Source: Arthrobacter sp. CJ23 (lineage in GTDB: Bacteria; Actinomycetota; Actinomycetes; Actinomycetales; Micrococcaceae). Taken from it: 64,000 nt of DNA. Position numbers and translations under genes: made by a program. Below, piece after piece: positions 1 to 64,000 of this stretch (position 1 is the first letter of the stretch; each line of letters begins with the position of its first letter). The notes beneath the pieces are model-generated. The model did no database searches. It was given only the letters and a program-made list of their open reading frames with translations, and was not told the DNA's origin. The stretch lies in the NCBI RefSeq assembly GCF_024741795.1, contig NZ_CP102950.1, positions 2,170,001 through 2,234,000 on the forward strand, read 5' to 3'.

Positions 1-1008
1 CTTGCCCCGCCGTCCGCTTCCGTGGCCGTGCAGGCCACCGCCGGGGTACCGCTGGACGTCCGGATCGAACTGGACACCAATGACCGCACCGGCGCCCTGT
101 CCAACGCCCTGGCCATCACCATCGGCGTCGAAGCGGACAACGCAGATCCTGACGCGCTCATCAACGACGCCGTGGAGGCCGCCCGCGCGGCTGACGTCGC
201 CGTCGTCGTGGTGGGTACCAACTCCCGCGTCGAATCCGAAGGCTACGACCGGACCTCCCTGGACCTGCCGGGCCTGCAGGACCGGCTGGTCCACGCAGTG
301 GCTGCCGCCAACCCGCGCACCGTGGTGATCGTGAACTCCGGCTCGCCGGTGCTGCTGCCCTGGCGGGACGAAGTGGCCGCCATCCTGATCGGCTACTTCG
401 GCGGCCAGGAATTCGGCCACGCCCTCACGGACATCCTCACCGGCACCAGCGAACCCGGCGGCCGGCTCCCCACCACCTGGCCCGCCATCCAGGAAGACGT
501 TCCCGTCATCAACGTGACCCCCGCGGCCGACGGTACCCTCAGCTATGACGAAGGCATCCACATCGGCTACCGGGCCTGGCTCAGGGCAGGCGCCCGGCCG
601 GCCTACGAATTCGGCTTCGGGCTCGGCTACACGGACTGGAGCCTCGATTCCCTGCAGGCTCCCGCCACCGCCACACCCGGCGCAATCGTTCCGCTCACCG
701 TCACCCTGTCCAACACCGGCAGCCGGCCCGGAAAGAACGTGGTGCAGGTCTACGCCGAGAAGAACGGCTCCGCCGTGGACCGCCCGGTCCGCTGGCTCGT
801 GGCCTCCGCCCCCGTCTGGGGTGAAGCCGGCGAAAGCGTCACCGCCGTCCTGGACGTCCCCACCCGGCTTCTGGCCTACTGGGACAACGGCTGGAGCTAC
901 GAACCCGGCGACTACACCCTCCGCATCGGCACCTCCGTGAGCGAACTGCCGCTGGAAACCACCCTCGCCCTGACCGCGTCCGCAACAACCCTGGAAGGTG
1001 CCGCATGA
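1..1008 (+). CDS. GH3 beta-glycosidase, C-terminal part (5' end outside window)
   Basis: The frame is open from the first base, so this is the C-terminal third of a longer protein. The first ~190 codons match a GH3 C-terminal alpha/beta sandwich: a VVVVGTNSRVESEGYDR stretch, then LDLPGLQDRLV and a segment ending GGRLPTTWP, all typical of GH3 beta-glucosidases and beta-xylosidases. From about base 650 to 960 follows an Fn3-like domain (NTGSRPGKNVVQVYAE). The catalytic nucleophile domain is upstream and cannot be checked, so the sugar specificity is open. The stop overlaps the start of the GH43 gene (ATGA), which indicates an operon for plant cell-wall glycans. No signal peptide can be judged. 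Confidence 0.9.
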   Translation, partial: LAPPSASVAVQATAGVPLDVRIELDTNDRTGALSNALAITIGVEADNADPDALINDAVEAARAADVAVVVVGTNSRVESEGYDRTSLDLPGLQDRLVHAVAAANPRTVVIVNSGSPVLLPWRDEVAAILIGYFGGQEFGHALTDILTGTSEPGGRLPTTWPAIQEDVPVINVTPAADGTLSYDEGIHIGYRAWLRAGARPAYEFGFGLGYTDWSLDSLQAPATATPGAIVPLTVTLSNTGSRPGKNVVQVYAEKNGSAVDRPVRWLVASAPVWGEAGESVTAVLDVPTRLLAYWDNGWSYEPGDYTLRIGTSVSELPLETTLALTASATTLEGAA

Positions 1009-2567
1009 CCCCGCTTGACCCCGCAAAGCTGCCCGCGGGAGCACTGCCCAACCCGCTGATCCCCGGCTTCAACCCGGACCCCAGCATCGTCAAGGTGGGC
1101 GGCGACTACTACCTGGCCACCTCCACCTTCGAATACCTGCCCGGCATCCCGGTCTACCACAGCACAGACCTGCTCAGCTGGACGCGGATCGGCCACGTGG
1201 TGGACCGGGAAGGCCAGCTGGACTCCCGCGACGTGCCCACCCTGGGCGGTGCTTGGGCGCCCACCATCCGCTTCCACGACGGCCTGTTCTACGTGGCCGT
1301 CACCGACGCCATGGCACGCGGCACCCTGGTGTTCACGGCCACGGACCCTGCCGGCCCCTGGAGCGACGGACTCGCCATCGAGGGCGCCATCGGCATCGAC
1401 CAGGACCTCGCCTGGGACGAGGACGGAACCGCCTACATGAGCTACTCCGGGCTGGACACGGTCAGCGGGACCATCGACGGGCACGGCGGCATCCTCCAAG
1501 TCCGCGTCGATCTGGAAACGGGCAAGGCGCTGGAGGAACCCCGGAGCGTCTGGTCCGGCACCGGCCTGATGTTCCCCGAGGCGCCGCACCTCTACAAGCG
1601 CGGCGACTACTGGTACCTCATGATCGCCGAGGGCGGCACCGAGCGCGGCCACAGCGTCAGCATCGCCCGCGGAACCTCCCCGGCCGGGCCGTTCGAGGGC
1701 AACCCGGCCAACCCCATCCTGAGCGCCCGGAGCACCGACCGTCCCATCCAGAACACCGGCCACGGCGACCTGGTGGAAACCCCCGACGGGGGCTGGGCCA
1801 TGGTGCTCCTGGGCATGCGGCCCAAGGGAATGACCCGCGCCTTCTCCGCGCTGGGCCGGGAAACGTTCATCACCCCCGTCACCTGGGAGGACGGCTGGCC
1901 CGTCGCGGAGCCCGTCATCCTGAACCCCCGCGAGGGCGGGTTCTCGTACGAGGATGACTTTGCCGACGCGGAGCTCGACGGCGGCTGGATCGCCGTGCGG
2001 CGCTTCCCCGGCGCGTTCGCCTCCACCGAAAAAGACCCCGGCCGCCTCACGCTCAGCAGCGACGGCGCCGGCCTGGACGATGCCCGGCCCGCGTTCCTGG
2101 GCCGCCGCCAGCAGTCCCAGGTGGAGACGATCTCCGCGCTGGTGGACGCGGGCGTTCGTGAATCCGCGGGGTCGTCCGAGTCAGGGAACGGCGCAGGCGG
2201 CCTGGCCGTCCGCTACGACGAGGCCCACCACTACTCCATCGAAACCGACGGCACCACCATCACCGCGCGGGCCCGGATCTCCTCGATCGAGCAGAGCTGG
2301 ACCCACGCTGCGCCCGCCGGGCCGCTGGAACTCCGGATCGAGACCCGCGAGCCTGAACGCGGCGCGGGCCTGAACCACCTGAGCCCGGACACCATCGCGC
2401 TGCAGGCGGTCATCGACGGCGAAACGGTGACCCTCGCCGAACTCGACGGCCGGTACCTCTCGGCCGAAACCGCCGCGTCCTTCACCGGCCGGGTGTCGGG
2501 CGTCTACGCCAGCCGCGGCGCCGTGGCCTTCGACTGGTTCCGCAGCACAGGCCGCGAACCCAGTTAG
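1005..2567 (+). CDS. GH43 family beta-xylosidase / alpha-L-arabinofuranosidase
   Basis: A 520-residue GH43 enzyme expected to release xylose or arabinose from hemicellulose or pectin side chains. Catalytic residues are visible: Asp25 in FNPDPSI (base), a middle Asp near residue 131 in GIDQDLAWDEDG (pKa modulator) and Glu192 in MFPEAPHLYK (acid). NTGHGDLVETPDGGW follows. Residues ~310-515 form a C-terminal beta-sandwich typical of the GH43 subfamilies of beta-xylosidases. The ATG overlaps the GH3 stop by four bases and has GGAAGG upstream, so translation is probably coupled. There is no signal peptide, so it acts on imported oligosaccharides in the cytoplasm. Xylosidase versus arabinofuranosidase cannot be settled by eye. 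Confidence 0.92.
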   Translation: MTPLDPAKLPAGALPNPLIPGFNPDPSIVKVGGDYYLATSTFEYLPGIPVYHSTDLLSWTRIGHVVDREGQLDSRDVPTLGGAWAPTIRFHDGLFYVAVTDAMARGTLVFTATDPAGPWSDGLAIEGAIGIDQDLAWDEDGTAYMSYSGLDTVSGTIDGHGGILQVRVDLETGKALEEPRSVWSGTGLMFPEAPHLYKRGDYWYLMIAEGGTERGHSVSIARGTSPAGPFEGNPANPILSARSTDRPIQNTGHGDLVETPDGGWAMVLLGMRPKGMTRAFSALGRETFITPVTWEDGWPVAEPVILNPREGGFSYEDDFADAELDGGWIAVRRFPGAFASTEKDPGRLTLSSDGAGLDDARPAFLGRRQQSQVETISALVDAGVRESAGSSESGNGAGGLAVRYDEAHHYSIETDGTTITARARISSIEQSWTHAAPAGPLELRIETREPERGAGLNHLSPDTIALQAVIDGETVTLAELDGRYLSAETAASFTGRVSGVYASRGAVAFDWFRSTGREPS

Positions 2568-2620
2568 GCCAGGCACCGCAGCAGCCTCGATACCTTGCTC
2601 CTCCTTCCGAAAGGCCTTCC

Positions 2621-5497
2621 GTGACATCCACGTCCCTGACGCCGCAGTCAGCCATCCGCCAGCAGGCAGCCGTCAGCCGGTTCACGGCCGAGTACCGGCA
2701 GGACACCCCGGTCGTGGCTGTGCCCCGGCCCCGGCTCAGCTGGGTCACCGCCACGGACAGCCGCGACTGGCAGCAGACGCGGGCGGAGCTCCGGATCACC
2801 CGTGCCGGCGCCGTGGAGTCCACGGTCTGCGAGGGCCCGGAGTCCGTGCTGGTGGAGTGGCCCTTCGGGGCCATCTCCGCGGGCGAGCAGGTGGACGTGG
2901 AAGTCCGGGTCACCGGGAACGACGGCGGCACGACCGAGTGGAGCGGGCCGTTGACCCTGGTGGGCGGCTGGCTGGGTGGTCCCTGGCAGGCGCAGGCCAT
3001 CGGCCTGCCGGCACCCGCCGGGGATGTGCCGCTGGGACAGCCCGGCCAGCTCCGGCATGAATTCACGGTGGGGGAGGGGCTGGCCAAGGCCACGCTGTTC
3101 GCCACCGCCCACGGCGTCTACCAGGCCGAGATCAATGGGACGGAGGTGGATGACCAAGTCCTCAAACCGGGCTGGACGGCCTACGCGGACCGCCTCAGCC
3201 ACGAAACCACGGATGTCACGGCACTCCTGACGCCGGGCGCCAATGCCATCGGCATCTGGCTGGCCGGCGGCTGGTTCACCGAAAAGTACGGCTTCCATGG
3301 CTTCGCCAAACCCTTCTATGGGGAGCAGCCTGCCGTGAAGGTGGAGCTGCTGCTCGAATACCTTGATGGGTGGCGGGAAACCGTGGCCAGCGGCCAGGGC
3401 TGGCGCGCCACCACCGGCGGGCCGCTCGTCTCCAGCGGCATCTATGCGGGCGAAGCCCACGACGCCCGCCGGGCCGAGGCCGGCTGGTCCGCAGCCGGCT
3501 TCGACGACGCCCACTGGCTCCCCGCGCCGCTCACCGAGGGCGACTGGGCGGAGGCCACCCCGGCCATCGCCCCGCCCGTGCGCCGCATCGAGGAGCTGTC
3601 CGTGGTGGAGGTGCTGACCACGCCCTCCGGCGCCACCGTGCTGGACTTCGGCCAGAACCTGGTGGGCCGGCTGCGGATCAGGGTCAGCGGCGAAGCAGGC
3701 CGTACCATCACGCTCCGGCATGCCGAGGTGCTCGAAGACGGCGAGCTGTCCCTCCGCCCCCTGCGCCAGGCGGCCGCCACCGACAGCTACACCCTCGCCG
3801 GCAACGGTCAAGAGGAATGGGAACCACGCTTCACCTTCCACGGCTTCCGCTATGCCCAGGTGGACAACTGGCCCGGCGGGCTGGACCCGGCGGCGATCAC
3901 CGCCGTCGTGATCCATAACGACATGCGCCGCACCGGCTGGTTCGAGTGCTCCGAGCCGCTGCTCAACCGCCTCCACGAAAACGCCCTCTGGGGCATGCGC
4001 GGCAACTTCCTGGCACTCCCCACCGACTGCCCGCAGCGCGACGAACGGCTGGGATGGACCGGCGACATCCAGGTCTTCAGCCCCACCGCCAGCTACCTGT
4101 ACGACTCGCTGGGCTTCCTCGGCTCCTGGCTGCAGGACCTCGCCCTCGAACAGGGCCACCGCAACGGCGTGGTCCCCATCATCGTCCCGTCCGTGCTGGG
4201 CATGCTCGAATCACCGGTGGCTGCCTGGGGCGACGCCGCCACGGTGGTCCCCTGGGTGCTGTTCGAACGCTTCGGGGACACCGGACTGCTCCGCCGGCAA
4301 TACGCCAGCATGCGGGACTGGGCCGACGCCCTGCTGAAGGTCCGGGACGGTTCCGGGCTGTGGCAGGGCCAGATGCAGCTGGGCGACTGGCTGGACCCCG
4401 CCGCACCGCCGGACAAGCCCGGCGCCGCCCGCACCCATGGCGACATCGTGGCCAGCGCCTACCTGTTCCGCTCCCTGGACCTCGTCGCCCGGGCGGCCGC
4501 CGTCCTGGACAACGACGACGACCACGGCACCTACGCTGCGCTCGCCGAGGAGACCCGGCAGGCGTTCCTGGCCGAGTACGTCACGCCCGCCGGCCGCATG
4601 GTGTCGGACGCCCAGACCGCCTACTCGCTGGCCCTCATGTTCGGCATCAGCACCGGTCCGGTTCAGCGCCAGGCCCTGGGCGACCGGCTCGCCGAGCTCG
4701 CCCGGCTGGGTGGCTACCGGATCGCCACCGGATTCGTGGGCACACCGCTGATCGCCGACGCCCTGACCGCCACCGGGCACCTGGAGGCCGCCGAACGGCT
4801 GCTCACCCAGACCGAGTGCCCGTCCTGGCTGTACCCTGTCACGCAGGGCGCCACCACCATCTGGGAACGCTGGGACTCCATCCTGGAGGACGGCAGTGTC
4901 AACCCCGGCGAAATGACCTCCTTCAACCACTACGCGCTGGGCGCCATCGCCGACTGGATGCACCGCACCGTGGCTGGCCTGGCCCCGGCCGCGCCAGGCT
5001 ACCGGAAACTCCGCATCGCACCACGCCCGCTGCGCAGCCTGCAGCACGCTTCGACCTCGCACGAAACCCCCTACGGGCTGGCCCGGGTGGCGTGGAAGCA
5101 CGACGGGGACCGGATCCTGGTGGACGCCACCGTTCCGCCGGGCACCACGGCCGAGGTCTCACTCCCTGACGGTTCCGCAGAATTTGTGGTGGGCTCGGGC
5201 CGGCACCGCTGGGACGTTCCCGCCGCGGCGGCGGCTCCGGAACCTGGCGCGGTCTCGCTGCACTCCCCGCTGGCGGACATCATGGACGACCCCGCAGCCT
5301 ATGCCGCGGCGTGGCAGGCCATGGAAGCCCACGATCCCGCCGGGGCGACAGCGTTCCGCAAGGACACCGTCTGGTACCGGCAGACCACCCTGGACCAGAG
5401 CCTGATCTTCACCCAGCCCGCAGTCAAAGCGGACATCGCCGCCGCACTGGCCGCCCTCTCCACCAAACGCTCCGCACGTACCACCGAAAACTCCTGA
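2621..5497 (+). CDS. GH78 alpha-L-rhamnosidase
   Basis: A 958-residue GH78 enzyme, the usual length for the family, that removes terminal alpha-L-rhamnose from rhamnogalacturonan or plant glycosides. The N-terminal beta-sandwich modules (to ~residue 330) precede an (alpha/alpha)6 barrel carrying the signature DCPQRDERLGWTGD; Glu475 within it is the predicted general acid. A C-terminal beta domain follows, then an extra helical tail of ~80 residues (from SLHSPLADIMDDP) that is not part of the core. It starts at a GTG with GAAAGG eight bases upstream; no signal peptide is seen, so it is cytoplasmic. It lies between GH43 and the DUF5605 enzyme in one operon, which suggests pectin side-chain degradation. 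Confidence 0.93.
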   Translation: MTSTSLTPQSAIRQQAAVSRFTAEYRQDTPVVAVPRPRLSWVTATDSRDWQQTRAELRITRAGAVESTVCEGPESVLVEWPFGAISAGEQVDVEVRVTGNDGGTTEWSGPLTLVGGWLGGPWQAQAIGLPAPAGDVPLGQPGQLRHEFTVGEGLAKATLFATAHGVYQAEINGTEVDDQVLKPGWTAYADRLSHETTDVTALLTPGANAIGIWLAGGWFTEKYGFHGFAKPFYGEQPAVKVELLLEYLDGWRETVASGQGWRATTGGPLVSSGIYAGEAHDARRAEAGWSAAGFDDAHWLPAPLTEGDWAEATPAIAPPVRRIEELSVVEVLTTPSGATVLDFGQNLVGRLRIRVSGEAGRTITLRHAEVLEDGELSLRPLRQAAATDSYTLAGNGQEEWEPRFTFHGFRYAQVDNWPGGLDPAAITAVVIHNDMRRTGWFECSEPLLNRLHENALWGMRGNFLALPTDCPQRDERLGWTGDIQVFSPTASYLYDSLGFLGSWLQDLALEQGHRNGVVPIIVPSVLGMLESPVAAWGDAATVVPWVLFERFGDTGLLRRQYASMRDWADALLKVRDGSGLWQGQMQLGDWLDPAAPPDKPGAARTHGDIVASAYLFRSLDLVARAAAVLDNDDDHGTYAALAEETRQAFLAEYVTPAGRMVSDAQTAYSLALMFGISTGPVQRQALGDRLAELARLGGYRIATGFVGTPLIADALTATGHLEAAERLLTQTECPSWLYPVTQGATTIWERWDSILEDGSVNPGEMTSFNHYALGAIADWMHRTVAGLAPAAPGYRKLRIAPRPLRSLQHASTSHETPYGLARVAWKHDGDRILVDATVPPGTTAEVSLPDGSAEFVVGSGRHRWDVPAAAAAPEPGAVSLHSPLADIMDDPAAYAAAWQAMEAHDPAGATAFRKDTVWYRQTTLDQSLIFTQPAVKADIAAALAALSTKRSARTTENS

Positions 5498-5528
5498 CCT
5501 CCCAAGCCCCGAAATCAAGAAGGCACCA

Positions 5529-7304
5529 ATGACAACTTTCACCGCTGAGAGCCCCCTGTACTTCGTCATGCGGCACGCCGAAGGCCACCGCATCCTGAAT
5601 GAACGCGTCCCCACGCTGACGAACAACCCGCTGCTGCACACCCTGTACTTCCATGAGGTGGGCATGATCCTGGGGACGGAAGAGGCCTTGAAGGGGAAGC
5701 CCGCCGACGTCGCGGAGATCCTCCGCCTGATCGGCGAGCTGGAACCCGAGGACACCGCCGCCCAGCGCGAGGCGGCAGCCGCCGTCGACGTCCCCGCCCC
5801 GGATGCCGGCTACGAGCCGGAAACCGTGGAACGCGCCAGCGCCGCCGTGACGCTGCCCACGACGGCGGCCGCGCAGGCACGCTTCGAAGTGGCCCTCGCC
5901 GGGCCCTCGCACGGGAACCCGTTCACCGACGTCGAACTCCGTGTGGAGTTCACCGCCCCGTCCGGCACGGTGCTCAGCGTCCCCGGCTTCTACGACGGCG
6001 ACGGCAATTACAAGGCCAGGCTCCTGCTCCCGGAAACGGGGGACTGGACCTTTGCCACCTTCAGCAACGCCCGCTCGCTGGACGGCATCACCGGTTCGTT
6101 CGCTGCAGGGGAGGCCGCGGCCGGCGTGCGGGGCGTGGTGCGGGTGGCCAACACCTTCCACTTCGCGTACCAGGACGGCACGCCCTACCTGCCGATCGGC
6201 ACCACCGCCTACGCCTGGACCCACCAGGGCGATGCCCTGGAGAAGCAGACACTGGACACGCTCGCCGCAGGACCGTTCAACAAGATGCGCATGTGCGTCT
6301 TCCCGAAGTCCTACCTGTTCAACGAGAACGAGCCTGAGTTCTACCCCTTCGAGGGATCGCTGTCTGCCGGCTTCGACTACGAGCGGCCCAACCCGGCGTT
6401 CTACCGCCACCTCGAACAGCGCATCAGCCAGCTGGACGAACTCGGCATCGAAGCTGACCTCATCCTGTTCCACGCCTACGACCGCTGGGGTTTCTCCGCC
6501 ATGACCCCGGGCCAGGATGACCGCTACCTGAAGTATGTGGTGGCCCGGCTGGCGTCGCACCGGAACATCTGGTGGTCCCTGGCCAATGAATACGACCTGC
6601 TGTTCCGCAAAACCACCGAGGACTGGGAGCGCTTCGCCGGCATTGTGCAGGCCAACGACCCCAGCGGGCACCTGCTGTCCATCCACAACTGCCATGCCTT
6701 CTACGACTACAGCCGTCCGTGGATCACGCACAGCAGCATCCAGCGCCAGGACGTGCACAAGACCGCCGAGTTCACGGGGGAGTGGCGGGACCGCTGGCAG
6801 AAGCCGGTGGTCATCGACGAGTGCGCCTACGAGGGCAACATCGACCAGGGTTGGGGCAACATCACCGGCGAGGAGATGACCCGGCGGTTCTGGGAAGGCG
6901 CAGTCCGCGGCGGCTATGTGGGTCACGGCGAAACGTACATGCACGCCCAGGACATCCTGTGGTGGGCCAAGGGCGGGGAGTTCCACGGCAGCAGCCCGGA
7001 GCGCATCGCGTTCCTGCGCCGCATCGTGGCAGAGACTCCCGGAGGGTTCCTGGAGCCGTTGCCCAGCGCCTGGGACGTCCCCACCGCCGGCATCCGGTAC
7101 GAGTACGAACTCAGCTACTTCGGCTTCAACCAGCCCACGTACCGGAACTTCGTGATGCCCGCAGGGCGGAAGTACGTGGTGGACATCATCGACACCTGGA
7201 ACATGACCATTGATACCCTGCCGGGCACGGTGGAGGGACGGTTCCGGGTGGAGCTGCCCGGGCGGCAGTTCGTCGCCGTCAGGATCCGCGCGGCTTCGAT
7301 CTAG
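5529..7304 (+). CDS. DUF5060/DUF5605-type putative glycoside hydrolase
   Basis: A 591-residue protein with a DUF5060-like beta-sandwich (about residues 105-205: VELRVEFTAPSGTV, FYDGDGNYKARLL) followed by a TIM barrel. Two acidic residues sit where clan GH-A catalytic glutamates would: Glu354 in SLANEYD and Glu431 in VIDECAYEG. The family is known mainly from sequence and its substrate is uncertain; the operon (GH3, GH43, GH78) suggests a pectic or hemicellulosic oligosaccharide. The first ~85 residues are a helical segment (SPLYFVMRHAEGHRIL) outside the catalytic domains. The ATG has AAGAAGG upstream and lies 31 bases after the rhamnosidase stop. It has no signal peptide. Confidence 0.82.
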   Translation: MTTFTAESPLYFVMRHAEGHRILNERVPTLTNNPLLHTLYFHEVGMILGTEEALKGKPADVAEILRLIGELEPEDTAAQREAAAAVDVPAPDAGYEPETVERASAAVTLPTTAAAQARFEVALAGPSHGNPFTDVELRVEFTAPSGTVLSVPGFYDGDGNYKARLLLPETGDWTFATFSNARSLDGITGSFAAGEAAAGVRGVVRVANTFHFAYQDGTPYLPIGTTAYAWTHQGDALEKQTLDTLAAGPFNKMRMCVFPKSYLFNENEPEFYPFEGSLSAGFDYERPNPAFYRHLEQRISQLDELGIEADLILFHAYDRWGFSAMTPGQDDRYLKYVVARLASHRNIWWSLANEYDLLFRKTTEDWERFAGIVQANDPSGHLLSIHNCHAFYDYSRPWITHSSIQRQDVHKTAEFTGEWRDRWQKPVVIDECAYEGNIDQGWGNITGEEMTRRFWEGAVRGGYVGHGETYMHAQDILWWAKGGEFHGSSPERIAFLRRIVAETPGGFLEPLPSAWDVPTAGIRYEYELSYFGFNQPTYRNFVMPAGRKYVVDIIDTWNMTIDTLPGTVEGRFRVELPGRQFVAVRIRAASI

Positions 7305-7384
7305 GAATTGCTTGCGCATCGCCCGGCGTCGTCCTAAGCTCAAACAAACATTGGATTCGGCCGAAACGCCCCAATGAAACGGCG

Positions 7385-10300
7385 ATGGAGATGAGCAGCA
7401 CTCTCCGCTGGCTTAGCAGGGTGCTCGTAGTGGGCGCCTTGGTTTCCAGCGTGCTGGTTGGGACTACCACCGCTGCATCCGCTACCAATAACTACGGCTA
7501 TCCAAGTGTCGGCTATTCCGGTGTCAGTAATCCGCCGACGTCGGACAAGCCCCAGAGCAAGCTGTGGTGGAACGACGGCTCGTGGTGGGCGGACATGTGG
7601 ACAACAGGCAGTGGATGGCACATCTACCGGCTGGACCGCAGCACGAAGACCTGGGTGGACACCGGGCTGCTGAATGACAGCCGCGGCACCACCTTGGCGG
7701 ACACACTCTGGGACGGCACCCATCTGTACATCGCCTCCCACGTCGTCACGGTGTCCAGCGATACGGCGCCCGCGGCGTCGAAGTCCGGCAGGCCGGCCAA
7801 GCTGTACCGATACAGCTACTCCGGGGGCACGTATACGCTGGACGGCGGTTTCCCCACCATCATCACGGACAACAGCAGTGAAACGATGACCATCGACCAG
7901 GACTCCACGGGCGCCATCTGGGCCACTTGGACGCAGGTCGCACGCAACTCGTCCGGCGGGTTTACCAACACTGTCTACGTCAACTACTCCGCGCCGGGCG
8001 GCAGCAGCTGGGCGACCCCGTTCGTCATTCCGGCAACCGATCCGCACCCCGCGCCGGATGACATCTCGGCCGTCGTAGCCTTCGGACCGAACAAGATCGG
8101 AGTGATGTGGAGCGACCAACTCAGCGGGACCGTGTACTGGGCGACCCGCACCGATGGCACCAACCCTACGGCGTCCTCATCGTGGCATGATCAGCCGGCG
8201 ATCAAGGGCAATAAGCAGGCCGATGATCACCTGAACCTCAAAGCCCTGATGGCCGACAACTCCGGCCGGGTGTTCGCTGCGGTGAAGACCAGCCTTAATG
8301 AAACCTCCTCCGACCCGACGCTGCCGCAGTTGCTGCTGCTGGTGTTCAAACCCGGCACGGGGTCCTTCTCGCAGTCGACTATTTCCACGGCCGGCGATTG
8401 TGTCACGCGCCCGCAGATTGTGCTGGACACCCAGAACAACCTCGTGCACGCATTCCAAACCGCACCGTCAACGTCGGTCAGCGGCTGCGCCTACTCCGGC
8501 GTGGCAGGCAGCATCTATGAAAAGACCGCATCCATGGACAACCCCGTCTTTGGATCCGGACGTGGCACCCCTGTGATCCAGGACGCTGCCTCCGCAAACA
8601 TGAACAATGTAACCACCACCAAGCAGAGCGTCAACGGCTCCACCGGCCTTGTCGTAATGGCCAGCGACAACGTAGCCAAGCGCTATTGGTTCGCTGACAA
8701 GAGCCTGGGTGCTGCTCCGCAGGCGCCTGTGGCGGCGTTCACGGCCACGCCGACGTCGGGCACGGCGCCGCTGCCGGTGGGCTTCACGGACACGTCGACG
8801 GGCGCACCGACGTCCTGGTCGTGGAGTTTCGGCGACGGGGGCACGTCCACGGTCCAGAACCCGTCCCACACCTACACCGCGGCCGGCAGCTACACCGCCC
8901 AACTGACCGCGAGCAACGGGGCGGGCTCGACGACGGCGGCGGTGACGATCACCGTCAGCCCGGCTCCGCCGGCGCCTGTGGCGGGGTTCACGGCCACGCC
9001 GACGTCGGGCACGGCGCCGCTGGCGGTGGGCTTCACCGACACGTCGACGGGTGCGCCGACGTCCTGGTCCTGGAGTTTCGGTGACGGGGACACGTCCACG
9101 GTTCAGAATCCGTCCCACACCTATGCCGCGGCCGGCAGCTACACGGCGGAACTGACCGCGAGCAACGGGGCGGGCTCGACGACGGCGACGGCGACGATCA
9201 CCGTGAGCCCGGCCCCGCCGGCGCCTGAGGCGGGGTTCACGGCCACGCCGACGTCGGGCACGGCGCCGCTGCCGGTGGGCTTCACGGACACGTCGACGGG
9301 CGCACCGACGTCCTGGTCGTGGAGTTTCGGCGACGGGGGCACGTCCACGGTCCAGAACCCGTCCCACACCTACACCGCGGCCGGCAGCTACACCGCCCAA
9401 CTGACCGCGAGCAACGGGGCGGGCTCGACGACGGCGACGGCGACGATCACCGTCAGCCCGGCCCCGCCGGCGCCTGTGGCGGGGTTCACGGCCACGCCGA
9501 CGTCGGGCACGGCGCCGCTGGCGGTGGGCTTCACCGACACGTCGACGGGTGCGCCGACGTCCTGGTCCTGGAGTTTCGGTGACGGGGACACGTCCACGGT
9601 TCAGAATCCGTCCCACACCTATGCCGCGGCCGGCAGCTACACGGCGGAACTGACCGCGAGCAACGGGGCGGGCTCGACGACGGCGACGGCGACGATCACC
9701 GTGAGCCCGGCCCCGCCGGCGCCTGAGGCGGGGTTCACGGCCACGCCGACGTCGGGCGCGGCGCCGCTGGCGGTGGGCTTCACCGACACCTCGACCGGTG
9801 CGCCGACGTCCTGGTCCTGGAGTTTCGGTGACGGGGACACGTCCACGGTTCAGAATCCGTCCCACACCTATGCCGCGGCCGGCAGCTACACCGCCCAACT
9901 GACCGCGAGCAACGGGGCGGGCTCGACGACGGCGACGGCGACGATCACCGTCAACCCGGCTCCGCAGGCGCCTGTGGCGGCGTTCACGGCCACGCCGACG
10001 TCGGGCACGGCGCCGCTGCCGGTGGGCTTCACGGACACGTCGACGGGCGCACCGACGTCCTGGTCGTGGAGTTTCGGCGACGGGGGCACGTCCACGGTCC
10101 AGAACCCGTCCCATACCTATGCCGCGGCCGGCAGCTACACCGCCCAACTGACCGCGAGCAACGGGGCCGGCTCGACCACTGCGGCGGTGACGATCACCGT
10201 CAGCCCGGCTCCGCAGGCGCCTGTGGCGGGGTTCACGGCCACGCCGACGTCGGGCACGGCGCCGCTGGCGGTGGGCTTCACGGACACGTCGACGGGCGCA

Positions 10301-11107
10301 CCGACGTCCTGGTCGTGGAGTTTCGGCGACGGGGGCACGTCCACGGTCCAGAACCCGTCCCACACCTACACCGCGGCCGGCAGCTACACTGCCCAACTGA
10401 CCGCGAGCAACGGGGCCGGCTCGACCACTGCGGCGGTGACGATCACCGTCAACCCGGCTCCGCAGGCATCCGGGGTGACCGCCGTCGGTTCAACCACCAC
10501 CTATTCGGCGACGGCCACCACCATGGTCTCACTGACCGCGCCGTCCGGTACCTCCGCCCAAGATGTGCTTGTCGCATCGATCACCGCGGATCTGAACCCC
10601 TCAATGGCCTCCGTCCCCACCGGCTGGTTCCCCATCGTGAATGCATTGCCGATCAACAGCTCGTCAAACTCCGGGGCACGAGTGTTCGTCTTCTACCACG
10701 TCGTGGGCTCGTCCGACCCGGCGAGTTACATCTGGACCTTGAGCCCAGCCGTGAAGTGGGGCGCCGGAGTCACTGCCTACCGGGGCGTCAACAACACAAC
10801 GCCGCTGGACAGCCCTGTCGCCACGGCCGTCAACACGAGCTACACGGCCACCAGCATCACCGCGCCCAGCATCACCACAACCAGCAACGGCGCGATGCTG
10901 ATTGGCGGCATCGGCTTTGACGCGTCAACGCCCGCCGCTTCCCCGCCCAGTGGGTGGACCGAGCGATGGGAGGCAGCCGGCGGCCAAATCGCCGAGCTGG
11001 CCGACAAGACGCAACCGTTCGCCGGTGCCACCGGCACCGCCACCTGGACCTTCAGCACAGCCAAAGCCGTCGCAGTCTGGCGGACCGCCCTCAAACCGGC
11101 CAGCTAG
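7385..11107 (+). CDS. Secreted multi-PKD-repeat protein
   Basis: A 1240-residue exported protein. A signal peptide is visible (hydrophobic VLVVGALVSSVLVG, cleavage probably after SAT or ASA near residue 34). Residues ~35-440 look like a beta-propeller or sialidase-like domain with repeated Trp/Tyr-rich strands (SKLWWNDGSWWADMW, TIDQDSTGAIWATW). Seven PKD-type Ig-like repeats of exactly 83 residues span ~445-1025, each with SWSWSFGDG and GSYTAQL or GSYTAEL. A last domain (~1030-1240) is another beta-rich lectin-like module ending in VWRTALKPAS. It has no LPXTG or membrane anchor, so it is probably released or loosely bound. It may bind surfaces or glycans; no catalytic motif was recognised. 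It follows the glycan operon but probably has its own promoter in the 80-base gap. Confidence 0.85.
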   Translation: MEMSSTLRWLSRVLVVGALVSSVLVGTTTAASATNNYGYPSVGYSGVSNPPTSDKPQSKLWWNDGSWWADMWTTGSGWHIYRLDRSTKTWVDTGLLNDSRGTTLADTLWDGTHLYIASHVVTVSSDTAPAASKSGRPAKLYRYSYSGGTYTLDGGFPTIITDNSSETMTIDQDSTGAIWATWTQVARNSSGGFTNTVYVNYSAPGGSSWATPFVIPATDPHPAPDDISAVVAFGPNKIGVMWSDQLSGTVYWATRTDGTNPTASSSWHDQPAIKGNKQADDHLNLKALMADNSGRVFAAVKTSLNETSSDPTLPQLLLLVFKPGTGSFSQSTISTAGDCVTRPQIVLDTQNNLVHAFQTAPSTSVSGCAYSGVAGSIYEKTASMDNPVFGSGRGTPVIQDAASANMNNVTTTKQSVNGSTGLVVMASDNVAKRYWFADKSLGAAPQAPVAAFTATPTSGTAPLPVGFTDTSTGAPTSWSWSFGDGGTSTVQNPSHTYTAAGSYTAQLTASNGAGSTTAAVTITVSPAPPAPVAGFTATPTSGTAPLAVGFTDTSTGAPTSWSWSFGDGDTSTVQNPSHTYAAAGSYTAELTASNGAGSTTATATITVSPAPPAPEAGFTATPTSGTAPLPVGFTDTSTGAPTSWSWSFGDGGTSTVQNPSHTYTAAGSYTAQLTASNGAGSTTATATITVSPAPPAPVAGFTATPTSGTAPLAVGFTDTSTGAPTSWSWSFGDGDTSTVQNPSHTYAAAGSYTAELTASNGAGSTTATATITVSPAPPAPEAGFTATPTSGAAPLAVGFTDTSTGAPTSWSWSFGDGDTSTVQNPSHTYAAAGSYTAQLTASNGAGSTTATATITVNPAPQAPVAAFTATPTSGTAPLPVGFTDTSTGAPTSWSWSFGDGGTSTVQNPSHTYAAAGSYTAQLTASNGAGSTTAAVTITVSPAPQAPVAGFTATPTSGTAPLAVGFTDTSTGAPTSWSWSFGDGGTSTVQNPSHTYTAAGSYTAQLTASNGAGSTTAAVTITVNPAPQASGVTAVGSTTTYSATATTMVSLTAPSGTSAQDVLVASITADLNPSMASVPTGWFPIVNALPINSSSNSGARVFVFYHVVGSSDPASYIWTLSPAVKWGAGVTAYRGVNNTTPLDSPVATAVNTSYTATSITAPSITTTSNGAMLIGGIGFDASTPAASPPSGWTERWEAAGGQIAELADKTQPFAGATGTATWTFSTAKAVAVWRTALKPAS
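8717..10459 (+). repeat. Seven tandem 249-bp PKD-coding repeats
   Basis: The units start at 8717, 8966, 9215, 9464, 9713, 9962 and 10211, all 249 bp with no length variation. They differ by a few markers (VAAF/VAGF/EAGF, TAPLPV/TAPLAV, FGDGG/FGDGD, AQL/AEL). Units 2 and 4 encode the same 83 residues, and units 2-3 resemble units 4-5, which points to a 498-bp dimer duplication or gene conversion. Confidence 0.95.
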
Positions 11108-11142
11108 TGTCCTGCGCCTGAAATTCGCAGTCATCAAGCGAA

Positions 11143-11167
11143 CGACGGCGGGAGGTTCCCGCCGTCG
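11143..11167. terminator. Hairpin between convergent genes
   Basis: A perfect 11-bp stem (CGACGGCGGGA paired with TCCCGCCGTCG) with a 3-base loop lies between the PKD gene and the peroxiredoxin gene, whose 3' ends face each other. There is no T tract, as is common in high-GC actinobacteria. It could serve both strands. Confidence 0.6.
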
Positions 11168-11190
11168 AGACGGTTGTGACTCACGCGCGA

Positions 11191-11847
11191 TCACACCGGC
11201 TGCGGGACGATACGAATGTACGGCATGGGCTCCTTCCAATCGCCAAAGATCTCGCGGGCCTCGCCGTTTGCGACGGAGCCGGCGATGATGACGTCCTCGC
11301 CTTGCTTCCAGTTGACCGGCGTCGCCACCCGGTGCTTCGCGGTGAGCTGAAGCGAGTCGATGACGCGAAGCACCTCGTCGAAGTTGCGTCCTGTCGTCAT
11401 GGGGTAGACGAGGATCAGCTTGACCTTCTTGTCCGGCCCGATGACGAACACGTTGCGGACGGTCTGGTTGTCCGCGGGCGTGCGGCTCTTGGCGTCCCCG
11501 GACGTGACCGCCGGGAGCATGCCGTAAAGCTTCGCCACGGTGTAGTCGTCGTCACCGATCACGGGGTAATTGGGGCGGGCCCCCTGTGTCGCTTCGATAT
11601 CGGCGGCCCACCGCTCGTGATCGGCTGTCGAGTCCACGGACAAGCCGATGATCTTGACTCTGCGTCGGTCGAACTCGGGCTTGATCTTGGCCATGTAACC
11701 GAGCTCGGTGGTGCAGACGGGGGTGAAGTCTTTCGGGTGCGAGAACAACACTCCCCATGAGTCTCCGAGCCAGTCATGGAAGCGGATGTCGCCGGTGGTC
11801 GTCTTGGCGGAGAAATCGGGTGCGATCTCCCCGAGTTGCAGTCCCAT
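11191..11847 (-). CDS. Peroxiredoxin, 1-Cys Prx6 type
   Basis: A 218-residue thiol peroxidase of the AhpC/Prx6 class that reduces H2O2 and organic peroxides. The peroxidatic Cys45 lies in DFTPVCTTE; downstream features (LILVYPMTTGRNFDEVLRVI, TPVNWKQGEDVII) are typical of the long Prx6 group, and no resolving cysteine is seen. Two ATGs stand in tandem; the second (11847) is chosen because AGGAGG lies five bases before it but only two before the first. It is divergent from the BTAD regulator over a 110-base gap, so that regulator may control it. Confidence 0.93.
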   Translation of the reverse strand: MGLQLGEIAPDFSAKTTTGDIRFHDWLGDSWGVLFSHPKDFTPVCTTELGYMAKIKPEFDRRRVKIIGLSVDSTADHERWAADIEATQGARPNYPVIGDDDYTVAKLYGMLPAVTSGDAKSRTPADNQTVRNVFVIGPDKKVKLILVYPMTTGRNFDEVLRVIDSLQLTAKHRVATPVNWKQGEDVIIAGSVANGEAREIFGDWKEPMPYIRIVPQPV

Positions 11848-11957
11848 CATGTCCTCCTGGGGCGTTGTGATGTGAAGACGGAGCCAATTGGCTCGCCGTC
11901 ACTTCTGACGGTAGGGCGACTCTGTTCCCCGACCGTTCCCCCAGCTACCATGAGGGC

Positions 11958-13682
11958 GTGGAGAGGTGCGCCGTCGTCATGCTGGGCGCGTTCCGCGTCG
12001 TGATTGACGGCCGGACGGTTCCGGGCGACGTGTGGAAACGGACCAAGGCGGCCGGTCTCGTCAAGATCCTTGCCCTCGCGGAGGGGCGCCGGCTGCATAG
12101 GGAAGTAGTCGCGGATCTGCTCTGGCCCGATCTCAGCGCACAAGCTGCCGCTTCGAACCTGCGCAAGGCAATGCATTTCGCGCGCGCCGCCTTTGGCTCG
12201 CCCGACGCCGTGCAGGCGAGCGGCGACCTCCTGGTGTTGCTGCCCGACGCCGAGGTCTCCATAGACGCGGAGCGGTTCGAAGCGGACGGGCGCGCCGCGC
12301 TCGCCGCAGCGGCAGGGGTGGCCGAGGCACTGGCCCTGTATGGAGGCGAGCTGCTTCCTGATGATCGATTCGCCGTGTGGGCCGAGGATCCCCGCGAGCG
12401 GCTGCGCACGCTGTACCTGCGTCTGCTCAAGTCTGCGGCCAGGTGGGACGACGTGGTCAAGGTCGAGCCAGCGGACGAGGACGCCCACCGCGCGATCATG
12501 GTTCGCGCGCTCGACGCCGGCGATCGCCAGGGCGCGATCCGCCAGTTCGAGCGACTCTGTCGGCGGTTGCGGGCCGACTTGGGCGTCGGCCCAGGGGCGG
12601 CGACGGTCGCGGTTTACGAGGAGGCCATCGCCGAGGACAGCCGGCGCACTGAGAATCGCATGCGGGCCACGTTGGCGCGTGCACTCATCGCCCTCAATAG
12701 CGGCGACCTCATCGAAGCCACGTTATACGCCCGGCATGCACGCGAGCTGGCCATGGAAGCGAACCTGGGCCGGGAGATCGGTGAGGCCAGCGCGGTGTTG
12801 GCGATCGCGGCGAACATGCAGGACCGCTGGCCCGAGTCGTTCGAGGCCGAGTTCGTGGAGTTCACGCGACACGACTCCGAGCGCTCCGGCTACATTCTCG
12901 ACGCACAGTTGTGCCTCGCCGAGTTCTGCCTGTGCGGACCGGACGGGCACCGGAACATTGCGCGCCGAGTAGCGCGTCTGCGGACGATCGCCGAGCGGGC
13001 AGGCTCGGTGCGCGGCCAGGCTATCGCCGAGCTGTTGCTGGGGGAGGCAGCACTGTTCTCCGGTGAACTCGGCGACGCGCGCAGCCTGCTCCAGTCCGCG
13101 CTCGAACTGCACCGCCGGGCCGGGGCCCCGGCTGGCGAGATCGTGACATTGCAACGACTGGCTGAGGTCGACCTCGCGCAGGATCGGCCCGAGGAGGCCG
13201 CGGCGGCAGCCAGTCGCGCCTTGGCTACCGCCGCGTCCACGTGGCTTGAGCCGCACCTCCGAGTACGGCTGTATGGGGTGCTCGCCGAGGCAGCGAGATC
13301 TCCGGCGCAAGCGGTCCGCATCATCGAGCGAGCCGACGCCGCTCTCGCCGCTAGGAACGTCTGCCTGCCGTGCTCGATGGGATATCAAGTCGCCGCCGCG
13401 ACGAACTACGCACTGGCGGGGAAGCTGGACGCCGCCCGCCGCCGGCTCGCCAACGCTGAACAGCTCGCTGGCATGTGGCCTGGGGGGCCATGGCACGCTG
13501 CCGTCTGGGAAGCGCGGGCGGTCCTGCGCCGCGCAGAGGGTCATGAGGATCAAGCCATCGCCCTGTTTCGGGAAGCGGCGGCTGGTTTTGGCGAGCTGGG
13601 CAGGCGCCAAGACGAGCAACGCTGCCTGACCCGAGCAGCACAAGGATCGCCAATGACGAGCGGAACGCCTCTTGCCGGCTAA
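11958..13682 (+). CDS. BTAD/TPR transcriptional regulator (SARP-like)
   Basis: A 574-residue regulator. The N-terminus (MLGAFRVVIDGRTVPGDVWKRTKAAGLVKILAL) is a winged-helix OmpR-like DNA-binding domain, followed by a bacterial transcriptional activation domain (~100-230, LALYGGELLPDDRFAVWAEDPRERLR) and then TPR-like helical repeats to the end. There is no NTPase domain, which separates it from large AfsR-type proteins. The start is a GTG just after ACCATGAGGGC; the SD is weak (GAGGGC). It is divergent from the peroxiredoxin gene and may respond to oxidative or metabolic signals. The ligand is unknown. Confidence 0.8.
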   Translation: MERCAVVMLGAFRVVIDGRTVPGDVWKRTKAAGLVKILALAEGRRLHREVVADLLWPDLSAQAAASNLRKAMHFARAAFGSPDAVQASGDLLVLLPDAEVSIDAERFEADGRAALAAAAGVAEALALYGGELLPDDRFAVWAEDPRERLRTLYLRLLKSAARWDDVVKVEPADEDAHRAIMVRALDAGDRQGAIRQFERLCRRLRADLGVGPGAATVAVYEEAIAEDSRRTENRMRATLARALIALNSGDLIEATLYARHARELAMEANLGREIGEASAVLAIAANMQDRWPESFEAEFVEFTRHDSERSGYILDAQLCLAEFCLCGPDGHRNIARRVARLRTIAERAGSVRGQAIAELLLGEAALFSGELGDARSLLQSALELHRRAGAPAGEIVTLQRLAEVDLAQDRPEEAAAAASRALATAASTWLEPHLRVRLYGVLAEAARSPAQAVRIIERADAALAARNVCLPCSMGYQVAAATNYALAGKLDAARRRLANAEQLAGMWPGGPWHAAVWEARAVLRRAEGHEDQAIALFREAAAGFGELGRRQDEQRCLTRAAQGSPMTSGTPLAG

Positions 13683-13791
13683 GTGGGATTTCGGGCCCGC
13701 CGGTGCAGGCCGCTCCGTTGCCCGGCGTGGGGTGGTCTGATACGTTCGCCGCATACCCCGTCGTAAGATGACGGCTGAGAGGAGGATGGCG

Positions 13792-14379
13792 ATGGCCGAT
13801 CCGGTCGGCGACATCATCGGAGACTATCGGGCGTTCGCCGCGCAGCAGCGCGACCGCCTGCTCGCCCGAGGCATCGACATCGCGCCCTACGAGCTGAGCC
13901 ATCTCGCCGTCCGCGTGCCGGAGTGGGACCAGTATGTCCACCTGCGGACGCTGCTCGAACGCCACGCCATCGCCAATGTGGAGAACGTCTGGAACGGGCG
14001 GCCGATGTCCATGATCCTCCTCGCTGAGCCGCTCCGCGTCCTCGACGGCCAGGCGATCCCGCTCATCGAGCTCATCCCGCCCGTCCACCAGCGCGTCTAC
14101 AAGATGGGCATGGAGCACGTCGGCGTGGTCGTCGGCGAGGAGGTCGACGCGTTCTCCCGCCGGCATCGGGCGGCGCTGACCGGCCAGCAGTTCCAGAACC
14201 AGTGGAACGAGCCGTATTACGTCCTGTTCGAGGACTTCACTCACGTGAAGTTCCACCGCCGTCCGCTGCGCGCGGTGATCGAGCTGCAGGGCGGGACGTT
14301 CGACGGCGTCCACCATGTCGACGGCTGGGTCCCGCAGCGTCTGGTCACCGCGACTGGCCCGAACCCACTGCCGCGCTGA
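13792..14379 (+). CDS. YecM-like VOC-superfamily protein
   Basis: A 195-residue protein resembling the E. coli YecM group of the vicinal-oxygen-chelate fold: ELSHLAVRVPEWDQY, NVWNGRPMSMILLAEPL, PLIELIPP and MGMEHVGVVVG match that family's layout, including candidate metal-ligand His and Glu positions. The function of YecM itself is not established. In-frame ATGs exist at 13768 and 13786, but AGAGGAGG ends six bases before 13792, so that start is preferred. A gene remnant follows in the same frame just after the stop. Confidence 0.65.
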   Translation: MADPVGDIIGDYRAFAAQQRDRLLARGIDIAPYELSHLAVRVPEWDQYVHLRTLLERHAIANVENVWNGRPMSMILLAEPLRVLDGQAIPLIELIPPVHQRVYKMGMEHVGVVVGEEVDAFSRRHRAALTGQQFQNQWNEPYYVLFEDFTHVKFHRRPLRAVIELQGGTFDGVHHVDGWVPQRLVTATGPNPLPR

Positions 14380-14526
14380 GCGGAGCGCGCCACATGGGTC
14401 CTCCTGACCGAGGCGCTGACCGAGGCGCCCGAGGGTGGCCGGGGTCTCTGGGGCCATGCCCACACGAACGCCGAACTCGTCCAGGCCGCCCGGAGCGAGC
14501 TCGCCAAACTCGCAGAAGGCGCCTGA
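14380..14526 (+). pseudogene. C-terminal gene remnant, possibly tautomerase-like
   Basis: Directly after the TGA of the YecM-like gene the same frame stays open for 48 codons to a TGA at 14524. The peptide (ATWVLLTEALTEAPEGG, then GHAHTNAELVQAARSEL) looks like the C-terminus of a small tautomerase-family protein (W-V-x-x-x-E, G-W/L-G-x-x-G, E-L-V-x-A-A-R). There is no start codon or SD. I read it as the tail of a deleted gene; the family assignment is weak. Confidence 0.3.
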
Positions 14527-14551
14527 TCGGGCCAAGGCGCTCGTCATCAGG

Positions 14552-15325
14552 TCATGAAATCGCAGCAGAGGTTTCGTGCTCCTTGAACTCCTTGGCGGTC
14601 TGCACAAGGCAGCTGGCAAGGCGTCTTGCGTCTTCCCGGGTGAACCGAGCTATGGGCAGGGCAACGCTGAGTGCCGCATGTTCGCCATCAATCACTCCCA
14701 GGGAGACAGCGAGGGCGGCGACCCCGCCTTCGCTTTCCTCGTAGTTTGCGCCCACGCCCGCCCTGCGGGTTTTTTCCAGATCCGCATGGATTCGGGCGGG
14801 ATCGATTTTCATGTCGCGTCGCCCGGAGCCCGCTGACGCGATCTTGTATCGGGCATCAACCTCTTGCGGAGTCAGATCGGCGAGCATTGCCTTGCCCGCC
14901 GAGGTGACGTGGGCTGGAAGTACGACGCCTGTCCTTAGGCCGAAGCGCAAGGCATGGGTGGTGGCCTCGATGCCATCGAGATGGTGAATCTCGGTGCCGA
15001 CGAGCGTCGCCAGATGGACTGTCTCGCCTACTCGTTCAGAGAGGCGCTCCAGGTATGGCCGAACGCGGAGGCGCAGGGGCGGAATCGGTTGCATCATGCC
15101 AGGCCGCAGGAACTCCGGGCCGGGGGAGTAGCGTTTTTGATTTCCCTGCCGCGCGAAGCCGTCTCCCACCAGGGTGGCGAGCAGGCGTTGCGCCGTGGAC
15201 GGGTTGACGTCAAGTTCCTTTGCGGCCTCGGTGACGCTGAGGGAGCCTTTCTCGGCCATCAGCTTTAACAGGACCAAGGCCCGATGTACGGCCTCCACAC
15301 GGGAAGAGTCTTCATTGCGTATCAC
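14552..15325 (-). CDS. IclR-family transcriptional regulator
   Basis: A 257-residue IclR protein: N-terminal winged helix (residues ~8-70: AVHRALVLLKLMAEKGSLSV, VNPSTAQRLLATLV) and C-terminal effector domain (~75-250: ETVHLATLVGTEIHHLDGIE, VLPAHVTSAGKAMLA, GVGANYEESEGGVAALAV). It starts with GTG and is divergent from the MHS-transporter operon; inverted repeats cover the start and the gap, so it probably regulates itself and that operon in response to the transported substrate or an intermediate. Confidence 0.92.
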   Translation of the reverse strand: MIRNEDSSRVEAVHRALVLLKLMAEKGSLSVTEAAKELDVNPSTAQRLLATLVGDGFARQGNQKRYSPGPEFLRPGMMQPIPPLRLRVRPYLERLSERVGETVHLATLVGTEIHHLDGIEATTHALRFGLRTGVVLPAHVTSAGKAMLADLTPQEVDARYKIASAGSGRRDMKIDPARIHADLEKTRRAGVGANYEESEGGVAALAVSLGVIDGEHAALSVALPIARFTREDARRLASCLVQTAKEFKEHETSAAIS

Positions 15326-15330
15326 GCAAT
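15314..15330. promoter_or_regulatory. Inverted repeat at the IclR start (candidate operator)
   Basis: ATTGCG-TATCA-CGCAAT is a perfect inverted repeat over the first codons and start of the IclR gene. Binding here would fit autorepression. The half-site ATTGCG recurs in the gap (15344-15349). Confidence 0.45.
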
Positions 15331-15341
15331 AACTCTAACAT

Positions 15342-15362
15342 CTATTGCGCCACAAACAATAG
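15342..15362. promoter_or_regulatory. Second inverted repeat in the divergent promoter
   Basis: CTATTG-N9-CAATAG lies in the 154-base gap between the IclR gene and the transporter operon. It shares the ATTG core with the first repeat and is a candidate IclR operator for the plus-strand promoter. Confidence 0.45.
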
Positions 15363-15479
15363 CGGGGCTACGGTTGCATCAGTTCCAGGTACGACACGGC
15401 GCAGTACGGATCAAGATTCCTTGACCGATCGCCACGCCTGGCATCCCCAATAATCCGCTCACCCGACAAAGGAGTCTTG

Positions 15480-16886
15480 ATGAGTCAGCCCACCCCCGTC
15501 CCGTCCGTGAAGCGCCCGCTGCGAACCCGCACGCCGGCCCCACCCCAGGCCAGGCGCGCCGTCGTTAGCGGAACCTTCGGCTCCGCACTCGAATGGTTCG
15601 ACTTCGCCATCTACGGAGCGATGTCAGCAACCGTCTTTCCCGCCGTGTTCTTCAACAAGTTGGACCCCGCAATCGGTTTGCTGGCCTCATTCGCTGCCTT
15701 CGGCGTCGGCTTCTTCGCCCGTCCGCTGGGAGGCATCGTCTTCGGCTATCTGGGAGACCGGTTCGGCCGCCGAAAGATCCTGTTGACCACTTTCGTCCTC
15801 ATGGGCGCGGCGTCAATGATCATCGGACTGCTGCCGCCCTACTCCGCAATCGGGTTCATCGCGCCGCTGGCGCTGGTCCTCATGCGTTTCATCCAGGGCA
15901 TTGCCCTGGGCGGTGAGGCCACCGGAGCCCAACTCATGACGATGGAGCATGCTCCGGCAGACCGGCGGTCGTTTTACGGGGCCCTCATGGCAATGGGATC
16001 GCCCATCAGCCAGGTGCTGGCCAATCTCATGCTGGCAGTCCTCTCCGGAGTGCTGAGCGGGGAGGCATTCCTTGCCTGGGGCTGGCGGGTGCCGTTCCTG
16101 CTGAGTATCTTCCTTGTGGCAGTGGGCATCTATATCCGTCTTAAGGTTGAAGAGACTCCGGTGTTCAGGGAGGGCGTTAAGGAGCTTGCGACCGAGCAGA
16201 GCAATCCGGCGATTGTGATGAAGACGCAAGGCGCGACCATTCTGCGGCTGATCCTGGCTTTCGCCCCGATCGTCATCACGTTCTACATCGTTTCCGTCTT
16301 CGGCATCAGCTACCTGACCAGCCACGGATTCACCCAAAGCGAGACGTTCACCATCATCATGATCTCCAATTTCCTGTCCGTGATCGCGATCTGGTGGGGC
16401 GGCCGGATGTCCGACGTCTACGGTCGTCGCAAGATTCTCATGATCGGCTCGGCCGGAACCCTGCTTGCGGCCTTCATCTTCTTCCCGGTCGCAAATCTGG
16501 GCAGCTTCCCGCTGGCACTTGCCGTGGTCGCCTTCGCCCTCGTCTCGGCACAGTTCGGCAACGCCGGTCAGGGGGCCCTCTTCGCCGAGGCCTTCCCCAC
16601 CCACATGCGGTACACGGGATCTGCATTGGCACTCACGGGGTCGAACCTGATCTTCGCGGCCCCTGCCCCTTTCCTCGCCTCATGGCTGATGACCATCAGC
16701 GACGGCAACACCGTCTCGATCACCATCTTCTGGGTCGTCATCATTGTCGCCGCGTTGATCAACATGCTCCTGATGGGTGACGGCAAGACCCTTGAAGGGA
16801 AGTCGCATCGGTTCGGACGCTACGTACCGGCCGCCGAAACCGGTGATTCGGACTTTCAGGTCTCGACCAACGCCATGATGAAGTAA
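15480..16886 (+). CDS. MFS transporter, metabolite:H+ symporter (MHS) family
   Basis: A 468-residue, 12-helix inner-membrane carrier. SALEWFDFAIYGAMSATVFPAVFF and FARPLGGIVFGYLGDRFGRR match the MHS subfamily (citrate, shikimate, proline/betaine, dicarboxylate importers), including the loop 2-3 signature GDRFGRR. It is the first gene of the IclR-linked operon and probably imports the organic acid degraded by the enzymes behind it. A TTG at 15477 is in frame, but AAAGGAG with six-base spacing selects the ATG at 15480. Confidence 0.9.
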   Translation: MSQPTPVPSVKRPLRTRTPAPPQARRAVVSGTFGSALEWFDFAIYGAMSATVFPAVFFNKLDPAIGLLASFAAFGVGFFARPLGGIVFGYLGDRFGRRKILLTTFVLMGAASMIIGLLPPYSAIGFIAPLALVLMRFIQGIALGGEATGAQLMTMEHAPADRRSFYGALMAMGSPISQVLANLMLAVLSGVLSGEAFLAWGWRVPFLLSIFLVAVGIYIRLKVEETPVFREGVKELATEQSNPAIVMKTQGATILRLILAFAPIVITFYIVSVFGISYLTSHGFTQSETFTIIMISNFLSVIAIWWGGRMSDVYGRRKILMIGSAGTLLAAFIFFPVANLGSFPLALAVVAFALVSAQFGNAGQGALFAEAFPTHMRYTGSALALTGSNLIFAAPAPFLASWLMTISDGNTVSITIFWVVIIVAALINMLLMGDGKTLEGKSHRFGRYVPAAETGDSDFQVSTNAMMK

Positions 16887-16889
16887 CCG

Positions 16890-17255
16890 ATGATCGTCGA
16901 GCAGCGCACCTACATCCTGCACACCGGGGCCAGTCTCAAGGAGTACCTCGAGGCGTACGAACAGATCGGGCTGCCCGCGCAAAAGCCAATCCTCGGGGGC
17001 TTCCTCGGATACTTCGTGACGGAGTTCGGCCGCCAAAACGAGCTGAACCACTTTTGGGCCTACACGGACCTCGAGGACCGGCGAACACGCCGGGCCGATC
17101 TGGCTAAGAACACTCGGTGGCAGGAATGCCTGGCCATCATCCGCCCCATGATCATGACCATGGAGAACAAAATCATGTATCCCACCTCTTTCTCACCCAT
17201 TCGTTCCCTGCCCGTTACTGTCGATGACGCCAACACTGCCTTCACCAGGAACTGA
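16890..17255 (+). CDS. NIPSNAP-family protein
   Basis: A 121-residue NIPSNAP protein (ferredoxin-like alpha/beta fold) with the family layout: N-terminal EQRTYILHTG, a glycine-rich middle GGFLGYFVTEFG, NHFWAYTDLEDRRTRRADL and C-terminal PTSFSPIRSL. Such proteins occur often in bacterial catabolic operons, but the biochemical role is unknown. It lies three bases after the transporter stop. An intact copy here is useful for comparison with the broken NIPSNAP gene at 55727. Confidence 0.85.
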   Translation: MIVEQRTYILHTGASLKEYLEAYEQIGLPAQKPILGGFLGYFVTEFGRQNELNHFWAYTDLEDRRTRRADLAKNTRWQECLAIIRPMIMTMENKIMYPTSFSPIRSLPVTVDDANTAFTRN

Positions 17256-17265
17256 GGTGCCCACC

Positions 17266-18099
17266 ATGGAAATCACGCTCCCCGAATCCACCGACCGGGC
17301 AGTCCCGGAAATCAACACGGTCACCCGGACAGCCATTGTGACCGGCGGGGCCGGCGGCATGGGCAGGACGATCAGCCGACGCCTCGCAGCCGAGGGCTAT
17401 GCCGTTGTTGTGGCCGACATTAACCAGGACGCTGCCGATCAGGCCGCGGCCGGCCTTCCGGAGATCGACGGCGCGGATCACCGCGGTTTCGGCGGCGACC
17501 TCACTGACAGCGCGGTCAACCGTGAGCTGGCCGTGCTCGCTGCCGAGATTGCTCCCATCGGTGTCCTGGTCAACGCCGTCGGCATTTCCCCGAAGCGCAA
17601 CGGCCGGAAGATCCCGTTCTTCGAGCTCAGCGATGAGGAATGGAACCAGGTGATGGCGGTCAACGTCAGCGCCCCCTTCTTCCTCATCCGGGAGGCATTC
17701 CGGTACATGCCCACAGACGGCAGCGCGAGCATCGTGAACCTGCTCTCCATCACGGCGAAGCTGGGCACCGGTGGCCCGGCCGATGCCGGATTCGGTCCGT
17801 TCCTGCCCAGCACTGCGGCCTACGGGGCGTCAAAGGCTGCGCTGCAAAACCTGACCGCCAGCCTCTCGCACGAGCTGGCCGGCCGGCGGATCCGCGTCAA
17901 TGGAATTGCCCCGGGCTTCGTTCAGACGCCGATGATGGGAGAGGTTCCCGTGGATGAGAGGCTCCTGGGTCAGGTGCCGATGAAGCGCTTCGCGAGGCCC
18001 GAAGAGATCGCCGACGCGGTCGCCTTCCTCATCAGCGAGCAGGCCAGCTACATCACCGGCATAAGCCTCGACATCAACGGCGGCTGGCTTACCTGCTGA
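17266..18099 (+). CDS. SDR-family oxidoreductase
   Basis: A 277-residue classical short-chain dehydrogenase: TGGAGGMGR cofactor motif near residue 26, NAVGIS (NAG position), and Tyr186/Lys190 in AYGASKAAL. It ends with a typical GISLDINGG segment. It probably oxidises an alcohol or reduces a ketone intermediate. An in-frame ATG at 17224 overlaps the NIPSNAP gene; 17266 is chosen because GAGGT precedes it by eight bases and homologous proteins start near the Rossmann fold. Confidence 0.88.
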   Translation: MEITLPESTDRAVPEINTVTRTAIVTGGAGGMGRTISRRLAAEGYAVVVADINQDAADQAAAGLPEIDGADHRGFGGDLTDSAVNRELAVLAAEIAPIGVLVNAVGISPKRNGRKIPFFELSDEEWNQVMAVNVSAPFFLIREAFRYMPTDGSASIVNLLSITAKLGTGGPADAGFGPFLPSTAAYGASKAALQNLTASLSHELAGRRIRVNGIAPGFVQTPMMGEVPVDERLLGQVPMKRFARPEEIADAVAFLISEQASYITGISLDINGGWLTC

Positions 18100-18184
18100 T
18101 CGCCCACGGACACGCCGCGCCGAACCCCGGGGTCACCGTTCCAGTCTTCCGCAATACATCCGAAAGCGAGCGTGCACTACTACC

Positions 18185-19570
18185 ATGCGCGAACATACAT
18201 ACGATCTGATTGTCGTCGGCTCCGGCATCGCCGGGCAGACGGCCGCAACCTCAGCTGCTGAGGCGGGCCTGAACGTGGTCCTGCTGGAAAAAACCGCAAG
18301 CCTTGGCGGGTCTTCCGCGATGAGCGGCGGCTGGTTCGCGTTCACCGGCACCGAAGAGCAGGAAGCGGAGGGCATCGAGGACTCTCCCGAACTGTTCCTG
18401 CAGGACATGCTCGAGGTCGGACAGTACCTCAACGACACCGCCTTGCTGCAGGCCTACCTCACCCACCAGCAGGAGACCTACCGGTGGCTCAAGCATCACG
18501 GAGTGGAGTTCCGCGAGGTGGAGATCAGTTCCGGGCAGTCGGCACGCCGCAGCCACAACTCGGTGATAACGGAAGTCCTGGCCTCACTCCACCGCGACTT
18601 CACCGCCGCCGGAGGACGGACGCTCCTCAACTACCGGGCCGTGCGGCTGGTGCAGGACGACTCGGGACGGGTCACGGGGGTGATCACCCGGTCAGAACAG
18701 TCCGAGGAAAAGTTCACGGCAACAGCTGGTGTCATCCTGGCCACCGGCGGATTCAGCCGAGGGACTGAGCTGCTGAAGACCTTCGCTCCCGAGCAGTTGG
18801 CCGCCATCCCTTACGGGGGAAAGGGCAATACCGGGGACGGATTGCGGATGGCGTGGAAGCTCGGTGCCGGCATGGCCGACATGTCATTCGTCAGCGGAAC
18901 GTACGGCTCCCACCCGGACACCGGCGAGGACTTCCACGAACTGCTGACGGCCTACTACATGGGGGCCGTCATCGTGAACAAGCACGGCCGGCGCTTCGTC
19001 GACGAGTCCCAGGATTACAAGACACTTGGCCGAGTGGTCCTGGACCAGCCCGAGGGACTCGGCTTCGAAATCTTCGATGCGAAAGTACGGGCGAAGTCCC
19101 ACAGGGGCATCCCGCTGAAGGACATCGATACCCTCGAGGACATCGGACACGTGCACAAAGCCGACACCCTCGAGGAACTCGCCGAAATTGCCGGCATTGA
19201 CCCTGGCGCCCTGGCCGAGACGATCCGTCTCTACAACGCCGCCGTTGTCGGTGGGCAACCGGACGAGGTCGGTCGGAGCAACCTGTGTAACGGGGTCGGT
19301 GAACTGCTGCCCATCGACGAGGCTCCCTTCTACGCCTACCCCGCCAAGTCACTGATGACCACCACGTACTGCGGCGTGACGATCACCGATCGAGGGCAGG
19401 TCCGCGACGTCAACGGCGAGGTCATCGACGGGCTCTACGCCATCGGAGAAGTCACCGGCGGATTCCACGGTGCGGCTTACATCACGGGCACGTCCCTGGG
19501 CAAGGGCGCCGTGTTCGGCCGCATTGCGGCCGAGCACGCCGCCTCAAGGCTTGGCGTCGGCGTCCGATGA
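18185..19570 (+). CDS. FAD-dependent dehydrogenase, fumarate-reductase flavoprotein type (1 of 3)
   Basis: A 461-residue FAD-binding-2 protein: GSGIAGQTAA dinucleotide motif, EKTASLGGSSAMSGG, and C-terminal GGFHGAAYITGTSLGKGAVFGR, the FAD/substrate region of fumarate-reductase, tricarballylate-dehydrogenase and ketosteroid-dehydrogenase relatives. It lacks the heme domain of flavocytochromes c, so it needs another electron partner. It is a soluble enzyme that probably introduces or removes a C=C next to a carboxylate or ketone. First of three related but divergent flavoproteins in the operon. Confidence 0.85.
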   Translation: MREHTYDLIVVGSGIAGQTAATSAAEAGLNVVLLEKTASLGGSSAMSGGWFAFTGTEEQEAEGIEDSPELFLQDMLEVGQYLNDTALLQAYLTHQQETYRWLKHHGVEFREVEISSGQSARRSHNSVITEVLASLHRDFTAAGGRTLLNYRAVRLVQDDSGRVTGVITRSEQSEEKFTATAGVILATGGFSRGTELLKTFAPEQLAAIPYGGKGNTGDGLRMAWKLGAGMADMSFVSGTYGSHPDTGEDFHELLTAYYMGAVIVNKHGRRFVDESQDYKTLGRVVLDQPEGLGFEIFDAKVRAKSHRGIPLKDIDTLEDIGHVHKADTLEELAEIAGIDPGALAETIRLYNAAVVGGQPDEVGRSNLCNGVGELLPIDEAPFYAYPAKSLMTTTYCGVTITDRGQVRDVNGEVIDGLYAIGEVTGGFHGAAYITGTSLGKGAVFGRIAAEHAASRLGVGVR

Positions 19571-19593
19571 GATCACCACAGAGGAGTATTTCC

Positions 19594-21033
19594 ATGTCAC
19601 ATCATGAAAACGTTGACGAGACACGCCAGGTGGACGTCGTCGTCGTCGGGTCCGGGGTCAGCGGCTCAGCCGCGGCCATGACGGCGGCCCGGTCCGGGGC
19701 GAACGTGGCGCTGCTGGAGAAGTCGGACACCTTCGGCGGGTCAGCCGCCCTGTCGGCAGGCATGTTCTGGACCGCGCCCACCGTCGAGGCCTACCAAGCC
19801 CGCATCCCCCTGGGAAACCTGGAGCTCGGCGCACGAGTGGTGGGGGACTACCAAGAGGCGCTCGCCGAGCTGCGCGCCTCGGGCGTGAGAGTGGCCGATG
19901 AGCCCAAGCAGGACATCATGACGTTCGGCATCGGCTACTCGACCGACATTCACGCAACCCTTGCCTGGTGCAGGGCGGAAATCATCGCAGCGGGAGGCCA
20001 GGTACACACCAATGCGCCGGTGATCGAGCTGCTTCACGACGGCCGCCGCGTCACGGGGGTGATTGCCCGTGAGGATGGGAAGCGCCTGGTGCGCTACGAA
20101 GCAAAGGCGGTCATTGTGGCCACCGGCGGCTTCCAAGGCGCCCGCGATGAACTCACCCGCCACATTGGTCCAAACGCCGATCGGCTGATGCTGCGTTCCA
20201 ATCCCGGCAGCGTCGGCGACGGGCTGCGCCTGGCCCGCTCTGCCGGAGCAGGGGGCACGACGGCGATGAGCACCTTCTACGGGCACCTGCTTCCCTATCC
20301 CGTTGGCCGGTTCCAGGCGCAGGACTACCTGCCGTACTCGCAGTACTACTCCGGCTCCACCGTGCTGGTGAACCTGCTTGGAGAGCGGTTCACGGATGAG
20401 ACGAACGGTGACGAACTGCTCAACCAGGCCGTCACCTTCCAACCACAGGCCCGGGGGGTGCTGATTTTCGACGAGCACGTGCGCAGCACCGAAGCGATCG
20501 AGGAACCGTTCCCAGGTCTTGGAGCCACTGACCGGTTCGCTACGGCAGTGGAAGCCGGCGGCTTCCACGCGGTGGCCGGCAGTCTGCCCGAGCTGCTGGA
20601 CCAGGTCGCGGCATGGGGAATCGACCGCGAAGCCCTGGGCCTTAGCCTGGAATCCTACACCGATGCGGTGGCCTCCGGCGGAGGAGTCGCGCGCGGCATC
20701 AAGGTCTCCGGCACGGCCCGCGCCCCGCAACAGGGACCTTTCTACGCCCTGATGGTCCAGCCATCCATCACCTTCACCTTCGGGGGAGTGCGCACCAACA
20801 CCGACGGCGAGGCCCTTGACCATGACGGCCGGCCCATCCCCGGCCTCTACGCCGCAGGAGCCGACATCGGCGGGCTGTCCAACTACGGCTACGCTGGAGG
20901 GCTGGCACCGGGATACATCACCGGACGCTGGGCCGGTCGATCCGCATCCCAACAGGCCTCCGCCGTCGAAATCAACCGCGGCACGGCCTCCATCAGCCCC
21001 GCGTACGCGACGACAAACGGAGAAACAGCATGA
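19594..21033 (+). CDS. FAD-dependent dehydrogenase (2 of 3)
   Basis: A 479-residue relative of the preceding protein: VVVVGSGVSGSAAAM, EKSDTFGGSAALSAGMFW, ILATGG-type motif (VIVATGGFQGAR) and GLSNYGYAGGLAPGYITGRWAG at the C-terminus. An in-frame ATG at 19567 overlaps the upstream gene, but AGAGGAG seven bases before 19594 marks the likely start. Sequence differs clearly from its neighbours, so the three are not recent copies and probably handle successive or alternative substrates. Confidence 0.85.
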   Translation: MSHHENVDETRQVDVVVVGSGVSGSAAAMTAARSGANVALLEKSDTFGGSAALSAGMFWTAPTVEAYQARIPLGNLELGARVVGDYQEALAELRASGVRVADEPKQDIMTFGIGYSTDIHATLAWCRAEIIAAGGQVHTNAPVIELLHDGRRVTGVIAREDGKRLVRYEAKAVIVATGGFQGARDELTRHIGPNADRLMLRSNPGSVGDGLRLARSAGAGGTTAMSTFYGHLLPYPVGRFQAQDYLPYSQYYSGSTVLVNLLGERFTDETNGDELLNQAVTFQPQARGVLIFDEHVRSTEAIEEPFPGLGATDRFATAVEAGGFHAVAGSLPELLDQVAAWGIDREALGLSLESYTDAVASGGGVARGIKVSGTARAPQQGPFYALMVQPSITFTFGGVRTNTDGEALDHDGRPIPGLYAAGADIGGLSNYGYAGGLAPGYITGRWAGRSASQQASAVEINRGTASISPAYATTNGETA

Positions 21034-22568
21034 GAACCACCGCGGATGTCCTCGTCATCGGTGGAGGCGGCTCAGGAATGAGTGCGGCCATCTCCGCAGC
21101 GACCAGCGGGGCCACTGTGATCCTGCTCGAAAAGTGCCCCAAGGTCGGGGGCAGCACCGCAATGTCGGTCGGGTCATTCACGGCGGCAAACACCTCTTAC
21201 CAGTACCGCGCCGGCGTCAACGACAGCATCGAGCTGTTCGTCGAGGACATGAAGGTGGCCAACGGCCACTTCGAGGACCGGGAGAACAAGGAGCTGCGCC
21301 GCATCCTGGCCGAGAACGCCGGACCGACCGTGGAATGGCTCTCCAGCATCGGCGTACAGTTCCTCGGACCGACCCCCGAGCCTCCGTACGAGAAGCCACG
21401 GATGCACAACGTCCTGCCGAACTCCTCCGCCTACGCTTCGGCTCTGCTCCGCGAATGCAGGAAGCGCGGCGTTGAAGTGCGCACCTCCATGCGCGTGGAG
21501 AAACTCCTCCGCAACGCCGCGGGCGAGATCATCGGAGCACACGCCAACGGAACCGAATTCTTTGGGCGCCGCGGCGTCATCCTGGCCACCGGTGACTACT
21601 CCGCCTCGACCGAGATGAAGGCCGAGTTCGTCGGAGAGGCTGCCTCCAAGGTGCCGCCGGTGAACCAAAACAGCACCGGGGACGGGTTCAAGCTGGGCAC
21701 CGACGTCGGTGGAGTCATGATCCAGATGGACCGCCTCTACGAAGGACTGCGGTTCGCTCCCTCAAAGCGGCCCGACCCCATCAAGATCCTGCCCTCGCAT
21801 CCTTGGCTCTCCAAGGCCATGCGCATCGTCGTCGAGCGGCTGCCAAAAAACCTGCTCGCCTACGTCATTCGTGGCGCCCTGACCAGCTGGGTGGGACCGA
21901 ACAACACGATGTACCAGGCAGGAGCCATCCTGGTGGGGCATTCCGGGAATCGGATTGCCAACGAAGACTCAGACAAGCTCATGGCGCGCGCCGCGGCGGC
22001 TGATGGGAAGAACACAGCATTCATGATCTTTGACGAGCGCGTGGCCAGGAAATTCTCCAGCTGGCCCAACCCCGTCTCCACCTTCCCCGGGGTGGCCTAC
22101 GCCTATGTCGACGACTACAAGCGTTTCCGGCCTGACGTCTACCACCGGGCTGAAACCATCGAGGAACTCGCTACGAGCATCGGGGTCACGCCCTCAGTTC
22201 TGAAATCCACGGTCGAGGAATGGAACGCCGATGTCGCCAACGGGAAAGACAGCAGGTTCGACCGGCAGCACCTGGGGGACGGCGTCGGGCAGGGGCCGTT
22301 CTACGCTCTGGGCCCGATGAACGCTTTCATCACCCTTGCCGACGGCGGTCTCGCCGTGGACACCCATCTGCGTGTGACACAGGCCGGCGGCGAGGCAATA
22401 CCGGGGCTCTGGGCCGCAGGATCCACAGGCCAGGGCGGCCTCCAGCTCCTCAACCACGGCCTGCATATCGGATGGGCGATGGTCTCCGGCCGCCTCGCCG
22501 GCCGCAACGTGGCCCAGGCCCAAAACCGCCTCGATCTTGAGGCCGTTGAGAGCGTCGCAGTCGGCTGA
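21030..22568 (+). CDS. FAD-dependent dehydrogenase (3 of 3), KstD-like
   Basis: A 512-residue flavoprotein overlapping the previous stop by four bases. VIGGGGSGMSAAISAA binds ADP; EKCPKVGGSTAMSVGSF and VILATGDYSAS follow, and GLWAAGSTGQGGLQLLNHGLH is the C-terminal FAD region. Length and layout resemble 3-ketosteroid-delta1-dehydrogenase/urocanate-reductase relatives. Substrate is unknown; context implies an alpha,beta-desaturation or reduction in the same IclR-linked pathway. It is the last gene of the operon. Confidence 0.85.
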   Translation: MRTTADVLVIGGGGSGMSAAISAATSGATVILLEKCPKVGGSTAMSVGSFTAANTSYQYRAGVNDSIELFVEDMKVANGHFEDRENKELRRILAENAGPTVEWLSSIGVQFLGPTPEPPYEKPRMHNVLPNSSAYASALLRECRKRGVEVRTSMRVEKLLRNAAGEIIGAHANGTEFFGRRGVILATGDYSASTEMKAEFVGEAASKVPPVNQNSTGDGFKLGTDVGGVMIQMDRLYEGLRFAPSKRPDPIKILPSHPWLSKAMRIVVERLPKNLLAYVIRGALTSWVGPNNTMYQAGAILVGHSGNRIANEDSDKLMARAAAADGKNTAFMIFDERVARKFSSWPNPVSTFPGVAYAYVDDYKRFRPDVYHRAETIEELATSIGVTPSVLKSTVEEWNADVANGKDSRFDRQHLGDGVGQGPFYALGPMNAFITLADGGLAVDTHLRVTQAGGEAIPGLWAAGSTGQGGLQLLNHGLHIGWAMVSGRLAGRNVAQAQNRLDLEAVESVAVG

Positions 22569-22608
22569 ATTCGGCGAGGTGGTGGATGACCGCTCTTGGA
22601 CAGGTGGA

Positions 22609-23157
22609 TCACTGTGAGAATGATGCAACGAGGCGGGCGAGCGGCGGGGGCGCATGTCCGGCCGGCAAGGCGTCGACCAGCAGTGGCGCGTATCGGACCT
22701 TGTTACCGCTGCGTCCTCCGAAGAAACGGCGCAATTGCGCCGTTGTGGGCCGCTCTCGCTGTGACGGCTGGCGTTGGAGCAGCCGGAACGACGCGAGCTC
22801 GCCTTGAGCCGCGATGACTTCGAGCACGGCATCGATCCCAAGGCAGCGGATGAGTTCGTCCTCCAGGTCGGCGTCACAGACGTGGAACCCCAGCCCGTCC
22901 AGCGGACCGGACCCTATGCCTGCCCGGTCGAGCGCACGGGCGATGCCACGGGCCTCACCTGCATCACACAGACCAAGCAACCGCTCGCCCCCACCATTCG
23001 GGCCGTAGCGGTCGAGGAAATGGACGATGCTGGTGGCACCTCCCATCGGTACGACCGATACCCGCTCGGCTGCCAGGTCATGGCCAAGGCGAACGGCCAG
23101 CGTCTCGACCGCCAGCCGGTCACTCTCGCCCTCAACCAACACCGTAGTCGCCTGCAT
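22609..23157 (-). CDS. Stand-alone OLD-like TOPRIM protein
   Basis: A 182-residue protein with a TOPRIM fold: VLVEGESDRLAVETLA carries the conserved Glu, and LLGLCDAGE and HVCDADLEDELIRCLG supply the acidic cluster. It lacks the ABC-ATPase half of OLD nucleases. Similar solitary TOPRIM proteins are common in actinobacteria without an established role; nucleic-acid cleavage is possible but unproven. The frame is open to 23319; the ATG at 23157 is chosen because the fold begins there, although no good SD is seen. Bases 23158-23428 upstream hold no other convincing gene. Confidence 0.7.
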   Translation of the reverse strand: MQATTVLVEGESDRLAVETLAVRLGHDLAAERVSVVPMGGATSIVHFLDRYGPNGGGERLLGLCDAGEARGIARALDRAGIGSGPLDGLGFHVCDADLEDELIRCLGIDAVLEVIAAQGELASFRLLQRQPSQRERPTTAQLRRFFGGRSGNKVRYAPLLVDALPAGHAPPPLARLVASFSQ

Positions 23158-23428
23158 GGAACCAGTATGGCGGACGTGCAGGACGGCTTTCCGGCTTCGG
23201 CCGTTTGTCGGCGGGTGCATGGTCTCTTGGCAGCGGCTGGTCGGCAAGCGGATCGTGGAACAAAGCGACTGGTTCCGGTTGCATGGGCCGCAGCATCGTC
23301 CTTTCCCAACCGTGTGCACGGACGCATCGTTGAATCGAACACCCCCGGCAAGGAAATCCGGATCTACCGCCGCCCAACCGATCCGCCTGAGCCGGGGCCT
23401 GCGTCAACGCGGGACGCTCGCCAACGAC

Positions 23429-24757
23429 TCAGTCAGCACTCCTAAGCTGTGCCATCACCCGTACCGCGTCACGGGCGGGGTTCACCAGGATCATGGCCAG
23501 AACCGCGCCGACAATCGCAGCAATGCCGAATACTTGGAAGGATTGTGCGTATCCGACGGCCGCTGAAACTGCCTGGTCCACGATCAGTCCCGTCAAGGGC
23601 GGAGCCACGATGCCTCCGAGGGCCATCAGGGCAAGGAACATGCCCAGCGAACCCGCCACCTGATGCTTGGGACAGATCTGCGAAATGGCAGCGTTCATGA
23701 TGGGAGCGAGGATGCAGCCGATTCCGTAGCCGATGGAGACAACTGCCACGACCACGATGGGAGTGCCGATATAGGGCAGCACGGCCATGGACAGGCCACA
23801 GACAAGGAGTCCTGACGCCGGGACGATTCCCCTCATGATCCTTGAACTCACGCCCCGGCTCATGAACCTGTCGCTGAAGTACGTGCTGGCGAACATTGCG
23901 AGCATGGCGGCCATGCTGGGGAAGCCGAACATCGCTCCAGCCTGTAGGCGGGTGAAACCCAATCCGACCTCGAAGTATGACGGCAACCACGTGAGGACAA
24001 CGGTCAGCAGCGCGTACATGGGGACCACGGCCGCAACCGCACCCAGGAAGGTCGGCGTGCGGAAGATCGACATCCACGGAACAGAGGGAGATGAATCCGT
24101 GGCCGAACCCTTGACGGCTGGGATCCGGACTTCGCCATAGGGCCCCGGCCGCCAGGTGAAGTACCACAGTGCACACCAGCCCAGGCCCACCACCAGCATG
24201 GCCACGAAGGCGGAATGCCAGCCGAACTGCACAATGAGTAACGCCAATGCCGGTGCAACGGCGATCTTTGCCAGCGAACTTGAGGATGCGATGAACGCCC
24301 CGGGCATCGAACGCCTTTCCACTGGGTGCCATGAATACACGGCCGTGTGGATGAGAGCACCGGAAGGACCCTCTGTCAGACCGAGCAGGAAGCGGCTGGC
24401 CAGGAGGACCATGAAACTGCCGGCGACGATCATGGGCACCATGCAGGCCGCCCAAATGACGGCCAACGCCATCAGCGACCATTTGAGGGAGGCCCACTTG
24501 TTGATCAGTCCGGCAAAGAATCCGCCGGCCGAGAACGCGAAGAAGAACACGCTGGCGGTCAGCCCGATTTGGGCCGAGGTGAGGCCGAATTCGTCCTTGA
24601 GGGGTTGGGCGACAAGTCCGAGCAGGATCTTGTCGCTGTAGTTAACGGTGTAGAGCAATACCAAAACAGACGTCAGGCCCCAGGCCCTCGCGCGTGACTC
24701 TCGACCCGGCGGCGTCGTTGTCTCCGGTGGTGCTTGCCGTATGGTGGCTTTGGACAT
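23429..24757 (-). CDS. MFS transporter (ACS-like)
   Basis: A 442-residue 12-helix permease: VLVLLYTVNYSDKILLGLV in helix 1 and LASRFLLGLTEGPSGALIHT around helix 4 resemble the anion:cation symporter branch. It is the last member of a minus-strand run starting with acyl-CoA dehydrogenase at 30509, so it probably imports the acid that the run degrades. Three in-frame ATGs exist at the 5' end; 24757 has AGAAGGG eight bases upstream. Confidence 0.87.
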   Translation of the reverse strand: MSKATIRQAPPETTTPPGRESRARAWGLTSVLVLLYTVNYSDKILLGLVAQPLKDEFGLTSAQIGLTASVFFFAFSAGGFFAGLINKWASLKWSLMALAVIWAACMVPMIVAGSFMVLLASRFLLGLTEGPSGALIHTAVYSWHPVERRSMPGAFIASSSSLAKIAVAPALALLIVQFGWHSAFVAMLVVGLGWCALWYFTWRPGPYGEVRIPAVKGSATDSSPSVPWMSIFRTPTFLGAVAAVVPMYALLTVVLTWLPSYFEVGLGFTRLQAGAMFGFPSMAAMLAMFASTYFSDRFMSRGVSSRIMRGIVPASGLLVCGLSMAVLPYIGTPIVVVAVVSIGYGIGCILAPIMNAAISQICPKHQVAGSLGMFLALMALGGIVAPPLTGLIVDQAVSAAVGYAQSFQVFGIAAIVGAVLAMILVNPARDAVRVMAQLRSAD

Positions 24758-24808
24758 TGTCATTACCCTTCTATTGTTGCGCATCGTCGCCCAACAGCAC
24801 GGACCGGC

Positions 24809-25081
24809 CTAGCTCGCAAGCCTTGCCGGATTTGGGGCCCTTCGGTCTTGCAATATCCGCGTATCCACGCGCCAGATATCGAGTCCGTCGCCGACGTGGA
24901 TCATGACGCGGCCGCTTCCTCCTGCCAGGTGGATCCACAGGATGGTGCCATCAGGGCTGACATCGTCCACCCAGCCGGCGCCGGTTACCCGTTGCTCCCG
25001 GCGCAGCTCGACGAACTCGTTGCGCCAGAGGTACTTCCACCGGGTCATCAGATAGGGTTCACGTCGCCTCAATGTGTGCAT
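24809..25081 (-). CDS. Small conserved-looking hypothetical protein
   Basis: A 90-residue protein (MTRWKYLWRNEFVELRRE, then VTGAGWVDDVSPDGTILWIH and MIHVGDGLDIWRVD). GAAGGAG lies about eight bases before the ATG, it is 31 bases behind the acyl-CoA dehydrogenase stop and ahead of the MFS gene in the same direction, so it looks like a real operon member. The beta-strand pattern with conserved-looking Trp and Gly suggests a small folded domain. I do not recognise the family. Confidence 0.55.
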   Translation of the reverse strand: MHTLRRREPYLMTRWKYLWRNEFVELRREQRVTGAGWVDDVSPDGTILWIHLAGGSGRVMIHVGDGLDIWRVDTRILQDRRAPNPARLAS

Positions 25082-25112
25082 GAATCGGGCTCCTTCGAGT
25101 GGGGCTTCCGGG

Positions 25113-26273
25113 TCAGCGGAACGCCGGGACGCCGGTGAGCCGGTGGCCCAGGATGAGGGTGTGGACTTCGTCGGTGCCTTCGTAGGTCCGCACGGATTCC
25201 AGGTTGTTCGCGTGGCGCAGCGGCGAGTAGTCGAGGGTGATGCCGTTGCCGCCGAGGATGGTGCGGGCCTCGCGGGCGATCTTGATGGCCTCGCGGCAAT
25301 TGTTCAACTTGCCGAACGAGATCTGCTCCGGCTGCAGCGTGCCGGCGTCCTTCTTGCGGCCCAGGTGCAGGGCGAGGAGGAAGCCCTTGTTGATCTCCAG
25401 TGCCATGTCCACGAGCTTCTGTTGGGTCAGCTGGTATCCGGCCAGTGGTTTGCCGAAGGGCAGCCGTCCCTTGGAATAGTCCAGGGCGGCCTCGAAGGCG
25501 TCACGGGCGGCGCCCATGGCGCCCCAGATGATCCCGTAGCGGGCCTCGTTCAGGCAGCTGAGGGGACCCTTGAGTCCGACGACGTTCGGCAGCACCGCGG
25601 ATTCGGGCAGGCGCACATCGGTGAGTTCGACATCGCACTGGATGGAGGACCGCATGGACAGCTTCGGTCCGATCGGGGTGGCCGTGAATCCCGGCGTCTT
25701 CGTGGGCACCACGAAGCCCCGCACGCCGTCGTCGGTCTGAGCCCAGATGATCGCCAACCGGGCGACGGACGCCAGCCCAATCCATCGCTTGGAGCCGTTG
25801 AGGACCCAGTCACTCCCGTCTCGGCGGGCGAACGTAGTCATGCTGCCCGGGTCCGAGCCGGCAGCAGGCTCGGTCAAGGCGAAGCAGCCGATGGCCTCGC
25901 CGGCAGCCATTTGGGGCAGCCACTCCTGCTTCTGTTCCTCGGAGCCGTGCTTGTAGATGGCGCTCATGGCCAGGGATCCCTGCACGGAAACGAACGTCCG
26001 CACACCCGAGTCCCCGGCTTCAAGTTCCGCGCCTGCCAGCCCGTAGTCCACGGCGGAGCGGCCGGCGCAGCCGTAGCTTTTCAGGTGCATGCCCAGCAGG
26101 CCCAGCCTGGCCAGTTCCGGGAAGATCTCCACCGGGAGGTGGGCCTTTTCGTACCAGCCGGCGATGTTGGGCTTGATCTCGCTGTCAACGAAGGACCGTA
26201 CGGAATCGCGCAATGAACGTTCTTCTGCGGTGAGCAGGGCATCAAAATCAATCAGATCGCTGGGATCAGACAT
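25113..26273 (-). CDS. Acyl-CoA dehydrogenase, glutaryl-CoA dehydrogenase type
   Basis: A 386-residue flavoprotein. FALTEPAAGSDPGSM and WVLNGSKRWIGLAS are FAD/substrate motifs, and the catalytic Glu lies in VRTYEGTDEVHTLILG near residue 367, the position used by glutaryl-CoA and some medium-chain enzymes. It oxidises an acyl-CoA to the 2-enoyl-CoA, with or without decarboxylation. It pairs with a second enzyme of the same type at the head of the operon; one may act on adipyl- or pimelyl-CoA and the other on glutaryl-CoA. Confidence 0.9.
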   Translation of the reverse strand: MSDPSDLIDFDALLTAEERSLRDSVRSFVDSEIKPNIAGWYEKAHLPVEIFPELARLGLLGMHLKSYGCAGRSAVDYGLAGAELEAGDSGVRTFVSVQGSLAMSAIYKHGSEEQKQEWLPQMAAGEAIGCFALTEPAAGSDPGSMTTFARRDGSDWVLNGSKRWIGLASVARLAIIWAQTDDGVRGFVVPTKTPGFTATPIGPKLSMRSSIQCDVELTDVRLPESAVLPNVVGLKGPLSCLNEARYGIIWGAMGAARDAFEAALDYSKGRLPFGKPLAGYQLTQQKLVDMALEINKGFLLALHLGRKKDAGTLQPEQISFGKLNNCREAIKIAREARTILGGNGITLDYSPLRHANNLESVRTYEGTDEVHTLILGHRLTGVPAFR

Positions 26274-26320
26274 GGGTGTGGGCCTTTCACTGGGGGTGGT
26301 CGAGTACTCGGGGCGGGCGT

Positions 26321-27208
26321 TCAGCTCCAGTCGTAGAAGCCCTTGCCCGTTTTGCGGCCCAGTTCCCCGGCCGCAACCTTGTCGCGGAGGATCTGCGGGG
26401 GTGCGAAGCGCTCACCGAGGGTCGAGCGCAGGTATTCGGCGATGCCCAGGCGAACGTCGAGCCCGACGATGTCGGTGGTCTTCAACGGCCCCATCGGGTG
26501 TTTGTAGCCCAGGACCATGGCGTTGTCGATGTCTTCGGCGCTGGCAACTCCCTCGTCGACCATCCGCATTGCCTCCAATGCGATGGCGACGCCGAGGCGG
26601 GACGACGCGAAGCCGGGCGCGTCACGGACAACGACTGCGGTCTTGCCCAGCGCCGTTACCCACTGCCGTGCGGCGGCGAGGGTCTCTTCGGAGGTCTTCT
26701 CCGCGACAACCACCTCGATGAGGGTGGAGGCGGGGACGGGGTTGAAGAAGTGCAGGCCGATGAACTGCTCGGGCGTGGGCAGCGCTTCGGCGAGCCTGCT
26801 GACCGACAGGGACGAGGTGTTGGTCGCCAGACAGGCGTGCGGGGAGAGGTGTTCCGCCACGTCGCTGAGTGCGGTCGCCTTCAGTTTTGCGTCTTCGGGA
26901 ACCGCCTCGACGACGAGCTCGCAGGAGGCGAAGGCGGCGTAGTCGGTGCCCGTGTCGAACCTCGCGAGGACCTCGGCCTGGTCCCCGGACAGGAGGCCGC
27001 GGTCAAACGACGCCGCGACGGATGCGGCGACGCGCTGGTGGGCGCCGCGGGCAGCTTCCTCGTCCCGCTCGACGACGATGACGCGTGAGCCGTTCACGAG
27101 GAAGGCGTGGGCGATGCCGGCGCCCATGCGGCCGCCGCCCAGTACGCCGACGGTGGCGGGGAGCAGACCTGCGGGGCTGTTCTGGCTTGCTTCGTTGCTG
27201 TTTGTCAT
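26321..27208 (-). CDS. 3-hydroxyacyl-CoA dehydrogenase
   Basis: A 295-residue 3-hydroxybutyryl-CoA-dehydrogenase-type enzyme: GVLGGGRMGAGIAHAFL binds NAD, HFFNPVPASTLIEVV and the C-terminal helical domain (DNAMVLGYKHPMGPL) complete the family signature. It oxidises 3-hydroxyacyl-CoA to 3-ketoacyl-CoA. The frame is open far upstream, but the ATG at 27208 overlaps the enoyl-CoA hydratase stop (ATGA) and precedes the Rossmann fold. Confidence 0.92.
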   Translation of the reverse strand: MTNSNEASQNSPAGLLPATVGVLGGGRMGAGIAHAFLVNGSRVIVVERDEEAARGAHQRVAASVAASFDRGLLSGDQAEVLARFDTGTDYAAFASCELVVEAVPEDAKLKATALSDVAEHLSPHACLATNTSSLSVSRLAEALPTPEQFIGLHFFNPVPASTLIEVVVAEKTSEETLAAARQWVTALGKTAVVVRDAPGFASSRLGVAIALEAMRMVDEGVASAEDIDNAMVLGYKHPMGPLKTTDIVGLDVRLGIAEYLRSTLGERFAPPQILRDKVAAGELGRKTGKGFYDWS

Positions 27209-28014
27209 GACTGCTTCTTCCTGTCCAGGAACTGCTGCATGCGGTCGAATTTCGCCGCGGATTCGAAGAGCAGGCCCTGGGTGAGGTTGTCGATGAGTGG
27301 GTGGACTTCGCGCGGGCTGTGGAACACGGTCTTCGTCAGGCGGACCGCGAGGGGATCCTGGCGTGCGATGCGCCCTGCCAGGGCGTGGGCCGCGTCGAGG
27401 AGGGCCCCGGGTTCCACGAGTTCGGTGACCAGTCCCGCGGCCAGGCATTCCTCGCCGGTCAGGGTGCGTCCCGCGAGGAGGATCTCTTTGGCCAGGGGTT
27501 CCCCGACAAGCTCACGAAGACGCCAGGTGGCACCTGCTGCTGCCATGATGCCCAGCCCGGTTTCCGGGTTGCCCATGCGCAGGCCGGAGGTCCCGATCCG
27601 GAAATCGGCGGCGTAGGCGAGCTCGGCGCCCCCGCCGAGGGCGTAGCCGTCCAGGGCGGCGATCACGGGCAGGGGAAGGTTCGCGATCCGGTCGAACAGT
27701 GAGGAGTTGATGCCGGCCAGGGCATCATCCCGACGGCGTTCGCGAAGTTGGGCGATGTCCGCGCCGGAGGCGAATATGGCCTTCTCGCCCGTCTCCGGGT
27801 CCGCTGGAGTTCCCGACAGGATGAGGATTTTCGGCGCGCGCTCAAGGTAGGCGCATACAGCGTGCAGCTCGTCCACCATGGTCTGGTCGATGGCGTTGCG
27901 CACCTCGGGGCGGTCCAGCCGGACCGCCACCCGGTCCCCGCGCTCCTCGAGCAGCAACGTTACGAAAGCCGAGGCATCCAACGCCGTCCCGGCGTCGTTC
28001 ATCACCGCTGTCAC
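27205..28014 (-). CDS. Enoyl-CoA hydratase/isomerase
   Basis: A 269-residue crotonase: FASGADIAQLRE and LDGYALGGGAELAYAADFRIG form the CoA/oxyanion site, with Glu in NPETGLGIMAAAGAT. It hydrates the 2-enoyl-CoA made by the neighbouring dehydrogenases. The GTG at 28014 overlaps the thiolase stop (TAGTG) and has GGAAGG six bases before it; an ATG lies at 28002. Confidence 0.9.
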   Translation of the reverse strand: MTAVMNDAGTALDASAFVTLLLEERGDRVAVRLDRPEVRNAIDQTMVDELHAVCAYLERAPKILILSGTPADPETGEKAIFASGADIAQLRERRRDDALAGINSSLFDRIANLPLPVIAALDGYALGGGAELAYAADFRIGTSGLRMGNPETGLGIMAAAGATWRLRELVGEPLAKEILLAGRTLTGEECLAAGLVTELVEPGALLDAAHALAGRIARQDPLAVRLTKTVFHSPREVHPLIDNLTQGLLFESAAKFDRMQQFLDRKKQS

Positions 28015-29240
28015 TACACGCCTTCCAGCAGGAGGGCGGTGCCCTGGCCCACGCCGACGCACATCGTGGCGAGGCCGAGCTTGCGTCCTTCCCGGGCCAG
28101 TTCGCGTTCCATACGCCCGAGCAGGGTCACCACCAGGCGGGACCCCGAGGAGCCGAGCGGGTGGCCGAGGGCGATGGCACCGCCGTCGGAATTTACGATG
28201 TCTTCTTCCAGCTTCAGCTCCCGCATGACGGCCAGCGACTGCGAGGCGAAGGCCTCGTTCAGTTCGACGGCGCCCAGGTCGCCGACCGAGAGGCCGGCGC
28301 GCCCGAGGACCTTTCGCGTGGCAGGGACGGGGCCGATGCCCATGATCTCCGGGGCCACGCCCGCGGAGCCGCCCTCAAGGATCCGTGCCCGCGGCGCCAG
28401 GCCGTACTTCCTGACCGCGGCTTCGGAGGCGACCACAATGGCCGACGCGCCGTCGTTGAGCGTGGAGGCGTTGCCGGCGGTGACCACGGAGCCGCCCTTG
28501 ACCACGGGCCGGAGGCCGGAGAGGACGTCCGTGGTGGTTCCGGCCCGGGGTCCTTCGTCGGTGTCCATGACGGTCACGGCGCCCTTGCGCCCTGCCACGC
28601 TGACGGGCACGATTTCGTCCGCAAAGCGGCCGGCCTGGATAGCGGCGAGTGCCCGTTCGTGGGAGCGGACGGCAAAGGCGTCACAGTCGTCCCGGGACGT
28701 GCCGAAGACCCGTGCCACTTCCTCGGCAGTCTCCGGCATGGAGAACGCGGCCTTGCCGTCGCGGGAGAGCTCGCCGGAAAGGAAGGCGGGGTTGGTGAAG
28801 CGCCATCCGATGGAGGTGTCGAACACGGCCCCCGGCTTGGCGAACGCCGTGGTGGGCTTCTCCATGACCCAGGGGGCGCGGCTCATCGACTCAACGCCGC
28901 CCGCGACCACGATGTCAGCGGCGCCGGCTTTGACCATGTGGCTCGCCATGATGATGGCGGACAGTCCGGAGGCGCACAGGCGGTTGACGGTGATGCCGGG
29001 AACGGTGTCCGGGAACCCGGCGAGCAGCCAGGCCATCCGTGCAACGTTGCGGTTTTCCTCACCGGCGCCGTTGGCGTTGCCGAGGATGACCTCGTCCACC
29101 AGTGCGGGATCAATGCCGGCGCGTTCGACGGCGGCCCTCACGGTCAGTGCCGCGAGGTCGTCAGCCCGGACGGACGAGAGGGCGCCGCCGTAGCGGCCCA
29201 CGGGCGTGCGGGCGCCGCCGATCAGAAATGCTTCAGCCAT
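28014..29240 (-). CDS. Thiolase (3-oxoadipyl-CoA/acetyl-CoA acyltransferase type)
   Basis: A 408-residue thiolase. Catalytic residues are all visible: Cys89 in NRLCASGLSA, His in [14 protein letters not shown], and Cys in CVGVGQGTALLL. The sequence is of the PcaF/PaaJ-like degradative group. It cleaves 3-ketoacyl-CoA to acetyl-CoA and a shortened acyl-CoA. AAGGA lies before the ATG. With the adjacent hydratase, dehydrogenase and two acyl-CoA dehydrogenases it makes a full beta-oxidation cycle. Confidence 0.92.
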   Translation of the reverse strand: MAEAFLIGGARTPVGRYGGALSSVRADDLAALTVRAAVERAGIDPALVDEVILGNANGAGEENRNVARMAWLLAGFPDTVPGITVNRLCASGLSAIIMASHMVKAGAADIVVAGGVESMSRAPWVMEKPTTAFAKPGAVFDTSIGWRFTNPAFLSGELSRDGKAAFSMPETAEEVARVFGTSRDDCDAFAVRSHERALAAIQAGRFADEIVPVSVAGRKGAVTVMDTDEGPRAGTTTDVLSGLRPVVKGGSVVTAGNASTLNDGASAIVVASEAAVRKYGLAPRARILEGGSAGVAPEIMGIGPVPATRKVLGRAGLSVGDLGAVELNEAFASQSLAVMRELKLEEDIVNSDGGAIALGHPLGSSGSRLVVTLLGRMERELAREGRKLGLATMCVGVGQGTALLLEGV

Positions 29241-29306
29241 GGTTTTGGTTCCTTAAGTTCGTGTCGCTGTCGATCTGTCGCGATCCGCGGCAGCGGATCA
29301 GGACGT

Positions 29307-30509
29307 TCAGTTGAAGGCGGAGATGCCGGTGATGTCGCGGCCCACGATGAGTGCCTGCATGGAGTCGGTGCCCTCATAGGTGGAGACCACTTCCATGTCG
29401 GTCATGTGGCGGATGACGTGGTTCTCCAGGAGCAGTCCGTTGCCGCCGAGCAGATCGCGTGCTTCGTTGCAGATCCACTTGCCCTTCTGGGCGGTGGCCA
29501 TCTTGACCATGGATGCCTGGGCGTTGGTGAGCTGGCCCCGGTCCGCGAGTTCGGCCATGCGGGTGCACAGCAGCTGCATGGTGGTGAGTTCGCTGAGCAT
29601 GTTCGCCAGCCGGGACTGCACCAGCTGGAATGAGGCAATGGGCTTGCCGAACTGGATGCGGGTCTGGGCGTAGTCCGAGGCGATTTCGAAGACAGCCATG
29701 GCATGTCCTACGGCCTCCCAGGCGGCGCCGCCACGGGTGGCCTGCAGGACCCGGGCCACGTCGCGGAACGAGTGGCAGCCTTCCAGCCGGTTGGACGCGG
29801 GAAGCCGCATCTCCTCGATGACGATGCCGGCCTGGAGGATGGCGCGCTTGCCCACCTTGCCGGTGATGACGGTGGGGGCGTAGCCCGCGGGGTAGCGGCC
29901 GTCGCTGTCCTTTTCGACCACGAAGGCGTTGACGTTCCCATCTTCGGTGTTACGGGCAAACAGGACGATGACGTCCGCCGCGTGCCCGTTGCCGATCCAG
30001 CGCTTGTGGCCGTTCAGGACCCAGTGCTCGCCGTCGCGCCGGGCGCTGGTCTCCAAGGCAACGGAGTCCGAGCCGTGGTCCGGCTCGGTCAGGGCGAAGG
30101 CGCCGGTCTTCTCAATCCGGGCCAGTGCCGGGAGCCAGCGCTGCTTCTGCTCGTCGCTGCCCAGGATGTTCAGGGCGCCCATGCACAGATTGGAGTGGAC
30201 GCCCAGGAAGGTGTTGAGGCTGCCGTCCGCACGGGCCATCTCGCGGGCCACCATGCCGGCGGCCTTGCGGCTCATTCCCGGGCATCCGTAGCCCTGGATG
30301 GTGGTGCCGATGATGCCCAGCTCCGCCAGGGGCGGCAGGAGCTCCTCAGGGAACTCGGCCTTCTCCCAATAGGCGTTGATGACCGGCAGGACACGCTGCT
30401 CGGCGAAGCCGCGGACCTTGTCCCGGATGGTGATTTCCTCGGCGGTGAGGTCGTCGTCGAGGCGGAAGTAGTCCGACGTCGCAGTGTGCTGATCGACTGT
30501 GGTGGTCAT
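29307..30509 (-). CDS. Acyl-CoA dehydrogenase, glutaryl-CoA dehydrogenase type
   Basis: A 400-residue acyl-CoA dehydrogenase and first gene of the minus-strand beta-oxidation operon. AFALTEPDHGSDSVALET and WVLNGHKRWIGNG are FAD-site motifs; the catalytic Glu is in VSTYEGTDSMQALIVG. It is related to but clearly different from the enzyme at 25113. The frame extends to 30599, but GGAAG eight bases before the ATG at 30509 supports this start. Two short inverted repeats lie 70-110 bases upstream. Confidence 0.9.
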   Translation of the reverse strand: MTTTVDQHTATSDYFRLDDDLTAEEITIRDKVRGFAEQRVLPVINAYWEKAEFPEELLPPLAELGIIGTTIQGYGCPGMSRKAAGMVAREMARADGSLNTFLGVHSNLCMGALNILGSDEQKQRWLPALARIEKTGAFALTEPDHGSDSVALETSARRDGEHWVLNGHKRWIGNGHAADVIVLFARNTEDGNVNAFVVEKDSDGRYPAGYAPTVITGKVGKRAILQAGIVIEEMRLPASNRLEGCHSFRDVARVLQATRGGAAWEAVGHAMAVFEIASDYAQTRIQFGKPIASFQLVQSRLANMLSELTTMQLLCTRMAELADRGQLTNAQASMVKMATAQKGKWICNEARDLLGGNGLLLENHVIRHMTDMEVVSTYEGTDSMQALIVGRDITGISAFN

Positions 30510-30576
30510 GATGGCAGCTTCCGTTCTTGAGCTTGACTGAACTGCTGCTAACGATCCCATCGCGATTACTTTCAGT

Positions 30577-30590
30577 CCAATACCTATTGG
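30577..30590. promoter_or_regulatory. Palindrome upstream of beta-oxidation operon
   Basis: CCAATA-CC-TATTGG is a perfect inverted repeat about 70 bases before the first operon gene (start 30509). It is a candidate operator for the upstream LysR protein or another regulator. Confidence 0.4.
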
Positions 30591-30599
30591 GGTGCTCAT

Positions 30600-30618
30600 T
30601 ATTGCGAAAAATGCAATA
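30600..30618. promoter_or_regulatory. Second inverted repeat upstream of beta-oxidation operon
   Basis: TATTGC-N7-GCAATA is perfect and fits a T-N11-A LysR box inside (ATTGC-N7-GCAAT). Together with the 30577 palindrome it gives two ATTG-rich dyads about 23 bases apart, similar in core to the IclR-gene repeats at 15314 and 15342. Confidence 0.4.
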
Positions 30619-30663
30619 GTCCGATGGTGTGCCTGGACAGTGCGTTAACGGGGCGTCGCCCTC

Positions 30664-31593
30664 TCAGAGGCCGGTGCGTGCCTGTGCGCAGATGCCCAGC
30701 AGCATGGCCGCCGGTCCGTCCGACGGGGCCGGTCCGCTCCAGATGGCCTGCAGGTTCCGGGCCAGGTTTCCCTCGCGCAGGGGCACCTCGGTGAAACTGC
30801 CCATTCGCAGGGATCCTTCCACGGCCAGGCGGCTCAGCATTGCCGGCCCCATGCCGGCCGAGACCGACTGGCAGATGGCGGAATTGCTGTTGAATTCCAC
30901 AATCGGCGTGGCCCTGTTTGCGCCGACGCGCTCGTCGAGGAAGGCCCTGGTCCCGGATCCGGCTTCCCGCTCCAGCAAGTGCGTTGCCGCCAATTCCTTC
31001 AGGGTGACAGGTTCCCGGCGCGTGGCCCAGGGGTGGCCGGGAGGGGCGATGAGCACCAGTTCGTCGCTCCACACCGTCAAGGACGATAGCTGCGGGGGTA
31101 TGTCCGGGGTCTCGACGAAGCCGAGGGCGACGTCGCGGTTCTGTACGGCGGCAATGACCTCGCTGGAATTCATGACCCGCAGCCTGGTCTTGATGCGTGG
31201 ATCGGCCTCATGCAGCCGGCCGATCCACGTCGGTGCCAGATGCTCGGCAACCGTCATGCTCGCGGCGAAGGTGAACTCCCGGTCCGCTGGGGCGGCCAGC
31301 GCCTGCGCGCCGGTCCACAGGGTGTTGAGGCCCTGGAGCACTTCGCGCGCCCATTCGACGGTCAGCGCACCCTCCGGGGTGAGCTTCGAGCCGGTGGTTG
31401 CCCGGGACAGCAGCGGGTAACCCAGTCGCCGCTCCAGGGTCTTCACGGCCCGCGTCGCATTCGATTGGGCCATGCCCACGGCGCGTGCACCGGCACTGAG
31501 GCTGCCGTGGTCGGCGATGCCCACCAGGAGGGCGAGCGAAGACATTTGTATCCAATGTTCTATCCCGGGCTTCCGCTCCGATGCGCCATCCAT
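30664..31593 (-). CDS. LysR-family transcriptional regulator
   Basis: A LysR protein of about 309 residues: N-terminal winged helix (LLVGIADHGSLSAGARAVGMAQSNATRAVKTLERRLG) and a periplasmic-binding-like effector domain. The layout resembles regulators next to YeiH-type exporters, and the exporter gene is divergent 60 bases away. The start is uncertain: the frame opens at 31650, ATGs lie at 31593 and 31545; 31593 is chosen for length. It may also act on the operon starting at 30509, which follows in the same direction. Confidence 0.85.
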   Translation of the reverse strand: MDGASERKPGIEHWIQMSSLALLVGIADHGSLSAGARAVGMAQSNATRAVKTLERRLGYPLLSRATTGSKLTPEGALTVEWAREVLQGLNTLWTGAQALAAPADREFTFAASMTVAEHLAPTWIGRLHEADPRIKTRLRVMNSSEVIAAVQNRDVALGFVETPDIPPQLSSLTVWSDELVLIAPPGHPWATRREPVTLKELAATHLLEREAGSGTRAFLDERVGANRATPIVEFNSNSAICQSVSAGMGPAMLSRLAVEGSLRMGSFTEVPLREGNLARNLQAIWSGPAPSDGPAAMLLGICAQARTGL

Positions 31594-31653
31594 ATCAACA
31601 TCATATGTCCGTGATGGTCGGGCTGTGCCTACCGGGGAAATGCGGGGCATGAA

Positions 31654-32739
31654 ATGTTTCGTAATATGCGAAACAATGACGTCTCACTCGACTTCACGGG
31701 GAAAATCACCGCGCCCAAGGCGGTCGAACCGGGTCCTGATGTGGGGCACGCTCAGCAATTCCGCCAACTGTTGCCCGGCCTCGCCGCATGCATCATTGGC
31801 GGGGCGGCCTCGATGGCCGGCACCAGGCTGCTGCCCGGAGCCAGCCCGCTGCTGATTGCCATCCTGCTCGGTGCTCTCTGGCGCAATGCGCTGCCGGTCC
31901 CCGCGGCGTTCCACCCCGGTGTCGGGTTCTCCTCCAAGGCGCTGCTGCGTTTGGGCATCGTGCTTCTGGGGCTTCAGCTTTCGCTCTCCACGATCCTGGC
32001 GCTCGGCCCAGGCGTGCTGCTGGTGGTGGTGCTCTGCGTCGGCTTGACGTTCGGGGCCACGCTCATCATCGGCGGTTGGCTGGGCATCGAATTGCCGCAA
32101 CGGCTGCTGATCGCGGCCGGATTTTCGATCTGCGGTGCCGCGGCAGTGGCCGCCACGGAAAACGCCACCCGGGCCAAGCAGGAGCAAGTGGCGACGGCGA
32201 TCGGCCTGGTGGTGCTCTTCGGCACCTTGATGATCCCGGCCGCCCCCGCGGTGGGTGCGCTCTTCGGCATGGACGATGAAGCCATCGGGATGCTCATCGG
32301 GGCCTCGATCCACGAGGTGGCCCAGGTGGTGGCTGCCGGGGGAGCGGTCAGTTCGAGCGCACTGGCCGTGGCTGTGACCGTCAAACTGGCCCGCGTCGTG
32401 ACCCTCGCCCCCATTGTGGCCGGGCTGAGCATCTACATGCGGAAGAAGCACGCCGTGGCGGAAAGCAAGAAGCCGCCGATCGTTCCGTTGTTCGTGGTCG
32501 GCTTCATGGCGGCGATGCTGCTGCGCACCACGGGGACGGTGCCGGTACCGCTGCTCGAAGCGGCCCAGATGGCGCAGACGTTCCTGCTTGCCGCCGCAAT
32601 GTTCGGGCTCGGCCTCGGAGTCCACATCCGCGGGCTGATGCGCTCCGGCAGCCGCTCGCTGGTGCTCGCGGCGGTGGCGACCCTGGTGATCCTGGTGGTT
32701 GCGGTGGCCGGGACCCTCCTCTTCCCGCCGGCAGGCTAG
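31654..32739 (+). CDS. YeiH-type putative sulfate exporter family membrane protein
   Basis: A 361-residue membrane protein with about ten helices. The conserved FSICGAAAVAATENATRAK and IGASIHEVAQVVAAGGA segments identify the PSE (YeiH) family. Family members have been linked to sulfite/sulfate or organosulfonate export, but the substrate is not proven. An alternative ATG lies at 31669. Divergent from the LysR gene; followed by a strong terminator hairpin. Confidence 0.85.
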   Translation: MFRNMRNNDVSLDFTGKITAPKAVEPGPDVGHAQQFRQLLPGLAACIIGGAASMAGTRLLPGASPLLIAILLGALWRNALPVPAAFHPGVGFSSKALLRLGIVLLGLQLSLSTILALGPGVLLVVVLCVGLTFGATLIIGGWLGIELPQRLLIAAGFSICGAAAVAATENATRAKQEQVATAIGLVVLFGTLMIPAAPAVGALFGMDDEAIGMLIGASIHEVAQVVAAGGAVSSSALAVAVTVKLARVVTLAPIVAGLSIYMRKKHAVAESKKPPIVPLFVVGFMAAMLLRTTGTVPVPLLEAAQMAQTFLLAAAMFGLGLGVHIRGLMRSGSRSLVLAAVATLVILVVAVAGTLLFPPAG

Positions 32740-32755
32740 CGCTGTCGAAGGCAGA

Positions 32756-32787
32756 ATATCCCCGGGCGAACCATCGCCCGGGGATAT
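32756..32787 (+). terminator. Rho-independent-type hairpin after the exporter gene
   Basis: A perfect 14-bp stem (ATATCCCCGGGCGA / TCGCCCGGGGATAT) with an ACCA loop, 17 bases after the exporter stop, followed by TTG only. Confidence 0.75.
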
Positions 32788-32822
32788 TTGCGCCCAGGGT
32801 ACGGGCCCCCTTGCCCGAAACG

Positions 32823-32860
32823 AAAGGACTCCACGCCCCGTGAGGGGCGTGGAGTCCTTT
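32823..32860. terminator. Bidirectional terminator between convergent genes
   Basis: A perfect 17-bp stem beginning AAAGGACTCC and ending GGAGTCCTTT with a GTGA loop. A runs on one side and T runs on the other allow termination in both directions; it lies 20 bases from the stop of the minus-strand SDR gene. Confidence 0.85.
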
Positions 32861-32879
32861 GGTGCGAAGCCTTGAGGGG

Positions 32880-33590
32880 TCAGCGGCGGATGGAACCGCC
32901 GTCGACCACCAGGGTCTGCCCGGTCACGAACGAGGCGCCAGGGGAGAGGAAGAAACGGGTGGGACCCACGAAGTCCTCCACCACTGCCGCCCGCTTGATG
33001 GCACGGGTGCTGATGTTCGCTTCCTCGCCGCCTGCCAGCTTGGCCGCCAGCGGGGTGATCACTAGCCCGGGGGCCACCACGTTCACGGTGATGTTCCGCT
33101 CACCCATCTCCGCGGCGAGGCTGCGCGAGAAGCCGATGATGCCGGCCTTGGACGCAGCGTAGGCTGCGGCGCCCGCGGGGGCCTTGAACACGGTGCCGGA
33201 GGAGAACAGTACGATCCGGCCGCCATCCTCCACGAGGTCGGCGACACCCTGGATGAAGTTCAGCGTGCCGTGCAGGTTAAGGATCAGCGCACGTTCCCAC
33301 TCGGCTTTGGGCATGTCCATGAACGGACCGAAAACGCCGATGCCTGCACAGTGGACCAGCGAGTGGATGCTGGTGCGGCCCTGCGCCGCCAGGGCCGCGC
33401 GCACGTTGGCCGGGGCGTCACCGGCGACATCGCCGCTGACATAATTGACCCCGTCCAGCGGGTTGGCCGGTAGGGAACGGGAGACTGACGTGACGTCCCA
33501 GCCGTTTCTCAGATCCGCGGCCAGCGCCTCGCCGATGCCCGAGGAGCCGCCGCTGAGGACCAGTGCCGGGGAGGAGCCGCTTTCCGCCAT
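32880..33590 (-). CDS. SDR-family oxidoreductase
   Basis: A 236-residue classical SDR: GGSSGIG at residues 14-20, CAGIG at the NAG position, and Tyr144/Lys148 in AAYAASKAG; C-terminal GQTLVVDGGSIRR. Last gene of the minus-strand Baeyer-Villiger operon; its ATG overlaps the upstream hydrolase stop by one base (TAATG). It probably oxidises the alcohol precursor to the ketone used by the monooxygenase, or handles a hydroxy product of ester hydrolysis. Confidence 0.88.
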   Translation of the reverse strand: MAESGSSPALVLSGGSSGIGEALAADLRNGWDVTSVSRSLPANPLDGVNYVSGDVAGDAPANVRAALAAQGRTSIHSLVHCAGIGVFGPFMDMPKAEWERALILNLHGTLNFIQGVADLVEDGGRIVLFSSGTVFKAPAGAAAYAASKAGIIGFSRSLAAEMGERNITVNVVAPGLVITPLAAKLAGGEEANISTRAIKRAAVVEDFVGPTRFFLSPGASFVTGQTLVVDGGSIRR

Positions 33591-34489
33591 TACTTGCCGC
33601 CTTCAATGGTCGATTCGAGGAAGGCGCCGATGACGTTCCAGGTTTCCTGTGGGTGGGTGATGTTCGGGCAGTGCTTATAAGGCAGGAGCACGGCGCGGGC
33701 GTTCGGGAGCTCGGCCTGGAGGTTCATGGCCCAGCCGCTTTCCAGCAGCGTGTCGCCGGTGCACTCCACGAGCAGGGCCGGGGTGGCCACGCCCTGCAGC
33801 GGTGCGGGGAACGGATCGGCCGGGCGCACGACCTTCAGTGCCTCGGGAACCGGCATGTGCGGTCCGCGCATGGCGGTGAAGTGTCCGGGCGCGGTGGCCC
33901 AGCGCATGCGCGCATCGAGCTGGGCTTCCTTGTCCTCGGAGGGGTCACACAGGATGTCGACGATTTCCTCGAGGCGTTCGCGGGTGCCGTCGAAGTCGCC
34001 GATCCTGGCCATGTCCGGGGCCTTCCACGGGCCGCCGGTGCCGTTGATTGTGGTGACCGAGGCAATCCGGTCCCGATAGCCCTCATCGGCCAGTGCACGC
34101 AGGCCGATCGAGCCGCCGAACGAGTTGCCGACGATGTGCACGGGCTCGGTGATGCCCAGGGAATCGAGCAGCGAGAAGAGGTGGCGGATGCGGAAGGCGA
34201 ACGGAGAGACGTCCACGCGGATCGACTTGGCCGAGCCGCCGTAGCCGAGGAAGTCGGGGGCGATGACGCGGAACGTCTCCGCCGCGAGGGGAAGGACGTG
34301 GCTCCAGGTGACGTCGGAGCTGCCGCCCCAGGCACCGTCGTGCAGGAACACGACGGGAACCCCGTCGTCGGGGCCTCCCGAAAGGAAACGGGTTTCCAGG
34401 TTGGCGACGAGCGCGGTCGTCTCGGTGATCAAGGGTGTCTCGGTGAGCAAAGCAGCCTCCGTTGGAAAGGATCGGATGGTGGAAGTCAT
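33590..34489 (-). CDS. Alpha/beta hydrolase (esterase or C-C hydrolase type)
   Basis: A 299-residue alpha/beta-fold hydrolase: oxyanion motif VFLHDGAWGG near residue 50, nucleophile Ser123 in VGNSFGGSIG, and a C-terminal catalytic His region (YKHCPNITHPQE). The layout is MhpC/BphD-like. It is placed seven bases behind a Baeyer-Villiger monooxygenase, so hydrolysis of the ester or lactone product is the simplest role. Cleavage of a C-C bond in a dicarbonyl intermediate is an alternative. Confidence 0.85.
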   Translation of the reverse strand: MTSTIRSFPTEAALLTETPLITETTALVANLETRFLSGGPDDGVPVVFLHDGAWGGSSDVTWSHVLPLAAETFRVIAPDFLGYGGSAKSIRVDVSPFAFRIRHLFSLLDSLGITEPVHIVGNSFGGSIGLRALADEGYRDRIASVTTINGTGGPWKAPDMARIGDFDGTRERLEEIVDILCDPSEDKEAQLDARMRWATAPGHFTAMRGPHMPVPEALKVVRPADPFPAPLQGVATPALLVECTGDTLLESGWAMNLQAELPNARAVLLPYKHCPNITHPQETWNVIGAFLESTIEGGK

Positions 34490-34495
34490 GGGGAG

Positions 34496-36409
34496 TCAGC
34501 CGAGTTTGTAGTCTTCGGCGCGCACGCGGCTGGTGCGTTCGAAGTACTCGCGGGCAGGCAGCGGCCACATGATGGTGGAGCGGCCCTCGGCGTTCATGTA
34601 CCAGGAGTGGGTCTTGGACCAGCCCCAGGTGCGCTTGGCACTTTCGGTGGTGATTTGCTTGTCATACACGGCGAACACGTCATCGCGCAGGGCGAGGGAG
34701 CGGTGTCCGCCGGTGGCCAGCGTCTTGACGGCGTCGATGATGTAGTTGGCCTGGCATTCGAGGAAGAAGACCAGATTGCCGTGCACCACCGTGTTGGTGT
34801 TGGGGCCGTACATGCAGAAGAAGTTCGGGTAGCCGGGAAGCGTCACGCCCAGATAGGCGCTGGCGTCGATGCCCCAGGTCTGATGCAGGTCCTTGCCGTC
34901 GATGCCCGCCACGGACATGGGCAGCAGGAAGTCGGAGGCCTTGAATCCGGTGCCGAGCAGGATGATGTCGGCCGGGACGTGCTCGTCGCCGAGCCACACA
35001 CCGTCCTTGTCGATGCGGTTCACGCCCTGGCTGACCAGGCGTACGTTGTCCCGCTTGAGTGTCTTCACCCAGGTGCCGTCGTCGCAGATGATGCGCTTGG
35101 CCGCCGGCGGGTAGTTGGGAATGATCTGCTGGCGCAGTTCGTCATCGTCCCCGGCCTGCTCCTCCAGATAGGCGGTCAGCTCCTGGCGCAGCGCCTCGTT
35201 GGCGGCAGAGACCGAGAGCTCCGTCGGCGGGAAATCAGGGTCCACCGTGGCGGCCGGCAGGTTGCCGATCAAGCGCGGCAGGAAGATGGAGAAGCGGTAG
35301 TAGGCCCGGTACTGGTTCAGGTTGATCAGCAGCCAGCGTTCGCCGCTTTCGATTTCCTGGCGCAGCACGGGCGTGGGGCGCAGCCAGGGGGCGCTGCGCT
35401 GGAAGATGGTGACCTGCTCGGCGACCTTCGCGACGGCGGGTGCGAACTGAAGGGCGCTGGCGCCGGTGCCGATGACCACCACGCGCTTGTTGGCGAAGTC
35501 GATCCCGTGGTCCCACTGCGCGGAGTGCACCACCGGGCCGTTGAAGCTATCCAAGCCCGGGAGGTTGGGGATCGAAGGACGGTTGAGCTGGCCCACGGCA
35601 CTGACCACGATGTTGGATTCGATGGTTTCCCCGACGCCCTGGGCGGTCTTGGTTTCAAGGGACCAGGTTCCGGTTTCCTGATCCCAGCGGGTGGCTGTGA
35701 CCTCGGTGCCGAAGACCATGTGCTCGAGCAGGCCGTTGTCGGAAGCGAACTGGTGCAGGTAGCCGTGGATCCTGTCCTGGCGGCCGTAGTGGGTCTCCCA
35801 GTCGTGCTGTACGAAGGAGTACGTGTAGATGTGGCTGCGGACGTCCGTGCGGCAGTCGGGGTAGGTGTTTTCCCACCAGGTACCGCCGACTCCGACGCTC
35901 TTCTCGATGATCTTGAACGGAACGCCGGCCTGCTTCAGCCGGAGGCCGGCCAACAGGCCGGAGAACCCTGCACCGATCACCACCGCATTCAAGGCGCTGT
36001 CCGGGGCAACCGAGTCCAGTGTCCAGTCCGGCCGGCGCGGGTCCACCTTGTTGGGGGTGAACGCGACCTGGGCCATGACCTGGGCGTCCTCGTTCTCCCC
36101 ACCCATCAGCCAGGTGACGATCTTCCGGCGCATCGGCTCGCCAGGGACCGCTGCCCAGTCGTTCTGGGTGGCCAGGAAAGGTGCGAGCAGTTCGAAGCAA
36201 CGAGAGCGGGCTTCCGCCTCGGTTTCCGGATCCAGGCCGCTGAGCGGAAGCGTCTTCAGGTTCGGCCGCCATTCATCGCGCAGCACCGAGGCGTCTCCTG
36301 TGACGTGGGCCGTGAGCATGACCAGCGCCGGCACCTGGGCAGATGCGAGGTGGGCGGCGAGTCCTTCTTCGGTGACCTGCGTCGAGTTGCGTTCCAGGGT
36401 CTTGTTCAT
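34496..36409 (-). CDS. Baeyer-Villiger monooxygenase, 4-hydroxyacetophenone monooxygenase type
   Basis: A 637-residue type I BVMO that would use NADPH, FAD and O2 to turn a ketone into an ester or lactone. Rossmann motifs are GAGFSG (146-151) and GTGASA (314-319); between them is the BVMO fingerprint F-N-G-P-V-V-H-S-A-Q-W-D (289-300). GGTWWENTYP is also typical. The long N-terminal extension (~140 residues: TAHVTGDASVLRDEWRPNL) and the total length match HAPMO (HapE) as I recall it, rather than the ~540-residue cyclohexanone enzymes. HAPMO oxidises aryl ketones, but some relatives accept alicyclic ketones. It sits between two hydrolases in the operon. Confidence 0.9.
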   Translation of the reverse strand: MNKTLERNSTQVTEEGLAAHLASAQVPALVMLTAHVTGDASVLRDEWRPNLKTLPLSGLDPETEAEARSRCFELLAPFLATQNDWAAVPGEPMRRKIVTWLMGGENEDAQVMAQVAFTPNKVDPRRPDWTLDSVAPDSALNAVVIGAGFSGLLAGLRLKQAGVPFKIIEKSVGVGGTWWENTYPDCRTDVRSHIYTYSFVQHDWETHYGRQDRIHGYLHQFASDNGLLEHMVFGTEVTATRWDQETGTWSLETKTAQGVGETIESNIVVSAVGQLNRPSIPNLPGLDSFNGPVVHSAQWDHGIDFANKRVVVIGTGASALQFAPAVAKVAEQVTIFQRSAPWLRPTPVLRQEIESGERWLLINLNQYRAYYRFSIFLPRLIGNLPAATVDPDFPPTELSVSAANEALRQELTAYLEEQAGDDDELRQQIIPNYPPAAKRIICDDGTWVKTLKRDNVRLVSQGVNRIDKDGVWLGDEHVPADIILLGTGFKASDFLLPMSVAGIDGKDLHQTWGIDASAYLGVTLPGYPNFFCMYGPNTNTVVHGNLVFFLECQANYIIDAVKTLATGGHRSLALRDDVFAVYDKQITTESAKRTWGWSKTHSWYMNAEGRSTIMWPLPAREYFERTSRVRAEDYKLG

Positions 36410-36458
36410 TTCTTCTCCGTAAGGCAGTTGTCAAAAAGGACGGCGGGCTCGTTGGCCG

Positions 36459-37271
36459 TTAGCGTGTCCAGCAGTCCAGGCTGTCGAGGAACGGCCGCAC
36501 CGTTGCGGCGACCTCCTGCGGGTTCTCGAAGGCGAGCAGATGTCCGCCCTTCGCAAAGCGCAACTCGGCACCTCTGATTGAGGTGGCGAGCTGTTCGATC
36601 ACCGCACCGGGGATGCTCTGGTCGTCATCGCCGCCGATGACCAGGGTTGGCGGCGGCGAGTCCGTATGGAATTCGCCTACCTGGGTCATGGCTTCGAAAA
36701 ACTCGGCGATGGTGTTGCCGCCTGCCCCGAGGAACTGTGCGCGGGCCTGCCGCACCAGCGGGTCAGCGGCGTTCCCCGAACCTTCGCCGAACCAGCGGTG
36801 CATGGTCATTTCTTCGGCCTGTTCAAGCCCGTTCGGGGCCCGGACCTCGGCAGCGCGTGCCAGGGTTCCGCGGGTCGCTGCTTCGTCGTAGGCCCCCCGC
36901 GTTGCCACCAGGATCTGTGCGTCGACGCGGTGGGGGAAGCTGCCGGTGACGGCCTGGGCCACCATGCCGCCCAGCGAGATGCCCAGGATGACCGAGCTCT
37001 CGACGCTTTCGGCGTCCCACATGGCGGCGATGTCCTGTGCAACGAGTCCCAGCGTGGGGGCGGATTCTCCGCGCGCGCTTTCGCCATGTCCGCGGAAGTC
37101 CGGTGCGAGCAGCCGATAATCGCCGCCAAGCGCCTCGGCCAAGGGTGCATACCACGATCCGTCCAACGCCAAGGAGTGCAGGCAGGTGATCAGGCGCGGG
37201 CCGTTGCCGTGCTGGCGATAGGCCACCGAAGTGCCATCGGCACCCGCTACCTTCTGCAGGGTCTCAGCCAT
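36459..37271 (-). CDS. Alpha/beta hydrolase, 3-oxoadipate-enol-lactonase-like
   Basis: A 270-residue alpha/beta hydrolase: Ser99 in LGISLGGMVAQ, RGHGES at the strand-4 loop, and a C-terminal His in KGGHLLAFENP. The overall pattern resembles PcaD-type lactonases. The second hydrolase of the operon; one may open a lactone and the other an ester. It overlaps the ABC ATPase gene by eight bases, which ties import and degradation together. Confidence 0.85.
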   Translation of the reverse strand: MAETLQKVAGADGTSVAYRQHGNGPRLITCLHSLALDGSWYAPLAEALGGDYRLLAPDFRGHGESARGESAPTLGLVAQDIAAMWDAESVESSVILGISLGGMVAQAVTGSFPHRVDAQILVATRGAYDEAATRGTLARAAEVRAPNGLEQAEEMTMHRWFGEGSGNAADPLVRQARAQFLGAGGNTIAEFFEAMTQVGEFHTDSPPPTLVIGGDDDQSIPGAVIEQLATSIRGAELRFAKGGHLLAFENPQEVAATVRPFLDSLDCWTR

Positions 37272-38148
37272 GCTGGTTTTCCTCCCTGATGCGCTGTTCG
37301 GCGAGTTCGACTTCGCTCCGAAGGCGATCGGACATGTCGTGGAAATAGGACTTGAACAGATCGGAGTCCCGGCGCATCTCCTGGCGTCGCGGCCGTTCGA
37401 GCTCGATCTTCATGTCCACCACCATGCGGCCCGGCCGGCTGGCCATCAGGATAACGCGGTCGCTGAGGAGGATGGCTTCCTCGAGGTCGTGCGTAACGAA
37501 TATGACCGTGGGCCGCTCAGCTTCCCAGAGCTGGGTGAACTCCTCCTGCTGGATCGCGCGGGTCTGTGCATCAAGGGCTGCGAACGGCTCGTCCATCAGC
37601 AGGACCTTGGGGTTCTGCACCAGGGTGCGTGCGATGGCAACGCGCTGCCGCATGCCTTGGGAGAGGTGCAGGACATCGGAGTCGGCAAACTCGTGCAGGC
37701 GGACGCGGCGGAGCCAGGCCTCGGCGCGTTCGCGCCGCTCTTCCTTGGGCACTCCGCGGATTTCCATCCCGAGCTCGACGTTGCTGCGGACCCGGCGCCA
37801 GGGAAGAAGGGCGTCGCGGGCGAAGAGGAAAGCGGCGTCGTTGCTTCCGGGGCGCACATCGTGGCCATCGATGCGGACCGTGCCGCTGCGGGGCTTCAAG
37901 AGGTTGCCCACCATGCCGAGAGCCGTCGTCTTGCCGCAGCCCGACGGGCCCACAATGCTGACGAACTCGGAAGGCTCGATCCGCAGGTTGAAGTTGTCCA
38001 AGACCCGTACCGGCCGGTTGCCGTGCAGGAAGCTGTGGTTCACATTCTCGAACTCGACAGAAACACCTTTGGCTGCAGTGGGCTGCGCTGCCCTTGCAGT
38101 CACGAGAGTCTCACTATCGCCGGTTGAGCGGAGGGTTGAATTGGGCAT
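37264..38148 (-). CDS. ABC transporter ATP-binding protein (nitrate/sulfonate/taurine type)
   Basis: A 294-residue ATPase: Walker A GPSGCGKTT at residues 67-75, signature LSQGMRQR, Walker B VLLMDEPFAALD and switch His in VTHDLEEA. Subfamily features match SsuB/TauB-type importers. The matching permease is the second gene of the divergent unit (39376), and two lipoprotein receptors lie at 48145 and 51846. The frame starts at 38226, but GGAG six bases before the ATG at 38148 supports this start. Possibly controlled by the LysR-like site at 38360. Confidence 0.92.
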   Translation of the reverse strand: MPNSTLRSTGDSETLVTARAAQPTAAKGVSVEFENVNHSFLHGNRPVRVLDNFNLRIEPSEFVSIVGPSGCGKTTALGMVGNLLKPRSGTVRIDGHDVRPGSNDAAFLFARDALLPWRRVRSNVELGMEIRGVPKEERRERAEAWLRRVRLHEFADSDVLHLSQGMRQRVAIARTLVQNPKVLLMDEPFAALDAQTRAIQQEEFTQLWEAERPTVIFVTHDLEEAILLSDRVILMASRPGRMVVDMKIELERPRRQEMRRDSDLFKSYFHDMSDRLRSEVELAEQRIREENQHG

Positions 38149-38500
38149 TGTCGCTCCAGTCGTTATTTGCGGGGCCGACCCGGTTGGCAGTCTTCGTTGG
38201 CTGACGTTGTGCTGAGCCGGCACCAAGGATGATCACGCTGGAACAGCAATGAACACGAGGAAACCGGAAGGCTGATCCTGTGGTGCACGTCACCCACTGG
38301 TCCATGAATCGTTGAACACCTCGGCAAAAGAGTCAACCAAGACAGGCCTGATCCATGGCTATCGCCTCGATAGCGATTAGGACATTGCTCCCGGTCACGA
38401 ATGGAAGGAAGCTTTCTCAAACGCACCATTGCCACGAGGGCCCGCCATGCGGGAGATCAGCCGCACGCACAGTTGCGCGCATCAACCAGGAGGACGTCAG
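38149..38500. other. Divergent intergenic promoter region
   Basis: A 352-base gap between divergent operons (ABC ATPase/BVMO and SDR/permease) with no credible gene. It contains the TATC-N5-GATA palindrome at 38360, placed to control both directions, and is more AT-rich than its surroundings. Confidence 0.7.
38360..38372. promoter_or_regulatory. LysR-type box, site 1 (TATCGCCTCGATA)
   Basis: A near-palindrome TATC-GCCTC-GATA with T-N11-A spacing, preceded by TGGC. It lies 129 bases before the SDR start and 212 before the ATPase start. The same 12 of 13 bases, with the same TGGC before them, recur at 53125. Confidence 0.6.
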
Positions 38501-39334
38501 ATGACGAACACAGCCACCAACACCCGCAAGAAGTCGGGCCAGACCATATTCGATTTCACCGGCCAGGTCGTCATTGTGACGGGCGCTTCCGGCGGCATCG
38601 GCTCGGCGCTTGCCGACAAGTTCGCCCAGGCCGGCGCCGATCTGGTCCTGCACGGACGCAAGGCCGAGGCACTCGAAGCGAAGGCCGGGCAGATCCGCGA
38701 ACTCGGACGCAAGGCCATCGTGGTCACCGGCAACATCAAGGAACCAGAGACCGCCGATGCGCTGGTCCGCGCCGCCCTTGAGGAGTTCGGCCGCATCGAT
38801 GTCCTCATCAACAACGCCGGCGGCAACTTCGCTGCACGCCTCGAGGACCTGTCCGCCAACGCCTGGAACGCGACGATCGGCACCAACCTCAGCGGCGCCT
38901 TCCACGTCTCCGTCGCCTGCCTTCCCGTCTTCGAGAAGCAGGGTGGCGGAAACATCATCAACGTTGGCTCGGGCTCGGCGAACTATGCCCACCCGATGCG
39001 GGGCGCCTATGCCGCCGCCAAGGCGGGGCTAGCCTCGTTGACCAAGACCATGTCCTGGGAATGGGCCGACCGCGGCGTGCGCGCCAACTGCGTCGAGCCG
39101 GGCGCCACCCTGACCCCGTCCTCGCGCTTCGCCAACGCGGACGTCGAGAAGTCCTTCGGTGAGTTCCTGGCCCTGGGCCGTGTGGGCCTGCCGGAGGAAG
39201 TCGCGGACGCCTGCCTGTACCTGTGTTCCGACGCCTCCAGCTTCATCACCGGAACGGTCCTGCAGGTCACCGGCGGACCGCACACCTCTTCGCCGTTGGA
39301 TTCAAAGCTCGTCCGGGCACCGCGCAATGCGTGA
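38501..39334 (+). CDS. SDR-family oxidoreductase
   Basis: A 277-residue classical SDR: VTGASGGIG (26-34), INNAGGNFAARLED, and Tyr170/Lys174 in AYAAAKAGL. Similar to 2,4-dienoyl-CoA-reductase/FabG-like SDRs of catabolic operons. The frame opens earlier, but AGGAGG seven bases before the ATG at 38501 is decisive. First gene of a plus-strand unit with the ABC permease, divergent from the BVMO operon and probably sharing its control. Confidence 0.9.
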   Translation: MTNTATNTRKKSGQTIFDFTGQVVIVTGASGGIGSALADKFAQAGADLVLHGRKAEALEAKAGQIRELGRKAIVVTGNIKEPETADALVRAALEEFGRIDVLINNAGGNFAARLEDLSANAWNATIGTNLSGAFHVSVACLPVFEKQGGGNIINVGSGSANYAHPMRGAYAAAKAGLASLTKTMSWEWADRGVRANCVEPGATLTPSSRFANADVEKSFGEFLALGRVGLPEEVADACLYLCSDASSFITGTVLQVTGGPHTSSPLDSKLVRAPRNA

Positions 39335-39375
39335 TTCATCCAGCACTACCGAAGACCGCAACGGAAGGGTTTGAC

Positions 39376-40227
39376 ATGGCAACGATCGCCAAGGCGGACA
39401 CTCTGCTCGCCTCCGCAGGCTCGCCGGCCTACAACGACAACACGATCCTCGCGGAACGTCGCCGATCAAAGATCAAGCGGGAGCTGACCGTCTGGGCCCT
39501 GAGGATCGGTGCGCTCGCCGTCTTCGTCTTCAGCTGGTCCTTTGTGACGGGTCAGGGGATCATGGATCCGACGCTGGTTTCCACTCCGGGGGAGGTCGGG
39601 ACCTCCTTCGTCAAGCAATTGGGGGATGGGACCTTCTGGGTTGATGTGACCGCGACCTTTAGCGGCGCCATGGCCGGCTTGGTCTCCGGTGCGGCCCTCG
39701 GCATCCTGGCCGGCGTCATCTTCGCCCGCGTCGAGGTTCTGCATGTCGCGGCCAGGCCCTTCCTGACCCTGATGAACAGCCTTCCGCGCCCGGCATTGGC
39801 GCCGATCTTCATCCTCTGGTTCGGTCTGGGGTTCGGCCCGAAGGCCCTCGTTGCCTTCAGCGTCGTGTTCTTCGTGCTGATGACCAGCACGATGGGTGCC
39901 TTGCAGAGCATTGACCACGACATCAAGCAGCTGACCCAGTCGCTGGGTATGACGCGCAAGCAGCGCTTCTTCAAGATCGAACTGCCGTCGGCGCTGCCGT
40001 CCATCGTTGGCGGCCTGCGGCTTGGTGCGGTGTACTCGGTGCTCGGTGCAGTGGTCTCGGAAATGGTCGGCGCGTACACCGGCCTGGGCCAGCGGCTGGT
40101 GGTGGTGACCAACAACTTCCAGGTTTCGGAGACCTTTGCCATCCTGCTCGCCATGGGCCTGCTCTCGATGGTCCTGGACCTTTCCATCTCGGTCCTGCAG
40201 AAGCTCGTGACGAAGTGGACGCGGTAG
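39376..40227 (+). CDS. ABC transporter permease (SsuC/TauC type)
   Basis: A 283-residue inner-membrane permease with about six helices (helix 1 LRIGALAVFVFSWSF) and the EAA-loop region KIELPSALPSIVGGLRLGAVYSVLGAVVSEM. It should form a homodimer with the ATPase at 37264. GGAAGGGT lies before the ATG. Only one permease gene is present, which is normal for this subfamily, but it is unusually separated from both its ATPase (divergent) and its receptors (~8-12 kb away). Confidence 0.9.
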   Translation: MATIAKADTLLASAGSPAYNDNTILAERRRSKIKRELTVWALRIGALAVFVFSWSFVTGQGIMDPTLVSTPGEVGTSFVKQLGDGTFWVDVTATFSGAMAGLVSGAALGILAGVIFARVEVLHVAARPFLTLMNSLPRPALAPIFILWFGLGFGPKALVAFSVVFFVLMTSTMGALQSIDHDIKQLTQSLGMTRKQRFFKIELPSALPSIVGGLRLGAVYSVLGAVVSEMVGAYTGLGQRLVVVTNNFQVSETFAILLAMGLLSMVLDLSISVLQKLVTKWTR

Positions 40228-40435
40228 CGGGACCTCGGCTCGGCAACAACCAAATGTAGGGCGGCATCGGCCGGGGCACGCATTGGCGCTGCCCTGGCCG
40301 GCGTCGGTTAACCGGTACTCCGAACCTGGCAGTTCAAACGCCAATGTGACTGTCGAGTCCCCTCGCAAGGGAACGCGATCAGAGTAACGTGGGCCACCAG
40401 CGGTCTTTGGCCGCAATGGAACAAGAAAGGGCACC

Positions 40436-41338
40436 ATGAGATTTGCGCAGTTGCGCTACCTGGAGGCGGCGCTTCGAACCGGTTCGTTCCGGCAAGCCGC
40501 CAAGGAACTTGATATCTCGCAGCCGACCATCACCAACCAAGTGCAGCGGCTCGAAGAGGATTTGGGCGTCATACTGGTGACCCGCGGCGCCAAGGGGGTC
40601 CGGCCGACCTATGCGGCAGACAGGATCCTGCCGCACGTCGTCGCAGCGGTCCAGGCCGAGAAAATGCTGCGCGCCGAAGCCAGCGCCATCGGCGGCCTGA
40701 AACTGGGAACCGTGCGGCTCGGCACGGTGCCTGCTGGATCACAGACCATCCTTCCCCGGACGGTTAAACGACTCTTGACCGAATTTCCCAACGTACGTTT
40801 CGAGGTTGACGAGGGCCCGTCCAAGCAGGTGGTCCGCGGCGTCCTCAGCGGCCACCTCGACGTTGGCCTGGTGACCCGCCTGCCCGGCATCGAATTGACC
40901 CCGGCCGAAGACGCCTTGCTGCACCACATCGACCTGATCCAGGGCAGGCTGGTGCTGGCGGTCCCGGAGGGCCACCGGCTCGCCGAGAAGGATGACTTCG
41001 AGCCGTCCGACCTGGAGGGGGAGCCGCTGATCTTCCCCGCGGAGTCAAGCATCCTGCGTGTGGCGTGGGAACGGCTGCTTGAGGGCGTCGAGGCGAGGAT
41101 CGTCTACACCACCCCCAACGCGGAGGCCTCCCAAGCCATGGTGCGCGCCGGAGTCGGCATCTGCATGGCGAACACGCTCCTCGATTCGACCGTGAGCGGG
41201 AACGGTGTGTCGCTCGTTCCGCTTCCCTTCGAGTGGGCCCATGCCAGCACCTCGGCCATCGTCAGGAAGGACGAAGCCAGGTCCTCGGCCGTCCAGGCAT
41301 TCCTGCGCCTCCTGCGCGAAGCCGCCAAGACCTTCTAG
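40436..41338 (+). CDS. LysR-family transcriptional regulator
   Basis: A 300-residue LysR protein: winged helix (LRYLEAALRTGSFRQAAKELDISQPTITNQVQRLEEDLG) and effector domain with VRLGTVPAGSQTILP and GHLDVGLVTRLPG. GAAAGG precedes the ATG. It lies in the middle of the regulon and is one of two LysR candidates (the other at 59540) for the T-N11-A sites at 38360, 41508, 51677, 53125 and 59513. Followed by a T-tailed terminator. Confidence 0.9.
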   Translation: MRFAQLRYLEAALRTGSFRQAAKELDISQPTITNQVQRLEEDLGVILVTRGAKGVRPTYAADRILPHVVAAVQAEKMLRAEASAIGGLKLGTVRLGTVPAGSQTILPRTVKRLLTEFPNVRFEVDEGPSKQVVRGVLSGHLDVGLVTRLPGIELTPAEDALLHHIDLIQGRLVLAVPEGHRLAEKDDFEPSDLEGEPLIFPAESSILRVAWERLLEGVEARIVYTTPNAEASQAMVRAGVGICMANTLLDSTVSGNGVSLVPLPFEWAHASTSAIVRKDEARSSAVQAFLRLLREAAKTF

Positions 41339-41346
41339 CCGCCGGG

Positions 41347-41370
41347 GCCGCCCCGAAAAGGGCGGCTTTT
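41347..41370 (+). terminator. Rho-independent terminator of the LysR gene
   Basis: Stem GCCGCCC / GGGCGGC with a CGAAAA loop followed by TTTT, nine bases after the LysR stop. Confidence 0.85.
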
Positions 41371-41507
41371 CAATGGGCGGTGATGCCGCCGTCGTCGGGG
41401 CCATTTCGTGTGCCCCCACGACGGCGGCTGACGCCTTCTGCGGTACCCCTCACCCCTGCTTTTGCCCTGCCGCCGCGCCCTGTGGACAACCTCCGATAGC
41501 GCAGTGG

Positions 41508-41520
41508 TATCACCCTGCCA
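41508..41520. promoter_or_regulatory. LysR-type box, site 2 (TATCACCCTGCCA)
   Basis: TATC-ACCCT-GCCA, with GATAGC 13 bases before it forming a further dyad (GATA-N9-TATC). It lies 102 bases before the ligase start, in the 250-base gap after the LysR terminator. It shares TATCACCCTGC with site 3. Confidence 0.5.
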
Positions 41521-41621
41521 GCGCTGGCGGCCTTCCCAGGGGTCGGGTTCACTCACGAGACTGAAATCACGCCGGGCGACCGCTTGCCGCCCGGATCCGA
41601 CGTCCAGTGAGGTGCCCCCAG

Positions 41622-43844
41622 TTGTTAGTTGAGACAGCCCAGACGAGTAGCCCCGACACCATCGTCGAGTTCATCGCCCAGGCCAAGAACAGAGAATCGG
41701 CCATGTTCACCGAAGCCGAAGGGAAATCCCTGCTTTCGGCCTTCGGGATCGACACCCCCCAGGGTGTTGAGATCGAAGTTGGCCAGGAACTTCCTGGCCA
41801 CCTTCGCGAACCCCTGGTCGTCAAGGCGATCTCGACGACGCTCGTGCACAAGTCCGACGCCGGCGGGGTCCGGGTCGGAGTAACCCGCCCCGAGCTCGAC
41901 GACGTCGCACTGCAGATGCGCGGGAGCCTGGCCGCCTTCGGGCACGAACTCGATGGCCTGCTCGTCGAGGAAATGGTGCCCGCAGGCCACGAAATCATCG
42001 TTGGTGCGGTCCGTGCACCTGGACTGGGCTGGACCGTCATGGTCGGCCTCGGCGGCGTTCTCGTGGAGGTCTTCGAAGACGTTGCGTTCGGCCTGGCGCC
42101 CCTTTCCGAAACCCAGATCCTTGACATGCTGCAGGAGCTGCGCGGCATGAAAGTGCTCAACGGCGCACGCGGCGGCGTGAAGGCCGACATCCCGGCGCTC
42201 GTTACCCTGATCTCCCGCCTCGCCGGCCCCGGAGGCCTGCTGGCCTCGCTGCCAGCGGACGTGGTCGAAATCGACCTGAACCCGATCATCGTCTCCGACA
42301 CCCGCGCCGTGGCAGTCGACGCACGCTTCGTCGTCGGCGGCTCCGAAGCCGCTGAAACGGAAGGTTCCGCAGCAGGCAACGCCGAGGCCACCGACTTCTC
42401 CCCGCTCTTCCACCCCCGCCGCATCGCGGTGCTCGGTGCCAGCGGCAAGCGCCCCAACCTCGCCAACCGGTTCATCCGCAACCTCCGCGCCGGCGGCTTC
42501 GACGGCGTCATCGTCCCGGTCCATCCGGCCGCCGACGAGATCGAGGGCCTGCCCACCGTCGCCTCGCTCGCCGACGTGGATGAATCCATTGACTACGCCT
42601 TCGTGGCACTGCCCGGGGCGCGCGTCGCCGAAGCCCTGGGCCAGGGCGCGGGCAAAGTGCGTTTCGCCCAGGTCGTTTCCAGCGGTTTCGGTGAGGTCGA
42701 AGAAGGCAAGGAACTTGAAGCCACGCTCGTCGCAACGGTGCGCGAGGCCGGCATCCGCCTGATCGGCCCGAACTGCCTCGGCACCCACGCCTCGGCAGGA
42801 AAGCTTTCCTTCGTCCCGGAGGCCCCGCTGACCCCGGGAACCACGGCAGTGGTCTCCCAGAGCGGCGGGCTGAGCGTGGACATCCTGCGCGTCGGCGCCG
42901 CCAGCGGCATCGACTTCCACTCGGTGGTCAGCATCGGCAACAGCGCCGATGTCAGCGCCGCCGAACTCGTCTCATCCCACCTGGGCAACGACGAGGTCAA
43001 CGTCATCGGCCTGTACCTGGAATCCCTCAGCATTGCCCGCGAGGTCCTGGACGTGCTCGACGCGGCCGAAACCCGCAAGCCCGTAGTGCTGCTTGCGGGC
43101 GGACGCACCAGCGGCGGCTCCCGCGCCGCCACCAGCCACACCGGCGCCCTGGCGGGCAACCACCGCCTGTGGCCGGCCATGGCCCGGCAGGCCGGAATCA
43201 CCCTGGTCGATTCGCTCGCCGACTTCGCAACCGCGCTTCACGCACTCTCGACCGTTGACCTCAGCGTCAAGCCGAACGGCAACGAGGCCGTCCTCTTCGG
43301 CAACGGCGGCGGGGCCAGCGTGCTCGGCGCCGACGCACTGGACCGCCAGGGCATCTCCACCCGGCCGCTGCCGGAATCGGTCATCGCCGAACTGGAATCC
43401 CTTGAGGTTCCGCCGGGCAACGGCTTCCACAACCCGATCGACGTTCCGGCCGGAACACTGGCCGTCAAGAGCGGCGGCGTTGCAGCGGACATCCTCAAGG
43501 TCGTCCTGGCAGGCAGCGAACCCGCGGTGCTCATCACTCACCTGAACGTGGGCATCATCCAGCGCAACCTCGGGGCCACCCACGGCGACGTGACCGGAAC
43601 CATCATCGACTCGATCGCCGCGGCCCGCGACGAATCACAGTCGAACACCCACCAGCTCCTGGTGCTGAAGTCCGACGGCAGCGAGGGAACCGGCGACATG
43701 ATCGCGGGCTACGCCCGGCGCGCACGCCGGATCGGCATCCCGGTCTTCGGGGCCTTCGAAGACGCGGCACTGGCCTCACGGGCAGTGCTTGAACAGAGCA
43801 AGCAGATCCACCAGGCGTCGCTCGGCGCAGACGGAAGGCAGTAG
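41622..43844 (+). CDS. ADP-forming acyl-CoA ligase (acetate-CoA ligase family)
   Basis: A ~740-residue NDP-forming acyl-CoA synthetase that makes an acyl-CoA from a carboxylic acid, ATP and CoA. Domain order is ATP-grasp first (~25-235: VVKAISTTLVHKSDAGGVRVG, VEEMVPAGHEIIVG), then CoA-binding (~265-350: RIAVLGASGKRPNLANRFI) and succinyl-CoA-ligase-like domains with the phospho-His506 in ATSHTGALAGNH. The start is uncertain: TTG 41622 follows GAGGTG by seven bases, GTG 41607 lies just upstream, and ATG 41703 would cut the first helix. It is three bases ahead of the carboxyltransferase gene, so it probably supplies the carboxylase or the downstream pathway with CoA thioester. Confidence 0.85.
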   Translation: MLVETAQTSSPDTIVEFIAQAKNRESAMFTEAEGKSLLSAFGIDTPQGVEIEVGQELPGHLREPLVVKAISTTLVHKSDAGGVRVGVTRPELDDVALQMRGSLAAFGHELDGLLVEEMVPAGHEIIVGAVRAPGLGWTVMVGLGGVLVEVFEDVAFGLAPLSETQILDMLQELRGMKVLNGARGGVKADIPALVTLISRLAGPGGLLASLPADVVEIDLNPIIVSDTRAVAVDARFVVGGSEAAETEGSAAGNAEATDFSPLFHPRRIAVLGASGKRPNLANRFIRNLRAGGFDGVIVPVHPAADEIEGLPTVASLADVDESIDYAFVALPGARVAEALGQGAGKVRFAQVVSSGFGEVEEGKELEATLVATVREAGIRLIGPNCLGTHASAGKLSFVPEAPLTPGTTAVVSQSGGLSVDILRVGAASGIDFHSVVSIGNSADVSAAELVSSHLGNDEVNVIGLYLESLSIAREVLDVLDAAETRKPVVLLAGGRTSGGSRAATSHTGALAGNHRLWPAMARQAGITLVDSLADFATALHALSTVDLSVKPNGNEAVLFGNGGGASVLGADALDRQGISTRPLPESVIAELESLEVPPGNGFHNPIDVPAGTLAVKSGGVAADILKVVLAGSEPAVLITHLNVGIIQRNLGATHGDVTGTIIDSIAAARDESQSNTHQLLVLKSDGSEGTGDMIAGYARRARRIGIPVFGAFEDAALASRAVLEQSKQIHQASLGADGRQ

Positions 43845-43846
43845 AG

Positions 43847-45421
43847 ATGACAACCGAAGCAATCAAGACCGACGTGGTCGAGATCGAGGAAGCCAAGCTG
43901 ACCCGCGAGCAGGAGCACGAGAAGAAGCGTGCAGCGGCGCTGGCCATGGGCGGCAGCAGGAAGCTTGAGGCCCGCGCGGCCAAGGGCGAACTTAACGCAC
44001 GCGAGCGCATCGCGCTGCTGCTGGACCCGGGGACGTTCCGCGAAAGCGGGCTGTTCGTGACCTCGGCCGTTCCGGCGGACCGCGACAAGACCCCTGCCGA
44101 CGGCAAGATCACCGGCACGGGCGAGGTTGACGGCCGACGCGCGAGCGTTGTCGCCTACGACTTCACCGTCAAGGGATCATCCTCTTCGCCGATCAGCAAC
44201 AAGAAGATGGCCCATTTCAAGGAGCTGGTGGTCAAGACCGGCCAGCCGCTGGTTTACCTCTCGGAATCCACCGGCGTCCGCATGCCCGACGCCATGGGCG
44301 GCACCGGCATGGGCAGCGCCAGCGGCAAGACCCGGTTCCTGCGCCAGCGTGAAAGCCCGTGGGTCTCCGCGGCCTTCGGCTACTGCTTCGGTTCGGCCGC
44401 CTGGCACACCATGGCTTCCGACTTCGCGGTCTTCCGCAAGGGGGCTGTGCTCGCTGTGTCCAGCCCCAACTTGGTGGCACGCGCCACCGGCCAGCAGGTG
44501 GACGCCCAGGACCTCGGCGGCTGGAAGATGCACGCCGAGGTCACCGGCTTCGCCGATGCCGTTGCCGACACCGACGAGGAAGCGATCGAACTGATCCGCC
44601 GCTTCCTCTCCTACCTGCCCTCGCACAATGGCGAGACCCCGCCGCTCGCGCCGGTTCCCCACGGATCCGGCGAGCGTGCGGAGGAGATCAAGTCGATCGT
44701 CCCCGAGTCCCGCACCCAGACCTACGACGTGCGCAAGGTCATCGACATCGTCGCCGACACCGGCTCCGTCTTCCCGATCAAGGCCCGCTACGGCAAGTCG
44801 CTGGTGACTTCGCTGGCCCGCATCGGCGGCCAGTCCGTCGGCATCATCGCCAACAACCCGATGTTCAAGGGCGGCGCGCTGGACGGGGCCGCCTGCGACA
44901 AGGCGACCAGTTTCCTGGTCCTGTGCGACTCCTACAACATCCCGATCATCCACCTCGTTGACCAGCCGGGCTTCCTGATCGGCCTCGAGGCCGAGCGAAG
45001 CAAGGTTGCCGGCAAGATCATCAACTGGATGAACGCCCTTTCACTGGTCACCGTGCCGAAGATCGCTGTCACCATGCGCAAGAACTACGGCCAGGCCCTG
45101 ATCAACATGGGTGGCGGCGGCACCGCCGACGCCACCGCCGGTTGGTGGTCTTCCGAGGTCAGCTTCATGGATCCGACCTCGGCTGTCTCCGTGGTCCACG
45201 GCATCACCCCCGAAAGCGACCCCGAGATGTACGAGCTGCGCCTCGCGGAGATGAACAAAGGCACCACCGCCTATGACGTGGCCCAGGTCTTCGGCTTCGA
45301 GCAGGTCATCGATCCGTCGGAAACGCGCGAGTTCATCCTCGGTGCCTTGAAGGACCACTACCGGGCCCGGAGCAACGGCGTGGGCGAACACCTGCTGCGC
45401 ACCTGGCCGACGAGCTTCTAA
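43847..45421 (+). CDS. Biotin-dependent acyl-CoA carboxylase, carboxyltransferase (beta) subunit
   Basis: A 524-residue carboxyltransferase with two crotonase-fold halves; KLEARAAKGELNARERIALLLDPGTF is the typical N-terminus, VYLSESTGVRMPDAMGG and VDQPGFLIGLEAERSKVAGK line the two active-site halves, and NMGGGGTADATAGWW replaces the usual PccB sequence here. This branch differs from standard propionyl-CoA carboxylase and is hard to assign by eye: methylcrotonyl/geranyl-CoA-like or aryl-ketone carboxylase-like activity are both possible. GGAAGG precedes the ATG. Acts with the next two genes. Confidence 0.88.
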   Translation: MTTEAIKTDVVEIEEAKLTREQEHEKKRAAALAMGGSRKLEARAAKGELNARERIALLLDPGTFRESGLFVTSAVPADRDKTPADGKITGTGEVDGRRASVVAYDFTVKGSSSSPISNKKMAHFKELVVKTGQPLVYLSESTGVRMPDAMGGTGMGSASGKTRFLRQRESPWVSAAFGYCFGSAAWHTMASDFAVFRKGAVLAVSSPNLVARATGQQVDAQDLGGWKMHAEVTGFADAVADTDEEAIELIRRFLSYLPSHNGETPPLAPVPHGSGERAEEIKSIVPESRTQTYDVRKVIDIVADTGSVFPIKARYGKSLVTSLARIGGQSVGIIANNPMFKGGALDGAACDKATSFLVLCDSYNIPIIHLVDQPGFLIGLEAERSKVAGKIINWMNALSLVTVPKIAVTMRKNYGQALINMGGGGTADATAGWWSSEVSFMDPTSAVSVVHGITPESDPEMYELRLAEMNKGTTAYDVAQVFGFEQVIDPSETREFILGALKDHYRARSNGVGEHLLRTWPTSF

Positions 45422-45433
45422 GGAGAGACCACC

Positions 45434-46819
45434 GTGAATGCATTTCCGGAAAGCCTGCTGATCGCCAACCGCGGCGAAATCGCACGGCGCATCATCAAGA
45501 CGGCAAACCGCCTCGGTGTCCGCACCGTCGCCGTCTACCACAAGGTCGATGCAGGCCTGCCGTACGTCTCCGAGGCCTCCGTGGCCATCGAACTCAAGGG
45601 CGACGTGCCGGTGCAGTCCTACCTTGACCGCGCTCAGATCATCGCGATCGCCAAGGAAGCAGGCGCCACCGCCATCCACCCAGGCTACGGGTTCCTGGCC
45701 GAAAACGCCGGGTTCGCCCGCGAGGTCGCCGACGCCGGCCTGACCTGGGTAGGCCCCTCGGCCGACGTCATTGACGTCATGGGCGACAAGGTCGAGTCCC
45801 GCCGCGCCGTCGCGGCTGCAGGCGTGCCGATCAGCGGCGACGCAGGCGCAGCCCTGAAGACCGGCGATGAGGCCGTCGAGGAAGCGGAACGCGTCGGCTA
45901 CCCGGTCATGGTCAAGGCCTCCGCCGGCGGCGGCGGCATCGGCATGGCCGTGGCCCACGGCGCCGACGAGCTGCGCAAGGCCTTCGAGAACACCAAGTCG
46001 ATGTCCGAGCGCAGCTTCGGATCCGACCGCGTCTTCGTGGAGCGCTTCGTCGAGTCCGCACGCCACGTGGAGATCCAGGTCCTGGGCCTGGACGACGGCA
46101 CCATCGTGGCCCTGGGGGAGCGCGACTGCTCCACGCAGCGCCGTCACCAGAAGCTGATCGAGGAATCCCCGGCGCCGTACCTGGCCCCGGAGACCCGCGC
46201 ACGGCTCATCGAATCGGCCATCGCGGCCGCAGGCTCGGTCGGCTACCGCAACGCGGGCACCGTCGAGTTCCTGCTCGACACCCGCACCGGCGACTTCGTC
46301 TTCCTCGAGATGAACACCCGTATCCAGGTCGAGCACCCCATCACCGAGCTCACCCACGGCATCGACCTGATCGAGCAGCAGCTGAGCATCGCCGCCTCCG
46401 GCACCACCACGGCGGACTTCAACCCGGTGTTCCGTGGACACGCGATCGAACTGCGCATCTGCGCCGAGGACCCGAAGAAGTTCTTCCCGCGCCCCGGCCC
46501 GATCGACGGCTGGACCGAACCACGCGGCGAGGGAATCCGCGTGGATTCCGGCTACGCGGCCGGGACCGAGGTTACCCCGCACTTCGACTCGCTGATCGCC
46601 AAGGTCTGCGCGTACGGGGAAACCCGCGAGGAAGCACTGGCACGGGCCATCAAGGCCTGCGAGGAGTTCGAGATCGAGGGACTGGTCACCAACCAGCCCT
46701 TCCTCGAGGAGATCCTCTCCGACGAAGAATTCACTGATGGACGCTACGACACCGGACTGGTGGAGCGAATCCAGCAACGACTCAAAGAACAGGCCAAGCT
46801 GGCCAAAAGGAGTGCATGA
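45434..46819 (+). CDS. Biotin carboxylase subunit
   Basis: A 461-residue AccC-type ATP-grasp enzyme that carboxylates biotin with bicarbonate and ATP. LIANRGEIARRIIKTANRLG starts the N-domain; ERDCSTQRRHQKLIEE and FLEMNTRIQVEHPITE are signature motifs. In the glycine-rich ATP loop (ASAGGGGIGM) residue 169 is Ile where many biotin carboxylases have Lys or Arg. Start is GTG with AAGGAG eight bases upstream. It has no BCCP domain; that is encoded by the next, overlapping gene. Confidence 0.92.
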   Translation: MNAFPESLLIANRGEIARRIIKTANRLGVRTVAVYHKVDAGLPYVSEASVAIELKGDVPVQSYLDRAQIIAIAKEAGATAIHPGYGFLAENAGFAREVADAGLTWVGPSADVIDVMGDKVESRRAVAAAGVPISGDAGAALKTGDEAVEEAERVGYPVMVKASAGGGGIGMAVAHGADELRKAFENTKSMSERSFGSDRVFVERFVESARHVEIQVLGLDDGTIVALGERDCSTQRRHQKLIEESPAPYLAPETRARLIESAIAAAGSVGYRNAGTVEFLLDTRTGDFVFLEMNTRIQVEHPITELTHGIDLIEQQLSIAASGTTTADFNPVFRGHAIELRICAEDPKKFFPRPGPIDGWTEPRGEGIRVDSGYAAGTEVTPHFDSLIAKVCAYGETREEALARAIKACEEFEIEGLVTNQPFLEEILSDEEFTDGRYDTGLVERIQQRLKEQAKLAKRSA

Positions 46820-47043
46820 AGATGGCAGAGACAATTCAGGCAGACATGGGCGCCAACGTGTGGAAGATCCTCGTTGCGCCGGGTGACCGCGTGGAGGAAG
46901 ACGACGTCTTCATGATCCTCGAAGCCATGAAGATGGAAATTCCGGTCACGGCCGAGGACTCCGGCACCGTACTGGAAGTCCACGTGGCCGAAGGCGACGT
47001 GGTTGCCCCCGGTCAGCCGCTCATCAAGTTCGAGGCGGAGTAG
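46816..47043 (+). CDS. Biotin carboxyl carrier protein (short)
   Basis: A 75-residue biotinyl domain; Lys39 in LEAMKMEIPV is the biotin site. It consists of little more than the lipoyl-like fold. The ATG overlaps the biotin carboxylase stop (ATGA), AAAGGAG precedes it; the in-frame ATG at 46822 is an alternative with better spacing. It completes a three-subunit carboxylase with separate CT, BC and BCCP. Confidence 0.93.
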   Translation: MKMAETIQADMGANVWKILVAPGDRVEEDDVFMILEAMKMEIPVTAEDSGTVLEVHVAEGDVVAPGQPLIKFEAE

Positions 47044-47046
47044 GAC

Positions 47047-48063
47047 ATGCCCATCCCCAGCACTTTGAAGGCGTGGTCGGTCACCGAACTTGGTGAACCG
47101 GTGGACGCCCTCCAGCTTGTCGAACGGCCGGTGCCCGAAGCGGGAGAAGGCCAGGTAGTGGTGCGCGTGCTCGCCTCCGCCGCCAACTTCCCTGACGTGC
47201 TGATGTGCCGCGGCGTGTACCAGGTCAGGCCGGAGCTGCCCTTCACTCCCGGCCGCGAGGTCTGCGCCGAGGTTGTCGCCACCGGTCCGGGCGTCACCCG
47301 TGCCGTAGTGGGCGGCAGGGTGCTGGGCCTGACCACACTTCCGCATGGTGGTTTCGCTGAGTACGCGCTGATGGACCAGGACAAGGTGCACCAGGCGCCG
47401 GCCTCGCTCGATGACGCGCAGGCAGCCAGCCTGTTCATCGGCTACCAGACCGGCTGGTTCGGGCTGCACCGGCTGGCCCGGATCCAGCCCGGCGAGACGC
47501 TGCTGGTGCACGCCGCCGCCGGCGGCGTGGGCAGTGCCGCCATCCAGCTCGGCAAGGCCGCCGGGGCAACCGTCATCGGCGTCGTCGGCGGCGAAGCCAA
47601 GGCCGAGTACGCCAGGAAGCTCGGCGCGGACCTGGTCATCGACCGCCGCAGGGACGACTTCGTGGAGCAGGTCAAGATCTTCACCGGCGGCAAGGGCGCG
47701 GACGTCATCTACGACCCGGTCGGCGGGGAGACCTACCAGCGCTCCACAAAGTGCATCGCGTTCGAAGGCCGGATCATTGTGGTCGGTTTCGCCGGCGGGG
47801 AAATCCAGTCCGCCTCCCTGAACCACGCACTGGTGAAGAACTATTCCATCATCGGCATCCACTGGGGCCTCTACAACACCAAGAACCCTGCGGCTGTCGA
47901 TGAATGCCACCGTGAACTGAGCAAGCTGGCGGACTCGGGTGCCATCGATCCTTTCGTCAGTGAGAGATTCACCCTGGACGGCGTGCCCTCGGCGCTTCAG
48001 CGGCTCGCAGACGGAAAGACCGTTGGCCGGGTCGTCATGGAACACGCCGGGGCCGGGCAGTAG
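47047..48063 (+). CDS. MDR-superfamily NADPH:quinone/enoyl oxidoreductase
   Basis: A 338-residue zinc-free medium-chain reductase: ANFPDVLMCRGVYQVRPELPF, VHAAAGGVGSAAIQLGKAAGA (NADPH site) and ADVIYDPVGG. Related proteins reduce quinones, enones or enoyl-CoAs. Three bases after the BCCP stop and ahead of the lipoprotein receptor, so it is an operon member; reduction of an enoyl-CoA or unsaturated ketone intermediate would fit. Confidence 0.88.
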   Translation: MPIPSTLKAWSVTELGEPVDALQLVERPVPEAGEGQVVVRVLASAANFPDVLMCRGVYQVRPELPFTPGREVCAEVVATGPGVTRAVVGGRVLGLTTLPHGGFAEYALMDQDKVHQAPASLDDAQAASLFIGYQTGWFGLHRLARIQPGETLLVHAAAGGVGSAAIQLGKAAGATVIGVVGGEAKAEYARKLGADLVIDRRRDDFVEQVKIFTGGKGADVIYDPVGGETYQRSTKCIAFEGRIIVVGFAGGEIQSASLNHALVKNYSIIGIHWGLYNTKNPAAVDECHRELSKLADSGAIDPFVSERFTLDGVPSALQRLADGKTVGRVVMEHAGAGQ

Positions 48064-48144
48064 GAAGCAGCAGGAATCTGCATCATTTCCGGCACGTGGC
48101 ACAGCCAAGTACGCCAGGCATGAATCAACTACAAAGGAGTAGCA

Positions 48145-49266
48145 ATGTTTGAGTCACAGAAAGGCGGATCGCCCTTCGGGAATCTGCTGGCATTGGATGG
48201 CGGAGTCTCCAGACGTTCGCTGTTGCAGTTCTTCGGCGTTGGCGCGGCGGCGATTGGTTCGGCGTCCTTGCTGACCGGCTGTGGGAGCGACGGCAACGCA
48301 GCCGCCGCCGGCCAGCCGCAGAAGCTCGCCATTGCTGCCTTCCCGGGCGACGCCTATTTCCTTGATGCGATCAACCTTGCCAACAAGGACTACGACAAGC
48401 ACAAGCTCGAGGTCCCCAAGCACCTCAGCCCGCAAAGCGGCGTCCAGGCGTACCAGCTGCTGGTTGCCGGCGCCGTCGATGCCTACGCATCGGACACGCT
48501 GCTGCTGATGGCAACCCACGCGAACAGCTCGAGGGGCAAGCGCCCGCTGCTGCTCGGGTTCCGGACGCTCGAGACAACGTACGGGATCGTCGGCAGCAAG
48601 GACCACAGCTGGCCAGGGGCCGACACGAGCTTCGAAGAGAAGATCAGGTCCCTGAAGGGCAAGCGCATCGGCGTCTCAAGCGTCGGTTCAGGCGGCGACC
48701 TGCAGTTGAAACTTGCCCTTGAACTGGCAGGCATGCAGTACAGCGACGTGACGGCACTTGCCGTGGGCCCCACCGCCCAGGCGATTCCCAACTTGAATGC
48801 CGGCCGAGTCGATGCCTATGTCACGGTCCAATGGACTGCAACGCGATTCGTCGCCCAGGAGACCGGCGGGACGATCCTGATCGACTTCGCCGAGGCGAGT
48901 GTGCCCGAGCTGATGCGGAACCAGGCCGTGGTTGCGATGGGCGTCCGCGAGGACATGGTGCAGCAGCACCCGGAGATCGTCAAGAACTGGCTGGCTGCCC
49001 AGGACGATGCCAGCAAGTGGATCATCGGAAACAAGAAGGCTGCGGCCGATCTGCTGAACACCACCGGCCTCGGCGGCAAGGCACCCGAAATCGCCGCAGC
49101 CTACGTGGAGCACTATGCGAACCAGATGGCCCCCAACCTCAAGCCGATGTTCAAGGCAACGAAGGAGACCGTGGACCACATGGCCGAACTCGCCCTGCGC
49201 TTTGGAAGCGTCAAGGACGGCGACATCAGCTATGAGGCGCTCGTCCCGGAGTTCGCCCGGGCATGA
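48145..49266 (+). CDS. ABC transporter substrate-binding lipoprotein 1 (Tat-exported)
   Basis: A 373-residue receptor of the SsuA/NMT1-like class. Twin arginines 23-24 (VSRRSLLQFFG) and lipobox LTGC (Cys46) indicate Tat export and lipid anchoring. The body resembles nitrate/sulfonate/taurine or aromatic-acid receptors (AGAVDAYASDTLLLMATHAN, VGPTAQAIPNLNAGRVDAYV). AAAGGAG precedes the ATG. A close paralogue of equal length lies at 51846; both should feed the permease/ATPase at 37-40 kb. Confidence 0.9.
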   Translation: MFESQKGGSPFGNLLALDGGVSRRSLLQFFGVGAAAIGSASLLTGCGSDGNAAAAGQPQKLAIAAFPGDAYFLDAINLANKDYDKHKLEVPKHLSPQSGVQAYQLLVAGAVDAYASDTLLLMATHANSSRGKRPLLLGFRTLETTYGIVGSKDHSWPGADTSFEEKIRSLKGKRIGVSSVGSGGDLQLKLALELAGMQYSDVTALAVGPTAQAIPNLNAGRVDAYVTVQWTATRFVAQETGGTILIDFAEASVPELMRNQAVVAMGVREDMVQQHPEIVKNWLAAQDDASKWIIGNKKAAADLLNTTGLGGKAPEIAAAYVEHYANQMAPNLKPMFKATKETVDHMAELALRFGSVKDGDISYEALVPEFARA

Positions 49267-50348
49267 GTGACGCAATGAAGACAACACACGACGGCGGCGT
49301 GGCAACGCGCCGTGAATCGCCCACCGGGCTCGATCTTGACCGTCTGACGGATTGGCTGGCCCGGGAATGCCCCGGATTGGTGACGGGGGAGCTCTCGGCC
49401 AGTCTGATCCAGGGCGGAAAATCGAACCTGACGTATGAGCTCAGCGACGGGGCCAGCCAATGGATTGTGCGCCGTCCGCCGCTGGGCACCATCATGGCCA
49501 CCGCCCACGACATGCGCCGCGAGTACACCATGGCCGATGCGCTTCGGAACACGGACGTCCCGGTGGCGAGGATGTTCGCCTATTGCGGGGACAAGGACGT
49601 TCTGGGTGCCGACTTCTACATCATGGAACGGATCGACGGCCTGCCGTACCGGTATGCCGACGAGATCAAACCGCTCGGCGAGGCACGTACCAGGGCCATC
49701 GGGACCGAGCTGGTGCGCACCTTGGCGAAGCTGCACAGCGTCGATCCGGCCAGCGTTGGCCTGGGCAACTTCGGCAGGCCCCAGGGCTTCCTCGGCCGTC
49801 AGGTGAAGCGCTGGAAGCAGCAGCTCGACGCCTCCTTCACCCGGGAACTTCCCGGAGCGGACAAGCTGTACGAAGAGCTCCTTGCGGCAGTGCCCTCCGA
49901 GTCCGCCTCCGGCATCGTTCACGGCGATTTCCGCCTGGACAACGTGTTGATGGGCGCCGACGACCTGCCGGCAGCAGTCATCGACTGGGAGCTGGCCACG
50001 CTCGGGGACCCGCTGCTGGACTTGGCCCTGATGTTGATCTACCAGCGCCGCGCACGGATCGTGGCAGCTCGGGAATCGATGGATCCTGCCACTTACGACG
50101 TGACGCTGGCGCCTGGCTACCCCTCCGAGGAGGAGATCATGGCGCAGTACGAGAGGGAGAGCGGCCGCTCTCTTGACGGATTCGGATTCCACCTGGGTCT
50201 GGCCTGCTTCAAGCTGGCAGGCATTTCCGAGGGCGTCCGCTACAGACACATCAACCGCCAAACCGTTGGCGAGGGCTTCGAGGACAGCGGCAGTACGGTG
50301 CCTTTGCTGCTGGGACTCGGGCTCGAATCACTGAAGGAGTACAAGTAG
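49263..50348 (+). CDS. APH-family kinase, LvaA/ACAD10-11 kinase-like
   Basis: A 361-residue aminoglycoside-phosphotransferase-fold kinase: GGKSNLTYELSDGASQWIVRRPP (nucleotide loop and Lys/Arg), catalytic loop HGDFRLDN (His220, Asp222) and metal-binding Asp241 in VIDWELATLGDP. This is the group found fused or next to ACAD11-type dehydrogenases. In levulinate catabolism (LvaA) and human ACAD10/11 the kinase phosphorylates the hydroxyl of a 4-hydroxyacyl-CoA. It overlaps the receptor gene by four bases and abuts the dehydrogenase gene, so the pair probably works as a unit. Antibiotic modification is unlikely. Confidence 0.87.
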   Translation: MSDAMKTTHDGGVATRRESPTGLDLDRLTDWLARECPGLVTGELSASLIQGGKSNLTYELSDGASQWIVRRPPLGTIMATAHDMRREYTMADALRNTDVPVARMFAYCGDKDVLGADFYIMERIDGLPYRYADEIKPLGEARTRAIGTELVRTLAKLHSVDPASVGLGNFGRPQGFLGRQVKRWKQQLDASFTRELPGADKLYEELLAAVPSESASGIVHGDFRLDNVLMGADDLPAAVIDWELATLGDPLLDLALMLIYQRRARIVAARESMDPATYDVTLAPGYPSEEEIMAQYERESGRSLDGFGFHLGLACFKLAGISEGVRYRHINRQTVGEGFEDSGSTVPLLLGLGLESLKEYK

Positions 50349-51590
50349 ATGGAATTCTCAACCGACGAGCGGACCGAGCTCCTGAAGAAGGAGCTGGTCG
50401 ATTTCATGTACGGGTATGTGTACCCGAACGAAGCCGCATACCAGGAGGAACTGGACAATCTTGAGAACCCGTACGCGTTCTCAGAATCCCCGATCCTGCA
50501 GAAATTGCGCGCCGAAGCGCGCCGCCGTGGCCTGTGGAACCTGTTCCTGCCCGGCGAAGAGGGGGCAGGGCTGAGCAACGTGCAGTACGCCCCGCTTGCC
50601 GAAATCACCGGCCGCAGCCGCACCCTTGCCCCGGCGGCACTGAACTGCGCGGCCCCGGACACCGGCAACATGGAGTTGCTTGCCGAGTTCGGCACCGAAG
50701 AGCAGAAGGAAAAGTGGCTCAAGCCGCTGCTCAACGGCGAAATCCGTTCCGCCTTCGCCATGACGGAACCCGCCGTCGCCTCCTCGGATGCGACAAACAT
50801 CGAGACCTCCATCGTGCGTGACGGCGATGACTACGTGATCAACGGCCGCAAGTGGTTCATCACCGGTGCGATGAACCCGAACGCCAAGATCCTGATCGTC
50901 ATGGGCAAGACGGACCCTACGGCCGACCGGCACCGGCAGCAGAGCCAGGTCCTGGTTCCGCGCGACACGCCGGGCGTGAACATCAAGCGCGGCATGAAAA
51001 TCCTCGGCTTCGAGGACACCTACAACGGCGGCCACGCCGAGATCGTGTTCGAGAACGTGCGGGTCCCCGTGACAAACCTGATCGGTGGGGAAGGGGACGG
51101 ATTCGCCATCGCCCAGGCCCGTCTGGGCCCTGGCCGCATCCATCACTGCATGCGTGCGATCGGCATGGCCGAGCGCGCCATCTCCATGATGTGCGAGCGT
51201 GCCGACAGCCGTGTTGCCTTTGGCAAGCCGCTGAGCGATCAGGGAGTGATCCGCGACTGGATCGCCGAGTCCCGCGTGCGTGTCGAGCAACTGCGCCTGA
51301 TGGTGCTCAAGACCGCCTGGCTCATGGACACCGTGGGCAACAAGGGAGCCCACACCGAGATCCAGGCCATCAAGATTGCCACCCCGTCCACCGTTGAATG
51401 GATCCTCGACAAGGCGATCCAGGTCCACGGTGCAGGTGGCCTGTCGCAGGACTTCTTCCTGTCCTCCGCATTCGCCTATGCGCGCACGCTCCGCTTCGCA
51501 GACGGCCCCGACGAAGTGCACAAGAATGCACTTGCCCGCAATGAGCTCAAGCGCCAGCGCGCCCGGCGTGAGGCCCGTGCCAACGCCTAG
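50349..51590 (+). CDS. Acyl-CoA dehydrogenase, ACAD11/LvaC-like
   Basis: A 413-residue flavoprotein starting immediately after the kinase stop. AFAMTEPAVASSDATNIET, VINGRKWFITGAMNPNAKI, HRQQSQVLVPRDTPGV and RLGPGRIHHCMRAIGMAERA are features of the ACAD10/11 branch. In that branch the enzyme removes phosphate from a 4-phosphoacyl-CoA and yields an enoyl-CoA that is rehydrated to the 3-hydroxyacyl-CoA. The catalytic-base region ends FADGPDEVHKNALARNEL. Last gene of the 41.6-51.6 kb operon, followed by a strong terminator. Confidence 0.88.
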   Translation: MEFSTDERTELLKKELVDFMYGYVYPNEAAYQEELDNLENPYAFSESPILQKLRAEARRRGLWNLFLPGEEGAGLSNVQYAPLAEITGRSRTLAPAALNCAAPDTGNMELLAEFGTEEQKEKWLKPLLNGEIRSAFAMTEPAVASSDATNIETSIVRDGDDYVINGRKWFITGAMNPNAKILIVMGKTDPTADRHRQQSQVLVPRDTPGVNIKRGMKILGFEDTYNGGHAEIVFENVRVPVTNLIGGEGDGFAIAQARLGPGRIHHCMRAIGMAERAISMMCERADSRVAFGKPLSDQGVIRDWIAESRVRVEQLRLMVLKTAWLMDTVGNKGAHTEIQAIKIATPSTVEWILDKAIQVHGAGGLSQDFFLSSAFAYARTLRFADGPDEVHKNALARNELKRQRARREARANA

Positions 51591-51600
51591 GCAGGTCCGA

Positions 51601-51639
51601 TGTCCCCCGCACCGCAACCGCGGTGCGGGGGACATTTTT
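51601..51639 (+). terminator. Rho-independent terminator of the ligase/carboxylase operon
   Basis: A perfect 15-bp stem (TGTCCCCCGCACCGC / GCGGTGCGGGGGACA) with an AACC loop followed by TTTTT, ten bases after the dehydrogenase stop. Confidence 0.92.
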
Positions 51640-51676
51640 GTGTCCGCACTTATCTACGCCGATGATCGGGGATCGC

Positions 51677-51689
51677 TATCACCCTGCAA
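51677..51689. promoter_or_regulatory. LysR-type box, site 3 (TATCACCCTGCAA)
   Basis: TATC-ACCCT-GCAA, 157 bases before the second receptor gene; it shares TATCACCCTGC with site 2 and lies just after the terminator of the preceding operon, so the receptor has its own promoter. Confidence 0.5.
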
Positions 51690-51845
51690 TGGTTGTGGCG
51701 CTTCCAACGCACGCCTTCCCCCAAGAGACTTGGGTCACACCGGCGCTCGAATTCGCCGGGAGAATGCCTGGGCCGCGAATGCAGGCTGTGGATTGCCCAA
51801 TGCAAGCGGTTTCACCAAGGACGAATCAACCACACAGGAGCATGA

Positions 51846-52967
51846 ATGTTTGAGTCACAAAATGGCGGATCGCCCCGTGGGGATCTGCAGGCATGGGACA
51901 ACGGAATCGCGCGCCGATCACTGTTGAGGTATGCGGGACTTGGCGCGGCGGCACTGGGTTCTGCCTCGTTGCTGGCGGCCTGTGGTAGCAACCAGGGACC
52001 CGCGGCATCAGCCGCAACGCACAAGTTCACCGTCGCGGCGTTCCCCGGCGATGCGTACTTCCTCGACACCATGAACATGGAAAACAAGATCTACGCGCAG
52101 CACCGACTCGAAGTTCCCAAGCACATCACACCGCAAAGTGGCGTCCAGGCATTCCAGCTGCTGGTTGCAGGTGCCGTGGACGGCTACGCAGCCGACACGG
52201 GGCTGCTGATGGCAACCCACGCGAACAGTTCCAAGGGCAAGCGTCCGGTGTTGGTTGGTTTCCGCAACCTGGAAACCACGTACGGGATCGTTGGCGGCCC
52301 GGACAGCCAGTGGCCGGCAGCCGATGCAGGCTTCGAAGAGAAGATGCACGCCCTGAAGGGCAAGAAGATCGGCGTCACGGCAGTCGGCGCCGGTGGCGAC
52401 CTGCAGTTGCGGTTGGCCCTTGAATTGGCGGGCATGAAGGACAGTGACGTCACGGTGCTTGCCGTCGGCCCCACCGCCCAGGCGATCCCGAACGTCAAAG
52501 CCAAGCGCATTGACGCATATGTTGGCGTCCAGTGGACGGCAACGCGGTTCATTGCCAAGGAAACCGGCGGGACGATCCTGCTGGACTTTGCCGAGGCCAG
52601 CGCGCCGGAGTTGCTGCGCAACCAGGCAGTTGTCGCTATTGCCGTCCGCGAAGAGATGGCGCTGCAGCAGCCTGAAGTTGTGCAGAACTGGCTGGCCGCG
52701 CAGGAAGCTGCCAGCAAAAGGATCGGTGACAACAAGGAAGCGGCAGCCCGGCTGCTCAACGACAACGGCCTTGGCGGCAAGGCGCCCGACATCGCCACCG
52801 AGTACGTCGAGCACTACATTGCGGATGTGCAGCCCAAGCTGAGCCCGATGTTCAAGGCAAGGAAGGACACGGTGGAAAGAATGTCCGAACTCGCGCTGCG
52901 TTTTGGCAGCGTCAAGAAGGGCGACATCACCTATGAGCAGCTCGTCCCTGAATTCGCGCGCGCGTAA
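51846..52967 (+). CDS. ABC transporter substrate-binding lipoprotein 2 (Tat-exported)
   Basis: A 373-residue paralogue of the receptor at 48145: same length, same opening MFESQxGGSP, twin arginines 23-24, lipobox Cys46 (LLAAC) and same LVPEFARA end. Many substitutions are spread over the binding lobes, so substrate range may differ. It is transcribed alone. A 27-bp tandem repeat runs over its stop codon. Confidence 0.9.
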   Translation: MFESQNGGSPRGDLQAWDNGIARRSLLRYAGLGAAALGSASLLAACGSNQGPAASAATHKFTVAAFPGDAYFLDTMNMENKIYAQHRLEVPKHITPQSGVQAFQLLVAGAVDGYAADTGLLMATHANSSKGKRPVLVGFRNLETTYGIVGGPDSQWPAADAGFEEKMHALKGKKIGVTAVGAGGDLQLRLALELAGMKDSDVTVLAVGPTAQAIPNVKAKRIDAYVGVQWTATRFIAKETGGTILLDFAEASAPELLRNQAVVAIAVREEMALQQPEVVQNWLAAQEAASKRIGDNKEAAARLLNDNGLGGKAPDIATEYVEHYIADVQPKLSPMFKARKDTVERMSELALRFGSVKKGDITYEQLVPEFARA

Positions 52968-53003
52968 GCCGGAACGGAATTCGCGCGCGCGTAAGCCGGA
53001 ACG
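52950..53003 (+). repeat. Exact 27-bp tandem repeat over a stop codon
   Basis: Two identical 27-bp units (52950-52976 and 52977-53003), each containing GCGCGCGCGTAAGCC. The first holds the last codons and TAA of the second receptor gene; the second repeats them out of frame context. It looks like a slippage or short duplication. Confidence 0.97.
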
Positions 53004-53033
53004 CAATCCCACAAACGCCTGGGCAGGACCAAC

Positions 53034-53072
53034 GTCCCCGTGCACCGCACCTGCGGCACGGGGACATTCTTG
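53034..53072 (+). terminator. Hairpin terminator after the second receptor gene
   Basis: Outer stem GTCCCCGTGC / GCACGGGGAC with an inner CGC/GCG stem, followed by ATTCTTGT. It resembles the 51601 terminator in sequence, which fits duplication of the receptor locus together with its 3' flank. Confidence 0.75.
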
Positions 53073-53124
53073 TCTCAAAGGCAGCCGCGGTCAGCTGTCA
53101 AGCAATCGCCCGCTGCCACCTGGC

Positions 53125-53137
53125 TATCGCCTTGATA
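53125..53137. promoter_or_regulatory. LysR-type box, site 4 (TATCGCCTTGATA)
   Basis: TATC-GCCTT-GATA preceded by TGGC, identical to site 1 except for one central base, 49 bases before the reductase start. Confidence 0.6.
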
Positions 53138-53185
53138 CGTTCTGTGAGATTGATTACAGCGATGCTTTGCCCGGATGATCGTCGT

Positions 53186-54202
53186 ATGACTACTACTGCC
53201 GATTCGCTCAGCGTCGACGAATCCTCGACCTCCAGGCCCGTTGCCGCTCGCCCTGGAATCCAGTCCCTCCGGGTCGCACGCAAGGAAGTCATCGCCGACG
53301 GCGTCGTGCGCTTGCGACTGGAGGAACCGCGCAACGGCCGCGTCCCTGACTGGGCGCCGGGTTCACACATCGAACTGATGCTCCCGACCGCGGACGCTGG
53401 AACCCTCTCGCGCCACTATTCCCTGTGTGGCGACCGCTGGGACCCACATGCGTACGAGGTCGCGGTGCTGAACGAACCGAACTCCAAGGGCGGCTCACGC
53501 TACATCCACGAGCAGCTCGCGGTCGGAGACAGGCTCACCGTGGGAACCCCCCGCAACAACTTCCACCTGTCCCAGGCGACCCGCTACGAGTTCATTGCCG
53601 GCGGCATCGGGATCACCCCGATCATGACGATGATCGTTGCAGCCGAGCAGCTCGGCATCGATTGGCACCTGCACTACGGCGGCCGCACGCGTGCCTCGAT
53701 GGCCTTCCTGGACGAGCTGGCCCAGTACGGGGACAAGGTCACCATCTGGCCGCAGGACGAACTGGGCCACCTGAACCTCACCTTCCTAAATGAACCGCTC
53801 GACGGCGGACGCGTCTACTGCTGCGGACCGGAACCGCTGCTGAACGCAGTGGCCGGCGCCGCCTCCGGGTGGCCGTCCTGGGCGGTGCGATTCGAACGCT
53901 TCGTCCCGGCAACCTTGCCGGCCCCCGTACGGACCGAGCCGTTCGAGCTCGAGCTGGCACTCTCCAAGAAGTGCATCACGGTCGGGACCGAGGAAACAGT
54001 GCTTTCGGCGTTAAGCGATGCCGGCGTCCCCGTGCTCTCCTCGTGCAACGAAGGCGTGTGCGGCACCTGTGAGGTCAGCGTCCTGCGGGGCACCCCGGAG
54101 CACCGTGACTCTCTGCTGAATGACGCCGAGCGAGCCAAGAACGACCGAATGTTTGTCTGTGTCTCACGCGCGATCACCGATCGCCTTGTGCTGGATCTTT
54201 AG
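53186..54202 (+). CDS. Phthalate-dioxygenase-reductase-type oxidoreductase (flavin + [2Fe-2S])
   Basis: A 338-residue VanB/PDR-type reductase: flavin domain (HYSLCGDRWDPHAYEVAV), NAD domain (EFIAGGIGITPIMTMI, YCCGPEPLL) and a C-terminal plant-type [2Fe-2S] domain with Cys287, Cys292, Cys295 (SSCNEGVCGTC) and a last Cys in FVCVS. It passes electrons from NAD(P)H to an oxygenase. The usual partner is a Rieske oxygenase, but the next gene, 14 bases on, is a P450. Start ATG 53186 lacks a clear SD; the frame opens at 53132. Confidence 0.9.
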   Translation: MTTTADSLSVDESSTSRPVAARPGIQSLRVARKEVIADGVVRLRLEEPRNGRVPDWAPGSHIELMLPTADAGTLSRHYSLCGDRWDPHAYEVAVLNEPNSKGGSRYIHEQLAVGDRLTVGTPRNNFHLSQATRYEFIAGGIGITPIMTMIVAAEQLGIDWHLHYGGRTRASMAFLDELAQYGDKVTIWPQDELGHLNLTFLNEPLDGGRVYCCGPEPLLNAVAGAASGWPSWAVRFERFVPATLPAPVRTEPFELELALSKKCITVGTEETVLSALSDAGVPVLSSCNEGVCGTCEVSVLRGTPEHRDSLLNDAERAKNDRMFVCVSRAITDRLVLDL

Positions 54203-54215
54203 GAGCTACCCACCC

Positions 54216-55433
54216 ATGTCGACAGTGACGAAGTGCCCTGTTAACCACGGAACCATCCCGGTCCTCGACGAGGACCCGTTTTCGCCGGAAATCCTGGACA
54301 ACCCCCTGCCGTTCCAGGAGCGCCTTCGCGAAGCCGGCCCCGTGGTGTTCCTCTCCAAGTACAACGCGTATGCGATCGGACGCTACGAGGACCTCTCCGC
54401 CGCCGTCGCGAACTGGCAGGAGCTGATCTCGGGTGCCGGCGTGGGCCTCAACGAGCCATGGCGTGCCCGGGGCCTGCTGCAGATGGATCCGCCGGAACAC
54501 GATGCGCCACGCGAGGTGCTGCAGGCGATCCTTTCCTCGCGGGTGTTGCGCTCGATGAAGGACACCTGCATGGAGGTGGCCGGAGGCCTGATTGAGGGGC
54601 TGTTGGCGGGCACCGCGTCCGGTGGGCAGGTTGAGATCGACGGGCACCGTGAACTTGGTTCAAAGCTCCCCGTGAACTTCTTCCCCGAGGCCTCCGGCAT
54701 CGACGAGGAGGGCCGCGAAAACCTGGTGCCTTACGCGGACCATATCTTCAATGCGCTTGGTCCCGACAACGAGTTGGTGGAGCAGGGCAAATGCAAGGCC
54801 GCTGAGTACACTGAGTGGGCCACGGCCAAATGCCAGCGCGACGCGTTGAAGCCCGGGGGCTTCGGTGCCGACATCTGGGCCGCCGCGGACCGCGGTGACA
54901 TCCTCCACGACCAGGCTCCGCTGCTGACCCGCTCGCTGCTCTCGGCAGGCGTGGACACCACCGTCTACGGGATCTCCGGCATGCTCTATGCCCTTGCCTC
55001 CAACCCCGAACAGTGGGAAGCGCTGCGCAGGAACGCCAACCTGGCGCGCGTCGCCTTCGACGAATCGCTGCGCTGGGAATCCCCGGTCCAGCAGATCTTC
55101 CGCAAGACCGCCACCGACGTCACCATCGGCGGCAGCACCATCCCCGAAGGCAGCAGGGTCATGCTGTGCTTTGCCGCGGCGAACCGCGATCCCCGCCGCT
55201 GGGAGAACCCGGACGCGTTCGACCTGTCGCGCGATCCCTCCGGGCACCTTGCCTTCGGCATGGGCATCCACCAGTGCGTGGGCCAGCACGCAGCCCGACT
55301 CCAAGCGGCGTCCTTGCTGGAACAGCTGATTCCCCGGATCACGAGCATCGAGCTTGCCTCGCCAATCGAACGCCACCACAACAACACCCTGCGCGGCTGG
55401 AATTCGGTTCCGCTGAGGCTGACGCTCGTTTAG
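54216..55433 (+). CDS. Cytochrome P450, CYP199-like
   Basis: A 405-residue soluble bacterial P450. I-helix SAGVDTT (243-249), ExxR Glu283/Arg286 in ESLRWESPVQQIFRKT, and heme Cys354 in FGMGIHQCVGQHAARL. Stretches such as LVPYADHIFNALGPDNELV, RSLLSAGVDTTV and NNTLRGWNSVPLRL match CYP199A enzymes as I recall them, which oxidise para-substituted benzoates including 4-methoxybenzoate O-demethylation. TAGGAG lies ten bases before the ATG. Redox partner is probably the adjacent PDR-type reductase, not a separate ferredoxin. Confidence 0.9.
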   Translation: MSTVTKCPVNHGTIPVLDEDPFSPEILDNPLPFQERLREAGPVVFLSKYNAYAIGRYEDLSAAVANWQELISGAGVGLNEPWRARGLLQMDPPEHDAPREVLQAILSSRVLRSMKDTCMEVAGGLIEGLLAGTASGGQVEIDGHRELGSKLPVNFFPEASGIDEEGRENLVPYADHIFNALGPDNELVEQGKCKAAEYTEWATAKCQRDALKPGGFGADIWAAADRGDILHDQAPLLTRSLLSAGVDTTVYGISGMLYALASNPEQWEALRRNANLARVAFDESLRWESPVQQIFRKTATDVTIGGSTIPEGSRVMLCFAAANRDPRRWENPDAFDLSRDPSGHLAFGMGIHQCVGQHAARLQAASLLEQLIPRITSIELASPIERHHNNTLRGWNSVPLRLTLV

Positions 55434-55450
55434 GGTGGTTCAAGGGACGC

Positions 55451-55490
55451 CATGCCGGCGTCGGGATCACACGCTCCCGACGCCGGCATG
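55451..55490 (+). terminator. Hairpin after the P450 gene
   Basis: A perfect 16-bp stem (CATGCCGGCGTCGGGA / TCCCGACGCCGGCATG) with an 8-base loop, 17 bases after the stop; no T tract. Confidence 0.7.
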
Positions 55491-55501
55491 CGGCCCATGG
55501 G

Positions 55502-55600
55502 GGACCGTCGTTTGACGTGCCCTGGCCACCACCGCGAAATCCCTGGAACCTGGCCCGTGTCACGGGAGGTTCGTCAAGTGGTTCGGCGGCAGCGATCGCG
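55502..55600 (+). pseudogene. Amidase-signature gene fragment
   Basis: One frame reads GPSFDVPWPPPRNPWNLAR followed by TGGSSSGSAAAIA, which matches the active-site block of amidase-signature enzymes (N-P-W-N/D, then GGSSSGS with catalytic Ser). Only ~33 codons survive, with no start and no further similarity on either side. It is a relic of a deleted amidase gene. Confidence 0.65.
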
Positions 55601-55726
55601 TGCCATCGACAATGCCAGGGAACTAGACATCAGGATCAGCGTCTCGGTGTGTGAGCCGGAGGGCGGCTCCCGACCTTCGGACGCATGGATGGCGGCCTGC
55701 ACAGCAAACACACGAACGATGTGTCA

Positions 55727-56375
55727 ATGATTCACGACATCCGTACCTACCAAGTCGATCGAAGTGATCCACGTGTGGCCCTACCAGGACCAGGCCGAGC
55801 GCACCGAGCTGCGGGCCCGCGCCGCCCAGCACCCGAACCGGCCCCCGGCCCCGGGTGGACTCGTCAACCGGTTGATGGTGGAGCGGGTCATCCCCTTCGA
55901 CATCGTTGAAGAGCGGGCACCCGGCGCCATCGGACCGGTCTTCGAAATCCGGTTGACTACTTACTTCACAGTCTCGGAGCTTCGCGCCGCCGATGAGGCC
56001 TGGTCGACGGCGATCAAGGAACGCAGCCAGCATGGCTCGCTCGTTAGGGCCGGGCGGATGGAGTTCGGGCAGAGCAACGGGATCGTCCAGATCTGGGCGC
56101 ACCCCAACGACGAGCACCGGGTACGCGAAGCCGCCGCGGCCGGGGCAATGCCGCCCATCGATGGTCGGGTGCCGACATCGACCGTGGTGAAGCGCCTGGC
56201 GCCGTCGGTGTTTTCGCCTTTTCAGCAGGTGCTCAGGATGATCCGTGGTGTGCCTTCAGCGCGCGAGCTCGAACAGACCGGCGGCTCCCATGCCGCCACC
56301 TACGCACATGGAAATGACAGCGAATTGCTGGTCCCGGCGCCGGGCCTCGAGCAGTGCAGTGCCAACCGCCCGTGA
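55727..56375 (+). pseudogene. NIPSNAP gene with internal deletion and frameshift
   Basis: The ATG at 55727 opens with MIHDIRTYQV, a typical NIPSNAP start. The continuation EVIHVWPYQDQAERTELRARA is in another frame, from codon 55761, and a second NIPSNAP-like half follows (FEIRLTTYFTVSELRAADEAW, GIVQIWAHPNDEHRVRE). Compared with the intact protein at 16890, about 40 residues between RTY and the VIHVW equivalent are missing. The open frame then runs past PSVFSPF into the antisense 3' end of the thiolase gene. A shorter product could start at GTG 55764. Confidence 0.7.
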
Positions 56376-57458
56376 ACCGGTCATTCCGTAGGGGTGGCCC
56401 AGGGCGATCGCACCGCCGTTGACGTTCATCCTTTCCGGGTCGATCCCCAGGACATCACGGCAGTAGACCGCCTGGGACGCGAAGGCTTCATTCAGTTCCC
56501 AGATCCCGATGTCCTCAACGGTGAGGCCGTGGTTCTTCAAGAGCCGTGGAATGGCCGTGACCGGTCCAATGCCCATTTCATCGGGTTCGCACCCGGTCAC
56601 GGCAATGCCGCAGTAGTAGCCAAGAGGTGACAAGCCCAAGGACGCGGCATAGTCGCTGTTCATCAACACGTTCGCCGAGGCCCCGTCGGACAGCTGCGAG
56701 GCGTTGCCGGCTGTCACGGTCGGGTTCGCCGTGAAGTCACCGGGCATCAGTACCGTGCGAAGCCCGGCAAGGGTTTCGAATGTGGTGCCGGCGCGCACGC
56801 CCTCGTCCTGGGAGACGAGTTGCTCGAATTCCGTGACTTCACCGCTTTCCTTGTCGGTCCTCAGCATGGTCACGCGGATCGGCGCAATCTCGTCATCGAA
56901 GCTGCCGGTTTCCTGGGCCCGCGCTGCCCGTTGCTGGGAGGCGGCCCCCATTTCGTCCTGCGCCTCGCGGCTGATCCCGTAGCGCTCGGCCACGAGTTCG
57001 GCGGTCTGCAGCATGGGCATGTAGGCGCCCGGGTGGTTGGCCTCAATCCAGGGATCGCGGCTGCGGAACTTGTTGATGTGTTGGTTCTGCACCAGCGAAA
57101 TGGACTCGACCCCGCCGCCAATTGCCACATTCATGGAATCCGCGAGGATCTGCTTGGCCGCCGTGGCGACCGCCATCAACCCCGACGAGCACTGCCTGTC
57201 AATGGTCTGCCCGGGAACCGTCACCGGCAAGCCGGCGCGCAGTGCGCCTTGGCGGGCGACGTTGAAGCCTTGCGTTCCCTGTTGCGCGGCGGCACCCATG
57301 ATGACGTCCTCGACCAGCGACGGGTCGATGCCAGTCTTGGCCAGTGCCGCGGCAATCGCGTGCCCGGCCAGTTCAGGGGCGGAGGTGTTGTTGAAGGCCC
57401 CGCGGTGCGCCTTGCCGATGGGGGTGCGGGCTGTTGCCACGATGGCGGCTCTGGGCAT
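56256..57458 (-). CDS. Thiolase (acetyl-CoA C-acyltransferase)
   Basis: A 400-residue thiolase: Cys90 in [15 protein letters not shown], His in [15 protein letters not shown] and Cys in [21 protein letters not shown] seven bases before the ATG sets the start, although the frame is open to 57683. It would cleave the 3-ketoacyl-CoA made by the SDR at 57999. Last gene of a four-gene minus-strand unit; its end overlaps the broken NIPSNAP gene. Confidence 0.92.
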
Positions 57459-57528
57459 GGTGGTGCTCCTTCGTGAAGGGGTCTTCGGCATATGCGGGGC
57501 AGAGCAGGACGAACGATCTTGCCTCGGT

Positions 57529-58002
57529 TCAGGCGGCAGTGGCCTCGTAGAGCCGGGAGACCACCTCGGCCACACAGCCTGGCTTCTTCGCCTCGCCATT
57601 GAGTTCCTGTTCGACCGTGACCTGGACTGTTGCCTGTGCCCACGTGTCCTCGCGGTCAACGGACACCAGCTTGACCCGGCCACGCACGCTTGAGCCGACC
57701 AGGACCGGGGCCGGGTAACGGACCTTGTTCGATCCGTAGTTCACGCCCATGGACATTCCGCCGATGCGGTAGGTGTCGAACATGAACCCGGCCACCAGCG
57801 AGAGCGTCATGTAGCCGTGCACCAGCGTGGTACCAAACGGGCCTGAGGCCGCACGCTCGGTGTCGACGTGGATCCACTGGTAGTCGTTGGTCACCTTGGC
57901 GAACGCATTGATGTCTTCCTGGGTGATGGTGCGCCATTCGGTGACGCCGATTTCCTCACCCACACACTGTGCGAAGTGGTCGATGCCGCTGAAGATCCTC
58001 AT
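57529..58002 (-). CDS. MaoC-type (R)-enoyl-CoA hydratase
   Basis: A 157-residue hot-dog hydratase: GEEIGVTEWRTITQEDINAF and catalytic dyad Asp40/His45 in NDYQWIHVD (D-x4-H), then GPFGTTLVHGYMTLSL. It hydrates 2-enoyl-CoA, probably to the (R)-3-hydroxy form, which suits the FabG-like SDR upstream. The ATG overlaps the SDR stop (ATGA). Confidence 0.92.
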   Translation of the reverse strand: MRIFSGIDHFAQCVGEEIGVTEWRTITQEDINAFAKVTNDYQWIHVDTERAASGPFGTTLVHGYMTLSLVAGFMFDTYRIGGMSMGVNYGSNKVRYPAPVLVGSSVRGRVKLVSVDREDTWAQATVQVTVEQELNGEAKKPGCVAEVVSRLYEATAA

Positions 58003-58757
58003 GCCTTCGGTCCGCCCGCCACGTACAGCACCTGGCCGGAAACGAACCCGGCGTCCTCGGAGGCGAAGAAGGACACGGCGTTGGCGATGTCCGCGGGCTT
58101 GCCGGTGCGGCGCACCGGGATCGCCGCGGCGGCCTTGGCGGTGAATTCCTCGAAAGTGATGCCCATGCGCTCGGCGGTGGAGGCCGTCATCTCGGTTTCG
58201 ATGAAGCCGGGGGCGATCGCGTTGGCGGTCACGCCGAAGGGGCCCAATTCCAGGGCAAGGGTCTTGGTGAAGCCCTGCAGTCCTGCCTTGGCCGCCGAGT
58301 AGTTGGCCTGGCCGCGGTTGCCCAGGGCAGAAGTGCTGGAGAGGTTGACGATGCGGCCCCACTTGGCCTCGACCATGTGCTTCTGGGTAGCGCGGGCCAC
58401 CAGGAAGGATCCGCGCAGGTGCACGTTCATGACCAGGTCCCAGTCGGAGAGCGACATCTTGAAGAGCAGGTTGTCGCGGATGATGCCTGCGTTGTTGACC
58501 ACCACCACGGGAGGGCCAAGTTCGTCGGCGGTGCGGGTGACGGCGGCCTCGACGGCGGCCTCGTCCGAGATGTCGGCGACGATGCCGATGGCCCGGTAGC
58601 CGGCGGCGGTTAGCTCGGCAGTGAGGGCATCGAGTCCTGCCTGGTCGAGGTCGATCGCTGCGATGTTGAATCCGTCGGACGCCAGGCGCCGGGCAATGTC
58701 GGCGCCGATGCCGCGTCCTGCTCCGGTTACCAGTGCGGTGCGCTGCTGTTCAGTCAT
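57999..58757 (-). CDS. FabG-like SDR, 3-hydroxyacyl-CoA dehydrogenase candidate
   Basis: A 252-residue SDR: TGAGRGIG (11-18), VVNNAGI, Tyr153/Lys157 in NYSAAKAGLQGFTKTLALE, ending GQVLYVAGGPKA. Very similar in layout to FabG/PhaB. Placed with MaoC hydratase and thiolase, so it probably oxidises (R)-3-hydroxyacyl-CoA. The frame is open far upstream; the ATG at 58757 directly precedes the fold. Confidence 0.9.
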   Translation of the reverse strand: MTEQQRTALVTGAGRGIGADIARRLASDGFNIAAIDLDQAGLDALTAELTAAGYRAIGIVADISDEAAVEAAVTRTADELGPPVVVVNNAGIIRDNLLFKMSLSDWDLVMNVHLRGSFLVARATQKHMVEAKWGRIVNLSSTSALGNRGQANYSAAKAGLQGFTKTLALELGPFGVTANAIAPGFIETEMTASTAERMGITFEEFTAKAAAAIPVRRTGKPADIANAVSFFASEDAGFVSGQVLYVAGGPKA

Positions 58758-58810
58758 GATGAAAACCTGTTTCCTTCTCTTGGGTGAAGCCGATCCCTGT
58801 CCCTGCCCGC

Positions 58811-59464
58811 TTAGCGGTAAGTGACCCAGGAACGGGGAAGATGGCCATGGTCGTTGAATGTCACCATCGTCTTCCCGGACGAACCGGTGACGATCTTGGT
58901 GACGCCGGAATTCACGGTGACCCGGTTGAGTGCGAGCCATTGGGGAAATCCGCCGTTGAGAAGCCGGGCTGCTGCCCAGGCAATGGCTCCCGAGCTGGAG
59001 ACGACCACTGCGTCCTGACCCGATCCGAGCCCTTCGACTGCGCTGTCCAGGGCCCTGTCGACGCGCTGTGTGAACGCGGAGAACGACTCCAGATAGTCGG
59101 CGTCGTGGTTGTTGGAGGCCCAGCGGGCGGAGGCCTTCTCGAGCAGTCGCTGGAAGGCCCGCGAATCGGTCTTCGCGGTGGGGTCGTCCTCCGGATAGGC
59201 GTTCAGCAGATCGGAGGCGTTGAATTCGTCCCAGCCCGGATCGACGACGGGAGCCGTGTCCCAGCCGGCGCCCTCGATGAGTCCCTGTGCCGTTTGGCGC
59301 TGGCGCTTCATGCCGCCGCTGACGATGCGGCTCGGAACGGTTCCGCACAGGCCCAGGTGGGTGCCGAGGGCTTGACTCTGGTCCTTGCCGCGGGGCGACA
59401 ACCGGTCGTAGTCTTCGGTGCCGAAAGATGCTTGTCCGTGCCGGACCAAATAGAGAACACTCAC
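58811..59464 (-). CDS. Histidine phosphatase family protein
   Basis: A 217-residue phosphoglycerate-mutase-fold phosphatase: LVRHGQASFG holds the phospho-His, GGMKRQRQTAQ the conserved Arg, and VVVSSSGAIAWAAARLL the second-His position, where Ser/Gly stands instead of the usual His (VVVSHGG in relatives). It heads the MaoC/SDR/thiolase unit. The pairing with a phospho-acyl-CoA pathway is interesting but may be chance. Start GTG 59464 or GTG 59485. Confidence 0.78.
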   Translation of the reverse strand: MSVLYLVRHGQASFGTEDYDRLSPRGKDQSQALGTHLGLCGTVPSRIVSGGMKRQRQTAQGLIEGAGWDTAPVVDPGWDEFNASDLLNAYPEDDPTAKTDSRAFQRLLEKASARWASNNHDADYLESFSAFTQRVDRALDSAVEGLGSGQDAVVVSSSGAIAWAAARLLNGGFPQWLALNRVTVNSGVTKIVTGSSGKTMVTFNDHGHLPRSWVTYR

Positions 59465-59512
59465 AGTCCCGACGGTAGTCAACACACCGCCCGGGAACTA
59501 CCCTCTGCTGGC

Positions 59513-59525
59513 TATCGGGGTGCCA
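59513..59525. promoter_or_regulatory. LysR-type box, site 5 (TATCGGGGTGCCA)
   Basis: TATC-GGGGT-GCCA preceded by TGGC as in sites 1 and 4; it sits in the 50-75-base gap upstream of the phosphatase/SDR/MaoC/thiolase unit and just past the end of the LysR gene at 59540. Confidence 0.45.
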
Positions 59526-59539
59526 GCCGGATGCTTGCA

Positions 59540-60463
59540 CTACCCGTGGCGCGCCCCGGGATCCTGGACGTCCTCCATACCGGTGAAGGCCAGTATTTCG
59601 GCCAGAACGGCGTGCAGCGCCGGCGTGTTGTCTCCGGCCCGCCAAGCGGCGCGGAGGTCGACGTCGGGCGATGACTCAGTGAGCCGCGCGAACGCCACCT
59701 GGGTGGAATCGGCGTAGCGGGCCACCGAGGCCAACGTTAGGTGGCAGCCGACTTCGGCACCCACCAGGGCCAGCGCCGTCTGGGTATCGGGTGCAACCTG
59801 GGCAAGGTCCGGCGAAAAGCCGGCCGAGCGGGCCATGAGGCGCAAGCGGTCGTCCAGGACGGCACCTTCATGGGGCGGCAGGGTGACGAATGGCTGGTCC
59901 TTGAACTGCGCAATGGACAGTTCGGGCTCCCCGGCGAGCGGATGGGTGTCCGGCAGCGCCATCAGCAGGGAGTCAGGCATCACCACCTCGGTGGAAATTC
60001 CCGGGGGTGCGAAGTCCCATCTGCCGAGCGCGATGTCGGTCTCGCCGTTCGAGAGGCGGCGCATGGCCGACTGGCCAAAATGCTGGCTCGAGAGTTCAAG
60101 CCGGATTCCGGGGTACAGCAGGCGTATGGCGCGTGCCAGCCGCGCGACGAGCCCGTGGGTGGAGATGCCGGCAAAGTCGATCCGGACGAGTCCGCCCCGT
60201 CCGTCCGCTGCCGACCTGACAGCAACTTCCGCACGGCGGACTGCGTCAAGGACCTCGCGGGCTGCCGGCACAAGGGCCTGTCCGCTGGCAGTCAGCGTCA
60301 CGGACCGTGTGTTGCGCTCGAAAAGCAGGGTTCCCAGCTCGGTCTCAAGCTGTTTGATGGTCCGGCTCAGTGGCGGCTGTGCGACATGAAGGCGGGCCGC
60401 GGCCCGGCCGAAGTGGAGCTCCTGGGCTACCGCGAGAAACGCTTGAAGCTGGTTGATTTGCAT
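59540..60463 (-). CDS. LysR-family transcriptional regulator
   Basis: A 307-residue LysR protein: FLAVAQELHFGRAAARLHVAQPPLSRTIKQLETELG is the CbnR/BenM/CatM-type helix-turn-helix used by regulators of aromatic catabolism; the effector domain contains GLVARLARAIRLLYPGIRLEL. It is transcribed toward the phosphatase unit. The second LysR candidate for the shared T-N11-A sites. Confidence 0.92.
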   Translation of the reverse strand: MQINQLQAFLAVAQELHFGRAAARLHVAQPPLSRTIKQLETELGTLLFERNTRSVTLTASGQALVPAAREVLDAVRRAEVAVRSAADGRGGLVRIDFAGISTHGLVARLARAIRLLYPGIRLELSSQHFGQSAMRRLSNGETDIALGRWDFAPPGISTEVVMPDSLLMALPDTHPLAGEPELSIAQFKDQPFVTLPPHEGAVLDDRLRLMARSAGFSPDLAQVAPDTQTALALVGAEVGCHLTLASVARYADSTQVAFARLTESSPDVDLRAAWRAGDNTPALHAVLAEILAFTGMEDVQDPGARHG

Positions 60464-60588
60464 CGTGGAAGGCCATTTCTTCGCCCGATTATTGCAAACA
60501 GGGTATCAGTTAACCTGCCCGTGGCCTGCTGCCCCGGCGCCGGTGACGGGGACCGGTCGATGGGACAGGGACAGGGAAGTCGTGCGGC

Positions 60589-62163
60589 TCAGTCACGCAA
60601 GCGGATCCGGCGGGCTTTCCTTCGGGCTTTGCGGTACCGGGCTTCGGCGGTGGCGCCGAGGTGTTTTTCCAGGCGGGCAAGCCGGCCGTAGGCCGAGGAG
60701 GCGGAGGCGGGCAGTGCCGGGTCCGAGCCCAGCCTGCGCAGGAGCGTGCGTGCCACCACGCTGTCGTGCTGCTCGCCGAGGGCCATCTGCTGCCTCTGGG
60801 CCGCCTTGGCCAGCGAGGTGGCCGGTTTCCCGTGGATTCCGGAAACGGATTCGGCGGCGTGCCTCAGCAGCTTGGCGTCCTTGCGGACCCGGTGGAGCGC
60901 GGCATCCCGGTCCGGGCCTTTCCCCGCGCGTGCGACGGACTTTTGTGCCCGGCGAAGGCGTTTGGCCGCCTTGCCGAGCAGCATGGCGGTGGCCTTGCGG
61001 GCCGGTTTGGCGGCCAGGGGCATGGCCGGCGGATGGTCGCGGAAGTCTTCCAGATCGTCCAGGAGCCGGTAATAGCGTCGGGAGCCGAGGGCCGCCAGGA
61101 CTTCCCTGTAGCCCTCGTTGTAGTCGGTTCCGAGCTCCTGTTCGATGGACTCCGCGACGATCCCGGGGATGCTGTCGGGCGGCAACTGCCGGAAATCCCG
61201 GCGGAGGCGTTCGCGCAGGACCTCCGCGTCGCGGGGACGGCCGAGGATCCGGGCGAGCAATCTCAGCTCTTCGTCGAGCCGACTGGACTTGGCCTTGGTG
61301 AAGAGCGGCCGGTAGGTGCTCAGTGCGGAGCGGATCCGGCGGGTTGCGGAGCGCATCCGGTGGACGGCGTCCGGGGTCCCCAGCCTGACGCCGGCGTCGT
61401 GGGTGAGCAATTCGGTGATCTGTCCGCCCAAGTAGGCCGTGGCCACATCCAAGGCCTGGCCCTTCTTCCGCGGCTGTCCCATGTCTGTGGCACGTCTGGG
61501 CGGGAGGCCGTCTCCGAGGGCCCGGGCGAGCTTGGATGCATGCGGCGAGCGGCTGGCCCCCGCAGCGCTGAGGGTTTCAGCGGCGGCCGCGAACAGGTCC
61601 CCGGTTCCGTGGACGAGTTCGATCTCCCATTCCCGCCAGTCCGTGCCGGGCCGGCCGGAGCCGGGCCGGGATTGCTCCAGGGCGTCTTCCAAAGCCACGG
61701 CGTGGACGTGGTCGTCGACGAAGTCAGCCAGATGCTCCCCGCCGAGCCCGTACAGGCGGTACGTGGTGCGGCGGGTGGCCAGACGGACGATCGGGTGGAC
61801 GGCGTCGCCCCGTGTGTATGCAGGCAGGTATTCGGCCAGCCCCTCGGGCACGGTTTCGGGCTGGCCCAGGGGTGCGTGGATTTCCCGCCGGCTGTCCCGT
61901 CCGAGAGGGATCTTCAGGTGCCAGCCGTGGTCCGTCCCGCCGGTGCGGCGCCGCAGGGTGATGCCCCGGGCGGCCAGGGCCAGTACGGAAGTGTCAAAGT
62001 AAACCGCCTCGAGCAGGGTCTCGGCCGGCTCCGCCACGTGCCAGACGCCGGGAATCTCCAGCAGCGCCGGCAGCGGGGATGCGGAGTCGACGTCGTATTT
62101 CCGTTCCGTTTCGACCGTCTGCTCCGCCTGGACGCCTTGTCCGGGTTTCATCGTGTTGGTCAT
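60589..62163 (-). CDS. CYTH-CHAD domain protein
   Basis: A ~524-residue protein with an N-terminal CYTH domain (ExExK at residues 18-22, VETERKYDV; LRRRTGG, FVDDHVHA) and a C-terminal CHAD domain (~225-520) with the conserved DAVHRMRSATRRIRSAL and DAALHRVRKDAKLLRHAAE His/Arg helices. CYTH enzymes bind triphosphates or polyphosphate, and CHAD binds polyphosphate granules. The ATG at 62163 (AAGGA upstream) is preferred over 62184. Confidence 0.92.
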   Translation of the reverse strand: MTNTMKPGQGVQAEQTVETERKYDVDSASPLPALLEIPGVWHVAEPAETLLEAVYFDTSVLALAARGITLRRRTGGTDHGWHLKIPLGRDSRREIHAPLGQPETVPEGLAEYLPAYTRGDAVHPIVRLATRRTTYRLYGLGGEHLADFVDDHVHAVALEDALEQSRPGSGRPGTDWREWEIELVHGTGDLFAAAAETLSAAGASRSPHASKLARALGDGLPPRRATDMGQPRKKGQALDVATAYLGGQITELLTHDAGVRLGTPDAVHRMRSATRRIRSALSTYRPLFTKAKSSRLDEELRLLARILGRPRDAEVLRERLRRDFRQLPPDSIPGIVAESIEQELGTDYNEGYREVLAALGSRRYYRLLDDLEDFRDHPPAMPLAAKPARKATAMLLGKAAKRLRRAQKSVARAGKGPDRDAALHRVRKDAKLLRHAAESVSGIHGKPATSLAKAAQRQQMALGEQHDSVVARTLLRRLGSDPALPASASSAYGRLARLEKHLGATAEARYRKARRKARRIRLRD

Positions 62164-62574
62164 TGTCCGCGTCCTTGCCGGCACTGTTGGAACAAGTGCA
62201 ACCCCGTGGGCGTGTCCGGGGTGCCTAGGCCGGGTGCGTCCACCCCGATCATAGGCCGCCGGGGAACGGCCGGACCAGAGCCGGTTTCCTGCAGGAGACA
62301 GCCGGAAGCCGGACCCGCATCCGCAAGAGCCAGGAGAGGGGAGTGTTGGTTCGGCTTGCTCGTCACGTCAAAGGTGTGGTCCAATTGGCACGATTCGACG
62401 GACATAAGCAGATGGGAGGACGTGTCCATGTACACCGAGCCTCCAAGTATCGGCCGGGACTTTTTCCCTCCCGCCTGAACCCTCACGTCCCAGGTTCCAC
62501 ACCACGTTCACACGCTTTGGCGGGAGAAGTCCGTGGCCATTTAAGGCCGTGACCTCCTGTATGTCTGGATCACC
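62164..62574. other. Intergenic leader region of the CorA gene
   Basis: A 411-base gap between divergent CYTH-CHAD and CorA genes. The only likely coding feature is the 16-residue ORF at 62428. The CorA start itself has only a weak SD (GGATCACC), and CCTCC elements at 62465 and ~62549 could pair with the leader ORF's own GGGAGG. Confidence 0.5.
62428..62478 (+). CDS. Proline-rich leader peptide upstream of CorA (candidate)
   Basis: A 16-residue ORF, MYTEPPSIGRDFFPPA, with a strong GGGAGG eight bases before its ATG, ending 97 bases before the CorA start. It has two Pro-Pro pairs, one just before the stop. In Salmonella, proline-containing leader peptides (MgtL, MgtP) couple Mg2+ or proline shortage to transcription of Mg2+ transporter genes. 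Hairpin halves (CCGGGAC 62454-62460 with GTCCCAGG from 62487) overlap its end. Expression is unproven. Confidence 0.35.
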   Translation: MYTEPPSIGRDFFPPA

Positions 62575-63717
62575 ATGATGAACACCCGCCGCTTTTCCGC
62601 GCGCCTGCACACCCTCGCCAACCGCACCTCCCGCGCCCTGCAGAACCCTGCTGCCCAGGACGCTGCTGCCGCGCCGTTCCTCTCCGAAACCCGCCGCCCG
62701 AGCCTCGTTGACAGCGGCATCTACCTGGACGGGAAGCGGGTTACGTCCCCCCAGAGCCTGCCGGACACCTACCGGGAACTGAACCACCATGAAGGGTCCA
62801 TGGCGTGGATCGGCCTGGTCCGCCCTGAAGAATCCGAACTGCAGTCCCTGGCCGCCGAGTTCGACCTTCACGAACTCGCCATCGAGGACGCCGTGATGGC
62901 GCACCAGCGCTCCAAAATCGAACGCTACGGGGACACCCTCTTCGTCGTGCTGCGCGCTGCCCGCTACCTGGACTCCCAGGAGGAAATCGAATTCAGCGAG
63001 CTGCACGTCTTCGTCGGCCCGAACTTCATCATCACCGTCCGCCACGGCAGCTCACCGGACCTCGCCCGGGTCCGCCGCCGCCTCGAGCACGACACCACGC
63101 TGCTGCGGCTTGGCCCGGAAGCGGTTTTGTACGCGATCCTGGACGCCGTCGTGGACGGCTATGCCCCGGTGGTCTCCGGGCTGGAGAACGACGTCGACGA
63201 AATCGAAACGGAGGTGTTCAGCGGCGACCCCGAAGTCTCGCGACGCATCTACGAACTCTCGCGGGAGGTCATCCAGTTCCAGCGTTCCACCCACCCCACC
63301 CTGGGCATCCTGTCAGCCCTCTCCGGAGGGTTCGATAAGTACGGGATCGCCGAGGAACTCCAGAGGTACCTTCGCGACGTCGCCGACCACACGGCCCAGG
63401 CGAACGAGCGGATTGACGGATTCCGGTTCATGCTCCGCGACATCCTCACCGTCAACGCCACACTCGTCGCGCAACGGCAGAACGAGGAAATGAAGCACCT
63501 GGCCGAGGCCAGCAACGCCCAGAACGAAGAAGTCAAGAAGATCTCCGCCTGGGCTGCCATCCTCTTCGCCCCGACCCTGGTGGGGACCGTCTACGGAATG
63601 AACTTCGAGAACATGCCCGAGCTCAGCTGGGAATACGGCTACCCGCTCTCCATCACCCTCATGGCCGGTGTCAGCATCGTCCTGTACACGGTCTTCAAAA
63701 AGCGAGGCTGGATCTGA
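62575..63717 (+). CDS. corA: CorA-type magnesium/divalent cation transporter
   Basis: A 380-residue CorA protein: large soluble N-domain, then two C-terminal helices (ISAWAAILFAPTLVGTVYG; PLSITLMAGVSIVLYTVF) around the selectivity loop YGMNFENMPEL with the family GMN motif. It forms a pentameric Mg2+/Co2+ channel. ATGs lie at 62575 and 62578; both have weak SD. A hairpin follows the stop. Confidence 0.93.
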   Translation: MMNTRRFSARLHTLANRTSRALQNPAAQDAAAAPFLSETRRPSLVDSGIYLDGKRVTSPQSLPDTYRELNHHEGSMAWIGLVRPEESELQSLAAEFDLHELAIEDAVMAHQRSKIERYGDTLFVVLRAARYLDSQEEIEFSELHVFVGPNFIITVRHGSSPDLARVRRRLEHDTTLLRLGPEAVLYAILDAVVDGYAPVVSGLENDVDEIETEVFSGDPEVSRRIYELSREVIQFQRSTHPTLGILSALSGGFDKYGIAEELQRYLRDVADHTAQANERIDGFRFMLRDILTVNATLVAQRQNEEMKHLAEASNAQNEEVKKISAWAAILFAPTLVGTVYGMNFENMPELSWEYGYPLSITLMAGVSIVLYTVFKKRGWI

Positions 63718-63718
63718 A

Positions 63719-63739
63719 CACGGGGCCGCCGGCCCCGTG
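63719..63739 (+). terminator. GC-rich hairpin after corA
   Basis: CACGGGGCC / GGCCCCGTG with a GCC loop directly after the stop; no T tract. Confidence 0.6.
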
Positions 63740-63761
63740 GACACCGCCCAAGTCCAAGGAG

Positions 63762-63818
63762 GCGTTAAGAACGCGTCAAGATCCACTTCCGGTGCGTTAA
63801 GGATGCGCTAGGAACGCG
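63762..63818 (+). promoter_or_regulatory. Direct repeats of OmpR-family operator type
   Basis: Two pairs of 11-bp repeats: GCGTTAAGAAC GCGTCAAGATC (63762-63783) and GCGTTAAGGAT GCGCTAGGAAC (63794-63815), then GCGTT. Pairs are 32 bp apart, about three helical turns. This pattern fits a two-component response regulator of the OmpR/PhoB class upstream of the gene at 63889. Confidence 0.5.
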
Positions 63819-63888
63819 TTTGTGCCGTCCAGCCAGGAGTTGACTGGCATCAGCCCCGCAATCGGGGCGCGGATGAAAGGACGTTCCA

Positions 63889-64000
63889 GTGGCCGACGTG
63901 GCTGTTGTGGGGATTCTCGTGGTGTCCATGGGAATCGTGATGTGGATAGCCCACCTTTTGGGCAAAATGGTCGACGGCGATGGTCCGGTGAGCGGGCAAT
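63889..64000 (+). CDS. Small membrane protein, N-terminal part (runs off window)
   Basis: GTG start with AAAGGA seven bases upstream; the 37 visible codons give VGILVVSMGIVMWIAHLLGK, one hydrophobic helix, then VDGDGPVSG. No stop before the window end. Its position behind response-regulator-type repeats could suit a KdpF-like subunit or another ion-transport gene, but the sequence does not let me assign a family. Confidence 0.5.
   Translation, partial: MADVAVVGILVVSMGIVMWIAHLLGKMVDGDGPVSGQ

Follow-up and report, generated by a model that had tools for sequence, protein, structure and literature searches.

In the lva operon of Pseudomonas putida and in mammalian ACAD10 and ACAD11, an APH-type kinase accompanies an acyl-CoA dehydrogenase (ACAD) with an HCMR motif and an upstream arginine, and 4-hydroxyacyl-CoA is converted to 2-enoyl-CoA (PMC12440821, PMC11342911). 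Three-component biotin-dependent carboxylases are encoded with a CoA ligase in the catabolic operons of the Hpe, Acv and Xcc hydroxyphenylethanone pathways, and the same source describes acpAB of Rhodococcus rhodochrous GD02, in which an acetophenone Baeyer-Villiger monooxygenase (BVMO) that is PAMO-like (AcpA, 55% to PamO) lies beside an esterase (PMC9618137). PbdA and PbdB of Rhodococcus jostii RHA1 are a CYP199A P450 and its adjoining reductase (PMC11530827). A locus in Arthrobacter sp. CJ23 appears to unite three chemistries that the papers we found treat separately: cleavage of the Baeyer-Villiger type, carboxylation by a biotin-dependent enzyme, and removal of a hydroxyl by phosphorylation and elimination; no publication on this locus was found in the open-licence literature.

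Domain searches and sequence reading of the 64-kb window (the whole stretch of DNA that was analysed) revealed about 30 adjacent genes between 25113 and 60463, with families assigned by Pfam/NCBIfam profile matches to the locus genes and gene starts set by a purpose-written caller. The initial annotation had placed a pathway at 32880..59464; the genes that it listed are found there, but the island is broader. All of the enzymes it named occur near the positions given: SDRs, a type I BVMO, two alpha/beta hydrolases, an ADP-forming ligase, an APH kinase, an ACAD11-type dehydrogenase, MaoC, a FabG-like SDR, a thiolase, a P450 (with a reductase) and a NitT/TauT-type importer. A full carboxylase, a histidine phosphatase and a beta-oxidation operon were overlooked or undervalued. 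We interpret the locus as an island of co-regulated genes that break down an imported organic acid, a reading to which gene content and predicted regulation lead us to assign a probability of roughly one half. More tentatively, it may represent an undescribed aerobic route, present in several actinobacterial families, that combines P450-SDR-BVMO-hydrolase opening, a biotin-dependent carboxylase of a new class, its oxyanion holes altered, acting on a CoA-activated (or ketone) intermediate, and C4-hydroxyl removal of the LvaA/ACAD11 type, all under one LysR-type operator.

The minus strand encodes a short-chain dehydrogenase (sdrA, 32880..33590; syntenic in relatives), an alpha/beta hydrolase with a GNSFG motif (hydA, 33590..34489), the type I BVMO (34496..36409), a PcaD-like alpha/beta hydrolase with GISLG (hydB, 36459..37271) and the ATPase of a NitT/TauT-type ABC importer (37264..38226; its TTG start is uncertain). 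The BVMO, assigned by profile and motifs, has 637 amino acids including an N-terminal extension, and a sequence motif check located the FxGxxxHxxxW fingerprint (FNGPVVHSAQW, residue 289) and GxGxx[GA] Rossmann motifs at residues 146, 314 and 486. Its putative likeness to HAPMO is confined to the N-terminal extension and database names. The pairing of a BVMO with a hydrolase recalls acpAB, from which the island differs in the N-terminal extension and in the adjoining ligase, carboxylase and importer. Two proteins in which HydB and the BVMO are fused (P0027 and P0037) make hydrolysis after the BVMO likely, as had been proposed. On the plus strand are a second short-chain dehydrogenase (sdrB, 38501..39334, within an open frame at 38429-39334), the importer permease (BPD_transp_1, 39376..40227) and two NMT1-type substrate-binding proteins (SBP1, 48145..49266; SBP2, 51846..52967).

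The genes on the plus strand for the ADP-forming acyl-CoA ligase (LIG, 41607..43844), a carboxyltransferase (CT, 43847..45421), biotin carboxylase (BC, 45434..46819), a 75-aa biotin carrier with an EAMKM biotin site (BCCP, 46816..47043), a quinone/enone reductase-like dehydrogenase (MDR, 47047..48063), SBP1, the kinase and the ACAD11-type dehydrogenase follow one another at intervals of 2, 12, -4, 3, 81, -4 and 0 bp. They apparently form one tight operon that includes a complete CT+BC+BCCP carboxylase. The best solved-structure match of the CT is the beta subunit of propionyl-CoA carboxylase, and it belongs to the same fold family as canonical propionyl- and acetyl-CoA carboxylase CT subunits, from which it separates in the tree. 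The canonical GG and GG/GA motifs, which we take to be the oxyanion holes, were not found in the window CT; its clade has GS and GQ/GR at these places. Compared with seven canonical CTs, all 121 proteins examined (the best 120 of 4344 matches plus the window CT) have GS for GG, Q/R for G/A and N for A/V at the motif positions. The clade is broad, and these 120 listed relatives, among them proteins of actinobacteria, proteobacteria, Neobacillus, Sporosarcina and Planococcus, have generic carboxylase names.

When RKxYG followed by Q, R, L, M or H was labelled in the tree as the altered motif, the label appeared in 88 of 91 rows of the main CT clade (K or I in the other three) and in seven of eight in a second clade, where the partner CT genes (33-36%) are placed, so the label has changed more than once (five changes). 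In a search for genomes with HpeB, 79 of 297 genomes of the family of one carboxylase-bearing genome (G110) have a CT match at E <= 1e-75, and none of the matches listed exceeds 39% apart from G110 itself. The 29 loci other than that of G110 have the canonical second motif without exception and the canonical first motif in 27 cases, the pattern being unmatched in two; a biotin motif scan of the 30 stretches was uninformative, giving no match even in that of G110, whose BCCP is cut off. No study of the unusual carboxylase was found in the open-licence literature. Gram-negative CT loci encode a PRISE-like enone reductase, MmgE/PrpD and biotin-synthesis-like genes; these loci and the annotated plasmid relatives of the CT that were examined gave no pointer to the substrate.

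Given that the BVMO, a hydrolase, the ligase and a carboxylase resembling propionyl-CoA carboxylase adjoin, and that the beta subunit of that enzyme is the closest solved match of the CT, one could suppose that the BVMO and an esterase free propionate, from which LIG and the carboxylase make methylmalonyl-CoA. We regard this as highly improbable, since the CT lies outside the canonical clade and lacks its motifs, and no methylmalonyl-CoA mutase match was found in 9 of 19 genomes (G000, G022 and seven others of the Arthrobacter group). For the Arthrobacter group the absence of a mutase match excludes salvage to succinyl-CoA, other uses of methylmalonyl-CoA aside.

Another explanation is an aryl- or methyl-ketone route, in which the carboxylase converts a ketone to a beta-keto acid, LIG forms the CoA ester, a thiolase splits it and the BVMO takes a second ketone. 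This would fit the 2-bp spacing of LIG and CT, for the order LIG, CT, BC, BCCP that is kept in all 17 related loci (with BC split in two in L063) and CT motifs unlike those of acyl-CoA carboxylases, and HpeCBA provides a precedent for ketone carboxylation by this enzyme class (PMC9618137). The island differs from the Hpe, Acv and Xcc systems in its gene order, CT-BC-BCCP, and in its short BCCP, 75 aa against the 17.4 kDa of HpeC. A two-subunit PEP-synthase-like kinase corresponding to HpeHI was not found in the genome, judging by frame size: the two PPDK_N matches fall in open frames 855 and 996 aa long, both outside the window. Pfam scans of the locus genes identified neither a HAD phosphatase (HpeD) nor an AMP-forming ligase (HpeE). 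On these grounds we reject a literal Hpe pathway, and the Hpe/Acv aryl-ketone alternative raised in the initial annotation loses ground as a family. A ketone-carboxylating variant of Hpe-like logic is possible, and the ketone route as a whole is unlikely.

The kinase (APH, 49263..50348, plus strand) was assigned to the LvaA/ACAD11 type by profile and structure-sequence matches. It has the Asp and Asn of the catalytic motif HGDxxxxN (HGDFRLDN) and scores 170 bits against ACAD11, behind 3dxp (189) and 9o56 (175). The dehydrogenase that follows it (AD11, 50349..51590, plus strand; ACAD11/LvaC type by profile and sequence) carries the motif RLGPGRIHHCMR, spaced as R626, R631, H634 and R637 (HCMR) of mouse ACAD11, residues linked to 4-hydroxyacyl-CoA dehydroxylation (PMC12440821). 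FADGPDEVH stands at the presumed place of the catalytic Asp (usually Glu in ACADs), as read by eye outside the pairwise alignment. The pair would thus be predicted from its residues to remove a hydroxyl as suggested earlier, converting 4-hydroxyacyl-CoA to 2-enoyl-CoA as in the lva and ACAD10/11 systems, to which the island adds the BVMO, P450, importer, ADP-forming ligase and biotin carboxylase.

The distribution of these genes bears on which of them form the core. Of the 17 actinobacterial genomes that have the carboxylase, 16 encode the BVMO no more than 16 kb from the ligase and 11 have an ACAD11 gene equally close, which identifies ligase and carboxylase as the steady partner of the BVMO and kinase/ACAD11 as a frequent addition. 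The closest ACAD11 gene is on a different contig from the ligase in five genomes (G109, G111-G114), three of which have an sdrC or MaoC homologue beside it; because many genomes are drafts, a separate contig gives no distance. The joining of the BVMO to kinase and ACAD11 as the core of a pathway therefore does not stand as first put: the scheme is plausible yet incomplete, and gives no role to the carboxylase that accompanies the BVMO in 16 of the 17. The association of the genes is not due to chance, given these BVMO-ligase neighbours and the near-complete synteny of the island in a congener, G022. This is the only one of 60 other same-genus genomes with orthologues of the BVMO (89%) and CT (97%), the remaining listed matches being at most 39% and 33%, respectively.

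A LysR-type operator with the core TATC-N5-GATA is predicted at exactly two sites in the window, against 0.05 expected: GGCTATCGCCTCGATAGCG (38357..38375), between the importer/BVMO unit and sdrB and the top site in the 64 kb, and GGCTATCGCCTTGATACGT (53122..53140), upstream of the FNR-P450 genes. The third-ranked matrix site (59510..59528) is upstream of HisP, a histidine phosphatase superfamily member (58811..59485) encoded on the minus strand with the FabG-like 3-ketoacyl reductase (sdrC, 57999..58757), the MaoC-type hydratase (57529..58002) and a thiolase (thioC, 56256..57458). Upstream of LIG is a degenerate version, TGGTATCACCCTGCCAGCG (41505..41523), which is weak (empirical p 0.07 in the window); operator-like sequences precede LIG by 116-119 bp in six of nine loci from L049 to L057 (L049, L050, L052, L053, L056 and L057) and by 198 bp in L054. 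Across the 4.63-Mb genome the pattern occurs at eight places and a reversed control pattern at four. Exact sites number 24 in the 17 related loci (346 kb; at least one in 15 of them) and one in 16 flanking stretches (306 kb). The candidate regulator, by profile match and locus comparison, is LysR2 (40436..41338, plus strand). Of the 17 loci, 14 have a homologue of it next to the ligase; in the others (L059, L062 and L065) the operator is present and the homologue is absent from the DNA examined. A further regulator gene, LysR3 (59540..60463, minus strand), was identified by profile match. The operator offers a direct handle on the substrate class of the island.

The proposal of one regulon gains support at the BVMO/importer, P450 and HisP promoters, is weak for the LIG operon and SBP2, and is unsupported for the beta-oxidation operon (25113..30599, minus strand), at whose ACADx promoter no shared operator was found in the window. 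This operon encodes an ACAD (25113-26273), a 3-hydroxyacyl-CoA dehydrogenase (within 26321-27448), an enoyl-CoA hydratase (within 27205-28062), a PcaF-type thiolase (28014-29240) and ACADx (29307-30599). In three relatives, G022, P. siccitolerans and A. hankyongi, it adjoins sdrA. Outside the window, one of seven ACADx upstream stretches (L194) reached p 0.01.

The missing operator at ACADx would fit two pathways in one island, with the BVMO, P450, ligase and carboxylase acting on one compound and APH, AD11, HisP, FabG, MaoC and thiolase on another, jointly induced because both compounds stem from the same plant material. It would also fit the occurrence of AD11 apart from the BVMO core in the company of sdrC-like or MaoC-like genes. 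Among 12 AD11 stretches, seven have an sdrC homologue (68-83%), including L215 and L218, in whose genomes the core is nearby; a MaoC homologue (46-51%) is present in L211, L212, L213 and L219. Against this, LIG, the carboxylase, APH and AD11 are packed closely into one apparent operon in the window, and the HisP unit carries the shared operator, 23-25 bp upstream of the gene, in six of nine loci (no site was found in L201, L203 or L206). We consider the division into two pathways doubtful.

Downstream of the second exact operator are the genes for an NAD-dependent reductase with a C-terminal 2Fe-2S domain (FNR, 53132..54202, plus strand; its uncertain TTG start overlaps the operator) and a CYP199-like P450 (54216..55433, plus strand; profile and alignment). 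The P450 is 56% identical to PbdA across the aligned portion and, with triad positions assigned from spacings of 3 and 153, retains equivalents of Arg84 and Ser237. The carboxylate triad of PbdA/CYP199A (Arg84, Ser87, Ser237) is incomplete, with Gly in place of Ser87, and a five-residue loop is missing; on these differences we do not class the P450 as PbdA. Both changes recur in all seven cluster P450s compared (a set that leaves out L051 and L052), which form a CYP199-like set with an altered pocket loop and might be of use for acids that PbdA refuses. The P450 varies between loci, being CYP105-like in L058 and L062, and a ferredoxin-reductase-like gene is present in L058, L059 and L062, where the domain scan passed over the short frames preceding it.

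If the island does serve the breakdown of an imported organic acid, the ABC importer would take up the acid, and the P450 and FNR would hydroxylate or dealkylate it, probably gripping the carboxylate through the kept Arg84 and Ser237 equivalents. SDR/MDR enzymes could then oxidize the new hydroxyl to a ketone, and the BVMO would insert oxygen and HydB cut the resulting ester or lactone; the families of these two are established, and the gene fusions argue for this order. LIG would give a CoA thioester; this, or a linked ketone, may be what the unusual carboxylase acts on, adding CO2. Should the product have a C4 hydroxyl, APH would phosphorylate it and AD11 eliminate the phosphate to give a 2-enoyl-CoA, as their residues suggest. 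MaoC, the FabG-like SDR and thiolase would complete the breakdown, with the ACADx operon taking the remainder, and at a guess HisP may clear stalled phospho-compounds. No single order of steps employs every gene, and the carboxylase has no sure place. One fitting example is 4-oxocyclohexanecarboxylate, which would be converted through 2-(2-hydroxyethyl)glutarate, a 4-hydroxy acid, to acetyl-CoA and glutaryl-CoA; it suits the kinase and ACAD11-type dehydrogenase rather than the carboxylase.

The best-supported reading of this Arthrobacter sp. CJ23 island is that of one regulon for an imported acid. A gene caller written in-house, together with Pfam and NCBIfam, recovered all genes named in the initial annotation, along with a full three-part biotin-dependent carboxylase, a histidine phosphatase (HisP) and, on the left, a beta-oxidation operon (25113-30599). 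The genes for the ADP-forming acyl-CoA ligase (LIG), carboxyltransferase (CT), biotin carboxylase (BC), biotin carrier (BCCP), a quinone/enone reductase-like dehydrogenase (MDR), an NMT1-type substrate-binding protein (SBP1), an LvaA/ACAD11-type kinase (APH) and an ACAD11/LvaC-type dehydrogenase (AD11) lie in that order with gaps of 2, 12, -4, 3, 81, -4 and 0 bp, and the ligase, carboxylase, kinase and dehydrogenase are therefore very probably a single transcript. In the order of steps that we infer, the putative importer would take up an acid, the P450 and an SDR would form a ketone, the Baeyer-Villiger monooxygenase (BVMO) and the PcaD-like hydrolase HydB would cleave it, and LIG would activate the cleavage product. 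The carboxylase, at a tentatively assigned point, may take either the CoA ester or a linked ketone as its substrate, while a C4 hydroxyl would be stripped by APH/AD11 ahead of beta-oxidation. The scheme proposed initially, BVMO ring opening joined to kinase/ACAD11 removal of the hydroxyl, persists as a subset of this reading, but it leaves the carboxylase unused, which is what chiefly argues against its being complete. In the open-licence literature searched, we found no paper on this gene combination. A separate catabolic-looking unit at 17224-21033 encodes an SDR and two consecutive FAD_binding_2 flavoproteins, adjoined by an MFS transporter and an IclR regulator.

Evidence for co-regulation comes from a LysR-type box, CTATC-N5-GATAG, derived from 8-mers common to the LIG promoter and that of the importer ATPase (ABC) and the SDR gene sdrB. 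The 64-kb window has two copies of its core, TATC-N5-GATA (0.05 expected): one at 38360, in the stretch separating sdrB from the BVMO/importer unit, the other at 53125, upstream of the reductase and CYP199-like P450 genes (FNR-P450). The entire genome, a single contig of 4.63 Mb, has the core in 8 places versus 4 for the reversed control pattern, so the core by itself is not unique and position carries the weight. Across 17 actinobacterial loci holding CT (L049-L065), 24 exact sites were found in 346 kb, versus a single one in 16 flanking stretches totalling 306 kb. Fifteen of these loci have an exact site; L060 and L064 are without one, and the genome of L060 has one in L215, flanked by permease and ATPase genes. 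The gap separating the ABC and sdrB matches holds an exact site in 12 loci (L049-L059 and L062), as does the region upstream of the reductase in six of the seven loci with FNR-P450 after AD11, the seventh (L057) having one mismatch.

With a matrix trained only on other genomes, the two window sites take the top two ranks, and the third-ranked site lies in the 54-bp gap upstream of HisP. Operator-like sites 23-25 bp upstream of the HisP start occur in 6/9 loci (p 0.006-0.028 each) and are absent from the HisP promoters of L201, L203 and L206. The common operator thus supports the earlier suggestion of one regulon for three promoters (BVMO/importer, P450 and HisP), while the ligase operon, which may also belong to it, has a weaker version, TATCACCCTGCCAG (p ~0.07 in the window), found at a similar distance in six relatives. 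The matrix scan detected no site in the window promoter of ACADx, a gene of the beta-oxidation operon, and among the ACADx promoters of relatives only that in L194 reached p 0.01. LysR2 can be considered a candidate regulator only, given that its homologue was not found in the fetched DNA of L059, L062 and L065, though the operator is present there.

The window P450 shares 56% identity with PbdA over the aligned part. All seven cluster P450s compared (window, L050, L053, L054, L056, L057 and L063) retain equivalents of Arg84 and Ser237 of PbdA, as numbered in PMC11530827, but lack five residues of the loop preceding Arg84 and have Gly in place of Ser87. CYP105-like P450s replace the CYP199-like one in L058 and L062, and ferredoxin-reductase-like genes occur in L058, L059 and L062; therefore, the hydroxylase is variable and the downstream part constant. 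The 822-bp gap separating the P450 and thiolase (thioC) genes (55434-56255) resembles a coding remnant by eye, and the single frame tested (55623-56117) gave no Pfam match.

The BVMO has a type I fingerprint, and the existence of HydB-BVMO fusions in two metagenomic proteins (P0027 and P0037) links the hydrolase with what the BVMO produces. This BVMO-esterase pair resembles that of acpAB (PMC9618137). An aryl-ketone route of the Hpe/Acv kind had been raised as the main alternative, on the strength of the BVMO type and the biotin carboxylase; a kinase check of the genome and the annotation of the locus indicate that this is not the Hpe/Acv pathway as described. For the removal of the hydroxyl in the imported-acid reading, AD11 has ACAD11 as its best match (439 bits) and carries RLGPGRIHHCMR, with spacing equal to that of R626, R631, H634 and R637 in mouse ACAD11 (PMC12440821). 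The kinase has an HGDFRLDN motif and scores 170 bits to ACAD11. Judged by these residues, the pair looks able to act like LvaA/LvaC and ACAD10/11 (PMC12440821, PMC11342911).

The best solved match of CT is a propionyl-CoA carboxylase beta subunit. All 121 examined members of the CT subfamily have GS where seven canonical CTs have GG, as well as W for Y, Q/R for G/A and N for A/V; these motifs would correspond to the oxyanion holes of PccB structures. In a quick 152-row tree with some long branches, the subfamily forms a clade of 91 rows (SH-aLRT 99) separate from a 43-row canonical clade. Among 30 CT loci of the family of one relative, G110, the changed second motif occurs only in that genome's own locus. 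Of 19 genomes, nine gave no match to methylmalonyl-CoA mutase: the window's own (G000), the congener G022 and seven other Arthrobacter-group members searched. A propionyl to succinyl route is therefore excluded in these.

In a Polaromonas MAG (L126), the carboxylase-ligase genes are followed by others resembling biotin-synthesis genes (class III and class I/II aminotransferases, AAA_26), which might suggest a link between this carboxylase and the supply of biotin. Gram-negative carboxylase relatives in L093 and L126 adjoin PRISE-like enone reductases and MmgE/PrpD proteins, and no BVMO match was found in these two stretches. At least two different carboxyltransferase genes are present in several proteobacterial loci (L068-L072 and plasmid loci L128-L130), accompanied on the plasmids by CoA-transferases and TctC-type binding proteins.

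The order LIG, CT, BC, BCCP is kept in all 17 actinobacterial loci, with BC split in two in L063. The distance between BVMO and ligase is 2.8-15.3 kb in 16/17 genomes, with Aeromicrobium piscarium as the exception. AD11 is <12 kb from the ligase in 11/17 genomes, including G115, where only part of the gene is present, at the end of a contig. In A. cavernae, a twelfth genome, APH stands at the end of one contig and a fragment of AD11 is found on a different one, and in five others (G109, G111-G114) the nearest AD11 is on a different contig from the ligase. Homologues of the FabG-like sdrC (68-83%) accompany AD11 in 7/12 fetched AD11 stretches (L210-L213, L215, L218 and L220; L215 and L218 are from genomes with the BVMO core nearby) and were not found in L214, L216, L217, L219 and L221. 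Because the BVMO stays near the ligase more often than AD11 does, and AD11 occurs elsewhere with sdrC, the stable partnership is that of BVMO-hydrolase with ligase-carboxylase, to which APH/AD11 was added in Arthrobacter-group members and some others.

The closest named relatives by CT are Arthrobacter species. G022 is the only one of 60 other genomes of the genus examined to have orthologues of the BVMO (89%) and CT (97%), and the island is thus patchy within the genus. Almost the entire set forms one island in G022, the beta-oxidation operon included; the HisP-FabG-MaoC-thiolase unit is also part of it but lies on the opposite side, and a match to the second substrate-binding protein, SBP2, is lacking. 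In Arthrobacter sp. MYb227 (L218, G105:C12:283001-303000), the cluster extends further and includes an additional BVMO (69%), ~35 kb away from the other, as well as an additional AD11 (79%), two P450s, a HisP-FabG-MaoC-thiolase unit and two exact operator sites.
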